From a virus, in the IMG/VR virus record IMGVR_UViG_3300021171_000026, positions 1 to 39,504 of that record: a stretch of DNA of 39,504 nt; one strand, 5' to 3'. Below the pieces are notes generated by a model that saw nothing but the letters and a program-made list of their open reading frames with translations, did not search any database and was not told where the DNA came from. This document shows positions 1-39,504 of this stretch, piece by piece; the stretch's first letter is position 1, and the number at the start of each line of letters is the position of its first letter. The position numbers were made by a program, and so were the translations under genes.

Positions 1-297
1 CGGTGGTCGCCGTATGAAGGCCACGTCTGCGGCGATGTTGGCGGTGCGGTAGTTGCCAACTACGATATCGCTAACAGTCATGGAATCCTCTTTTACCTTA
101 TAGGTTCCATCAATTTGATTTTCTACAACGCTCCAACTGTCAATTACGACGACAACAGGCCACCGAGGAAAAGAAGATACCGCAATATCAGATGGCGACG
201 CCGTGGATTGGTCTATCTTGTCCACATCCCCATACGCCCCCACAGCCCATAACATCACGAGCACCGATAACGGCAACGCCCAGAAGATGTGTTTCAT
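1..297 (-). CDS. Small exported protein, 5' part of gene crossing the contig junction
   Basis: The gene starts at an ATG at 297 behind a GGAGGG ribosome site (plus-strand CCCTCC at 304-309). The first 23 or so residues form a signal peptide: MKH, a hydrophobic core rich in L, V, A and W, then a likely cut after AYG. The frame stays open to the left edge. Its continuation is at 39504-39317, where it ends. Joined, the protein is about 114 residues. The last few codons of this left copy (bases 1-14) differ from the right copy and are probably an assembly error. No family is recognised; an envelope or periplasmic location is inferred from the signal peptide. Confidence 0.7.
   Translation of the reverse strand, partial: MKHIFWALPLSVLVMLWAVGAYGDVDKIDQSTASPSDIAVSSFPRWPVVVVIDSWSVVENQIDGTYKVKEDSMTVSDIVVGNYRTANIAADVAFIRRPP
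15..140. repeat. Terminal direct repeat, left copy
   Basis: These 126 bases are identical to the last 126 bases of the window (39379-39504). The repeat runs to the very last base on the right, but on the left it begins only at base 15; the first 14 bases do not match the sequence before the right copy. The likely reading is a circular or circularly permuted genome with an assembly overlap, giving about 39.36 kb of unique sequence. A true short terminal repeat is a less likely alternative. Confidence 0.9.
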
Positions 298-311
298 CGA
301 AAGCCCTCCAT

Positions 312-584
312 TCATATTCTATCTACCAGTGTGTCGAAGAATCGGCGTGTTCCTGTTTGATTCATGCGCCAATGCCATGTACGCCGTCGGTTGACACGAA
401 AATCTTTAATATAATTTTCCAGAGCTTCTGTAAGCACCCAGTACAGATTGAAACTGTTCAGGTCTTGGAAATTTTCCTCCATACAAAGTGAAATCCAATC
501 AAGCCGCTCGTCAATTCCTGGCCGAAAATGGACCGCATAAACCAAAGGGTGTTCGGGGTCCGTCAATTTGTCTTCCAGTATCAT
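312..584 (-). CDS. Hypothetical protein, 90 aa
   Basis: An open frame starting with ATG at 584 that overlaps the stop of the upstream gene by an ATGA. The product is soluble and rich in aromatic residues (several W, Y and F), with no signal peptide and no motif I recognise. Its place inside the coupled minus-strand chain is the main support that it is a real gene. Function is unknown. Confidence 0.7.
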   Translation of the reverse strand: MILEDKLTDPEHPLVYAVHFRPGIDERLDWISLCMEENFQDLNSFNLYWVLTEALENYIKDFRVNRRRTWHWRMNQTGTRRFFDTLVDRI

Positions 585-871
585 GGTTTCAGCCCCGCCG
601 CTTTCTTCCCCTCTTTCGTCGCCTCAATCGCCACTTGGTCCGAGCAAGCGTTGGTGGCTGCACAGGAGGGGGGCGTGTCAGCGTGAACCTCTCCGCGCTG
701 CCATGCCGGTTCGGGATGGCGGGAGGGTTTTTCGGAGGACGGCTGTACTTCCGGCACGGCCACAGTATCGACTGGCTTAGGATCGGCGGCGCAACGGCCT
801 TCCCAAGCGATCTCGTTGGGTTTACAGGCCCAGAGGTTTGAGGACAAGAGCAGGAAGATGATGGTTCTCAT
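581..871 (-). CDS. Putative exported lipoprotein, 96 aa
   Basis: The start ATG at 871 overlaps the stop of the preceding lipoprotein gene (ATGA). The N-terminus is MRT, a hydrophobic stretch IIFLLLSS, then NLWAC, which can act as a lipobox with lipidation of Cys 16; Trp at -2 is atypical. The mature part is rich in Pro, Glu and Lys and holds further cysteines, which fits an extended periplasmic protein with disulfides. It could be an outer-membrane spanin-like or superinfection-exclusion protein, but nothing in the sequence decides this. Confidence 0.7.
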   Translation of the reverse strand: MRTIIFLLLSSNLWACKPNEIAWEGRCAADPKPVDTVAVPEVQPSSEKPSRHPEPAWQRGEVHADTPPSCAATNACSDQVAIEATKEGKKAAGLKP

Positions 872-1062
872 TTTTTCCAACCTCCACAGGTAATATTATA
901 ATTATCGGAGTAATTCCGAAACTCATAGCCGACCAGATTTTCACCCTTCTGATTACAGAACGTTTTAGCGGCTTCCGCCATTGGGTCTTTAATATTTTGT
1001 GAAATATCATTTTGTTGACATCCCGACAAAATTACGGCACATAAGATAAGTAGGATTTTCAT
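868..1062 (-). CDS. Small lipoprotein, 64 aa
   Basis: A classic lipoprotein signal: MKILLILCAVILSGC, with the LSGC lipobox placing the lipidated Cys at residue 15. The mature part is about 50 residues with two more cysteines (residues 36 and 59) that could form a disulfide. The start ATG overlaps the stop of the upstream gene (ATGA at 1059-1062). Its size would suit an outer-membrane spanin or a phage immunity lipoprotein, but it lies far from the lysis genes, so neither is established. Confidence 0.8.
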   Translation of the reverse strand: MKILLILCAVILSGCQQNDISQNIKDPMAEAAKTFCNQKGENLVGYEFRNYSDNYNITCGGWKK

Positions 1063-1271
1063 GGATTGAATTCCTCACCTGTCTCAAGCTTGCATTTGTA
1101 ATCCTTCTTTTCTGGAACCCAGATCCATTGGATCAGGATATTGCCTTTAATCTCAAGAATAGCCTCGGCCCAGAGCTTGTCTCCCTCGGCCCTGAGCTTG
1201 TCTCCCTCGGCCCTGAGCTTGGCTCGCTCTTGCCATTTCATTTCGAGCGTAAACTTAATTTTAGTTTTCAT
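1059..1271 (-). CDS. Coiled-coil protein with tandem 7-residue repeat, 70 aa
   Basis: Residues 10-36 hold the heptad-like repeat KLRAEGD, KLRAEGD, KLWAEA, encoded by a 21-bp tandem DNA repeat (1173-1221). The rest is a short beta-rich tail. Proteins with RAEGDKLWAEA-type repeats are known as uncharacterised phage and bacterial proteins; no function is known to me. The start overlaps the upstream stop (ATGA at 1268-1271). Confidence 0.75.
   Translation of the reverse strand: MKTKIKFTLEMKWQERAKLRAEGDKLRAEGDKLWAEAILEIKGNILIQWIWVPEKKDYKCKLETGEEFNP
1173..1221. repeat. 21-bp tandem repeat, about 2.3 copies
   Basis: The unit GAGCTTGTCTCCCTCGGCCC(T) occurs at 1173-1193 and 1194-1214, followed by a partial copy at 1215-1221. 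It is 7 codons long and encodes the coiled-coil repeat of the overlapping gene, so copy number could vary without a frameshift. Confidence 0.9.
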
Positions 1272-1708
1272 CTCAATCTCCTTTTCAGTTGACGGATCAC
1301 GCGCTCGTTCTCGCGCCAGGCGTCTTTGCAGATGGCTAGGTCTTCGGTGTTGACCCTGGCAATGTAGACGGGATACGGCGAGAGGATGGGTTCTTTAAGC
1401 ATTTGTAAAGTAAGAGTCATTCCGGCTACATAAGCTATCTCAAAAGCAAGAATGATTGCCAATGTGAGGGATACCCATGACGGCAACACTTCCTTCTCGA
1501 CGATCTTTTCGGGCCTTGGCATCTCCGCCTTTACCACCATCTCCTGATACCGTCGCTCGGCGGCATCGCGTTCGATGCGAAGAACTTTATTTAATTCTTC
1601 AGATACTGACGCACTTTTCTCCCATTTATCCCTATCTTCGAGAGCTTCCCTGGATTGGTTTTGAAAGTAGGCGGCGCGTTGCTTCCAGTTTTCAGGTTTG
1701 GGTTTCAT
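1268..1708 (-). CDS. Membrane protein with N-terminal coiled coil, 146 aa
   Basis: The start ATG at 1708 follows GGAGAG and overlaps the stop of the HNH gene (ATGA). Residues 1-72 are charged and helical (predicted coiled coil), residues about 77-105 form a transmembrane segment (SWVSLTLAIILAFEIAYVAG), and about 40 basic residues follow. Topology is probably N-in. It has no recognised family. The layout is unlike a classical inner-membrane spanin, whose membrane segment is N-terminal. Confidence 0.75.
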   Translation of the reverse strand: MKPKPENWKQRAAYFQNQSREALEDRDKWEKSASVSEELNKVLRIERDAAERRYQEMVVKAEMPRPEKIVEKEVLPSWVSLTLAIILAFEIAYVAGMTLTLQMLKEPILSPYPVYIARVNTEDLAICKDAWRENERVIRQLKRRLR

Positions 1709-2004
1709 TTTCTCTCCAAGTGACAAGGTTTGCAGAGCACCCTTAGTTCTCCTTCGAAAAGTCTGTAACACCATTCCGCATATTGCTCATAATTAGAAAA
1801 CTCACCACAAGGAATGACATGATCCACATCCACGCAATAGTGCGGCACTTGCTTTGGACATACAGCACATTGATAAAGAGCTTCGCGTCCTTTTCCTATT
1901 TTTGCTTTTTTTAAAGCTTCACGCCTAGCCGGACTCCACATCCATATTTGCCGCGTCGCGGTTCTGAGTTTGGCCCAAACATTCCAAACTTTTTTACGGG
2001 CCAC
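1705..2004 (-). CDS. HNH endonuclease, 99 aa
   Basis: HNH nuclease signature: CAVC at 46-49, DVDH at 59-62 with the catalytic His, and CKPCH at 91-95, giving a structural zinc site and the metal-binding catalytic site. The N-terminal 40 residues are basic and probably bind DNA. The GTG start shares one base with the TAG of the SSB-like gene (TAGTG). It sits in the recombination group, so it may process phage DNA; a free-standing homing nuclease is an alternative. Confidence 0.85.
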   Translation of the reverse strand: MARKKVWNVWAKLRTATRQIWMWSPARREALKKAKIGKGREALYQCAVCPKQVPHYCVDVDHVIPCGEFSNYEQYAEWCYRLFEGELRVLCKPCHLERK

Positions 2005-2372
2005 TAGAAAGGAATTTGATCGTCTTGAGAACTGCCTTCGGCAATAGCGACCATATTTTTCATGCGAGCATAGGGCTTATCTTTCACCACTTCATGCACG
2101 ATATCGCATTTAAGTTTACGAGTGGGGGCTTGCGTAGGCTCTACATCGTAGCGTCCTGGGCCGACTTCTTTGAAGCCAAGAGCTTTGAATACGGGGCCAG
2201 CAAGCCATATCGGGACAGATTCACGATAAGAAGCGGGAGATCCTTCAAGTTCGGTTGCAAATTCAAAGTCCCAGAATACCGTTCCTCTTGTTACTCGTTC
2301 TGCGGGAATCCCCGAACACGTCATAACAAATCCTTTTCCTTCTGGAAACAATCCTGCTGTGTCTACAATCAT
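2004..2372 (-). CDS. Putative single-stranded DNA-binding protein, 122 aa
   Basis: The protein ends in SSQDDQIPF, matching the acidic C-terminal tip (DDxIPF) by which bacterial and phage SSBs bind partner proteins. The body is about 110 residues, a size suited to one OB fold, but I cannot confirm the fold from sequence alone. The gene overlaps the end of the Sak4-like gene (ATGA at 2369-2372). Phage Sak4 proteins work with a cognate SSB, so the pairing supports the call. Confidence 0.7.
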   Translation of the reverse strand: MIVDTAGLFPEGKGFVMTCSGIPAERVTRGTVFWDFEFATELEGSPASYRESVPIWLAGPVFKALGFKEVGPGRYDVEPTQAPTRKLKCDIVHEVVKDKPYARMKNMVAIAEGSSQDDQIPF

Positions 2373-3430
2373 TTTGTTACCTTATCTTTCTTGGGTTCTT
2401 TTCCATTTTCAGCGATTTTGGCTAAGTCTGCTGTAATAGCTTCTCGGATTTTAAGGAGTCCCGCTTGCAAACTCTCAGGCGGCATTTCCTTGATAATTGA
2501 CCATGCATAGCCACCAAAGGCCATCTTCAGTAAGTCGAGCTTCTTCTTCGTTTCCTCGGAGCTTCGTCCTGGATAGGCGGCAGTAAGTGTAGATTCAATT
2601 TCCTCTACCCATTGGGTTTGTTTCTTGCGAATTTCTGCTACCGCTTGTCCATCATCGGCGTTAAAGAGCTTTTCGCTTGTCCGAGTCATATCTACGCCCA
2701 CATGAACGCCACCCAAATTCAGCATCTTGATATGCGGGAGGAAAGTTTCAAAGGTCGGTTTGTCAAAGGCTTTGCCGTCGATTTGGCTGAAACGGTCTTT
2801 CAGAATCCAAGCGCGGGGAATCCAGAAGTTGGTCTTAGGATCAATGACCTTTCCCATTTCGAAGAGCAAGGAAGGCTCATAGCTCATATTCTTTTCTGTG
2901 GCCATACGTTGACCCGTGACAATGAGTTCCTTTTTGCCCCGATTGTCCGAAACATACTCATAATCATCCTTGCTCCTACCCCCGATAACAATATGCATTT
3001 TGGCGTTGAGGTAACGAGTGGTAAAACGATTCCACTCAGGTTTCAAGATGGCCCAGTCCTGAAATTCTAGCTTAGTGATTCCATTCTTTTTGCGATAGGC
3101 AGTTTGGAGTTCGTCCCAAACATGGGTCACACTTTCAGCGATAAGAATGTCTGATATTTTTTCGGCTTCTTCTATCGCGCCCATCAAATCCTCAAAGCTC
3201 CGGCTTTTCACAACTTCAAGTTTTATGCCACTCGGTTGGAACAAGGTAGGAAATACATAATCCGAACCTGCTTCTGTATCAAAAAAACAGATGGGCTTTG
3301 TGCTTTTGATGTATTTGTGTAGGCCAATGGCGAGAAGCGACATCGTATAGGTTTTTCCTGCTCCTGCTTCTGCATAAACGCCAGCTTTTAAATAGCTTTG
3401 CTGTTGGGCCGCTTCTTTAAACATGGACAT
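2369..3430 (-). CDS. Sak4-like recombinase ATPase (AAA_24), 353 aa
   Basis: RecA-like core: Walker A EAGAGKT at residues 21-27 and Walker B DILIAES at about 94-100. This layout and length fit phage Sak4/AAA_24 nucleotide-binding proteins, which anneal single strands during phage recombination. The C-terminal third (from about 260) is helical and Lys/Glu rich. The start chosen is ATG 3430, behind AAGGAGA; an upstream extension of the frame overlaps another gene and is rejected. It is followed directly by the SSB-like gene. Confidence 0.85.
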   Translation of the reverse strand: MSMFKEAAQQQSYLKAGVYAEAGAGKTYTMSLLAIGLHKYIKSTKPICFFDTEAGSDYVFPTLFQPSGIKLEVVKSRSFEDLMGAIEEAEKISDILIAESVTHVWDELQTAYRKKNGITKLEFQDWAILKPEWNRFTTRYLNAKMHIVIGGRSKDDYEYVSDNRGKKELIVTGQRMATEKNMSYEPSLLFEMGKVIDPKTNFWIPRAWILKDRFSQIDGKAFDKPTFETFLPHIKMLNLGGVHVGVDMTRTSEKLFNADDGQAVAEIRKKQTQWVEEIESTLTAAYPGRSSEETKKKLDLLKMAFGGYAWSIIKEMPPESLQAGLLKIREAITADLAKIAENGKEPKKDKVTK

Positions 3431-3584
3431 GATTGGTCTCCTTTTTTTGTACTCGCTCAAAACAAATCTCGCAGTCCTGCCACCATTGCGTTGGATCGCC
3501 AGGGTGTTCGGTGTCATGGCGTTCCATAGCCTCGCGTTCTTTCGCGGCTTGGTTCCAATAGTGTCCTGCGGATTCATCGGCCAT
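3417..3584 (-). CDS. Hypothetical protein, 55 aa
   Basis: ATG at 3584 behind a strong AGGAGG. The product is hydrophilic, with many His, Glu and Trp and a CEIC pair near residue 40. The last 14 bases overlap the start of the Sak4-like gene. No family is recognised; the good ribosome site and the chain of overlaps support it. Confidence 0.6.
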   Translation of the reverse strand: MADESAGHYWNQAAKEREAMERHDTEHPGDPTQWWQDCEICFERVQKKETNHVHV

Positions 3585-3714
3585 GAAGTTCCTCCTGGGC
3601 GTGGCGTAATTCGGTTTGCGCTTCGTTCGTCAAAGCAATGCAGCGGTCAATGATGTCCTTTTGTTTAGCTAAAAGAACCAATATTTTTACCGCAATCTTC
3701 TCGGCTTCGGTCAT
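3574..3714 (-). CDS. Hypothetical helical protein, 46 aa
   Basis: ATG at 3714 overlaps the upstream stop (ATGA). It ends at 3574, inside the start of the next gene. The sequence is entirely helical with an amphipathic pattern (AVKILVLLAKQKDIIDRC). No function is recognised. Confidence 0.55.
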   Translation of the reverse strand: MTEAEKIAVKILVLLAKQKDIIDRCIALTNEAQTELRHAQEELHGR

Positions 3715-3902
3715 TCAAGCCCCCAATGCTTCTTCGCCAGTTGCAGAACAGCAACTACGGCGACCCAGAATCCGGCGCAGATGAGGACACATACGGCAAG
3801 ACCCACCAACACGGCTAGGTTCTCGCCGATATCGTCTTTCACGTCCCACCATGCTTGGCGGATTTCGTAGATGATTTTCTGAAGTTTCGATTGGTACACC
3901 AT
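3711..3902 (-). CDS. Single-span membrane protein, 63 aa
   Basis: The start ATG at 3902 lies behind AAGGAGCGC. The first 28 residues are amphipathic and charged, then one long hydrophobic segment follows (about 29-56, NLAVLVGLAVCVLICAGFW and onward), and a short basic tail. Membrane placement is clear; the role is not. It could be a holin-like or host-takeover protein, but it is not near the lysis genes. Confidence 0.65.
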   Translation of the reverse strand: MVYQSKLQKIIYEIRQAWWDVKDDIGENLAVLVGLAVCVLICAGFWVAVVAVLQLAKKHWGLE

Positions 3903-3919
3903 GCGCTCCTTGTGCAGGA

Positions 3920-4075
3920 TCACGATTTTGCTTGCTCGCGCCGCACCTTCGCAATCCACATCCATGTCGCGAGCGTTCGCATGTAATGAAGCCATTCGCG
4001 TTGCTGAGGCGTGCATCGGTCAATATCCAATTCCATTTTATTGACGCGCTCCGTCATGTGCTCTTCGATGGTCAT
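3920..4075 (-). CDS. Hypothetical protein, 51 aa
   Basis: ATG at 4075 overlaps the previous stop (ATGA). The product is helical with a Trp-Met-Trp cluster near residue 41 and a basic end. An 18-base gap separates it from the membrane protein downstream. No known family. Confidence 0.6.
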   Translation of the reverse strand: MTIEEHMTERVNKMELDIDRCTPQQREWLHYMRTLATWMWIAKVRREQAKS

Positions 4076-4209
4076 AACCGCGTCACTTGCGGCCATCCGC
4101 CCTTTTCGATGATCGCGTCCACCCACAGCCCGAACGTGTAACGGCACGAGCTGATGAAGCTGATTTGCTTCTCAGGCCAGGAGATACGCCACGTCCCGAA
4201 GTCGTTCAT
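4072..4209 (-). CDS. Hypothetical protein, 45 aa
   Basis: ATGA overlaps at both ends (4206-4209 and 4072-4075) tie this small frame to its neighbours. The sequence is rich in Trp, Ile and Phe with no membrane segment. Function unknown. Confidence 0.55.
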   Translation of the reverse strand: MNDFGTWRISWPEKQISFISSCRYTFGLWVDAIIEKGGWPQVTRL

Positions 4210-4637
4210 GAGTCCTTCCCTTCGCCGCGGGCGAGAGCATCTTCAATGACCATCAAACAACCATCTAGCGTATCGTCACGATGGATATCTAGCAAGGACT
4301 CTTTAACTGATTTCAGAGCTTCTACAAGCTCCTCATGGCAGTTCACCGCTTTGACGATGAAGGCGGCGTTGGCATGGCCTACTGCGGTATCGCAAAGGTA
4401 AAAATTAATCATCCCTTTTTGTGATGGTTCTGGACCATCGATATAAGCTTCATCATAGTCTGATACATATTTCCACGGGAGAGAAGTATGATTTGCAAGC
4501 GGTTTGCATTTCATTTCCATGTCGCAATCGGGACATAACCCTCCTGCTTCACAAGAGCAGAAAACGACTTGATGCTTTTTACATTTAAGGGCTTCCGTCG
4601 AATTGCACCCAGGGATATGTTTAACGATGGTTCTCAT
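4206..4637 (-). CDS. Zinc-binding phage protein, 143 aa
   Basis: The N-terminal 45 residues carry several Cys and His (CKKHQ, CSCEAGGLCPDC) suited to one or two zinc sites. Residues about 87-110 have the pattern ANAAFIVKAVNCHEELVEAL, which I know from many short uncharacterised phage proteins. The start shares a base with the upstream stop (TAATG). A soluble accessory protein of unknown role. Confidence 0.7.
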   Translation of the reverse strand: MRTIVKHIPGCNSTEALKCKKHQVVFCSCEAGGLCPDCDMEMKCKPLANHTSLPWKYVSDYDEAYIDGPEPSQKGMINFYLCDTAVGHANAAFIVKAVNCHEELVEALKSVKESLLDIHRDDTLDGCLMVIEDALARGEGKDS

Positions 4638-4846
4638 TAGAATCCTCCCTTAAATTCAATAAATGTCGAAGGTCGAGCCTGAATATAAGAAGAGACATTC
4701 ACACCTTCTTTTTTGGCGAATAATTCAATGGCTTCTTTTCTGGAATGCGCTTCTATGAAATCAGCTTTTGAAGTTCCAGTAAACCATACCGTCCAATTTC
4801 TTTTCCACGGCGTCGGCGTCGGCGCGGGCTTGGTTTCGGTTTTCAT
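4637..4846 (-). CDS. Hypothetical protein, 69 aa
   Basis: The start at 4846 is chosen because AGGAGG lies just upstream; an earlier ATG in the same frame would bury that site. The product begins with a Thr/Pro-rich stretch and has a compact alpha/beta remainder (residues 18-69, WTVWFTGTSKADFIEAHS) that looks like the small phage modules in which a strand is followed by EAIELF. It is the first gene after a minus-strand promoter at 4880-4909. Confidence 0.65.
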   Translation of the reverse strand: MKTETKPAPTPTPWKRNWTVWFTGTSKADFIEAHSRKEAIELFAKKEGVNVSSYIQARPSTFIEFKGGF

Positions 4847-4879
4847 TTGACCCTCCTGAAGTTTAGCTTTCATACCCAT

Positions 4880-4909
4880 AGTCTACCATACCTTACCATA
4901 GCTTGTCAA
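4880..4909 (-). promoter_or_regulatory. Sigma-70-type promoter, minus strand
   Basis: Read on the minus strand: TTGACA (4904-4909), an 18-base spacer, then TAGACT (4880-4885). The -35 box is a perfect consensus. It would start transcription near 4873, just ahead of the gene starting at 4846. Confidence 0.65.
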
Positions 4910-4917
4910 GAACTATT

Positions 4918-5262
4918 TTAGTACCTTCTAAGATATTCGATTGCCGCTCCCATTACCAATAAACTATCTTTAAAATATCCTAAAGCGGCATTACAATTAT
5001 TACAGAGAAAACCGCGATTTTTACCAGTTTTATGGTCATGGTCTTGAGAAAGTCTAACTGTCTTTTTAGTGATAGTATGACGACGAGCTTCCTTCTCACA
5101 ACAGATTTCACACCGTTCAGGTCGAAGTTCTAACTTCTTCTTAATTTTTGATGGAGTACATTTACAGCTACAATAATTTTTCTTGTTGGTACCCATAAAT
5201 GGTCTATTACAAGTAAGACAAGATCGTTCAACGGTCTTGTGATATATTTTCGGATGTAACAT
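4918..5262 (-). CDS. Endonuclease VII-like Holliday junction resolvase, 114 aa
   Basis: Recombination endonuclease VII signature: CEIC at 51-54, the catalytic DHDH at 74-77, then GFLCNNCNAALGYFKDS at 84-100, with the two Cys pairs forming the zinc site. The N-terminus holds another Cys set (CLTC, CSCKC) that may form a second zinc knuckle. T4 endonuclease VII resolves branched DNA before packaging, and the same role is inferred here. The 5' end overlaps the upstream RHH-like gene by 35 bases. Confidence 0.9.
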   Translation of the reverse strand: MLHPKIYHKTVERSCLTCNRPFMGTNKKNYCSCKCTPSKIKKKLELRPERCEICCEKEARRHTITKKTVRLSQDHDHKTGKNRGFLCNNCNAALGYFKDSLLVMGAAIEYLRRY

Positions 5263-5407
5263 TGGTAGGATTTATTTGGGCTTCAAGTAATTCCCGAATA
5301 GCTTTTGAGATAGGCATAGAACCCGCCCAATCTTTGATTTGGCGAGCTAATAGCTCTGCTTTTGGGCCAGAGCCTAAACTGAGTGAAATCGTGATTGTCT
5401 TGGTCAT
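5228..5407 (-). CDS. Putative RHH-type regulator, 59 aa
   Basis: The start ATG at 5407 follows AGGAGG. The N-terminus TKTITISLSLGSG reads as a beta strand followed by two helices (residues about 14-28 and 32-45), the pattern of ribbon-helix-helix (Arc/CopG) DNA binders. It is the first gene of the minus-strand unit and lies next to the divergent control region, a usual place for a small repressor. The fold is inferred by pattern only. Confidence 0.5.
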   Translation of the reverse strand: MTKTITISLSLGSGPKAELLARQIKDWAGSMPISKAIRELLEAQINPTNVTSENISQDR

Positions 5408-5430
5408 TTCTGTGTTTCCTCCTGATTCCT

Positions 5431-5460
5431 TATATAACATACCATAGGTTGACAAGTCAA
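5431..5460 (-). promoter_or_regulatory. Promoter of the minus-strand unit
   Basis: Read on the minus strand: TTGACT (5455-5460), an 18-base spacer, TATATA (5431-5436), followed by AGGAGG and the ATG at 5407. Its spacing matches the other minus-strand promoter at 4880-4909. Confidence 0.6.
5449..5460. promoter_or_regulatory. Back-to-back -35 palindrome, possible operator
   Basis: TTGACAAGTCAA is an inverted repeat (TTGAC / GTCAA around AA). The right arm is the -35 of the minus-strand promoter. The left arm is a perfect -35 for the plus strand, though no good -10 follows it. A dimeric repressor bound here would control both directions. Confidence 0.4.
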
Positions 5461-5484
5461 TAGCCTATTTTGTACCCTCTGACC

Positions 5485-5664
5485 ATGCCGACAGCTCGCC
5501 CAGGCCAAGCCGTGACTACTCTTAAGAGTCTCAAAAGGCTCGTAGAGCGCCAAGCCAAAGATGAGGGATTATGGTTTATAGCTGAATATGCTTCCGAAGC
5601 CTATTTACAAAAAGCCCTTCGGTTGTTGCATGAAGCCATTGAACGGCTACAGGCCAAGCCGTGA
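5485..5664 (+). CDS. Hypothetical helical protein, 59 aa
   Basis: First gene of the plus-strand unit. The ATG at 5485 has no visible ribosome site. GTG 5512, which gives 50 residues, is a good alternative because it sits in the same sequence context (CAGGCCAAGCCGTGA) as the next gene's start. The product is amphipathic helical and ends in LQAKP. No known family. Confidence 0.5.
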   Translation: MPTARPGQAVTTLKSLKRLVERQAKDEGLWFIAEYASEAYLQKALRLLHEAIERLQAKP

Positions 5665-5805
5665 TCGGCACAGGTATATTTTTCATGGCTCTAGCAGCGA
5701 TAGAACTTGATGCACCTGTTGGTATCCGCAGAATTATTCTTATTGCTTTCGGATGCGGTTGGATGCTCTGCCGTATCGCTCAGTGGATAGACCAGGCCAA
5801 GCCGT
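5501..5805 (+). repeat. Three copies of a 13-bp repeat at gene starts
   Basis: CAGGCCAAGCCGT occurs at 5501-5513, 5650-5662 and 5793-5805. In the first two the GTG of a possible or actual start begins inside the repeat; in the third it follows one base later. Copies 2 and 3 encode the C-terminal QAKP of the upstream gene, so the repeat sits at gene joints. Confidence 0.8.
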
Positions 5806-5810
5806 CGTGA
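5661..5810 (+). CDS. Small membrane protein, 49 aa
   Basis: The GTG start overlaps the previous stop (GTGA). Two hydrophobic segments are seen: IGTGIFFMALAAIEL (2-16) and IILIAFGCGWMLCRIAQW (25-42). The end QAKPS is similar to the end of the gene before it. Small two-segment proteins of this kind include holins, but no function can be given. Confidence 0.5.
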   Translation: MIGTGIFFMALAAIELDAPVGIRRIILIAFGCGWMLCRIAQWIDQAKPS

Positions 5811-5980
5811 GGAAGCGGAAAGTATTTATTCCAGTGTCCAGCAACCGACAGAGCCGACGACCGCGCAAGACTAGGCCAGTCCATAGCGGTAGGCCGAACA
5901 GGCGGTGCAACTCCGCCGACTGGAGCCTTTGTACGGCGGCAAGGGAAGCCATGAAAGAATTACACCCGTGGATGACATGA
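5807..5980 (+). CDS. Basic hypothetical protein, 57 aa
   Basis: GTG start overlapping the preceding stop (GTGA at 5807-5810). The first 35 residues are very rich in Arg and Lys; the remainder is short and helical. It might bind nucleic acid. The composition is also what GC-rich random frames give, so confidence is moderate. Confidence 0.4.
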   Translation: MRKRKVFIPVSSNRQSRRPRKTRPVHSGRPNRRCNSADWSLCTAAREAMKELHPWMT

Positions 5981-6021
5981 CCACCCGCCGCCCGCCGAGG
6001 ACGGGGAAGGGGAGAAAATGA
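5977..6021 (+). CDS. Possible 14-residue coupling peptide
   Basis: A short frame (MTTRRPPRTGKGRK) with an ATGA overlap at both ends, to the gene before and the gene after. It could serve only to carry ribosomes across the joint. Very short, so weakly supported. Confidence 0.25.
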   Translation: MTTRRPPRTGKGRK

Positions 6022-6425
6022 GTAGAAGCGACTATAACGAAGATTGCGACGGATGGGATCTGATCCGATGGAGAGGAGCTGTAAATTCTGCACTCAAAGG
6101 CAAGCGAGGACAGACGCTACTTTCCGAAATGGCAAATGCTCTTGATGCTATGCCAGTAAAACGACTCATCACAGACGAATTAATATCGAAAGAAGGCGAA
6201 GTCTGTGCACTCGGAGCCGTTGCAAAATATAAGTCTTTAAAAGTAGACGATGTTGATCCCCATGATTCCTGCCAAGTTTCTGCCACATTTAACATCGCAA
6301 ACGCTCTCGCTAGAGAAATCGCTTTTCTGAATGATGAGTATTACGATCAAACACCAGAGAAACGATGGGAGAGAATGAGAGCGTGGGTGCAAGAAAACAT
6401 GACCCCCCAGGATCGCGGGAGATGA
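6018..6425 (+). CDS. Conserved phage hypothetical protein, 135 aa
   Basis: ATG behind GGGGAGAAA. The opening SRSDYNEDCDGWDLIRWRG and the end RWERMRAWVQENM match a well-known but uncharacterised family common in tailed-phage early regions. No enzyme motif is evident. Length is usual for the family. Confidence 0.8.
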   Translation: MSRSDYNEDCDGWDLIRWRGAVNSALKGKRGQTLLSEMANALDAMPVKRLITDELISKEGEVCALGAVAKYKSLKVDDVDPHDSCQVSATFNIANALAREIAFLNDEYYDQTPEKRWERMRAWVQENMTPQDRGR

Positions 6426-6426
6426 A

Positions 6427-6630
6427 ATGATGAGATACCGAGACGGCTACGGCCAATGGCATGACGGAGAGACAGATATTCGACAGATGAATTTTATCCA
6501 CGAACATCCCCTGGTCAAACGAGATAACGCTGATGGTATTCGCGTGTGGTGTCCTATCTGCGAGGTCGTTTTTGGAATTATCTATCCTGACCCTCCGGCG
6601 GGAAGGAACCCACCCCTCCCGACGGCGTGA
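6427..6630 (+). CDS. Hypothetical protein with CPIC motif, 67 aa
   Basis: Starts one base after the previous stop. It has a CPIC pair near residue 42 plus several His residues, suggesting a metal knuckle. The C-terminus is Pro-rich. Unknown function. Confidence 0.5.
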   Translation: MMRYRDGYGQWHDGETDIRQMNFIHEHPLVKRDNADGIRVWCPICEVVFGIIYPDPPAGRNPPLPTA

Positions 6631-6631
6631 G

Positions 6632-7285
6632 ATGAAACCCTACTACTCCGAACCAGGCATTGACATCTACTTGGGGGATTGCAGGAATATCCTGCCTTCC
6701 GTGCCTAAAGTCGATCTGGTGCTGACTGATCCGCCGTATGGGATTGGAGCAGACAGAAATTTGCGAGCTAACAAACAACACGGCCATGCTGTCGCACCGT
6801 CGAAAGATTATGGCATTGGTAAATGGGACAAGATTCCATCCGCAGAAACTTTCAGAATTGTATTTGATGCTTCTAGGGAATTTATTATATGGGGAGGTAA
6901 CTATTTCGGCGCACTTGCACCTTCTTCGTGTTGGCTCGTTTGGGACAAAGACAATGGCGATAACGGTTATGCTGATTGCGAGTTGGCTTGGACAAATCTT
7001 GATCGGGCTGTTCGTAAATTCCGTCATCGTTGGATGGGGATGCTTCAAGAGAACATGAAAGAAAAAGAAGAACGTTATCATCCAACACAAAAACCGACCG
7101 AGGTTATGCGGTGGTGTATTGGCCTAGCGTCTGAGCCTCAAGTCATCCTCGACCCCTTCATGGGCTCTGGAACAACTCTTCGTGCCGCTAAAGATTTAGG
7201 ACGGAAAGCTATCGGCATCGAGATCGAAGAGAAGTATTGTGAAATCGCCGTTCGCAGACTCAGACAGGAGGTTTTACCGTTATGA
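6632..7285 (+). CDS. DNA methyltransferase, beta class (N6_N4_Mtase), 217 aa
   Basis: The catalytic motif DPPYG at 33-37 comes first and the SAM-binding motif DPFMGSGTT at 174-182 second, the order of beta-class N6-adenine or N4-cytosine methyltransferases. It is compact, with a short target-recognition part between the motifs, as in phage orphan methylases. The start at ATG 6632 is preceded by a weak ribosome site. No restriction partner is nearby, so self-protection against host restriction or gene control is the likely role. Confidence 0.9.
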   Translation: MKPYYSEPGIDIYLGDCRNILPSVPKVDLVLTDPPYGIGADRNLRANKQHGHAVAPSKDYGIGKWDKIPSAETFRIVFDASREFIIWGGNYFGALAPSSCWLVWDKDNGDNGYADCELAWTNLDRAVRKFRHRWMGMLQENMKEKEERYHPTQKPTEVMRWCIGLASEPQVILDPFMGSGTTLRAAKDLGRKAIGIEIEEKYCEIAVRRLRQEVLPL

Positions 7286-7440
7286 GTTCATTATGGGTTT
7301 ATGCGATCTTTAACGAGAAAGAAGTCTGTCGCACTTTGGACAAATTATTTTTACGGGAACGCGATGCGCTCGTATATGCAAAAGAAACTTACAGAAGTGC
7401 AGATGATTATTCATTAGAAGAAATAGACGTTATTAAATGA
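7282..7440 (+). CDS. Hypothetical protein, 52 aa
   Basis: The ATG overlaps the methyltransferase stop and follows AGGAGG. The start SSLWVYAIFNEKEVCRTL reads like a small beta/alpha domain, then a charged helix. No family is recognised. It lies between the methyltransferase and a leftover copy of a methyltransferase 3' end, so it may be an insertion. Confidence 0.65.
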   Translation: MSSLWVYAIFNEKEVCRTLDKLFLRERDALVYAKETYRSADDYSLEEIDVIK

Positions 7441-7478
7441 TCGCCGTCAAACGGCTGGCCCAAGAGGTGCTGTTCTGA
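7439..7478 (+). pseudogene. Remnant of a methyltransferase 3' end
   Basis: The bases encode IAVKRLAQEVLF followed by a stop. This closely matches the end of the methyltransferase upstream (IAVRRLRQEVLPL), both in protein and in DNA. It has no gene body of its own and is best read as a leftover from recombination or gene replacement. Confidence 0.55.
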
Positions 7479-7497
7479 CCCCCCGCGTGAGACGGGG

Positions 7498-7526
7498 TTG
7501 ACAACGCTGTAAACGCAAACTACAAT
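7498..7526 (+). promoter_or_regulatory. Near-consensus sigma-70 promoter
   Basis: TTGACA (7498-7503), a 17-base spacer, TACAAT (7521-7526): 11 of 12 consensus bases at ideal spacing. Transcription should start near 7533 and run through the structured leader into the helicase genes. Confidence 0.85.
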
Positions 7527-7533
7527 TCTAACC

Positions 7534-7584
7534 GTGAGTACCCTGGTCTCATCGAAAATCCCATTTCTCAGACGGCATAGCTAA
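7534..7584 (+). CDS. Possible 16-residue leader peptide
   Basis: A GTG at 7534, at or within a base of the expected transcript start, opens a 16-codon frame (MSTLVSSKIPFLRRHS) that stops just after arm B. A translating ribosome would cover arms A and B and so change leader folding. Speculative, because no ribosome site exists and leaderless translation would be needed. Confidence 0.25.
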   Translation: MSTLVSSKIPFLRRHS

Positions 7585-7630
7585 CTTACCCCGACCAGGG
7601 TACCGCTATGTCCGTCTGGGTTTTATTTTC
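7569..7630 (+). terminator. Intrinsic terminator in the helicase leader
   Basis: A 13-bp stem (7569-7581 with 7605-7618, one bulge) followed by GG and TTTTATTTT. The 23-base loop contains arm A', so pairing of that loop with upstream arm A could change terminator strength. Confidence 0.65.
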
Positions 7631-7642
7631 TGCGGAGGGTTT

Positions 7643-7762
7643 ATGCTTGATGACAAGCTGACCGTTGAGGAAATTGTCGCCATCTTAAAAGCTCAACTGG
7701 ATAAAGGCGAACCCATTGACTTGGAACTCATGCACCGACTCGAAGATATGCGCCGGAAGTGA
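7643..7762 (+). CDS. Small protein ahead of helicase, 39 aa
   Basis: ATG behind GGAGGG, 12 bases after the leader terminator. Acidic amphipathic helices (LTVEEIVAILKAQLDKGE). The stop overlaps the GTG of the helicase gene (GTGA), so the two are translationally coupled. It could be a helicase accessory or control protein. No family recognised. Confidence 0.65.
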   Translation: MLDDKLTVEEIVAILKAQLDKGEPIDLELMHRLEDMRRK

Positions 7763-8829
7763 AATCGGTGTCCGACATAGAGTTTCCTGGGAGTGGGCCG
7801 CCCGAATGGTTTGTGCGGGAAGAACAGCAAAGGAAATTAGGATGGTCATTCAAGTCCGAGAATATGTCCGAACTCCTGGCGCGGCCCACGCCTGTCATCT
7901 CATGGCTCATCGAATCCTTGTGGGTAGACAAAGCGCGAGGCTTGATCGCAGGCAATCCTGGGGTGGGAAAAACATGGATGGCTCTTGAAATGCTCTTGTC
8001 TGTATCGACTGGCTTGCCGTGCCTGGATAAATATCCTGTTAAAGCAGGGGCCGTGCTATTAGTCGAAGAAGAATCATCGCCTGACAACTTGGCGCGGCGT
8101 ATTCATTGTATGGCCAAGGGGCGCGGGTTGGATAGCGAGGATTTGGTTTCGTTCCACCACGTGACGCGGCAGTTTTTGAAGATTCCAAAACACGAAAAAG
8201 AGCTGATTGCCTTTATCAAACACCACTCCATAAAGCTCGTCGTCTTTGACTCTTTGCGCCGGTTTCATGGCGTGGATGAGAACTCATCAGAGAAAATGCA
8301 ACCCATTTTGGATTCGTTCGGTCGTATCAATATCGAAGCTGAAACTAGCGTTGTTTTGATCCACCACCTATCCAAGAATCTGAATGACAAAGGGGCTAAT
8401 AAAAAGCCAGTCTTTGAACGGATGCGCGGAACCTCGGATTTGTGGGCGTGGCGAGATTGCATCATCGGTATGGAAGGTGAGCCAGATGCTACGACTGCAT
8501 CCTGTTCATTTCAGTTTCGTGACGCGGAATCGCCAAGTCCAATTCAAATCAAGCGTATCGTCGATGAAGTAAGCGGGTCTACGACACTAGAGATGGTCAA
8601 CCTAGAAGAATCAGAGGACTTTGCCGATAAATCGGAAGCGCTCCTGACCTATGTGCGGGATCATCAGCCGGTGTCCAAAGAGCAAACCTTGAACCATTGT
8701 AAGGGCAAAAGACAGACTAACGGGCGCATCTTTGATATCCTTGTGGAGCGCAGTTTGTTGATCAAACACGGCTACAAATGGGTCGTTCCCGAATACGCGG
8801 GAACGGGTGGGAACGATGGGAACGACTAG
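7759..8829 (+). CDS. RepA/AAA_25-type replicative helicase, 356 aa
   Basis: RecA-fold ATPase: Walker A GNPGVGKT at 65-72, the LLVEEESSPDN strand at 100-110, Walker B KLVVFDSLRRF at 159-169, and a sensor-like VVLIHHLSKN. This fits the AAA_25/RepA hexameric helicase family of plasmids and phages. Residues about 290-345 resemble a winged helix. The last residues (GTGGNDGND) come from a repeat cluster in the DNA. With no polymerase or primase gene in the window, this is probably the main phage replication protein working with host enzymes. Confidence 0.85.
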   Translation: MKSVSDIEFPGSGPPEWFVREEQQRKLGWSFKSENMSELLARPTPVISWLIESLWVDKARGLIAGNPGVGKTWMALEMLLSVSTGLPCLDKYPVKAGAVLLVEEESSPDNLARRIHCMAKGRGLDSEDLVSFHHVTRQFLKIPKHEKELIAFIKHHSIKLVVFDSLRRFHGVDENSSEKMQPILDSFGRINIEAETSVVLIHHLSKNLNDKGANKKPVFERMRGTSDLWAWRDCIIGMEGEPDATTASCSFQFRDAESPSPIQIKRIVDEVSGSTTLEMVNLEESEDFADKSEALLTYVRDHQPVSKEQTLNHCKGKRQTNGRIFDILVERSLLIKHGYKWVVPEYAGTGGNDGND

Positions 8830-8914
8830 CCATCCAAAACCGTTCCCGTCCGCAACCCCTAAAGGGGTTGGTATGCGGAACGGGGAACGATTTGTATTTT
8901 GGTCTGCGGGAACG
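8784..8914. repeat. GGGAACG repeat cluster, candidate replication origin
   Basis: The 7-mer GGGAACG or its complement occurs at 8784-8790 (reverse), 8799-8805, 8809-8815, 8818-8824, 8841-8847 (reverse), 8883-8889 and 8908-8914, with a near copy (CGGAACG) at 8876-8882. The first two copies form an 8-bp palindrome around AATACG. Copies at 8841 and 8883 flank a cruciform with the inner hairpin CAACCCC/GGGGTTG (8853-8870). Iteron-like arrays beside a replication gene often mark origins. The cruciform plus the T-rich stretch after 8889 could instead end transcription. Confidence 0.65.
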
Positions 8915-8949
8915 AACTGGTGTCTAACCCAGAAAGTGAGGGCGGGGTG

Positions 8950-9075
8950 ATGGACGAAATCAACTTGGGCAATACCATTCGGTTTTGGCTCTCAGGTGAA
9001 GCGAGTGGCGATGAGTGCGATTGGTATGATGAAGTTCGCCAACAGCTTTATGCGCAGATGCTGGGCTGGGCGTGA
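8950..9075 (+). CDS. Hypothetical acidic protein, 41 aa
   Basis: ATG (or the GTG just before it) behind a G-rich stretch. Acidic, with several Trp. Its stop overlaps the GTG start of the next frame. No known family. The 120 bases before it hold the repeat cluster and no gene. Confidence 0.5.
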   Translation: MDEINLGNTIRFWLSGEASGDECDWYDEVRQQLYAQMLGWA

Positions 9076-9158
9076 TCTGGTTCTGGCATTACTGCGGCGG
9101 CGCGATCTTCTGTCCGGCGTGCGCGGAGTCTGGATTTCTCATCAGTGATTACATCTAA
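9072..9158 (+). CDS. Cysteine-containing peptide, 28 aa
   Basis: GTG start overlapping the previous stop (GTGA). Contains C..FCPAC, a likely metal knuckle. Short, so weakly supported, but similar in style to the many small zinc-type frames in this phage. Confidence 0.4.
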   Translation: MIWFWHYCGGAIFCPACAESGFLISDYI

Positions 9159-9162
9159 GGGC

Positions 9163-9191
9163 TTGACAAAAGTCTTTGACAGGACTAGACT
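9163..9191 (+). promoter_or_regulatory. Sigma-70-type promoter
   Basis: TTGACA (9163-9168), a 17-base spacer, TAGACT (9186-9191). Expected start near 9198, just upstream of the gene at 9214. The same -10 sequence is used by the minus-strand promoter at 4880. Confidence 0.75.
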
Positions 9192-9213
9192 TAACAAAAA
9201 TGGGAAAGGGTGA

Positions 9214-9450
9214 ATGAGTTTTCCTTGTCCAACATCTCACAACCAAGGCCAACATAAATTTGGTTCACTTCGGTTCATCACCAAAGACAGACAACAATTC
9301 GCGCAGTATTGTCGTTATTGCAAAACCGTTCGCACGGGACGATTCATGATGACGGATGGGGCTCCGCTAGTTCTTTACGGTGGACTAGAAAAACCAATCC
9401 ATGAAATAGCTAATCCCATAACGTCAACACCAACGTCTACTGAATTATGA
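9214..9450 (+). CDS. Hypothetical protein, 78 aa
   Basis: ATG behind GGGAAAGGG, first gene after the promoter at 9163-9191. Contains PCPTSH near the start and CRYC at about 33-36, a possible zinc site spread over the chain. The tail is Thr/Pro-rich. No recognised family. Confidence 0.65.
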   Translation: MSFPCPTSHNQGQHKFGSLRFITKDRQQFAQYCRYCKTVRTGRFMMTDGAPLVLYGGLEKPIHEIANPITSTPTSTEL

Positions 9451-9456
9451 AATATA

Positions 9457-9522
9457 ATGTACGTTATCGGAAGTTTTATTAAGATCATGCCTAGAACACG
9501 CATCAAACTGCAAATTTCATGA
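9457..9522 (+). CDS. Possible 21-residue peptide
   Basis: A small frame starting six bases after the previous stop and overlapping the next ATG (ATGA at 9519-9522). Basic and hydrophobic. Support is only positional. Confidence 0.3.
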   Translation: MYVIGSFIKIMPRTRIKLQIS

Positions 9523-9890
9523 CAGCTTTTGAGAGCTTCCTCGGCATGACGGTGAAGGATTGGGAGACTAGGATGCGTCTTTTCAATCCAGTTCTAGCCA
9601 AGCTACCCCCCCCGCCACGGCGGGGACCTCCGCCTCCACAGGCCGTTATAGTTTCTAAACCCCACCACAAACTTTCCGAGAATTCCCAATGTCCTGAATG
9701 TTCTCCGACAGGCCGTCAAATGCCTTGCATTCACCTTTGGTGTCGTTGGCGCGGTCGTCATCAATGGAGCCCTTGGGAAGACGATCCTCAACCCGACGGC
9801 ACTTGCCGGGAGCGTCGTTGGTGTCAGTACTGCGACGAGTCCCAACAATACCGCGCCAAGATTCCCTTGTCTGACGGGTCTGACGTATGA
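9519..9890 (+). CDS. Cys/Pro-rich hypothetical protein, 123 aa
   Basis: The N-terminal helix (FESFLGMTVKDWETRMRLFNP) is followed by a Pro run, then a Cys/His/Trp-rich half with CPEC, C..H and CQYC patterns suited to zinc. A run of eight C bases near 9606 underlies the proline run and is a possible slippage site. Unknown role. Confidence 0.6.
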   Translation: MTAFESFLGMTVKDWETRMRLFNPVLAKLPPPPRRGPPPPQAVIVSKPHHKLSENSQCPECSPTGRQMPCIHLWCRWRGRHQWSPWEDDPQPDGTCRERRWCQYCDESQQYRAKIPLSDGSDV

Positions 9891-10009
9891 CTTGGTTCTG
9901 GGAGTTGTGGTGTAAAGCTTTTGGCCACTCTTGGGAGATAGAGCACAACAAGACCTGGCGGCGGTGCGTTCGGTGTCATGACGCGGAATATTCGTCCGGT
10001 GGTTTCTAA
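9887..10009 (+). CDS. Small zinc-type protein, 40 aa
   Basis: ATG overlapping the previous stop (ATGA). Contains FGHSW and WRRCVRCHDAEY, a Cys/His pattern close to the end of the gene before it (HQWSPW, RRWCQYCDE), which suggests the two share ancestry. No function known. Confidence 0.5.
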   Translation: MTWFWELWCKAFGHSWEIEHNKTWRRCVRCHDAEYSSGGF

Positions 10010-10028
10010 GAGCAAGACGGAGAAGTCG

Positions 10029-10196
10029 ATGGTAGACCACGGATTACGAGAGAAGCGGAGGAAACCTATTGTGGTGAAGATAAAATTTGAGGCGTGGGAC
10101 CGTCACAAGAATCACGTCGAAGAATCTTTAGACAGGGAGTTCGGGAAGGCGAAACATCCGCGATATAACCCTTTGACCTCCGAGGGCGGCTGGTGA
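10029..10196 (+). CDS. Basic hypothetical protein, 55 aa
   Basis: The ATG at 10029 has GGAGAAG upstream and is preferred to the earlier in-frame ATG at 9978, which overlaps the previous gene. Rich in Arg, Lys and His. Its stop overlaps the next GTG (GTGA). Unknown. Confidence 0.5.
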   Translation: MVDHGLREKRRKPIVVKIKFEAWDRHKNHVEESLDREFGKAKHPRYNPLTSEGGW

Positions 10197-10399
10197 GTCG
10201 GTGTGAGCACAGTCCGAGTTTAAATACCAAAAAAGAGTGTTACGCGAACTGCGCCAAGTGCAGCGTTCCCATCACGCGGATAGCGGGTTGGTACACGCCC
10301 TTAGAGCGGGATCGGATGTTGGGGGCGGTCGAGGCGAAGATGATAGTGACGCTTTCGGACATCGACGTAGAAACAGGCGACCTTTCAAAATCTTCTTGA
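10193..10399 (+). CDS. Hypothetical zinc-knuckle protein, 68 aa
   Basis: GTG start overlapping the previous stop. CEH near the start and C..NCAKC at about 16-23 could bind zinc; the remainder is helical. A promoter for the next gene begins in its last codons. Confidence 0.5.
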   Translation: MSRCEHSPSLNTKKECYANCAKCSVPITRIAGWYTPLERDRMLGAVEAKMIVTLSDIDVETGDLSKSS

Positions 10400-10424
10400 C
10401 ACCGTAAAAAAACTCCGTTATATC
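10396..10424 (+). promoter_or_regulatory. Promoter of the packaging genes
   Basis: TTGACA (10396-10401), a 17-base spacer, TATATC (10419-10424). The expected transcript start is about 10431, only three bases before the TTG of the next gene. Confidence 0.65.
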
Positions 10425-10433
10425 TAGTACAAG

Positions 10434-11030
10434 TTGAGCGACAAGCATCCCACCGAAAATTCGACGGCCTTGATTATTGGCGGCGAGACCAAAGTGATTG
10501 GTCTTGCTGTGGCCGGAAAACTTTTTGTGTTCTCGCCTGTTCAGATGCAGTTTCTTCTTGCGCTTCAAAAAATGAAGAATGTTCATGCCGCTGCGATGTC
10601 CGTATCCAAAGACGAGGAGTGGGGGAAAACGTTTTTGCACTCACGGAAGTTCAACGACTATCTGACCTCGAAGTTGGAGGAGTATTCTGTGAAGGCGGGA
10701 TTGACGCCGGAGTATTTGATTCGGTGGGGGAAGGACGCGATGGAGGGGTTCAGAGAATGGTATGAGGGCCTATGCGGGTGCGGATATGCCAACCGTTTCA
10801 ACAGCTATGAGTACGCGGAGCGGCAGGATGACGATTTGGCGTCGGCTCTGACGTGCAGGCGTTGTTTTGCGCCTTTAGCGGTGACGCATGTTCGGGAGCC
10901 GTTTAAGCCCTCGCGGGAGCAGATGGAGGCGTACAAGGAGTTGAAGTCGGCGGTGATTCCGAAGATAGAGCGTGTGCATCACACCTTTTCCAACGAAGAG
11001 ATTGTCTTTGAAAGCGAGGAGAGACCTTAA
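10434..11030 (+). CDS. Putative terminase small subunit, 198 aa
   Basis: Position ahead of the large terminase and an all-helical layout (residues 30-110) suggest the DNA-recognising small terminase. In addition, CGCGYAN and CRRC at about 112-146 look like a zinc ribbon, which is not typical for the family. The start appears to be TTG, close to the transcript start and without a ribosome site; a later GTG is possible. The assignment rests mainly on synteny. Confidence 0.5.
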   Translation: MSDKHPTENSTALIIGGETKVIGLAVAGKLFVFSPVQMQFLLALQKMKNVHAAAMSVSKDEEWGKTFLHSRKFNDYLTSKLEEYSVKAGLTPEYLIRWGKDAMEGFREWYEGLCGCGYANRFNSYEYAERQDDDLASALTCRRCFAPLAVTHVREPFKPSREQMEAYKELKSAVIPKIERVHHTFSNEEIVFESEERP

Positions 11031-11545
11031 TGCCGGAACGAAAGCAGGCTATCACGCCGTATCAAGGTGGTGCTCGCGGGAACGATTACCAGAAGCCGGA
11101 ACCGAGAACCCCTGTCCGATTCAACATGTCGAAATCTCGAAACATTGGCCAGCCCGATCCGTTGTCAGAGGCGATCAAGGGTCGGAATTCCTACATTCCT
11201 GGTGATTTTGACCGTTATTCTCATTCCAAGACTCCAAAATCCAGGGGAGCGCATTATAATCCTGCCGGAGAAGAAGGCCGTCCCCACGGGAAGATGATGT
11301 CGAAGGCGACGGATTACACCCGACATCCTGGCGGGCGTGGCGAGAACGCCAACGGATATTCACCGCCCAACACCAGGGGCGACAATCCTTTGGGTCGTGC
11401 GATGAACAAGATCGGCAGCAATGTTCTTGGCAGGCCGTCTAATCGCGGAGGCGAGAATGCGGTCGGGAACAGGGTTCCGAACACCAGGGGAGAAAAGTCC
11501 GGCTACGGAAAATTCAATCCTAGAGGAGGAGGCAAAAATGTCTGA
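11030..11545 (+). CDS. Basic low-complexity protein, 171 aa
   Basis: Almost fully disordered, rich in Gly, Arg, Asn and Pro. Contains imperfect repeats of the type NTRGDNPLG, NRGGENAVG and NTRGEKSG in the second half. No fold is expected. Located in the packaging region; it may bind DNA or be a virion component, but neither is shown. ATG overlaps the previous stop. Confidence 0.65.
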   Translation: MPERKQAITPYQGGARGNDYQKPEPRTPVRFNMSKSRNIGQPDPLSEAIKGRNSYIPGDFDRYSHSKTPKSRGAHYNPAGEEGRPHGKMMSKATDYTRHPGGRGENANGYSPPNTRGDNPLGRAMNKIGSNVLGRPSNRGGENAVGNRVPNTRGEKSGYGKFNPRGGGKNV

Positions 11546-11690
11546 TGAAAAGCATCGAGTGACGCACATTGACCATCGCGGGAACGAAACGGTGTTGACG
11601 AAACCGCCGAATGAATCGGCGATGAGCCAGGAACAAAAAGATGAATGGCAAAGGCAACGTCAAAAACATTTGGAGGGTAAAAAACCATGA
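11538..11690 (+). CDS. Hypothetical charged protein, 50 aa
   Basis: ATG after AGGAGGAGG, overlapping the end of the previous gene by 8 bases. Very hydrophilic, ending in a Gln/Lys helix. No family known. Confidence 0.6.
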   Translation: MSDEKHRVTHIDHRGNETVLTKPPNESAMSQEQKDEWQRQRQKHLEGKKP

Positions 11691-11878
11691 TGCCTCCCAA
11701 GCAGACGGTTGACAACAGCGAGCACGGGAAGGAAGAATGGGACGACCCCAAGGATTTCCATCGTGAGGGCGAGACGCTGGGTCATTTCGAATACAACCCC
11801 GCCGCCGAAGAGATTACGGCTCAGCACCGAGACAAGTTTCCCGAAGTGACGGACTTTGAGCCGCCGGAGAAGATGTGA
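11687..11878 (+). CDS. Hypothetical acidic protein, 63 aa
   Basis: Starts MMPP with an ATGA overlap to the previous stop. Acidic, His- and Glu-rich, probably unstructured. Part of a run of five small genes between the terminase subunits. Confidence 0.6.
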   Translation: MMPPKQTVDNSEHGKEEWDDPKDFHREGETLGHFEYNPAAEEITAQHRDKFPEVTDFEPPEKM

Positions 11879-12063
11879 CGCCGAGCCCTGTACCGCCGAA
11901 GCCGTTGTTAAACGACACCTTGTTTCAGGCTTTGAGTCCTGTTCAGAAGATGATTGGCGATCAGGCGCGGCTTGATCTTATCAGGAAAAAATATGGGGTG
12001 CAGCCGCTTTCAAAACCGCTACCGCCTCAACCGCAGCAATGGGTAGGAGACAACAATGCCTAA
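11875..12063 (+). CDS. Hypothetical protein, 62 aa
   Basis: GTG start overlapping the preceding stop (GTGA). Pro-rich ends around a helical centre (LFQALSPVQKMIGDQARLDL). No recognised family. Confidence 0.55.
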   Translation: MTPSPVPPKPLLNDTLFQALSPVQKMIGDQARLDLIRKKYGVQPLSKPLPPQPQQWVGDNNA

Positions 12064-12253
12064 ATCAATGTCGGGGGTGATGGATGAGTTTAAGGGCGAT
12101 CATTTGCATTCAGGTTCTTCTGGCGGTCCTGTTGTACGCAACCGCAAGCAAGCGATTGCGATTGGCCTGTCGGAACAGCGTCAGATGGGCAAGAAGATTC
12201 CGAAGCCGAAAGGCGGACTAGAGAAAGCGATGTCGAAGGTGGGCGGCTATTGA
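12056..12253 (+). CDS. DUF6496-like protein, 65 aa
   Basis: The pattern MDEFKGDHLHSGSSGGPVV followed by RNRKQAIAIGLSE is the hallmark of a small phage and plasmid family (DUF6496 as I recall it). It is basic and probably binds nucleic acid; its role is unknown. It ends at the start of the large terminase gene. Confidence 0.75.
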   Translation: MPKSMSGVMDEFKGDHLHSGSSGGPVVRNRKQAIAIGLSEQRQMGKKIPKPKGGLEKAMSKVGGY

Positions 12254-13668
12254 ACCTTCTCCCCACATCCGAGAGCCGGAAGAAAATCTTCCGTCTGCCG
12301 TTCACCTACACGGAAGCGCAGTTCAAGATCAAACAGTCTCCGGCTCGTTTTAAAATCGTTCGTGCCGGACGTAAATTCGGGAAGACCACCTTCGCCGAGC
12401 ACCAGGCTCTCGATCACTTAGGCCCCCCCAACTCTGTGGTGTGGACGGTGAGCCCCAGTTACAAACAGGCGAAATTGATTTCCTGGGCCAGCTATAAAAA
12501 AATAATTCCGCAGGACGCTTTCGGCAAAAAACCCAATGACACCGATTTAGTGATTACGCTTAAAAATGGGAGCCAATTGTATTTGATGGGATCGGACGAT
12601 CCCGATTCCCTGCGCGGTCCCGCGCCCGATTACGTAATTTTCGAAGAGGCGGCTTTTCATAAACGCGAGGCCTGGTATGAAGTCATACGCCCGAACTTGA
12701 TGCCGAGAAAGGCTCCTGCTCTTTTCATCGGCACGCCAAAGGGATTCAACTGGCTCTATGATTTGGAGCAGGAAGCCAAACGTTTGATTGCCCAAGGCGA
12801 TAAGGAATGGGATGTTTTTCACTTTTCCGTTTTCGACAATCCGCATATTGACCGAAAGGAGATTGACGATGCCCGACGCGGATGCGACAACGAGGAAGTC
12901 TGGCGACAGGAATATCTGGCCGAGTACGAATCTTCCGTCGGTCGCGTATTCAGCGCGTTTTCAGATTTACGTCACGTCCGACGGATTGAATGGCCATCTG
13001 GGGTCTTTGACGCTTACCGAGCGGTCGATTGGGGGATGCGAGATGACACGGGAAGTCTCTGGGGTTTTGTCCGAAACCGAACGCTCCATATTTATAGAGA
13101 ATACGCTCAAAACAATATGTCGGCTCCTGCCCAGGCTCAAGTCATAAAAAATCAAACGACAGCGCGGGAGAACATCAAGCGCACGGCGATAAGCCATGAC
13201 GCGGCCAAGGAAGACCCCGCGATGAAGGGCTTGACCGTGATGTGGCATTTCCGGCAGGCGGGGATTTCGCCGTTAGGCCCAAGCTCACGAGATAAGAAAC
13301 ATTCTAGGGCGATGATTCAGCAGCTTCTGGCCGAGAATCGCCTTGTGATTGATGATATCCATTGCCCGAAGCTTCGCAAACAGATTATGGCTTATGAGTG
13401 GAAAGACACAGCGATGGAGAAGCCGGATGATCTTGGGAATGATGATTTGGTGGACGCGCTTCATTATCTTGTGGAGATGCTCCAATTTGAACTGTTCATG
13501 GGAACGCCAAAGAAAAGTGATGAGGCTTTGAGTCAGAAGGAGATCATGGCCTCCATTGCCGCCGAGAAGTTGGAGCAGATGAAAGGCCACAAGATGACGA
13601 TTCCAAGCATTTTTAAGCCCGTGAGCGAGGGGCTGGACATTGAGAACACGCCTGCGGGATATCTGTGA
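12250..13668 (+). CDS. terL: Terminase large subunit, 472 aa
   Basis: The packaging motor. Walker A RAGRKFGKTT at about 38-47, Walker B YVIFEE at 128-133 with the catalytic Glu, and the C-terminal nuclease with Asp 260 in AVDWGMRDD and a second acidic cluster in GNDDLVDALHY. Length is usual. The start is TTG 12250, overlapping the previous stop. The portal gene follows with a GTGA-type overlap. Confidence 0.97.
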   Translation: MNLLPTSESRKKIFRLPFTYTEAQFKIKQSPARFKIVRAGRKFGKTTFAEHQALDHLGPPNSVVWTVSPSYKQAKLISWASYKKIIPQDAFGKKPNDTDLVITLKNGSQLYLMGSDDPDSLRGPAPDYVIFEEAAFHKREAWYEVIRPNLMPRKAPALFIGTPKGFNWLYDLEQEAKRLIAQGDKEWDVFHFSVFDNPHIDRKEIDDARRGCDNEEVWRQEYLAEYESSVGRVFSAFSDLRHVRRIEWPSGVFDAYRAVDWGMRDDTGSLWGFVRNRTLHIYREYAQNNMSAPAQAQVIKNQTTARENIKRTAISHDAAKEDPAMKGLTVMWHFRQAGISPLGPSSRDKKHSRAMIQQLLAENRLVIDDIHCPKLRKQIMAYEWKDTAMEKPDDLGNDDLVDALHYLVEMLQFELFMGTPKKSDEALSQKEIMASIAAEKLEQMKGHKMTIPSIFKPVSEGLDIENTPAGYL

Positions 13669-15545
13669 GCACAACCGACGGCGGCACATCTGGCCAGGGG
13701 GCCATGACGGGCTCGCCTGGGATTCTCGACAACGGCAACCCGCAGATGGAAGGATCCCTTTACAAGCTCGAAGGGAAAGCCCATTATGAGATCAAAGAGA
13801 AAATCGATTACTGGCATTCCCGCTTGGTCGCGCAGCTCTACCGTTTCAATACATACGCCGATTTCTGGCGGTTGGTTAAGCCTCCGCGTTCCGGCGCATT
13901 GGACGGATTCGCAAATCCGCAAGTTACTGAAACAACTCGTGCTACCGAAGCCATTGCGACTTTCCTTCATCGCGCTCTCACGAGTGCGCAACCCAACTTT
14001 CAGCTTCTCTCCCACAATCCCCTCGTAGACCAGGAACAACTTTACAAATCGGAGTCGGTGTTGGAATGGCAGAAGACGGTGACCCAATATCCACGTAAGC
14101 TTTTAAAGGCCTTACGGTCATGTGCCCTAATGGGAACCGTGGCTTGCGAGGAACCTTTTGTGAGTAATAGGCCGTACTTTGAAGCTACAGACTTTGTCCC
14201 GCGTTCTCTTTTGCAGATCGCCTTTGACCCTCTTTGCATTGACATTTCCCAATCGGGATGGCATGCGGCGATTGATTTTGTGACGGAAGATATGCTGAAT
14301 GATTTAGCGGAAAAGATGCCGGACGTTTGGGACCCGAACGCGATACAGAACGTCGTCGATTCGGCCAAACAATATGGGAACATGACGCCGGAAGTGATTT
14401 CGCGACTGGCGGCGGCGGGGTATTACAGCTTTACGGGTGGACCCACGACGGCGAATGTCTCGCATGTGTTTTATATGGTCACATATTACGGGCCGTTGAA
14501 CGACAATCCTTTGCCGGATGGACAGGAATGGGTGGTGACGACAATCAATGACTTACACATTATTCGTGCGCATCCAAGCCCTTATAAAAGACGCCCTTTT
14601 GTCTTCGCCCACCTCAACGAGTTTGAATTGGAACCATACGGTTATGGGGTGGGTCGTGTCGCTGAAAGCCTACAACCTGAACTCAATAGTAACCGTGGAC
14701 GGATGCACGATACGATTACCTTCTCGTTATTCAATATGTGGATTGCCAGTCGGATGGCGAATATCAAGACATCCCAACTCCGAATTAAGCCCTGGGGAGT
14801 TGTGGAAACTGACGATGCTGAAGGGCTCAAACCAATACGCCCTCAATTAGAGGGTGTGAACATGGGCAAGATGCTGGAAGATTTGATGAAAAACGAATTT
14901 CGCGCAACAACGGGGGCTACAGATAATCTTCAGGCTTTGGTTACGGAAGCCACCGCGACCGAGTCTTCGATAGCGCAGTCGGAAGCCGTCCGGCGGCTAT
15001 CGGTTATGGCGGAGATTATTGCTGAACCGTTGGTGCGCGAACACCTATCCAAATGCCATGAAAACAATGCCACGTTTCTTGACCAGCCGTTCTGGGTGAG
15101 CTCTGTCGGCCCCGATCAAAGTCCACAGCGTGTGTTCCCCTCCGACATCGCTCCCGATGCCCAAGTCATTATTAAAATCGTCACAGACAAAGATTTCAGG
15201 CCGCAGCGGAATAAAGACCTTTTGCAGTTTCTTCAGACCGTGACTTCTATCCGTTCTCAGAACCCGCAGATCGGCCAAATCAATCTCTTGCCGTTTATTG
15301 GCGAGTTTGCGCGGAGTATTGGGATTGACCCTAAGACCGTATTTTTGCCGCCGATGCCTCCTATGCCGATGCTAGGCCAAGGCGGTGCTCCTGGTCCTGG
15401 TGGGCCTAGCCAGGGTGCGCCTACGGCGATGGATCAGGTCGGGCAAGCCATGACGGGAGCCGAAGGTATACGAAGTATGGCGGGAGATTTAGGGGCGGCG
15501 GCAAAAGGACAGGCGCAAGTTTCAATGGCGGGAGCGACACCATGA
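13665..15545 (+). CDS. Portal protein, 626 aa
   Basis: Forms the dodecameric ring at one capsid vertex. Evidence: position directly after terL, length, a helical N-terminal part (YEIKEKIDYWHSRL), FDPLC and wing-domain segments, a conserved stretch around GYGVGRVAESLQPELNSNRG, and a Gly/Pro/Met-rich C-terminus. The length and lack of tail-tube genes fit podovirus portals (P22/T7 type). GTG start. Confidence 0.9.
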   Translation: MSTTDGGTSGQGAMTGSPGILDNGNPQMEGSLYKLEGKAHYEIKEKIDYWHSRLVAQLYRFNTYADFWRLVKPPRSGALDGFANPQVTETTRATEAIATFLHRALTSAQPNFQLLSHNPLVDQEQLYKSESVLEWQKTVTQYPRKLLKALRSCALMGTVACEEPFVSNRPYFEATDFVPRSLLQIAFDPLCIDISQSGWHAAIDFVTEDMLNDLAEKMPDVWDPNAIQNVVDSAKQYGNMTPEVISRLAAAGYYSFTGGPTTANVSHVFYMVTYYGPLNDNPLPDGQEWVVTTINDLHIIRAHPSPYKRRPFVFAHLNEFELEPYGYGVGRVAESLQPELNSNRGRMHDTITFSLFNMWIASRMANIKTSQLRIKPWGVVETDDAEGLKPIRPQLEGVNMGKMLEDLMKNEFRATTGATDNLQALVTEATATESSIAQSEAVRRLSVMAEIIAEPLVREHLSKCHENNATFLDQPFWVSSVGPDQSPQRVFPSDIAPDAQVIIKIVTDKDFRPQRNKDLLQFLQTVTSIRSQNPQIGQINLLPFIGEFARSIGIDPKTVFLPPMPPMPMLGQGGAPGPGGPSQGAPTAMDQVGQAMTGAEGIRSMAGDLGAAAKGQAQVSMAGATP

Positions 15546-15850
15546 GCGATGCAAAGACGGATTATTACGATTTGAAGATGTTGCAAGGACTTTTAGGCTA
15601 CAAGAAATTACAGGCCTTATGGGCGCACGAGTACGCGCAGGTGATGATCGGGATGCAGAAAGCCGCGTCGAAAGGTTCGGAATCGAATTGGCGGTATCAG
15701 GCAGGGATTTTGAAGGGGTTTGATCTGGCCATCGGGCAACTGGATCGGGCGGTGATTCAAATGGAAAAAGAGGGAGAAGGAGCTGACCCTGTGGTGGACG
15801 GCAAGACGGGCGCGGAGATTTTGAAGGAACTGAGAGGAGAAATGAAATGA
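15542..15850 (+). CDS. Conserved small protein after portal, 102 aa
   Basis: Helical, with the pattern LLGYKKLQALWAHEYAQV and WRYQAGILKGFDLAIGQLDR that I recognise from uncharacterised proteins beside podovirus portals. Possibly a head assembly factor. ATGA overlaps at both ends. Confidence 0.7.
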   Translation: MSDAKTDYYDLKMLQGLLGYKKLQALWAHEYAQVMIGMQKAASKGSESNWRYQAGILKGFDLAIGQLDRAVIQMEKEGEGADPVVDGKTGAEILKELRGEMK

Positions 15851-16227
15851 AGAGAGGGATTTTTATCGGTTTGTTTTCGGCGTTCATTGCCTTTATGTGT
15901 TACGCCTTTTCCTATGCCGTGCCTGGGGTGTGGAGAAGTTCAAATACACTGACGGTAGACACGACGCAAAATCTTTGTCCTCAGACGAATGTGGGGAGCC
16001 ATGCCATTTTACACGGCGTATGTGTGAGTTCTGCGACGGCGGTGGCTGGTTCGGATGTGATTGTTTTTGCTTCTTCTTCAGCGGCCATCAATCCCATTGC
16101 GAACATCAGTACGTTAGCGACGGGTTGTTATTACTATGACGTGTATTCTTCCACCTCACCTGGTGGTCTGACGTATTCGACGGTTGGGCAAGGAGCTTCA
16201 GTGACGATTATGTACCAATGCGACTAA
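15847..16227 (+). CDS. Exported beta-rich protein in the head gene cluster, 126 aa
   Basis: A clear signal peptide: MKR, a hydrophobic core of about 18 residues, then a likely cut after YAFSYA. The mature part is Ser/Thr-rich and beta-like with four Cys (LCPQ, GVCVSS, GCYYY, YQCD). Repeated strands ending in SVTIMYQ resemble small beta-sandwich phage surface proteins. Lying between portal and scaffold, it would be expected to be a head protein, so the signal peptide is surprising. Confidence 0.75.
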   Translation: MKRGIFIGLFSAFIAFMCYAFSYAVPGVWRSSNTLTVDTTQNLCPQTNVGSHAILHGVCVSSATAVAGSDVIVFASSSAAINPIANISTLATGCYYYDVYSSTSPGGLTYSTVGQGASVTIMYQCD

Positions 16228-16273
16228 TGCTGAACCAGAGCAGATTCTCTGGGGAAATGCGAGGTATCCACGA

Positions 16274-17107
16274 ATGGATACGACACTAACCGTCGGGGGT
16301 GGAACGACCCTCGGAGCCGCCGAAACTGCAACGCCAGAGCCGTTAACTGGCACTGAGAGCGCGGCCTCAGAAACCAAAGAAACGAACGCGAGCGGGGAGC
16401 AATCCACCGCCGAAGGTGGCCAGGAACAAGCTGGAAGTGGGCGCAAACGCTGGAGCATTCAGGATGAAGTCAAAGAACTGAGAGCTCAGCGCAGGGAATT
16501 ACGTGAGCAACTTTCTTCTTCCGAGCAAATGCGGGAGGAGTTACGACAGTTACGTGAAGACCTGAATCGCCAACGCCAACCTGGGACTGCCAAGACGCCA
16601 GCGAACTTCTGGCAAGACCCTGAAGCGCGGCTTCAGTCTCTGCGGGACGAAATCCGTGATGAGATTGGAGAGCAGAATCGCGGGTTGATGGACGCTTTTC
16701 ATCAGACCCGTGAGCAGGAATACGCGCAACAGCAGTTACGTCAGGAACAGGCGTCAGCCGCCGAATTCATACGTTCTCAGAAAGGATACGATCCGTCAGA
16801 TGATGAAGACCTGATCGAGATTATTGAGTCATTGCCTAACCGACAGCATCTTTCGCCTCAATGGGTTGCGGACTATGCTTGGCTTAAACTCCAAGCGCAA
16901 CGCGGGGTGGGAGACAGATCGCTTGCGAAGCAACGAGCATCAGGCGTTCAGGGGCAACCTCCAGGGACAGGGTTTGGCCGTAAGATTTGGACGAAGGCCG
17001 AGTACGACGCGACCTTAGACCAGATCGAGAAAACCCCCACTAATCCGAAATGGAATGAACTCATTGCGGAACTCGAATCCGCTAATAAAGAAGGACGTGT
17101 GAGGTAA
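16274..17107 (+). CDS. Scaffolding protein, 277 aa
   Basis: Acidic, Thr/Glu-rich N-terminus (1-55), a long coiled coil (about 60-165, with ELRAQRRELREQLSSSEQ) and a basic C-terminal part. This architecture and its place just before the major capsid gene are typical of phage scaffolds, which guide capsid assembly and then leave the head. Confidence 0.85.
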   Translation: MDTTLTVGGGTTLGAAETATPEPLTGTESAASETKETNASGEQSTAEGGQEQAGSGRKRWSIQDEVKELRAQRRELREQLSSSEQMREELRQLREDLNRQRQPGTAKTPANFWQDPEARLQSLRDEIRDEIGEQNRGLMDAFHQTREQEYAQQQLRQEQASAAEFIRSQKGYDPSDDEDLIEIIESLPNRQHLSPQWVADYAWLKLQAQRGVGDRSLAKQRASGVQGQPPGTGFGRKIWTKAEYDATLDQIEKTPTNPKWNELIAELESANKEGRVR

Positions 17108-17135
17108 ATCTAAATAAAGTCGAAGGTAGCCAAGT

Positions 17136-17999
17136 ATGGCTAACGAAACAGGATTATCCAACGTAGCGGGATCAGTACCCAAGTTATGGCGCGTCAAAGC
17201 CCTTAAAGCCCGATACGCAGAATCAAAGGCTTGGAAGTTGTTTATCAACGGAGTCGAAGGTGATCCGAATGTCAAAGGCGCGATTACGAAGATGGGCGAT
17301 ACCGTCCACTTCCAAATCTTTCCCGTCTTGGCGGTTCAGAACATCTCGACCACGGACGGCACGTTTACGAACGATCAGGTTATCCCGACGGATAAAACGA
17401 TTGTTATTAACGCGTGGAAGGCTGTGCCCGCTGACCTCGTAGATATTGCGGGGATTCAGTCGGTGTTGGATTGGGAAGCGGAATTTGCCGATGCTTTTGG
17501 CAAAGCCATTTCTCAACAGCAGGACATTGACGTTCTGAACTTGGCGCAATCCGGCACTTGGACGTTTAACCAAGGCGGTGCTGTGCCGTTCGCGGACGGC
17601 TTGATTCTGCTCGCCCAGAGAACTCTGGATGACAACAAAATCCCAAAAGAGGATCGGAACTGGATTATTGCGCCGGTGGCCGAAGCGGACATTCTGTCGG
17701 TGGACAAGTTTGTTTTGGCCAACACGACAGGATTCACCAAGGGCCTTCAGATTGAAGGGGGCCGCATTACGGGTCTTTATGGGACGCCTGTGACAGTGAC
17801 GCCGCTGGTGAACAACACCGCGTCGATTCGCTTTAACATGCTCGCCCACAAGGAAGCGATTGGTGTGGTGATGCAAAAGAACTTCACGATGGAAAAGTTT
17901 GCTCGTGTGCGGTTCAGCCAGCCTTATGCAGGAAGTGCTCTGTATGGCGTGGCTCAACTCCGTGCCGATCACGCCGTCATCGTGTCAACGAACGCATAA
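17136..17999 (+). CDS. Major capsid protein, 287 aa
   Basis: Position after the scaffold, a length suited to an HK97-fold shell protein, and features such as VHFQIFPVLAVQNI, a helix around VLDWEAEFADAFGKAISQQQ (the spine helix) and RFNMLAHKEAIGVVMQKNF near the C-terminus. It resembles the P22/podovirus coat group. No prohead protease gene was seen. Confidence 0.88.
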   Translation: MANETGLSNVAGSVPKLWRVKALKARYAESKAWKLFINGVEGDPNVKGAITKMGDTVHFQIFPVLAVQNISTTDGTFTNDQVIPTDKTIVINAWKAVPADLVDIAGIQSVLDWEAEFADAFGKAISQQQDIDVLNLAQSGTWTFNQGGAVPFADGLILLAQRTLDDNKIPKEDRNWIIAPVAEADILSVDKFVLANTTGFTKGLQIEGGRITGLYGTPVTVTPLVNNTASIRFNMLAHKEAIGVVMQKNFTMEKFARVRFSQPYAGSALYGVAQLRADHAVIVSTNA

Positions 18000-18008
18000 G
18001 GGGGAACT

Positions 18009-18470
18009 ATGAAAAACTTCAATAAGTTGTTTGTAGGGCTCATCTTAACGTTCGGGATGGTGGCAGTTGTTCAGGCGACAGTGGGAGTTCGCGCTCCTAA
18101 GGCGTCTTTTACAACGCCGTTTAGTTTGTCGCCGTCATCTGTTACGGCCTTCACGGTGTTGGAATCTACGCCTGCGGTCATTAAGAAGCCTGGGGCTGTT
18201 TACCAGGTAATTATGGGTTCCGGCGCAGCGTCAGAGTTTCTTGTCATGTTTGATAGCAACAGTGCTTCTGGCATTACATCGACTCTCACAACTCCAAACG
18301 CCACTCAACTTGGACCACGGTTGTTCTACCAAGTCGGTGGCTCTTCAAATACGGTGATTACGTTTGATCCTCCGTTGATTTTCGATAACGGGCTCATGGT
18401 GATTGATTCTGCCATTACGGGTCAAGCGACGATCTCGTTTGAATTAGGACGTGGTTTGTCAGGGAACTAA
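18009..18470 (+). CDS. Exported protein after the capsid gene, possible decoration protein, 153 aa
   Basis: AAGGGGGAACT precedes the ATG. The N-terminus MKNFNKLFVGLILTFGMVAV followed by VQA is a strong Sec signal with a likely cut before TVGVR. The mature part is beta-rich and has no Cys. This slot usually encodes a capsid decoration or cement protein. A strong terminator follows directly. Confidence 0.75.
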   Translation: MKNFNKLFVGLILTFGMVAVVQATVGVRAPKASFTTPFSLSPSSVTAFTVLESTPAVIKKPGAVYQVIMGSGAASEFLVMFDSNSASGITSTLTTPNATQLGPRLFYQVGGSSNTVITFDPPLIFDNGLMVIDSAITGQATISFELGRGLSGN

Positions 18471-18473
18471 ATT

Positions 18474-18519
18474 CAGCCTGGGGAAGGGAGCAAACATCTC
18501 CCTTCCCTGGGGCTGTTTT
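18474..18519 (+). terminator. Strong intrinsic terminator after the head genes
   Basis: Perfect 10-bp stem GGGAAGGGAG (18481-18490) with CTCCCTTCCC (18498-18507), extended by CAGCC (18474-18478) with GGCTG (18511-18515), 7-base loop, then TTTT. It sits four bases after the stop of the preceding gene and would keep capsid messages high relative to tail messages. Confidence 0.85.
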
Positions 18520-18523
18520 GACT

Positions 18524-18787
18524 ATGAATGATGGGATATGTCCAAAGTGCTTTAAGCCTGCCGCCACCTTTCGACTCATGGGTGATGATTGGGTCTGCCA
18601 TATATGCGCATCTGGTGTTGAGTCTAGCGGGTGCAGGCTTTTTGAGTTTGGGCACGAGAACCCCTCTGACCCCAGGGGTTCCACGGCCCATGTCAGGGAT
18701 ATCAAAGACCGACGTTGGCATCCCACGGAGAAAAGGCAGTTTTACTACTCGAAGGAACTTGGGAAAAGTTACTTCTTCCCGAAATAG
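18524..18787 (+). CDS. Zinc-ribbon protein, 87 aa
   Basis: CPKC at 6-9 and CHIC at about 25-28 form a zinc ribbon; the rest ends with the pattern HVRDIKDRRWHP and FYYSKELGKSYFFPK, which I know from small uncharacterised phage proteins at this location. Function unknown. Confidence 0.75.
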   Translation: MNDGICPKCFKPAATFRLMGDDWVCHICASGVESSGCRLFEFGHENPSDPRGSTAHVRDIKDRRWHPTEKRQFYYSKELGKSYFFPK

Positions 18788-18796
18788 GAGAAGACC

Positions 18797-19210
18797 ATGC
18801 CTCAGGAATTGACGACAGCTCTAAAGACAGCCAAAGACATCGAGAAACAACTGGTGGTAGCGGAGAATCGGTTGGCGTATATTCAAGAAGAGACCAAGCG
18901 ATTGACGACTACGCGGGATTCGATTCAGGAAGAAATCAATAAGAAATCTGCGGACTATGACGTTTACATCGGAAAACGCGATGCTGATTCAAAGAAAATC
19001 CGGCAGGATGCTTTAGACGAGCAATCTCAACTCCTGAAAGACAAAACCGAGTTCCAGACCATGCTTCAGGCATTCCAAAAAGAACGGCAGGTTTACATGG
19101 AATCGAAGCAGGGTTTTGAGAATGAGAAGAAGAAAAATGAACTGGACCGCACGAACATCCGCGAGTTCATTATCGCGGTTCAGAGGGCGTGTAGCGTCAT
19201 TGGTTTATAA
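18797..19210 (+). CDS. Coiled-coil protein, 137 aa
   Basis: Almost one continuous charged helix (residues about 5-120), ending with a hydrophobic turn. ATG behind TAGGAGAAG. It could be a head-tail assembly or internal virion protein. The stop overlaps the next ATG (TAATG). Confidence 0.7.
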   Translation: MPQELTTALKTAKDIEKQLVVAENRLAYIQEETKRLTTTRDSIQEEINKKSADYDVYIGKRDADSKKIRQDALDEQSQLLKDKTEFQTMLQAFQKERQVYMESKQGFENEKKKNELDRTNIREFIIAVQRACSVIGL

Positions 19211-19860
19211 TGTCGTCACTTGCAACGCTTCGGACGCAAGTCCGGCGGTATATCCTCGAAGAGGATAATACCAATTCACATTTCACGGATTCAGAGATCA
19301 ATGACTATCTGAATCAGGCGTTGACATTTCTGGCTTCTCAAATGGAATGGCCGGAGCAGGTAGATCAGGCCACAGCCGTTCCGAATCAGGCGTTGTATCA
19401 GCTCCCTACGGATTTTATTGCTTTGGTTGATGTTTACTTCAATCAGCAGAAGATCATTGTTTTAGACCGCGCCGATTTGGGCCAGATTTCTCCGTCCTGG
19501 CAACAAGACCCGTCTTCCACGCCTCAGATCGCCTATCGGTTCAATAACGATACTGTCGGGCTTTATCCCGCACCTGATGCCAATCAGACGGGCTACATCC
19601 TCCAAGTCCAGTACATTCATCTTCCCGCGACGATTGCCGCTGACACGGACGTTCCCGACATTCACACGGCGTTTCAGATGTGTTTGCCGTTCTACGCTGC
19701 GTTTCTATGCGATTACAAGCTCGGCAACGACAAGAAATCGGAGATGCACTTGCAGAAATATAAGCAGCACATGGACGCCTTGAAAAGCAAATTGCAGAAG
19801 TATGGTGACGACCTTTTGCGCTTTCGTTGGGGTTGGTCTTATCCTGAGCGAAACCAATGA
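19210..19860 (+). CDS. Head-tail adaptor protein (P22 gp4/T7 gp11-like), 216 aa
   Basis: The start SLATLRTQVRRYI, HFTDSEINDYLNQALTFLA, and the C-terminal helix pair are typical of podovirus adaptor proteins that dock to the portal. The middle is beta-rich (YQLPTDFIALVDVYFNQ). Length fits. It is followed by the tail hub gene, as expected. Confidence 0.8.
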   Translation: MSSLATLRTQVRRYILEEDNTNSHFTDSEINDYLNQALTFLASQMEWPEQVDQATAVPNQALYQLPTDFIALVDVYFNQQKIIVLDRADLGQISPSWQQDPSSTPQIAYRFNNDTVGLYPAPDANQTGYILQVQYIHLPATIAADTDVPDIHTAFQMCLPFYAAFLCDYKLGNDKKSEMHLQKYKQHMDALKSKLQKYGDDLLRFRWGWSYPERNQ

Positions 19861-20078
19861 GCGGCCCTTTTTCGCCTGTTGCAGTGAATGGTCAACCCCT
19901 CTGGACGGTACAGCCGTCATTGAACGGCAATTTTTCGATTGTGAATGTCGGAGGCGGGACAACCATTCCTGAAGTGGGGTACGGAGAAGGCGGATATGGC
20001 CAAGACGGTTATGATGCCCCCGCGATCAATTTACCTTCGGCGTCCGCGCCGATTTGGACCGTGGAGACGGACCGATGA
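19857..20078 (+). CDS. Gly/Tyr-rich small protein, 73 aa
   Basis: ATGA overlap with the adaptor gene. Low-complexity centre (GYGEGGYGQDGY) flanked by short beta segments with repeated LWTV and IWTV. Probably a virion component; no family known. Confidence 0.6.
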   Translation: MSGPFSPVAVNGQPLWTVQPSLNGNFSIVNVGGGTTIPEVGYGEGGYGQDGYDAPAINLPSASAPIWTVETDR

Positions 20079-22816
20079 CAGCCGCTCTTGAAGAAGCGAA
20101 GATCATTGATATTGAGGAATGGCTGACGCTTGCCACAGCCCCTAGTTCGACAAAGTTGAAGCAGGGCCAAACACCGAACGCCAAAAATGTCTGGGTGGAT
20201 GAGAAACCTGGATCGGTGATTACGGCTCCTGGTTATTTGAAAGTCGGGGCACTCCCGTCTAATCTTCCTCCCACATTTTGCATCAACTATTTCAAGACTT
20301 CTTCTGGCACACAAACCTTTGTGGCTTCTGACAATGCCACGGTCTGGACGACGATTGATTTCCAGAATTGGACGACGATTATCACTGGTCTGTCGTCGGT
20401 GTTTCAGCTTCGCGGGCTTGTGGTTCGTGATAAGCTTTGGCTCACGAACGGTTCTGATGCCGTAAGGGTTTTTGATGGTTCGGTAGTATCCGTTTTAGAC
20501 GGGACAGGCGGCACTCCAAACGTTCCCAGGGGTCGCTATATTGCCTACCACGATGAACGGGTGTGGATGGCTCATATCCCGTCCAATCGGTCTCAGACGG
20601 CGTTTTCGGCTTTGACGGATGTTGCTGCGAACATTATTGCGCCTGACAATGCGAGCGCGTGGCCTGCTTCCAATACGCTCCAAGTCTCGGAAGGGGATGC
20701 GGATTTCTTGACGGGGATGATTCTTTATCGCGGATATCTCCACTTTTTCAAGCAGTATTCGATTTGGCGGTTGGTGGGTTATGACGAATACACCTATACC
20801 CGCGTTAAAACCAGGGCTTCGACGGGATGCCGTTTCAATGAATCGCTTGGTATTTTAGATAGCCTCGTGCATTTAATTGGGATAGATGGTCTTTACGTGT
20901 TCGACGGGGAAGAAACCCAGCGCATTTCCGATATCATTGATCCGGCGACAGCTTCCCAAACCTCTTTTGGTTTTAATCAGCTTCAGCAGCCCAACGTCAA
21001 CAATCTCTTTTGGGAAGTGGCTTCTACGCTTGATTTTAACGCTGGAACCGTGCCGACGGATTTGGTTGTTAATAACGGTGTCACGCTTCAGGCGGCAGAT
21101 GATTCGCAAGCCGATTTCCAAGCTGGAGTCACGCAAACCAATTTGGATTTGGTGAACAATCCAGGTTTTATTCAATTATCCGTTTCGGGAGCTGGTGTTT
21201 CCGCTAAGAATGTAGCTTTGAACCAACCCGCAACATTAACTATCCAAGTTGGACTTGGAGCTTCCAAAATAGGGTCTGACTCATTTATCACAGATGGGAA
21301 TTTGAATAATGCTGTTGGAATAAATGGCGGCAATGGGGCAGGGACATTTGTTATTACATTTCCATTTCCTATGACTATTTCCAGAGTTATTTTAAAGTCA
21401 CATATTCGGGGTGGCTTTTCTAGTTTTGTTGAAATCAGTAAAGCTGGAGAATCGCCAGGCATCTTACCGACAGGCGTTGATAATGGTGGTTCCATTACGG
21501 TGCTGGGTGGGCGTAATGCAATCCTTTTTGCTTCTCCTAATATCACGCCTATGGATACGAACATCCAGTTAACGCCCACACTCACCTCAACAATTACTAT
21601 TGTAATGACTGTCGGAGCGATTGGTGGTTCGCCTGGAACGACAGCGACGGTTACAGAAATCCAAGCTTTTCAAACAGCTTATAATGCCACTGGGAAATTC
21701 ACATCCAAGAAATTAGACCTTGGTATTGCTCCTACTTCTTTCGGGAATTTCAATGCCGTGGAGACATTGAATGGCGAAACCACGGCTTATTTTACGCAAA
21801 GTTCAGCTGACGGCATAGCCTGGGATGCCGAAGTCGCTGTCGTCAATGGCGCGGCGATTGGGTCAGTTCTAAAGCGATATTTGCGGTGGGGAGTGAACAT
21901 CACATCCGACGGAGCCAATACGCCGACAATAGACACAGCTTTTCTTCCTGCTTTGTATCTTTCGGCGATTCATGACACAGGTGGTTCCATTTTTGCTTGG
22001 GGTCCTTTTGAAGCGGATCGGACGCTTCCGCTTCAGTGCAACTTTTACTATCGAACGGCGACGACTTCAGGCGGGATCGCGGGAGCCCTTTGGAATTTGA
22101 TTGTTCCTGGCGGCGTGATCTCAGCGGCTGTTGCGAATCAGTTTGTTCAGTTCAAGATCGAAATCTTAAATGGGGATGCTACGCATTTGCCTGTTGTAAG
22201 CTCCGTGACGATCAACTGGGTCAAAGGGTCAGGAGTCCAGTTCCAAGTCCTTCAAAATGTGGCTTCTTATGTGTGGCGAAACCGCTATTGGATGGCCGCC
22301 GCTGGGCCAGGCGCAACAGCGAATGATACAGTTCTAATCCGTGGCAAAAAAACATTTGGCTCTCCGTGGCAACTGAAAGATTTTCCTTTGTTGTCCTTCA
22401 CGCGCTACCAAGATAGTTTGTACGCGGGGTCAAGTCAAGATGGTTCCATTTTTCAGATTGATACGGGCCATTCCAAGAACGGGGGAGCCATTGATTCTTA
22501 TTTCCAAACAGGAGATTTTACCTTCGGAGGGTTCTATATTAATCCCATCGAAATCCTTGTGGAAGTCGAACGATCAGGGCCATATTCTTTGCAGGTGGGT
22601 TTCTCCATTGATCGCGGCAATACCTGGGATGACTTTCCCGTTGATTTGACGCCTTCGACGTTTGCTCCGAGCTACACCAAGAAAATAAACACGGACACGG
22701 TGAACACAGACCGTATTCGGTTCCGGCTCCGAACCAATGGCGTCGATCAACCCTTTGAAGTTCACCGTTTGATTTTCTATTACAAAATGGATTCTTCGAG
22801 AGGAAGTATAAAATGA
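20075..22816 (+). CDS. Large tail hub or nozzle-like beta-propeller protein, 913 aa
   Basis: The first 300 residues (KLKQGQTPNAKNVWVDEKPG; repeated GLVVRDKLWLTNGSDAVRVFDG-type blades) match podovirus tail tubular or stabilisation proteins with propeller folds. Residues about 365-535 form an extra, beta-rich, Cys-free domain resembling an F5/8-type sugar-binding module (LNQPATLTI, SDSFITDGNLNNAVG, TEIQAFQ) in somewhat more AT-rich DNA. The C-terminus returns to propeller-like repeats. It closes the short tail. Confidence 0.8.
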   Translation: MTAALEEAKIIDIEEWLTLATAPSSTKLKQGQTPNAKNVWVDEKPGSVITAPGYLKVGALPSNLPPTFCINYFKTSSGTQTFVASDNATVWTTIDFQNWTTIITGLSSVFQLRGLVVRDKLWLTNGSDAVRVFDGSVVSVLDGTGGTPNVPRGRYIAYHDERVWMAHIPSNRSQTAFSALTDVAANIIAPDNASAWPASNTLQVSEGDADFLTGMILYRGYLHFFKQYSIWRLVGYDEYTYTRVKTRASTGCRFNESLGILDSLVHLIGIDGLYVFDGEETQRISDIIDPATASQTSFGFNQLQQPNVNNLFWEVASTLDFNAGTVPTDLVVNNGVTLQAADDSQADFQAGVTQTNLDLVNNPGFIQLSVSGAGVSAKNVALNQPATLTIQVGLGASKIGSDSFITDGNLNNAVGINGGNGAGTFVITFPFPMTISRVILKSHIRGGFSSFVEISKAGESPGILPTGVDNGGSITVLGGRNAILFASPNITPMDTNIQLTPTLTSTITIVMTVGAIGGSPGTTATVTEIQAFQTAYNATGKFTSKKLDLGIAPTSFGNFNAVETLNGETTAYFTQSSADGIAWDAEVAVVNGAAIGSVLKRYLRWGVNITSDGANTPTIDTAFLPALYLSAIHDTGGSIFAWGPFEADRTLPLQCNFYYRTATTSGGIAGALWNLIVPGGVISAAVANQFVQFKIEILNGDATHLPVVSSVTINWVKGSGVQFQVLQNVASYVWRNRYWMAAAGPGATANDTVLIRGKKTFGSPWQLKDFPLLSFTRYQDSLYAGSSQDGSIFQIDTGHSKNGGAIDSYFQTGDFTFGGFYINPIEILVEVERSGPYSLQVGFSIDRGNTWDDFPVDLTPSTFAPSYTKKINTDTVNTDRIRFRLRTNGVDQPFEVHRLIFYYKMDSSRGSIK

Positions 22817-23049
22817 GCGTACTCCCGCAACCTACGGTATCGAAGTCGGGTGGTTTCCAGACCGAATCCGGCATCTTCACGAATTTCAATGATCTCTATC
22901 GCTTTTTTCAGCCGAAACGGATCAAGACTTCGCTTTCGAGCCCGCCATTGGCTAAGGATGTAGGAGAGTGCGAACTTGTATTGGACAAGACGGCACTTCG
23001 AATTTATACGAAGGTAGATGGTTCCCTTCGGTATTGGAGCCTAACCTAA
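22813..23049 (+). CDS. Hypothetical protein, 78 aa
   Basis: ATGA overlap with the tail hub gene. The C-terminal half, ECELVLDKTALRIYTKVDGS, is a short beta domain resembling small tail-associated proteins that bind fibres. No named family. Confidence 0.65.
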   Translation: MSVLPQPTVSKSGGFQTESGIFTNFNDLYRFFQPKRIKTSLSSPPLAKDVGECELVLDKTALRIYTKVDGSLRYWSLT

Positions 23050-23456
23050 TGGCAAATGGCCTTTTCTCAGATTACAATCCTCAAACGCTCCAAGACGTTT
23101 TAGGACAGCAGGCGCAAGCTCAAACGGCTCAGACAACCGATCAATATACTCAAGCCAAAAAGAGAGCCGTAGCGGGACAAGCGGCATCTGGGCGATTAAT
23201 GTCCGGCGTGTCCGATTATCCGCTAGGGGATTTGAACGCCCAGGAAGGACAAGCTCTTTCTGGGATTCAAAGCAACTTAGCGACAAGTCTTGGCGGCATT
23301 CCGTCAGAGGATTGGCTGAATCAGAAGAACTTCCAGAGGTCTTATGACTTGGCGAATTTGATTGGGAGCCTAAATAAACCGTCGACTTTAGATCAAGTGT
23401 TCCAGGGAATTGGTTCTATTGGCCCTCTTGCGGCAGTCGGAGCATCATTCTTATGA
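23049..23456 (+). CDS. Ejection-type small protein, 135 aa
   Basis: Gln/Ala/Gly-rich with a C-terminal hydrophobic part. It shares the segment LNKPSTLDQVFQGIGSIG with the next gene (LNKPSLLQQIMQGIGSVG), so the two are paralogues. The place after the hub gene suits internal virion proteins ejected into the cell. Confidence 0.65.
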   Translation: MANGLFSDYNPQTLQDVLGQQAQAQTAQTTDQYTQAKKRAVAGQAASGRLMSGVSDYPLGDLNAQEGQALSGIQSNLATSLGGIPSEDWLNQKNFQRSYDLANLIGSLNKPSTLDQVFQGIGSIGPLAAVGASFL

Positions 23457-23466
23457 GGAGATTCAC

Positions 23467-23985
23467 ATGGCACTAATGGCAGGCGGCGTGAAGATGCCGC
23501 AAGATTTGACAGATGCTTTAAGCACGATTGGCGGTTCGGGAACGGCTGGAATCAATAACATCTACGGCCAAGCCCGACAACGGCAGGCAGGGGATATGGC
23601 GGCATTAGGCCGCGCTCCAAGCTCCAATAGTTATGGCGGTCAACGGTTAGGCGTTCAGCAGGGATTAGATCAAGGCAATCTTGAGGCAAGTCTTGGTGGG
23701 GTGCTTGGCGATACGGGCTACAAAAATACACTTGCCGAACGGGATTACAATCAAAACCGTCAATTAGCAGAAGAAACAGCGGCACTCAATAAACCCTCTT
23801 TACTTCAACAGATCATGCAAGGAATTGGCAGTGTCGGAAAAACAGCGGCGACATATTATGGGATGAAAGGGATGAATTCAGGAAGTCAACTTCCAGCCAA
23901 TTATCAACCAGGGCCTAACTATGGCCCGATGTCGCTTTATCAAGGTTCACCTTATGGATATGGAGGAAGTCCTTATGGCCAGTGA
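23467..23985 (+). CDS. Ejection-type protein, paralogue of the previous, 172 aa
   Basis: ATG behind GAGGAGATT. Gly/Gln/Ala-rich, with the shared LNKPS..QGIGS segment near residue 105 and a C-terminal tail rich in Gly, Tyr and Pro. Probably an internal virion protein. Confidence 0.65.
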   Translation: MALMAGGVKMPQDLTDALSTIGGSGTAGINNIYGQARQRQAGDMAALGRAPSSNSYGGQRLGVQQGLDQGNLEASLGGVLGDTGYKNTLAERDYNQNRQLAEETAALNKPSLLQQIMQGIGSVGKTAATYYGMKGMNSGSQLPANYQPGPNYGPMSLYQGSPYGYGGSPYGQ

Positions 23986-24745
23986 TCGACTTTTTGAGAT
24001 GTTGGCGCAAGCGAAGAGCCAACCGAGTAAAGCTTTACAGGCAACAGAGGCCGGAGGAAATGCTTTAGAGAATATTCTTGGTGGTTATTTACGGGGTTAT
24101 GGGATCAAGCGTCAAATGCAACAACCGGAAGCTATAGCGCGAATGATTAATTCAACTCCGCAAGGCCATGACATGGAACAACAGATTGGGCCGGAAGGAA
24201 TGACAGCGGCGATGTATGGGGCTACTCCTAAAGAAGGGTTGGATTATCTAGGAAAATCCACAGAGTTGGCTCAGCGCGGAGCTTTAGGTTATGCGGGGAT
24301 CAATGAACGAAATACAGCAAGCCAGCGTGCGGCAGATGTCGCCAATGCGAGAACACAATCACAGGAAAAGATTTTCGGTGGTAAAAACCTTAGTTCTAAT
24401 ATTGCGCTCCATGAAAATGAGATTCAAAGACTTACGGGCGAACAAAGTCGGTTGGCTTCTCAGGTTCCTGGTGGTGTAGGTGGGACAATACAGGCCTTAA
24501 TCGGGCGGGGTGGCGATATCGGGCAATATCTGCAAGACCCCAAAGTAGGGGCGATTGCGGCTCAGATGAAACAAAATCAATCTCAAATTGATATGCACAA
24601 ACAGATGTTAAGCCCCATGTATCGAGCCCAGGGCATGATCCCGCCAGGGATGTTGGATAATTCCGATCTCGGTGGTATCAATCCTCCTCCGGCTGTAGGA
24701 GGGGATGGTTCCATAACAAGCACAAGCGGAGTGAGCATTTTCTAG
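23975..24745 (+). CDS. Internal virion protein candidate, 256 aa
   Basis: ATG 23975 follows GGAGGAAG and overlaps the previous gene by 11 bases. Helical and Gln/Ala/Gly-rich, with a Gly/Pro-rich end. Lies between the paired small proteins and the large ejection protein. No enzyme motif seen. Confidence 0.65.
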   Translation: MASDRLFEMLAQAKSQPSKALQATEAGGNALENILGGYLRGYGIKRQMQQPEAIARMINSTPQGHDMEQQIGPEGMTAAMYGATPKEGLDYLGKSTELAQRGALGYAGINERNTASQRAADVANARTQSQEKIFGGKNLSSNIALHENEIQRLTGEQSRLASQVPGGVGGTIQALIGRGGDIGQYLQDPKVGAIAAQMKQNQSQIDMHKQMLSPMYRAQGMIPPGMLDNSDLGGINPPPAVGGDGSITSTSGVSIF

Positions 24746-27231
24746 TGGTCGATACAGCCCTCATTGATCCGTCGCAACTTCCGGCGACGAGTTCGCCGCA
24801 ACCTCCACCATCTACAGGCGGCCCAACTCAGGACGTTCTCAATATGATTGGTCAAGCAAAACAGGCGAATAAGGGAATACGAATTGACTTTTCAGGACTT
24901 CATCCTGACGTAGATAAACGCCAAGTCGTTTCAGCTCTAATTGATGGAATGGCTCCAGAAGATGCCAACAAAGCCAATGCCGCTGCTATGGGTGGTCACG
25001 GAGTAGCTGTGCCGCCAGGGACTTATAATCGGGCGACACTCCCAGGTGGCCCGAGTTCTGACCCGATGGCAGGAAATATCTACCAAGACTATCCGATGCG
25101 TCGAAAACTTTCTCAATATCTTTTACGTCCAGCGGCTGAAATGATTGGTCAAGGGATTGGAGGAGTTACAGGAGCCGGAGTAGGAGCTTTAACTTCTCCC
25201 ATTACGGGTGCTGTAGGGCCAGCCGTCGGTGGGTTCGGGGGAGCTGTGGCAGGTGGTACAGCGGCAGATGAATTGATGAATAAAGCAGATGTGGGAATGG
25301 GATTAAAACACCCTGAAACCGATCTCCCAGATCAAACACTTCCCAGGTTAGGCCGAGAAGCTCTTGTCAATACGGCTATGGTAGGAGGCGGGAAAATAGC
25401 AGGGAAAGCGGCATCGGAGTTGGCCGCTCCCTTTGCCGAATCCGTTAATCCTGAAGTTCAAGGGGCCGCGAAAGCCCTTAACGTTCCTTTAACAGCGGCT
25501 CAGCAATCCAACAGCAAGCTTTTATCACAAGGTGAACAGATGGCGGCTAAGTTACCTGGTTCTGCTGGCATTCTTGGAGATTTCTACGCCAAGACCCGTG
25601 CGCGGATGATGGATGTTGCCAATTCTCTTTTTGGTAAACAGATGAATCCTCAGATTGCTAAAACGGTCGGGGATGGTATCAATCAGCAGTTGCTTCAAAA
25701 GACGAATGAATTAGCGCAATCTGGCATCACTCCCCAACTTGATCCGGCAGATGTTGGGACTTCTATCGCTTCGGATATTTCTGATTTCACGAATAAGATG
25801 ATGCAGAAATCTAAAGGGGCTTTTAATGCTCTAAAACAGGGCGTTCCAGAAGGTACGACAGTCCCCTTAACGGCTACAGCTCAGCAGGCCGATAAACTCT
25901 TAGCCGAACACTCGGCTCTTCCACCAAGTCTACAAAATCCTAAGCTTATACAAGTCTTAAGCGATCTAAAAGGGCAAACGGATAGTGGAGATTTGGCCCA
26001 ATTAACGGCTAATGCTTCACCTGATGCGTTGGCTCGGATGAAAGCGGTAGGAATTGGCCCTCAAGACTTAACACCTTCCAAATCAATTCCCGAACTGATG
26101 AGTTTGCGTTCCGCTCTTGGAGATGCGGCGGCTCAGCATGAAGGGGCTTATGCGACGAACCAACCAGGGACAAAATTCATGGGTAGTCCTGTAGCGGGAG
26201 CCTATAAATCCCTCATCACTTCTTTAGATAAAGACTTAGGCGATTTCTCAACGCAAACAGGTGGCAATTTCGCTCAATCCTATGCCAAGGCAAGAGGCGC
26301 ACATGGCGAGATGTTGAACACCATGGAAAACCCCTATATCAAGCGTGTTTTGTCTACAGACAACCCAGAAAAGATTGTAGATATGGCGGTGCGGCCTGGG
26401 GATGTGCAGAATCTCGCCAAACTTCAAAATATGCTTCAGCCTGAAACGGCAAATCAATTAAGTCAGACTTTTACGAATAGTCTGATTGAAAAGAGCCAGA
26501 ACGCAGATGGTCAGTTTATCCCGCAAAAATTAACTCAACTCATAAAACAATATGGAGAACCCACTATTCAACAGGCAGTAGGGCCAGATGGTCTTATGAA
26601 TCTCCATAAGTTGTCAAATCTTTCTGACGGCAGTTTTACTGATCCTGAATTTCGCCAGTTTATCAGTCAAATTGGAAGAAAGAATGGAGAAAACGTGAGC
26701 GGGTTTCTTTTGGGTGCGAGCCCTCAAAATATCAATCGTGTGCGTTCTTTAATTGGTGAGCAATCCTTCGGAGAAGCCCAAGACGGTATGATTCATAATC
26801 TTTTGACGAACAATCAGGACAATGTGGATTTCGGAGGACTTGCGAAGCGGATGAGCGAGATACCTCCCGAAAGTCTAGCCACAGCCATTCCTCCAAATAA
26901 ACTCGCTATTTTGCGCCAACTTTCCACGGTAGGGGGTGGCATTAAGGCTTCTCAGCGTGAATTTTCTAATCCTTCTGGAACGGCTCCGATGATGGGGATG
27001 TTTTACATCATGCGCCAACTGTTTATGAATCCGCTTAACGCCTTGAAGGTTGTCGGGGGGCTAGAAGCGGCGACGAAAGGATATACGAGCCCCTTGGCTA
27101 CGAAATATCTCACAGGAGGTATTGCAAGCCCCGCAACAGCTGAAGCCATCGGGTCAATCGCAGGGAAAGGGCCAATTTCCGTTTTTGGCAACTCCATGTC
27201 AAATCCCTATAAGAACAAGGCAAAACCATGA
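24745..27231 (+). CDS. Large ejection (pilot) protein, 828 aa
   Basis: GTG start sharing one base with the preceding TAG. Residues about 135-180 are a long Gly/Ala-rich hydrophobic stretch (IGGVTGAGVGALTSPITGAV and onwards) fit to enter a membrane; the rest is helical with many Gln, Ala and Asn. This composition is typical of podovirus ejection proteins that form a channel for DNA across the envelope. No transglycosylase motif was found. Confidence 0.75.
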   Translation: MVDTALIDPSQLPATSSPQPPPSTGGPTQDVLNMIGQAKQANKGIRIDFSGLHPDVDKRQVVSALIDGMAPEDANKANAAAMGGHGVAVPPGTYNRATLPGGPSSDPMAGNIYQDYPMRRKLSQYLLRPAAEMIGQGIGGVTGAGVGALTSPITGAVGPAVGGFGGAVAGGTAADELMNKADVGMGLKHPETDLPDQTLPRLGREALVNTAMVGGGKIAGKAASELAAPFAESVNPEVQGAAKALNVPLTAAQQSNSKLLSQGEQMAAKLPGSAGILGDFYAKTRARMMDVANSLFGKQMNPQIAKTVGDGINQQLLQKTNELAQSGITPQLDPADVGTSIASDISDFTNKMMQKSKGAFNALKQGVPEGTTVPLTATAQQADKLLAEHSALPPSLQNPKLIQVLSDLKGQTDSGDLAQLTANASPDALARMKAVGIGPQDLTPSKSIPELMSLRSALGDAAAQHEGAYATNQPGTKFMGSPVAGAYKSLITSLDKDLGDFSTQTGGNFAQSYAKARGAHGEMLNTMENPYIKRVLSTDNPEKIVDMAVRPGDVQNLAKLQNMLQPETANQLSQTFTNSLIEKSQNADGQFIPQKLTQLIKQYGEPTIQQAVGPDGLMNLHKLSNLSDGSFTDPEFRQFISQIGRKNGENVSGFLLGASPQNINRVRSLIGEQSFGEAQDGMIHNLLTNNQDNVDFGGLAKRMSEIPPESLATAIPPNKLAILRQLSTVGGGIKASQREFSNPSGTAPMMGMFYIMRQLFMNPLNALKVVGGLEAATKGYTSPLATKYLTGGIASPATAEAIGSIAGKGPISVFGNSMSNPYKNKAKP

Positions 27232-29957
27232 AAAATGCCTTAAAACTCATCCTAGGCGTTGTGATGGGCTGTTCCGCGCCTCTTCTGGCGGTTTGTGACC
27301 CTTCTTTGGCTCCTACCTACACCACCAGGGCTGGGATTCAGGTTCCGGCGATCAATTCCTGCGGGTGGGGGGCAGTGACGAATGGCGATTGGAACATTAT
27401 GGATTCGTCGATGGCCCTTGTAACTGGATTTAACAATTTCACAGGTTCCACTACTTTTACGGGCTTGAGTTGGAATTTCCCTAATCCGAATCTTACCGTA
27501 GATCGAATTGGAACGAAATTAGGGGGAGTTAATGGAGGCCCGAACAGTGTGTCGATTGGGAATAGTTCCCTCCTTGGGTTTAGAACATCTGGGTATTTAG
27601 GGCGTCCGAATATAGCAGTTGGGCCATCTGCTTTAGGCAATTTTGTAGATGGAGGAAATACAAGCCAAACAGGCGGACTTACGGCAATAGGATATGATGC
27701 TTTAGGAACTTCTACGGGGAGCGAGAACACGGCTATTGGAGACTTTGCAGGAGCTTATCTTGCAGGTGGCAACTGGAATCAATTTTTTGGTTATAACTCT
27801 GGTGTTGCTCTCAATGGATCAGGATTCGCATACGGCGAAAACGACACGTTTATCGGTCAATTTTCAGGGCCTACTTCCACAAGTCCTTATTTATCCAATT
27901 CGATGGCCTTTGGGTATGCTTCTAAAGTAGGGCAGAATAGTTCCCTCTCGATTGGCTGCTCCGCTACGGATTGTGCCAATGGTGGTTATCCTTCTTTCAA
28001 GGTCGGTATTGGAACGGATACCCCTACAGAAACTCTTCATATTGTCGGGAATCTTAAAATTCAAGGCGGAGGCACAGGCATAAGATTTAATGATGGCACT
28101 TTCCAGACCACGGCAGGTGGTGGTGGAGGAGGTGGTTCTTCTTCTTTGGCCGTCAATCAAAATGGGGTGCAAATCACGAGCCCCACTGTAGCCATCAACG
28201 CTCTTTCGCCTCCATTTATTATCACTCCTGTGTTTGCAGGGACAACGGCTCAATGGACTCTTGACCCTACTTCTGTAACCTTAGAAGGGCCTTTGCTGAC
28301 TCAGGGGAACGTATGGAAAGGATTCAATAACTTTTCTGGGAGCACTACTTTTTCTGGAAATATGAATGTGTCTAGCGGTGTTTTGATTCTAGGAGGGACA
28401 GGGACAAATGGGCAAGTTATGACATCAGGAGGTTTCGGTACTGTTCCGTCATGGCAAACGCCTGGTCAGCCTAGCATTTTGCCTACCACCAACACCTGGA
28501 CAGGCGGCAATACCTATTATTCTTCAGCGACTTTTGGTGCGGGTGGTTCTATGGTATGGGACAATACCAATGGCGTATTGCGTCTTGGTGGAGGATCATC
28601 TGATGCAGCGGGATGGGAGACAATCAATGAGGGGAATGCGATATCGGCATTGAGCATTCGAGGGAACGGGCAAGCCATATTTGTATCGACAAACACGGGT
28701 GCCGTGATGACGCCATTGGTTGTTGAGAACTTGAATGACCAATTCAGCTTACAACTGGAAACAGGGACCAATGCGCGTACTGGGCTTCTCATTAACTCTA
28801 AGCCTTTCAGTGGCCCTGATTCTCATTTTATACCCATTACTTTAACAGCCCAAGATGCTTCTGCTACTGTCAATGCCTATAGTATTCAGATGCAATCGAC
28901 GGGCACGACGATTTCGAGCAATACGGTTGTCGTGGGATCGTTTACAGTTACAGGCCCAGGAAACGGTGTCATCACCGAAACGATTGGCGTAGGAAACCAA
29001 GCTGCCGCGTCTTATACGGCCATTTCATCAAGCTATTCCAGCGTCGGAGCGTTTCTGATCTATACCAGCACGAATTTTACTGTCGGGATTGGGACGACGA
29101 ATGCGGGTAGTGGAACTGTCGCGAGTGCCACGCCTGGGAATATGGCCTACTATACAGGCGCGACGACAGTAAGTGGTTCGACGAATGTGGTGGTGACGCA
29201 TTCGAGCATAACGGTGATTGCTTCTTCCTATTCTTTCACTACGACGGGTGCTCAAAATACAATCGCTGGGCCAGGGTTCGTCGATATATATGATGTGAAC
29301 GCATTTTCTACAAAGCCGTTGTTGGTTGTTGGGAGCAATGGCGGAGGCATAGATATGTTGTTAGAAGATCGACAACCCCTCTTTTTGCAGAATTTCGGTG
29401 CGGAGACTGGGGGTTTGCATTTGGGTGTTTCAGGTGAAGGAAGCCAACAGCGAGTCCAAAGTCAAAGTCGTGCGAACTATTTTGAGGCTAATCTTGCCAG
29501 CACTATGACCTTGAACACGGATAATGATATTTCTGGCGGTGACATGGTATTTCAGCCTCAGAACACCGAAGAATTTAGAGTGTCGCATTTGAGCGGCGTG
29601 AAGGTCAGCACGAGCGCATTCTATATGGTGGATGTTTCCACCAGCGGCCACTACCTGACAGGCGGCTCTACGCCGACGGTGAGTTCTTGCGGTTCTGGCC
29701 CTAGTGGGAGCGTGGTCGGCAATGACAAAGATGGTGTCATTACAGTAGGTGGCAGCGCTCCAACGGCTTGCACGTTGACCTTCTCGCAAACGTATGGGTT
29801 AGGATGCGTGGTGGCTTGCACCATCTCCGACAGCATCACGAGCACAACGCCGGATGTAACTACGAGTCCTACGGCTATGACGATGGCCTTCAGTTCCGCC
29901 ATTGGAGGAGGCTCGGTCTTTTACCATTGCGTTGGGGTAACAGCGGGATGTCAGTAA
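27228..29957 (+). CDS. Exported fibre-like protein with YadA-type head repeats, 909 aa
   Basis: The signal peptide MKNALKLILGVVMGCSAPLLA is followed by Cys-containing residues (VCDP, NSCGWG). Residues about 110-240 carry repeats of the YadA-head/tail-fibre type (IAVGPSALGN, TAIGYDALGT, NTAIGDFAGAYLAG). Then VGIGTDTPTETLHIVGNLKI and a Gly run, and a long Thr/Ser/Gly beta region. FNNFTGSTTFTG and FNNFSGSTTFSG mark an internal duplication. It is probably a receptor-binding fibre; the signal peptide is unusual for a fibre. Confidence 0.7.
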   Translation: MKNALKLILGVVMGCSAPLLAVCDPSLAPTYTTRAGIQVPAINSCGWGAVTNGDWNIMDSSMALVTGFNNFTGSTTFTGLSWNFPNPNLTVDRIGTKLGGVNGGPNSVSIGNSSLLGFRTSGYLGRPNIAVGPSALGNFVDGGNTSQTGGLTAIGYDALGTSTGSENTAIGDFAGAYLAGGNWNQFFGYNSGVALNGSGFAYGENDTFIGQFSGPTSTSPYLSNSMAFGYASKVGQNSSLSIGCSATDCANGGYPSFKVGIGTDTPTETLHIVGNLKIQGGGTGIRFNDGTFQTTAGGGGGGGSSSLAVNQNGVQITSPTVAINALSPPFIITPVFAGTTAQWTLDPTSVTLEGPLLTQGNVWKGFNNFSGSTTFSGNMNVSSGVLILGGTGTNGQVMTSGGFGTVPSWQTPGQPSILPTTNTWTGGNTYYSSATFGAGGSMVWDNTNGVLRLGGGSSDAAGWETINEGNAISALSIRGNGQAIFVSTNTGAVMTPLVVENLNDQFSLQLETGTNARTGLLINSKPFSGPDSHFIPITLTAQDASATVNAYSIQMQSTGTTISSNTVVVGSFTVTGPGNGVITETIGVGNQAAASYTAISSSYSSVGAFLIYTSTNFTVGIGTTNAGSGTVASATPGNMAYYTGATTVSGSTNVVVTHSSITVIASSYSFTTTGAQNTIAGPGFVDIYDVNAFSTKPLLVVGSNGGGIDMLLEDRQPLFLQNFGAETGGLHLGVSGEGSQQRVQSQSRANYFEANLASTMTLNTDNDISGGDMVFQPQNTEEFRVSHLSGVKVSTSAFYMVDVSTSGHYLTGGSTPTVSSCGSGPSGSVVGNDKDGVITVGGSAPTACTLTFSQTYGLGCVVACTISDSITSTTPDVTTSPTAMTMAFSSAIGGGSVFYHCVGVTAGCQ

Positions 29958-31063
29958 GACGTGCATGTCTATGCACATTTATTGTTTTCGTCTCAATCCC
30001 ACTATTTGCTCGCGGGCCTTCCGACCCGTTTCCGGTAGGAACCACTTTGGTTCCCTGCGATAATATCTGGCGTGTACCGATAGATAGTGCGGTAGTTTCG
30101 TCATCAAATACCAACTGGATGGACCCGAACAATGGAAAAACTGGGCATAATTTCCATGCCAATTTTGGGAGCGCGGCATTGAGTGATGGAAGCTATAACG
30201 GTATACCCTACAATCTGGTGTGGTCAAGCACGACGGCTAGACAAGGCGTTGCGGTGGCAAGCAGTCAATCGGATACTGCTCCCGTGGGTGGCGTCCCAAT
30301 CCCGCCAGACGCCATTGCCGAGCAAGACGTCATAGGACAGGCACACCCCAATAGTACAGGAGGCGACCAACACCTCCTTTTAGTCGATGTTTCAAGCGGA
30401 ATGGTCTATGAACTTTACCAGGCCACAAGAACGACTTTTAACGGAACACAATGGCAAGCGAATCAGCTCACGATATGGTTTACGACTTCAAACGTATTAC
30501 GTCCTGACACCATTACTTCTGCTGACGCCGCAGGGCTTCCAATTACGGAAGGACTTCTACGGTGGGACGAAGTTGATCCAATTTGCAACATCAAACACGC
30601 GATCCGAATGGAGGTTTCACTTACTAAGCTTAATGCTCACATATGGAATGCAAGGCATGATACAAATACAGGTGGCTCTAATAATCCACCTTTTGGGATG
30701 CGCGTCCGTATGAAGGGGAGCGTAGATACTTCGGTGCTTTCGGACACGCACAGCATTTGTATCTTTGAAGCTGCGAAAAAATATGGTTTCTTACTGGCTG
30801 ATAATGGCGGTGACTGGTACATCGATGGCGTACCTAATTCGCACTGGAACGACACAACTCTGCATAACGATTTCATCAACATTGGGCTCCCACAAAACAC
30901 CATGGAAGTCGTCGATGCTCAGGCATGGGCTGTTGATCCTGTGAATCTGGCGACCGCCATATCCACGGCGGCGTTGCAATGTGTGTCTTCCCCGTCTCCT
31001 CCGACAGCTTCCGAAATCTGGACGGGGGCGGTGAAAATAACGGGGAAAGGGACGATGCAATAA
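29948..31063 (+). CDS. Exported protein related to bacterial secreted proteins, 371 aa
   Basis: The start at ATG 29948 gives MSVRRACLCTFIVFVSIPLFA, a Sec signal. The mature protein has DQHLLLVDVSSGMVYELYQA, LRPDTITSADAAGLPITEGL, RWDEV, MRVRMKGSVDTS and KKYGFLLADNGGDWYIDGVP, a set of motifs I know from secreted bacterial proteins of unknown function rather than phage fibres. It may bind surface glycans. It overlaps the fibre gene by 10 bases and ends at the next ATG. Confidence 0.7.
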   Translation: MSVRRACLCTFIVFVSIPLFARGPSDPFPVGTTLVPCDNIWRVPIDSAVVSSSNTNWMDPNNGKTGHNFHANFGSAALSDGSYNGIPYNLVWSSTTARQGVAVASSQSDTAPVGGVPIPPDAIAEQDVIGQAHPNSTGGDQHLLLVDVSSGMVYELYQATRTTFNGTQWQANQLTIWFTTSNVLRPDTITSADAAGLPITEGLLRWDEVDPICNIKHAIRMEVSLTKLNAHIWNARHDTNTGGSNNPPFGMRVRMKGSVDTSVLSDTHSICIFEAAKKYGFLLADNGGDWYIDGVPNSHWNDTTLHNDFINIGLPQNTMEVVDAQAWAVDPVNLATAISTAALQCVSSPSPPTASEIWTGAVKITGKGTMQ

Positions 31064-31398
31064 TGGGAATGGTGGGCCTTTATGGACGTTTGCCGATTCT
31101 GAATCGTTTGCCGATCAATATTAGCACATTGGGAGACAATACGGTGGTCCCAGCAGATGCGGCTGGGAATAGGATTGTCATTCATCGCATATGGTTCTTA
31201 GTGGCGGGGGCAGTCAATATTACGTTTAAGGACAATTTGCCGAGTCCTGCGGCTGTCCCTTTTGCGGCGAATGAAGGGTTGACGTTTGATGCTACGGGAG
31301 AACCTTGGTTCATCACAAATCCCAACACCGCTTTTATCATCAATTTAAGCGCAGGTATACAAGTGAGTGGGACAATTTACTATGCGTTGGCTCAATAG
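31063..31398 (+). CDS. Small beta-sandwich virion protein, 111 aa
   Basis: ATG shares a base with the previous stop. The chain NRIVIHRIWFLVAGAVNITF through SGTIYYALAQ has the look of small phage surface modules with alternating strands and a C-terminal YYA end. No signal peptide. Probably attaches to the fibre. Confidence 0.65.
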   Translation: MGMVGLYGRLPILNRLPINISTLGDNTVVPADAAGNRIVIHRIWFLVAGAVNITFKDNLPSPAAVPFAANEGLTFDATGEPWFITNPNTAFIINLSAGIQVSGTIYYALAQ

Positions 31399-31684
31399 GA
31401 TCGTTATTTTAGCAATGCTCATCCACACCATTCCTTCTGAAATGGAACTGGCTTCAACCATCGGATTTGGCCTTGATTCCGAAAAGTCTTATATTATTCA
31501 GACGAATCCAGGCAGTAGTAGCGGCGGAGGAGGGAACAATTTCCAAGCGTGTGTGAACGGGATGCCTTACGGAATACTCTTGGCGATAACAGAAACATGC
31601 CCGTCTACGCCATCTGTTCCATTTTCGAGACCTTGCACGACAGGTATGCCGATAGGTATCTTAATGGGGATAACATGTCCATGA
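31382..31684 (+). CDS. Cys-repeat protein, possibly exported, 100 aa
   Basis: N-terminal RWLNRIVILAMLIHTIPS may be a signal or anchor. After a Gly-rich linker comes a repeated motif: C.NGMPYGILLAITETCP, then CTTGMPIGILMGITCP. The repeat is reminiscent of short C-terminal repeats in bacterial surface proteins. It overlaps the genes on both sides. Confidence 0.6.
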   Translation: MRWLNRIVILAMLIHTIPSEMELASTIGFGLDSEKSYIIQTNPGSSSGGGGNNFQACVNGMPYGILLAITETCPSTPSVPFSRPCTTGMPIGILMGITCP

Positions 31685-33555
31685 AAAAACTATTCGCTTT
31701 ACTCGTTTTAGTGGGAAGCCAGGGTTGGGCGGCAGGTGGCGCAAGCCCTTTGACGGTTTCGAGCGGTACTTTCCTTCCTGTCAGCCTTTACAATAACGCC
31801 GATGGCGCAAATCGTCAAGCCATCATTTTGGGAGACCGCGTTTCAAGTGCGACGGCGATTGTAGACCCACTTAACGGATTAGCAGTCTATGTCACGACAG
31901 GTTCCAGTCCGCTCGTTGTGATAACCACGGGCGTCGCCTCGCAACCCGTTACAGGAACCTTCTTTCAGACGATTCAACCTGTCGTCCTGACCAGTACGCC
32001 TCCCATTCAGGTGTTCGGATCCACGATAGCCATCACCAACGTCAGTGGTCAGAATCTAAACGTTGCAGGGACTTTATCTGTCACAAGCCTTAGTACAGGA
32101 GCCATCAACACGCCCACACCACAGGTGGCGAATTTCAACGGGTACGTCAGTCCGTCCGGGACTGTGCAGTCTGCTGCCGTCACGCTATCCAGCCAAGCGA
32201 TTGTGTACGTGGCGAATCCTTCGACTGTCACGGTGACGGGGATTGTCCCTGTCGTTCTGACAAGCACTCCGCCGATACAAGTATTTGGTTCTACCTTGGC
32301 CGTGAGCGGGGTGCAAGGAATTGTCCAGACTGTGATCACTAGTACGCCGCCGATCCAAGTCTTTGGCACTACTATCGCCGTCACAAACGTCAGCGGTCAG
32401 AATCTCAATGTGGCAGGGAGCTTAACGGTGGTGAGTTTAAGCACAGGCCAGATCAATACCCCCGTTCCCCAGGTCACGACCTATAACGGATTCATCAGCC
32501 CAACCGGGACGGTCCAAGCGGCAGCAGTGACGCTGACGAGCCAAACCATCGTGTATGTCGCTAACCCTGCCACGGTGACGGTGACGGGAACGGTGCCTGT
32601 GGTGTTGACAAGCACACCCCCTATCCAGATATTTGGGTCAACCATCGCATTAAGTGGCATCCAGGGGATTGTGCAAACGGTTATAACCAGCACTCCACCC
32701 GTGCAGATATTCGGGTCAACGATAGCTCTAAGTGGGATTCAGGGGATCGTGCAGACCGTCATCACAAGTACGCCGCCAATTCAGGTATTTGGGAGTACAT
32801 TGACCGTGGCTAACATCCAAACAGCTATCGCAATCGGCAGTACCCCAACCGTGACGGTCATTCTTTCTACCATCACTTCAGTTGGGATGTACGCCGATAA
32901 CGGGATCGCCACCACGACCAACCGCGTCAACGTGAACCCTGGTGTCTATAACGAAAGCTACCGAAACGGCGTTGTAGGGACAGAAGGCAAAGACGCGGCC
33001 CTTGAGGTTGGGACAGATGGGATGCTTCATACAGCGATCTTACCCTCGATCTCAGGCGACTCCTATGCGGCCTCTACCAATACGTTCTCTATCGCCAGCT
33101 CAACCAACGATGCGGCAGCCTTCTGTGGTAATGCCAAGGATACTGTGGTCCTGACGAGCATCCGCGCCTCCTGTACCCAGACCACGGCGGGGATCATCCA
33201 GATAGGGATCGTGAAAAGAAGTTCGGCCTATTCTGGCGTCTGGTCGACCATGACGGTGGTGTCGGAGTCCTCTAACTATGTGGCCACCAATTCCACGGCA
33301 ACGTTCTTTACGAGCGCGAACCTAGTGGTTGGAACATTAGTAGGGTATCTGGATAGCTATAAGCTCGGTTGCATGGCCGCAGGCACGGCAACACCTAATG
33401 ATATGTACATCTCGCCAGCGGATTGGCGCAGCAAGCCCATCGTCTTAAACAGTGCTTCTGAGTGCGTGGCGATTAACTTAAATGGAGCGACGATTTCTGG
33501 AGGTACGATGTCGGCAACATTCGATTACATGGAAACACCCACTATCAATCCGTAA
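31681..33555 (+). CDS. Exported repeat-containing fibre-like protein, 624 aa
   Basis: Start at ATG 31681 (ATGA overlap); ATG 31675 is possible. Signal peptide MKKLFALLVLVGSQGWA. Residues about 90-390 consist of repeats with the core TSTPPIQVFGST, present six times, separated by 90, 26, 90, 26 and 26 residues. The C-terminal 200 residues (YNESYRNG, EGKDAALEVGTDG, MSATFDYMETPTINP) resemble phage tail or decoration domains. Probably a host-binding surface protein. Confidence 0.7.
   Translation: MKKLFALLVLVGSQGWAAGGASPLTVSSGTFLPVSLYNNADGANRQAIILGDRVSSATAIVDPLNGLAVYVTTGSSPLVVITTGVASQPVTGTFFQTIQPVVLTSTPPIQVFGSTIAITNVSGQNLNVAGTLSVTSLSTGAINTPTPQVANFNGYVSPSGTVQSAAVTLSSQAIVYVANPSTVTVTGIVPVVLTSTPPIQVFGSTLAVSGVQGIVQTVITSTPPIQVFGTTIAVTNVSGQNLNVAGSLTVVSLSTGQINTPVPQVTTYNGFISPTGTVQAAAVTLTSQTIVYVANPATVTVTGTVPVVLTSTPPIQIFGSTIALSGIQGIVQTVITSTPPVQIFGSTIALSGIQGIVQTVITSTPPIQVFGSTLTVANIQTAIAIGSTPTVTVILSTITSVGMYADNGIATTTNRVNVNPGVYNESYRNGVVGTEGKDAALEVGTDGMLHTAILPSISGDSYAASTNTFSIASSTNDAAAFCGNAKDTVVLTSIRASCTQTTAGIIQIGIVKRSSAYSGVWSTMTVVSESSNYVATNSTATFFTSANLVVGTLVGYLDSYKLGCMAAGTATPNDMYISPADWRSKPIVLNSASECVAINLNGATISGGTMSATFDYMETPTINP
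31993..32790 (+). repeat. Two-size coding repeat array, 270 and 78 bp
   Basis: The core encoding STPP[IV]Q[VI]FG starts at 31993, 32263, 32341, 32611, 32689 and 32767. The spacing is exactly 270, 78, 270, 78 and 78 bases. Copies differ at many third codon positions, so the protein repeat is kept while the DNA has diverged. Confidence 0.9.
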
Positions 33556-33566
33556 AGGAGACCTGT

Positions 33567-33998
33567 ATGGCTTGGTCCGCCGTCGTCAAAGCATCAGACA
33601 GTCAGATAGTTCACTTGCTTTTCACGGAAAGCGTGTCCGGCAAGACGTTTGACAACCAATATCCTATCCCGCTTGGGGCTTCGGCCACGTTCGTTCCTGA
33701 TTTGGTCGCTCAGGTCATTGCTCAACTGACCGCTCAGCAGACGGCAGTTTCAGCGATTCCTGCCGCTGGCCAGACTGTAATCCCCACACCTGCGCCCGTG
33801 GCTGTCATTGACCCTAACGCCGCCATCAAAGCTCAGTTCTTGGCCGATTACGCGCTCTTGCGGCAGATGCAGACGGCCATTAGCCATAACATCCTTTTGG
33901 CGACCGATCTGACATTTACGGCACAACTGGCAAAAGTGAACTCGGAACTGGCGGCCAACCAGGCGATCCTTCTACCGCTCATCCAGGTGGGGCCGTGA
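33567..33998 (+). CDS. Hypothetical virion protein, 143 aa
   Basis: ATG behind AAAGGAGACCTGT. The N-terminal 50 residues look like a beta domain (SQIVHLLFTESVSGKTFDNQ), then an Ala/Gln-rich helical region. No signal peptide. Perhaps a fibre-associated protein. Confidence 0.65.
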   Translation: MAWSAVVKASDSQIVHLLFTESVSGKTFDNQYPIPLGASATFVPDLVAQVIAQLTAQQTAVSAIPAAGQTVIPTPAPVAVIDPNAAIKAQFLADYALLRQMQTAISHNILLATDLTFTAQLAKVNSELAANQAILLPLIQVGP

Positions 33999-34765
33999 AG
34001 CGATTCATTGCGTTGATGCTTTGTTCGGATATGGCGTGGTCGGCATGTTCCAACACCAATCTTGGAAACGGAGTGACTTGTGTGCAGACGGCGGCTGTGG
34101 CCGAAGGATCAGGGGTTACGTTGATCGCATCCAATACGATTTCCGCGACAACTACGGGGAATTTACTGATCGCACAGATGGAATTTACAACGACGGGAGG
34201 CGTAACATTTGCGTGTTCAAGCGGGATGTCCAATACGGGCGGCACAGTCACATGGGCCGAAGCCTCCCATAAGTTAGGAACGACGTTTTCGATTTATACC
34301 TGTTACGGAGCCAGTATCACCGGAGGAACTACTAAGGTAACGGCGACCGTATCTGGGGGGACGCCAAGCCAAATAGACATTATCCCCATTGAAGTTTCGG
34401 GGATCGTTTCCGCCACTCCTGTTGATGTGACGTTCACGGGCACGGGTGGTGGATCAACGGCTTTTAGTTTTGGTCCGAGTGCTACAACAGCACAGGCTAA
34501 CGAATATGCGCTCTGCTCGGCAGCTATGAACGGAGGCGTCACGACGATTTCGGCTCCTGGCGGTGGGTTCGTGATTGAGGCGCAACAGGGAGCCGCCCAC
34601 ATGGTTTGGCTGGATCAGGGATTATCGGCTACGCAAACCTTGACGTGTTCGTTCACGATGTCCGCCTCTCCAGCGGAATGGGACGGTGTGATTGCGACGT
34701 TCAAAGCAGCAGCCGCCTCAGGCGGCGGCTTCAACAAGTTGCAAAGAATGGAGAGATACGAATGA
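33995..34765 (+). CDS. Exported Ser/Thr/Gly-rich protein, 256 aa
   Basis: MKRFIALMLCSDMAWS is a probable signal peptide, with a likely cut near SAC. The body is beta-rich (TATVSGGTPSQIDIIPIEVSG; TLTCSFTMSASPAEWDGVIATF), a layout shared with secreted bacterial beta-sandwich proteins. ATGA overlaps link it to both neighbours. It is the last of the exported block. Confidence 0.7.
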   Translation: MKRFIALMLCSDMAWSACSNTNLGNGVTCVQTAAVAEGSGVTLIASNTISATTTGNLLIAQMEFTTTGGVTFACSSGMSNTGGTVTWAEASHKLGTTFSIYTCYGASITGGTTKVTATVSGGTPSQIDIIPIEVSGIVSATPVDVTFTGTGGGSTAFSFGPSATTAQANEYALCSAAMNGGVTTISAPGGGFVIEAQQGAAHMVWLDQGLSATQTLTCSFTMSASPAEWDGVIATFKAAAASGGGFNKLQRMERYE

Positions 34766-34965
34766 GCGAATTAGACGATGAACCTATTCCAAGATGGCTC
34801 AAATGGTTATTCATTACGATTAACCGTGTAGGGTTTCCAATCGTGGCTTTCATCCTCATGTGGTACATGTGCCAGATATCGATTACGAAAGTCGTTACGT
34901 CTGTCGAACAAAACACGGTGGTTTTAACGGAAGTCAGGGATACTCTAGTTCGCATGGAGAAATAG
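34762..34965 (+). CDS. Single-span membrane protein, holin candidate, 67 aa
   Basis: ATG behind GGAGAG. RWLKWLFITINRVGFPIVAFILMWYMCQ gives one membrane segment (about 12-40) followed by a coiled coil. Similar small proteins precede endolysins in many phages. The stop is TAG; the same frame continues in Cys-rich sequence into the peptidase gene. Confidence 0.65.
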   Translation: MSELDDEPIPRWLKWLFITINRVGFPIVAFILMWYMCQISITKVVTSVEQNTVVLTEVRDTLVRMEK

Positions 34966-35040
34966 ACGCTTTGCCCCCGATGCAACGCACAAATGGAGTC
35001 TTGGGGCCTGGGGCCGGAGTGGTGCCCGAAAGGATGTGAC

Positions 35041-35391
35041 ATGGGAAACTTCCACTGGTTCACTAACGAGGAAATCGCTGGACTTCAAGGGAACCTACCG
35101 GCCATGCTCGATCAAGCCAGGGGCATCGCAGGAGTACCGATCATCTTAACGTTTACGACAGGGGGCCAGCATTGCGGCGACAGCACGCACTACAAAGGTC
35201 TTGCGGTGGATATCGGCTTAGGGCACTTGGCCGAAGGATTTGAGCGGGACACGCAAAGATGGGCTATAATGCATGGGCTTCACCTGGCGGGATTTAAACG
35301 CTTGGAGGAAGCTCCGGCGCATATCCATGCAGACATTGGAGAACCGCCCGAATATCCATCGCCGTGCCAGTGGATCGGAAAAGACCAATGA
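35041..35391 (+). CDS. Endolysin, M15-type peptidase, 116 aa
   Basis: Motifs of the M15 zinc peptidase fold: GDSTHYKGLAVDIG with His 50 and Asp 57, and APAHIHADIG with His 94 and His 96. These bind zinc and cut peptide cross-links of peptidoglycan. The start at ATG 35041 has AAAGGATG upstream; an earlier in-frame ATG is at 34993. No signal peptide, so it needs a holin. Confidence 0.85.
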   Translation: MGNFHWFTNEEIAGLQGNLPAMLDQARGIAGVPIILTFTTGGQHCGDSTHYKGLAVDIGLGHLAEGFERDTQRWAIMHGLHLAGFKRLEEAPAHIHADIGEPPEYPSPCQWIGKDQ

Positions 35392-35672
35392 TGTGGTGGT
35401 TCATCAAACGGTATGACTTGCATCGGTTAGCCGCTAAGCTCGGAGGCGTAGGAGGGTCTTTTGTGGCCTCTCATCTTGTCTGGCTTACCACCACATCCGA
35501 TTACGCCAATATGTGGCACAAGATTTTCATGACTCCCCCGACCATCACGGACATTCCTGCATTTGAACGGATGGTGACAGCGTGGTTCGCGTTGCTCTGG
35601 ATCGCGGGCGAACATTTTTATCAACGATTTACGGTCACATCACAAACTAAACCACAGGAGGTCGTAAAATGA
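35388..35672 (+). CDS. Membrane protein, holin candidate, 94 aa
   Basis: ATGATG start overlapping the endolysin stop. Two hydrophobic segments (VGGSFVASHLVWLTTT at about 25-40, and MVTAWFALLWIAGEHF at about 65-80). Its place between the two lysis enzymes and its two segments fit a holin or pinholin. Confidence 0.6.
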   Translation: MMWWFIKRYDLHRLAAKLGGVGGSFVASHLVWLTTTSDYANMWHKIFMTPPTITDIPAFERMVTAWFALLWIAGEHFYQRFTVTSQTKPQEVVK

Positions 35673-35902
35673 ATCCACTCGCATTGTTTCAGTTGTTCCT
35701 CACCGGAAGCGGGAAAGCCGTCGCAGGACTCTCGGCGTTCTTGACAGAGATCGGACCTGCGATTGTTGCGCTCGCGCCGGACATTCAGCAGGACATCACG
35801 GATCTCACCAAGACCTTTACGGACGCGGCGGCTTTGATCGCCAAGATCGGGGGGAGCGTCGCAACGGCGGTCACAGCGTCCACAACCAAACCTGCGGCGT
35901 GA
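35669..35902 (+). CDS. Hydrophobic Ala/Thr-rich protein, 77 aa
   Basis: AGGAGG precedes the ATG. Hydrophobic, Ala-rich stretches (ALFQLFLTG, AVAGLSAFLTEIGPAIVALA) and a helical middle. Small proteins like this occur in lysis cassettes, but it could also be a membrane-linked virion protein. Confidence 0.6.
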   Translation: MNPLALFQLFLTGSGKAVAGLSAFLTEIGPAIVALAPDIQQDITDLTKTFTDAAALIAKIGGSVATAVTASTTKPAA

Positions 35903-36381
35903 TTCTCCTCCCCGGGGATATCCTCTGTTGGTGCGTAACCAACCAAGCTCCACTCATGGGCCTGATGATTGGAGCCGTGGAGAGGAAGATCGGGGACCAA
36001 GTGGGTCCGGCGGCTTTCTACCATTGTGCGATTGTCTCGGCCAACACCAGCCTCATGTACGCTTCCCGCCCCCCCAGGATCGACCTTTACCCAATCCCCC
36101 TTCCTCTACCTGCCTACATCGAGGTCCGCCGGACGAAAGTCAAGCTCACCGATGAGCAGATCAAAGCAATCTTCTATTACGCAGAATCCCGCAGGGGACG
36201 ACTCTATCCGTTCCTTGGAGTTTTGACGGCGGGATGGTTATCAGGCAATTTGGAGTTCTGTTCGCAGTACGTCGAGGATTCTTACGCCAACGGCCAAGTG
36301 GTGTTGGCTCCTGACATCCGCTTTACCACGCCGGATGATATTGCTAATTCAGGATTGCTTTATTTGGCTGGGAACGTCTGA
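35899..36381 (+). CDS. Permuted papain-fold (NlpC/P60, YiiX-like) enzyme, 160 aa
   Basis: Order of catalytic residues is His first (YHCAIVSAN, His 42) and Cys later (EFCSQYVEDSY, Cys 121), as in the permuted papain-fold family C92/YiiX. It begins LLPGDILCW, typical of this fold. It could cut peptidoglycan or act on lipids. The GTG start overlaps the previous stop. Confidence 0.8.
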   Translation: MILLPGDILCWCVTNQAPLMGLMIGAVERKIGDQVGPAAFYHCAIVSANTSLMYASRPPRIDLYPIPLPLPAYIEVRRTKVKLTDEQIKAIFYYAESRRGRLYPFLGVLTAGWLSGNLEFCSQYVEDSYANGQVVLAPDIRFTTPDDIANSGLLYLAGNV

Positions 36382-36443
36382 TGTTTATTCTTATCATCGG
36401 CGGCATTATCCTGCTCTCGATGATCCTGTCGATTCCGCGCTAG
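36381..36443 (+). CDS. 20-residue membrane peptide
   Basis: MFILIIGGIILLSMILSIPR is one full membrane span. Its ATG shares a base with the preceding stop (TGATG). Its own stop overlaps the stop of the convergent minus-strand gene in CTAG. A lysis-related micropeptide is possible. Confidence 0.45.
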   Translation: MFILIIGGIILLSMILSIPR

Positions 36444-36637
36444 AAACCTGCTTTTCCGATAATATTATGGAAGTTCTCAAATTCTGGGTTCTTATCAATA
36501 AACTTTAAGGCCGAATTAAGATTAGCGAGGCGCTCTTCAAGCATGCGTTTGTTTTCTTCCAGACGTTCGCGAAGTGTTTGCCGTCTGGCTTTGTTGAACC
36601 CTTTTTCTGCTGTTGTGACTGCGTAATCATTTAACAT
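36440..36637 (-). CDS. Basic helical protein, 65 aa
   Basis: ATG behind AAAGGAGAAATAAA. Coiled-coil-like (FNKARRQTLRERLEENKRML) with a short C-terminal domain. It is the last gene of the minus-strand unit and ends head-on against the plus-strand unit. No family known. Confidence 0.7.
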   Translation of the reverse strand: MLNDYAVTTAEKGFNKARRQTLRERLEENKRMLEERLANLNSALKFIDKNPEFENFHNIIGKAGF

Positions 36638-36638
36638 T

Positions 36639-36815
36639 TTATTTCTCCTTTTCGTTTATAGGAATGTAGTGACACATCTTGCATTGGCAGTACTTTGCCG
36701 AACACTCGTCATGCTCAATCTCCCACGCTTGCTTGCTTAAGCACGACGGGCAGGTTGTCCGTGGCGGAGGAATACGGGCGCCGGACCACTTCCACCTCTT
36801 ACGCTTTTTCTTCAT
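36639..36815 (-). CDS. Zinc-ribbon protein, 58 aa
   Basis: A Lys/Arg-rich start (KKKRKRWKW), then CPSC, C, CQC and CKMC: enough Cys for one or two zinc sites. Separated by one base from the downstream gene. May bind nucleic acid. Confidence 0.6.
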   Translation of the reverse strand: MKKKRKRWKWSGARIPPPRTTCPSCLSKQAWEIEHDECSAKYCQCKMCHYIPINEKEK

Positions 36816-36821
36816 ATAGCA

Positions 36822-36968
36822 CTACATACTACCAAGAACGCGGAACACATGAAATTCGATCCGATAACGATTGGACGGGTAAATGCTTTTCCCCTCTTCG
36901 TAAGAATCATCAAAGTTGTCTTTGATGCGGTCATAATATTCCCTGACTTGTTCTTTTTCTGTAATCAT
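36822..36968 (-). CDS. Hypothetical acidic protein, 48 aa
   Basis: ATG behind AAGGAGACCAC, a good ribosome site. Charged, helical (EKEQVREYYDRIKDNFDDS). Function unknown. Confidence 0.6.
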   Translation of the reverse strand: MITEKEQVREYYDRIKDNFDDSYEEGKSIYPSNRYRIEFHVFRVLGSM

Positions 36969-36978
36969 GTGGTCTCCT

Positions 36979-37065
36979 TTAGCGAATTTTCTTCCCGCAC
37001 AGACAGCAATGGTCGAGCTTGGCTTTGATGCAGGATTTACAATGCCTGTGCTTTTTCTTTTTCAT
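36979..37065 (-). CDS. Zinc-ribbon peptide, 28 aa
   Basis: A tiny basic peptide with CKSC and CCLCGKK, spaced like a zinc knuckle. The ribosome site is weak. The Cys spacing is the main support. Confidence 0.45.
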   Translation of the reverse strand: MKKKKHRHCKSCIKAKLDHCCLCGKKIR

Positions 37066-37113
37066 CTCATCTTTCCGATAAACAATGGCATCGCCCCGCT
37101 GGTTCTCAATAAC

Positions 37114-37413
37114 TTATATAGGGAACGGATTGGCGCAATGGCAGATCGGCGCGTCCGGTTTCGGGAGGCATCCTGTCGCTCGCGTCTTTTGATTGCCATC
37201 CTCCACATAGGTCTCAGTGCCCTGTCCGAACTCGCACTCCCAATGGCAGGAGATTCTCTGATCCTTGGCAACCGTCACGCCCTTGGGGACATCCGTCCCG
37301 TTGATGACGACCTCCCCTGCTGGCACGGGACATCGCACGATCATCCCGTCGAACAACGGGGCAGTCTTCGGAAGCACATAAACGACAGCCAATAACATCC
37401 AGAGTTTTTTCAT
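37114..37413 (-). CDS. Exported Cys-rich protein, 99 aa
   Basis: ATG 37413 has GAGGAGGGG just upstream, so the longer frame is rejected. MKKLWMLLAVVYVLPKTAPLF may be a signal peptide or N-terminal anchor. The rest contains six Cys (RCPV, SCHWEC, TGC, ICHC) likely to form disulfides outside the cytoplasm. Unknown role. Confidence 0.65.
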   Translation of the reverse strand: MKKLWMLLAVVYVLPKTAPLFDGMIVRCPVPAGEVVINGTDVPKGVTVAKDQRISCHWECEFGQGTETYVEDGNQKTRATGCLPKPDAPICHCANPFPI

Positions 37414-37435
37414 GCGCAACCCCTCCTCTTCGCCG

Positions 37436-37834
37436 TTAGGCCCCAACTCCACGGAAAACAACGACAGCACTTGGGAATGGAGCTGAATTTACAGCCCCAC
37501 CAAATTTCAGTCGTCCTTTTATAAATCGGATCTCGGTGGCTTCCATTACATAATCATGCCACCAGCGAGTATCTGTTCGGGAAGGAATGAGCATCACGAC
37601 TGTTTTCCCAAGTTTCCATTCGTTATAGGCGTGTCTTACCCACAAAGCAATTTCTTTATAGGGTGGATTGACAAAAGCTGGACTGTCCCAAAAGATCTTT
37701 AATCCATCTTGCCCAAATTGAGGGTTAGGAATACAGGGATCATATTTGAAGTGAAACTCTGCATCTAAAACCGCATAGACATCATCCGGCGTTGTCCAAT
37801 CTTGTTTTGCTGATTTGAATAGAACTCTATTCAT
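37436..37834 (-). CDS. DNA N6-adenine methyltransferase, Dam-like phage family, 132 aa
   Basis: Matches the short phage Dam family: QDWTTPDDVYAVLDAEFHF at the start, catalytic NPPY at 56-59, WWHDYVMEATEIRFIKGRL and FPSAVVVF near the end. Adenine methylation would guard phage DNA. ATG 37834 overlaps the upstream stop (ATGA). Confidence 0.9.
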   Translation of the reverse strand: MNRVLFKSAKQDWTTPDDVYAVLDAEFHFKYDPCIPNPQFGQDGLKIFWDSPAFVNPPYKEIALWVRHAYNEWKLGKTVVMLIPSRTDTRWWHDYVMEATEIRFIKGRLKFGGAVNSAPFPSAVVVFRGVGA

Positions 37835-38013
37835 TTCATCTCCCCCAGCTTCGCCAGGGTTGCTCGGGCGGCACATTCCCAACAAAACTCAGTACATTTA
37901 TAAGGCTTGTGACCGTTGGCAATCTTCTCCAACCTTTCCCGCGCCAGGGCGAGTTGGTGTTGAAGATAGTCGATCTCTTTATCTTTGCCACATCCACAAT
38001 CAATATCGCTCAT
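37831..38013 (-). CDS. Small Cys-rich coiled-coil protein, 60 aa
   Basis: CGCG at 6-9 and CTEFCWEC near 40-47, around a helix (DYLQHQLALARERLEKIA). Probably binds a metal. ATGA overlaps at both ends. Confidence 0.6.
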   Translation of the reverse strand: MSDIDCGCGKDKEIDYLQHQLALARERLEKIANGHKPYKCTEFCWECAARATLAKLGEMK

Positions 38014-38414
38014 TTCCCTTCCCCCGATTCAGGATGCTCGGCACGAAATTTATCCAATTCTGTTTGGCCGTCTCGATGGTTGAATATTCTGCCTTTAATA
38101 ATTCCTTCCGATCCCGACGAGGCGAGGGCGCGGATTTTCCTAACAATGGGTTCCACTATAAATATCATCTTGCCATATTTTCTGGCTAGTTCGAACTCCA
38201 TCACCTTTGCCGCCTCTTCCAGGGCTTCCTTGCGAACATCTTTTTTAATTTGCTCCCAGTCTTGCCAATGTGTGTCTCTTTCTTCTTTGATCGCTTCCTC
38301 CCGCGTTTGGCGGAGGGCTTCTAAAATATCCTTTTTGTAGTTTTCCTTATCATGCTCATCACTAACATACAACTCAACTATTTCTTCCGCCCTTTTCTCC
38401 AGGTCGGGGGTCAT
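38010..38414 (-). CDS. Coiled-coil protein, 134 aa
   Basis: Start at ATG 38414 (ATGA overlap). Highly charged helices (KRAEEIVELYV, REEAIKEERDTHWQDWEQIK, RKEALEEAAKVMEFE). This helical build occurs in uncharacterised phage early proteins. No motif. Confidence 0.7.
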   Translation of the reverse strand: MTPDLEKRAEEIVELYVSDEHDKENYKKDILEALRQTREEAIKEERDTHWQDWEQIKKDVRKEALEEAAKVMEFELARKYGKMIFIVEPIVRKIRALASSGSEGIIKGRIFNHRDGQTELDKFRAEHPESGEGK

Positions 38415-38653
38415 AAACCACACGCCTTGCGCCAGGCTTCGACTATTTCAATAGGGACAGGGTTGCCGTCATAACACGTCTCAGGAGTGTGAACCTTTCT
38501 CTGAGAGATGGCGTGGCTTATAACTTCTTCTGCCGCTTCCAGACGGACAAGAAGAGCTTCCATGTCTTCGTAAGTATCAAAGAATGTACTTAAGTCTCCT
38601 TTGTCCCTGAGCAGGTCTTTCAACCGCTTCAGATCGTCGTCGGTGAAGCTCAT
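38411..38653 (-). CDS. Hypothetical protein, 80 aa
   Basis: Start ATG 38653 by ATGA overlap. Acidic helices (DLKRLKDLLRDKGD; MEALLVRLEAAEEVISHA) and a C-terminal EIVEAWRKACGL. Similar to small phage early proteins without known function. Confidence 0.65.
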   Translation of the reverse strand: MSFTDDDLKRLKDLLRDKGDLSTFFDTYEDMEALLVRLEAAEEVISHAISQRKVHTPETCYDGNPVPIEIVEAWRKACGL

Positions 38654-38997
38654 GCGTCCCTCTTCAACCACACACGCAACCCCTTATATATAACTGGGGT
38701 CTTACTGTATTCGCGTCCTATGGGTCGTTCATCATCGTTTATCATAATAATGTCGTATCCTTCTGGGATCGGACGGACGCGGTTAATGAATTGACGAAGC
38801 ATCTGAAATTCCCGCAACGGATCGTCGGGAAGGGCGAGAGCTTCAAAAGAGATGGCCTTAGTGTCGGATTTCAAAGCCTCTTGCGAGACCATGTACGGTG
38901 TCACCGACCGTCCGCCATAGGGGACTGCAACGATATCTCCCGATACCGCAGAGCTAAGGCCCAAAATCGTTGTTGCGATGAGAAGGAGATTTTTCAT
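38650..38997 (-). CDS. Exported protein, 115 aa
   Basis: MKNLLLIATTILGLSSAVSG is a clear signal peptide, with a cut before DIVAV. The ribosome site AAGGAG precedes ATG 38997. The mature part is a mixed alpha/beta domain of about 95 residues. No Cys. Periplasmic location inferred. No family known. Confidence 0.7.
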   Translation of the reverse strand: MKNLLLIATTILGLSSAVSGDIVAVPYGGRSVTPYMVSQEALKSDTKAISFEALALPDDPLREFQMLRQFINRVRPIPEGYDIIMINDDERPIGREYSKTPVIYKGLRVWLKRDA

Positions 38998-39320
38998 GGG
39001 ATGTCCTTGCAAGCATCAGCTCCATTAATCGTTTCACATATTTTGTGATGCAATGATTTTCCGGCATCTAAATCACGTCTTATTATTCTCCGCTCATGCG
39101 CTTCGTTCAGGGCTTCGGCCATGTCGTTCGCTTGATCCTTGTCCTCGAAGTTTAACTCCATGTTCATGTATCTATCTCCCTTGTAGGTCAGGTAATATCT
39201 ATGCTGTATTGGGCAAGCGAAATAATCTGTCCCAGGAATAGGATCACATTTATACGTGTATGTCGAATCGAACACTCCCCACGGCAACACCATGGCAGCG
39301 ATGAGAACGATCTTTTTCAT
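38994..39320 (-). CDS. Exported Cys-containing protein, 108 aa
   Basis: MKKIVLIAAMVLPWGVFDS is a likely signal peptide. The mature part has four Cys (KCDP, ACPI, ICET, ACKD) and a Tyr-rich strand, then charged helices. ATGA overlaps with both neighbours. Probably periplasmic. Confidence 0.65.
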   Translation of the reverse strand: MKKIVLIAAMVLPWGVFDSTYTYKCDPIPGTDYFACPIQHRYYLTYKGDRYMNMELNFEDKDQANDMAEALNEAHERRIIRRDLDAGKSLHHKICETINGADACKDIP

Positions 39321-39504
39321 TTGCTCTTCTCCCTGTATTCGATCTCGTCCATCCGCTCCTGGTGCGCGGCGTTCAGGCTGAAGGCCACGTCTGCGGCGAT
39401 GTTGGCGGTGCGGTAGTTGCCAACTACGATATCGCTAACAGTCATGGAATCCTCTTTTACCTTATAGGTTCCATCAATTTGATTTTCTACAACGCTCCAA
39501 CTGT
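39317..39504 (-). CDS. Small exported protein, 3' part of gene crossing the contig junction
   Basis: Continues in frame from the gene starting at 297. This part encodes the middle and the true C-terminus, ending AAHQERMDEIEYREKSK, and its TGA overlaps the next ATG. The divergent bases 1-14 of the window are absent here, so this copy is taken as correct. Confidence 0.75.
   Translation of the reverse strand, partial: SWSVVENQIDGTYKVKEDSMTVSDIVVGNYRTANIAADVAFSLNAAHQERMDEIEYREKSK
39379..39504. repeat. Terminal direct repeat, right copy
   Basis: Identical to bases 15-140. Ends exactly at the window end. Marks closure of a circular map. Confidence 0.9.

Follow-up and report, generated by a model that had tools for sequence, protein, structure and literature searches.

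Predicted Sec signal peptides on surface-type proteins in the virion gene block of a podovirus-like phage lineage

Virions of tailed phages are, in the textbook account, finished in the cytoplasm, and virion-block genes that begin with export signals raise the question of what these signals do. The IMG/VR virus record IMGVR_UViG_3300021171_000026, a podovirus-like sequence of 39,504 bases analysed over its whole length and referred to here as the window, appears to carry a set of such genes. The initial annotation read Sec-type signal peptides at the starts of six of them (15847, 18009, 27228, 29948, 31681 and 33995) and possibly a seventh (31382), and offered three readings: that the proteins are exported to act at the cell surface, that they join the particle only outside the cytoplasm, or that the sequences serve another purpose.

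Gene order and PHROGs matches indicate that from position 12250 the window carries a podovirus-like morphogenesis block followed by a fibre cassette and lysis genes. The block opens with the large terminase (12250..13668, plus strand; phrog_2 terminase large subunit, 9.6e-43) and the portal, or head-tail connector (13665..15545, plus strand; phrog_332, 2.1e-15; signal-peptide score -15.9), and continues with a scaffold-like protein (16274..17107, plus strand), recognised from its charged composition and its place ahead of the capsid gene, and the major capsid protein (17136..17999, plus strand; phrog_267 major head protein, 5.7e-18; score -15.6), which has no cysteine. An adaptor at 19210 (a phrog_399 protein) and a long tail or stabilisation-type protein at 20078 follow, and then probable ejection proteins without signal peptides as far as 27231, among them a probable internal or ejection protein of 828 residues (24745..27231, plus strand; score -12.6), which is the last large gene without a signal peptide ahead of the fibre cassette; equivalents that also lack one precede the fibres of the relatives. 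A zinc-ribbon-like frame at 18518-18787 (plus strand; CPKC..CHIC..STAHVRDIKDRRWHP) is kept in the relatives and is probably the true gene after 18009, rather than the overlapping 18528 ORF. None of 50,697 phage records matched the portal, capsid or fibre proteins, and contig scans of prokaryotic genomes with terminase and portal queries gave no relatives. Apart from weak stretches matching phrog_781 and phrog_4636, the signal-peptide-bearing proteins could be placed in no Pfam or PHROGs family. At 34993 a motif resembling M15 peptidases, read by eye and without a Pfam match, suggests that the host is a bacterium with peptidoglycan.

Signal peptides were scored with our own three-region model (not SignalP), trained on a textbook set of 25 E. 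coli signal peptides. Leave-one-out scores of the training peptides ranged from 0.7 to 35.7 with a median of 25, the genuine signal peptide of Bla being the one at 0.7; exported genes in an annotated E. coli K-12 region scored 1 to 33 and cytoplasmic genes -8 or below; among 62 antisense ORFs from the block the highest score was 7.7. On this scale five of the six genes in the initial annotation are clear (15847, 9.8; 18009, 12.3; 27228, 15.4; 31681, 17.6; 33995, 9.5) and 29948 is weak (-0.9); the seventh, 31382, is borderline at 6.0 and stays a possible case, as first described. All seven starts are present in the sequence, most with Shine-Dalgarno-like sequences, and have the features expected for Sec and signal peptidase I (i.e. 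a positive n-region, a hydrophobic core and small residues at -3 and -1), although less well developed in 29948 and 31382. The twin-arginine consensus was not seen, and Tat export was dropped as a candidate. No other gene from the terminase to 33567 has a signal-like N-terminus, including those for the portal, scaffold, capsid, adaptor and ejection proteins, 31063 and 33567; the scaffold scores 2.4 but has no hydrophobic core. Tryptophan at -2 is frequent in the c-regions of the group's signal peptides (GWA, AWA, LWA, VWA, SWS), which may hint at a preference of the host signal peptidase.

Is the set peculiar to one contig? Searches with the portal, 19210, 20078 and capsid queries recovered relatives, all uncultured, of which 13 include the structural block (G001, G003-G011 and L018-L020); G002 has just the stretch ahead of the block, and L134 is almost identical to G007. 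Gene order is conserved in the 13, their capsids are 55-87% identical to that of the window, and they share the trait, for which the initial annotation had suggested looking among related phages. It had also placed one gene with a signal peptide between portal and scaffold and another directly after the capsid gene, and both arrangements hold throughout: a signal peptide is present in 15/15 copies of the 15847 family, each between the portal-adjacent gene and the scaffold, and in 14/14 copies of the 18009 family (the G009 copy being read by eye), each right after the capsid gene. None of the orthologues of the portal, scaffold, capsid, adaptor and ejection proteins in the relatives passes the scoring, and because the signals are present in every copy of these two families and never in the other block orthologues, the predicted exported gene set is a fixed trait of the lineage and not an accident of one contig. 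The signal-peptide regions of the two families are on average only 28-32% identical, yet a signal peptide is always there, so that sequence drift has left the property intact. We found no outgroup with a matching head block but without signal peptides.

The first of the two head-block proteins (15847..16227, plus strand, 126 residues) lies between the portal-adjacent gene and the scaffold and consists of a predicted signal peptide of about residues 1-24 (15847-15918) and a mature domain with four cysteines. An AlphaFold model of the mature part is an eight-stranded jelly roll (pLDDT 89) that matches the cement proteins of the H. pylori phages KHP40 and KHP30 (Z 8.0 and 7.8; for 7dou_4, Z 8.0 over 97 aligned residues, rmsd 2.7), with nucleoplasmin cores at similar Z and the turret of Haloferax tailed virus 1 (HFTV1) also among the matches; fold matches at Z of about 8 are common among beta sandwiches and do not establish a decoration function. 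The second protein (18009..18470, plus strand, 153 residues), directly after the major capsid gene, has a predicted signal peptide of about residues 1-23 (18009-18077) and a less certain beta-sandwich model (pLDDT 76) with similar but weaker structural neighbours (Z no higher than 7.8). The two are alike in fold class, but profile comparison gives no sign of common descent. Given the predicted folds and the gene positions, head decoration is the likeliest role for both, 15847 being a candidate decoration (cement) protein and 18009 a candidate decoration protein. The cement and decoration proteins of KHP40, KHP30 and BPP-1 and the HFTV1 turret resemble them in predicted fold and in a position near scaffold and capsid genes, but we found no sequence relationship, the four conserved cysteines set the 15847 family apart from jelly-roll cement proteins, and we know of no signal peptide on such cement or decoration proteins or on the HFTV1 turret. 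The 15847-type gene is present as two and three tandem divergent copies at the head blocks of G007 and G009 respectively (L041 1410-2048 and L044 1679-2685).

The fibre cassette has the same character. It begins with the main fibre (27228..29957, plus strand, 909 residues), with a predicted signal peptide ending at about residue 21 to 23, and includes a repetitive fibre-like protein of 624 residues (31681..33555, plus strand; signal peptide at about residues 1-17, 31681-31731) whose C-terminal domain is common to signal-peptide-bearing genes of G004 and G008; both score well, and the initial annotation had likewise assigned signals to two large fibre-like proteins. Between them, the 371-residue protein at 29948..31063 (plus strand), also predicted to be exported, has a leader of about residues 1-21 that is textbook in form (MSVRRACLCTFIVFVSIPLFA, with RG after the predicted cut), and its partial homologue in G008 starts with a signal peptide; with two G004 genes (18889 and 22105) it is among the weaker scorers of the large cassette genes. 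The 100-residue protein at 31382..31684 (plus strand) has four cysteines, all kept in a G004 orthologue that scores 3.1, and the 256-residue protein at 33995..34765 (plus strand), which uses a GTG start, combines a predicted signal peptide of about residues 1-16 with six cysteines in its mature part. An internal contrast is provided by the small conserved protein at 31063..31398 (plus strand), which has no signal peptide (score -19.7) and no cysteine; three orthologues are 58-81% identical and share the N-terminus MGxxxLYxR, and it may be a cytoplasmic partner or adaptor within the cassette. Seven records span the cassette, and none of them retains a large fibre-like gene that lacks a signal peptide and could bind the receptor. 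In deeper relatives a glycosyltransferase-2-like gene (weak Pfam matches) stands directly before the fibre gene (G007 28088-28786, L040:7997-8692, minus strand; G008, L042:5777-6430, minus strand), and in G005 and G010 the fibre is preceded by a similar C-terminal motif; surface glycosylation is a possible function.

What follows the signal peptide of the main fibre is informative. A phage-fibre N-terminal motif occupies 27312-27425 (PTYTTRAGIQVPAINSCGWG..DWNIMDSS), the order of signal peptide and then motif (e.g. ADTYTTRMGLTKPEDGSTGWGTKIRGDFDIIDSS) opens the first fibre in 8/8 records, and in alignments of all eight the mature fibre has a motif of the phiM5 gp19 type (LxxPxxG..WG....DF.IIDSS-like). 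The same motif opens the fibres of Sinorhizobium phage phiM5 (gp19, ARV77521.1), which is annotated 'detected in phage particle proteome', of Tunturiibacter phage Tunturi_4 (gp112) and of three environmental phages, where it stands at the start codon without a signal peptide. The phiM5 and Tunturi_4 proteins, with the motif (A)DTxTxNLxLTKPEVG..WG.KLN.D.DT.D, also have the same kind of place in the virion block, but in these the motif begins at residue 2, whereas here about 20-28 leader residues come first. Among IMG/VR fibres found by the motif the start codon is at the motif in 80/80 (79 ATG, 1 GTG) and none of the 80 has a signal peptide; this indicates that in our lineage a leader was added before an ordinary virion fibre, and predicted cleavage would restore about the usual N-terminus. 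Counting genes of at least 90 residues, signal-peptide-like genes number 0/279 in the 80 control loci, whose fibres are those most similar to the query, versus 47/210 in the blocks of the lineage (Fisher p 2e-19), and the structural genes of phiM5 and three environmental control phages have no signals. An origin of the fibres from host adhesins was considered; for the main fibre the virion-type motif argues against it.

Cysteine content offers independent evidence for export. The mature signal-peptide-bearing proteins of the window contain 31 cysteines in 2,388 residues compared to 13 in 4,823 for the structural proteins without signals (p 4e-7), or 1.30 versus 0.27 per 100 residues, a fivefold difference; in G001 and G003 the values are 1.6-1.7 and about 0.2, a ratio of about eight to ten. 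Even numbers prevail in the window (4, 4, 4, 4 and 6), with nine in the long fibre and none in 18009. In the 15847 family four cysteines are near-invariant; G008 lacks both the second and the third, a joint loss as expected of a disulphide pair, and the G004 copy lacks the fourth and has another elsewhere. This pattern is as expected for disulphide-bonded extracytoplasmic proteins in an oxidising compartment.

Beyond the block, signal-like starts also occur on some small early-region genes of the minus strand. One family (581-880 in the window, 28461-28766 in G001 and 33323-33610 in G003, all minus strand) has a conserved C...(Y/W)EG.C motif right after the cut (LWACKPNEIAWEGRC, AWACPKGSTGWEGTC, IFACDKGYIDYEGTC) while the rest differs, and its members might be exported to modify the host or to act as superinfection factors. 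Signal-like N-termini are also present on the window ORFs 38650-38997, 38994-39320 and 37114-37419 (all minus strand), two of which are cysteine-rich.

From the conservation, the gene positions, the cysteines and the fibre motif we infer that the signal-peptide-bearing proteins are very probably exported and cleaved; that they are parts of the virion is probable, and we have moderate confidence that surface proteins attach outside the cytoplasm. The best explanation, which we regard as fairly likely, is that Sec-exported surface proteins lose their leaders and are joined to the particle outside the cytoplasm. Late in infection the head, portal and ejection proteins would be made in the cytoplasm and DNA packaged there, while the host Sec machinery would export the tail fibres along with the two small beta sandwiches encoded in the head block. 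Signal peptidase would remove the leaders, leaving the main fibre with about the N-terminus of ordinary phage fibres; the exported proteins, some of them disulphide-bonded, would take up their fold outside the cytoplasm and join the DNA-filled particle at lysis, when the envelope is breached, or outside the cell. Of the three readings first offered, joining outside the cytoplasm is the best supported, since the mature N-terminus of the main fibre is that of ordinary virion fibres, these genomes have no large fibre gene without a signal peptide, and the head-block pair are predicted beta sandwiches at the positions of decoration genes. The lack of cysteine in 18009 counts against this explanation, and the sequence does not show how fibres would be brought together with heads.

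A rival reading, which we think unlikely, is that after export and processing the proteins stay out of the particle and work on the cell surface or as free fibres. They might block receptors against superinfection, change the envelope or keep released progeny off debris; exported superinfection factors are known from phages, small signal-peptide-bearing proteins are found in the early region here too, and bacteria have exported phage-fibre-like proteins in the Bdellovibrio MAT fibres (PMC10769870). Such roles fit poorly with gene positions that are fixed, in all relatives, beside scaffold and capsid, with the virion-type motif kept by the main fibre, and with the lack of any other large fibre gene. 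Less probable again is that the N-termini are uncleaved membrane anchors, with surface proteins waiting at the inner membrane for particles that assemble there. The hydrophobic cores are strong and T4 heads assemble on the inner membrane, but nearly all c-regions are of the signal-peptidase type, the fibre motif starts beside the predicted cut, and the excess of cysteine speaks for a location across the membrane. Last, the signal-like sequences could be due to chance or have an unrelated cytoplasmic role, e.g. as a hydrophobic assembly tag; the signal peptides are indeed predictions, with 29948 and 31382 weak, but the difference from the control loci, the full conservation of the property despite drift and the cysteine enrichment make this very improbable. 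For the same persistence and enrichment, together with the typical cleavage sites, the 'other purpose' of the initial annotation is nearly excluded.

The components of this arrangement are known, and the combination is new as far as our literature searches show. Bdellovibrio MAT fibres, phage-fibre-like proteins behind a signal peptide, demonstrate that bacteria can export fibres of the phage type (PMC10769870); their signal peptide is followed by a conserved beta-rich domain of about 130 residues. They differ in being bacterial chromosomal adhesins, many with a C-terminal S74 domain (chaperone/protease), which the window lacks (PF13884, considered for this likeness, was not found). A passing remark elsewhere notes that phage DGR target proteins are without signal peptides, unlike their bacterial counterparts (PMC6199706).

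Filamentous phage coat proteins are likewise virion proteins delivered through Sec, but the Inoviridae extrude a small ssDNA genome from the cell and have no terminase, portal or icosahedral head, whereas the 39.5-kb record here encodes a terminase, a portal and a major head protein, and its signals are only on surface-type proteins. Full-text literature searches yielded no description of a tailed phage with such an exported set, so that the statement in the initial annotation that none has been described stands so far, and we know of no tailed phage with exported fibres. The broader proposal that a tailed dsDNA lineage builds its virion in two compartments, with decoration and fibres added after the membrane is breached, seems to us evenly balanced. 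If true, it would show that export can precede the attachment of fibres and decoration, and the phages would gain disulphide bonds and periplasmic folding while keeping sticky fibres out of the cytoplasm; the lineage would also be a source of secretion-competent phage fibres.
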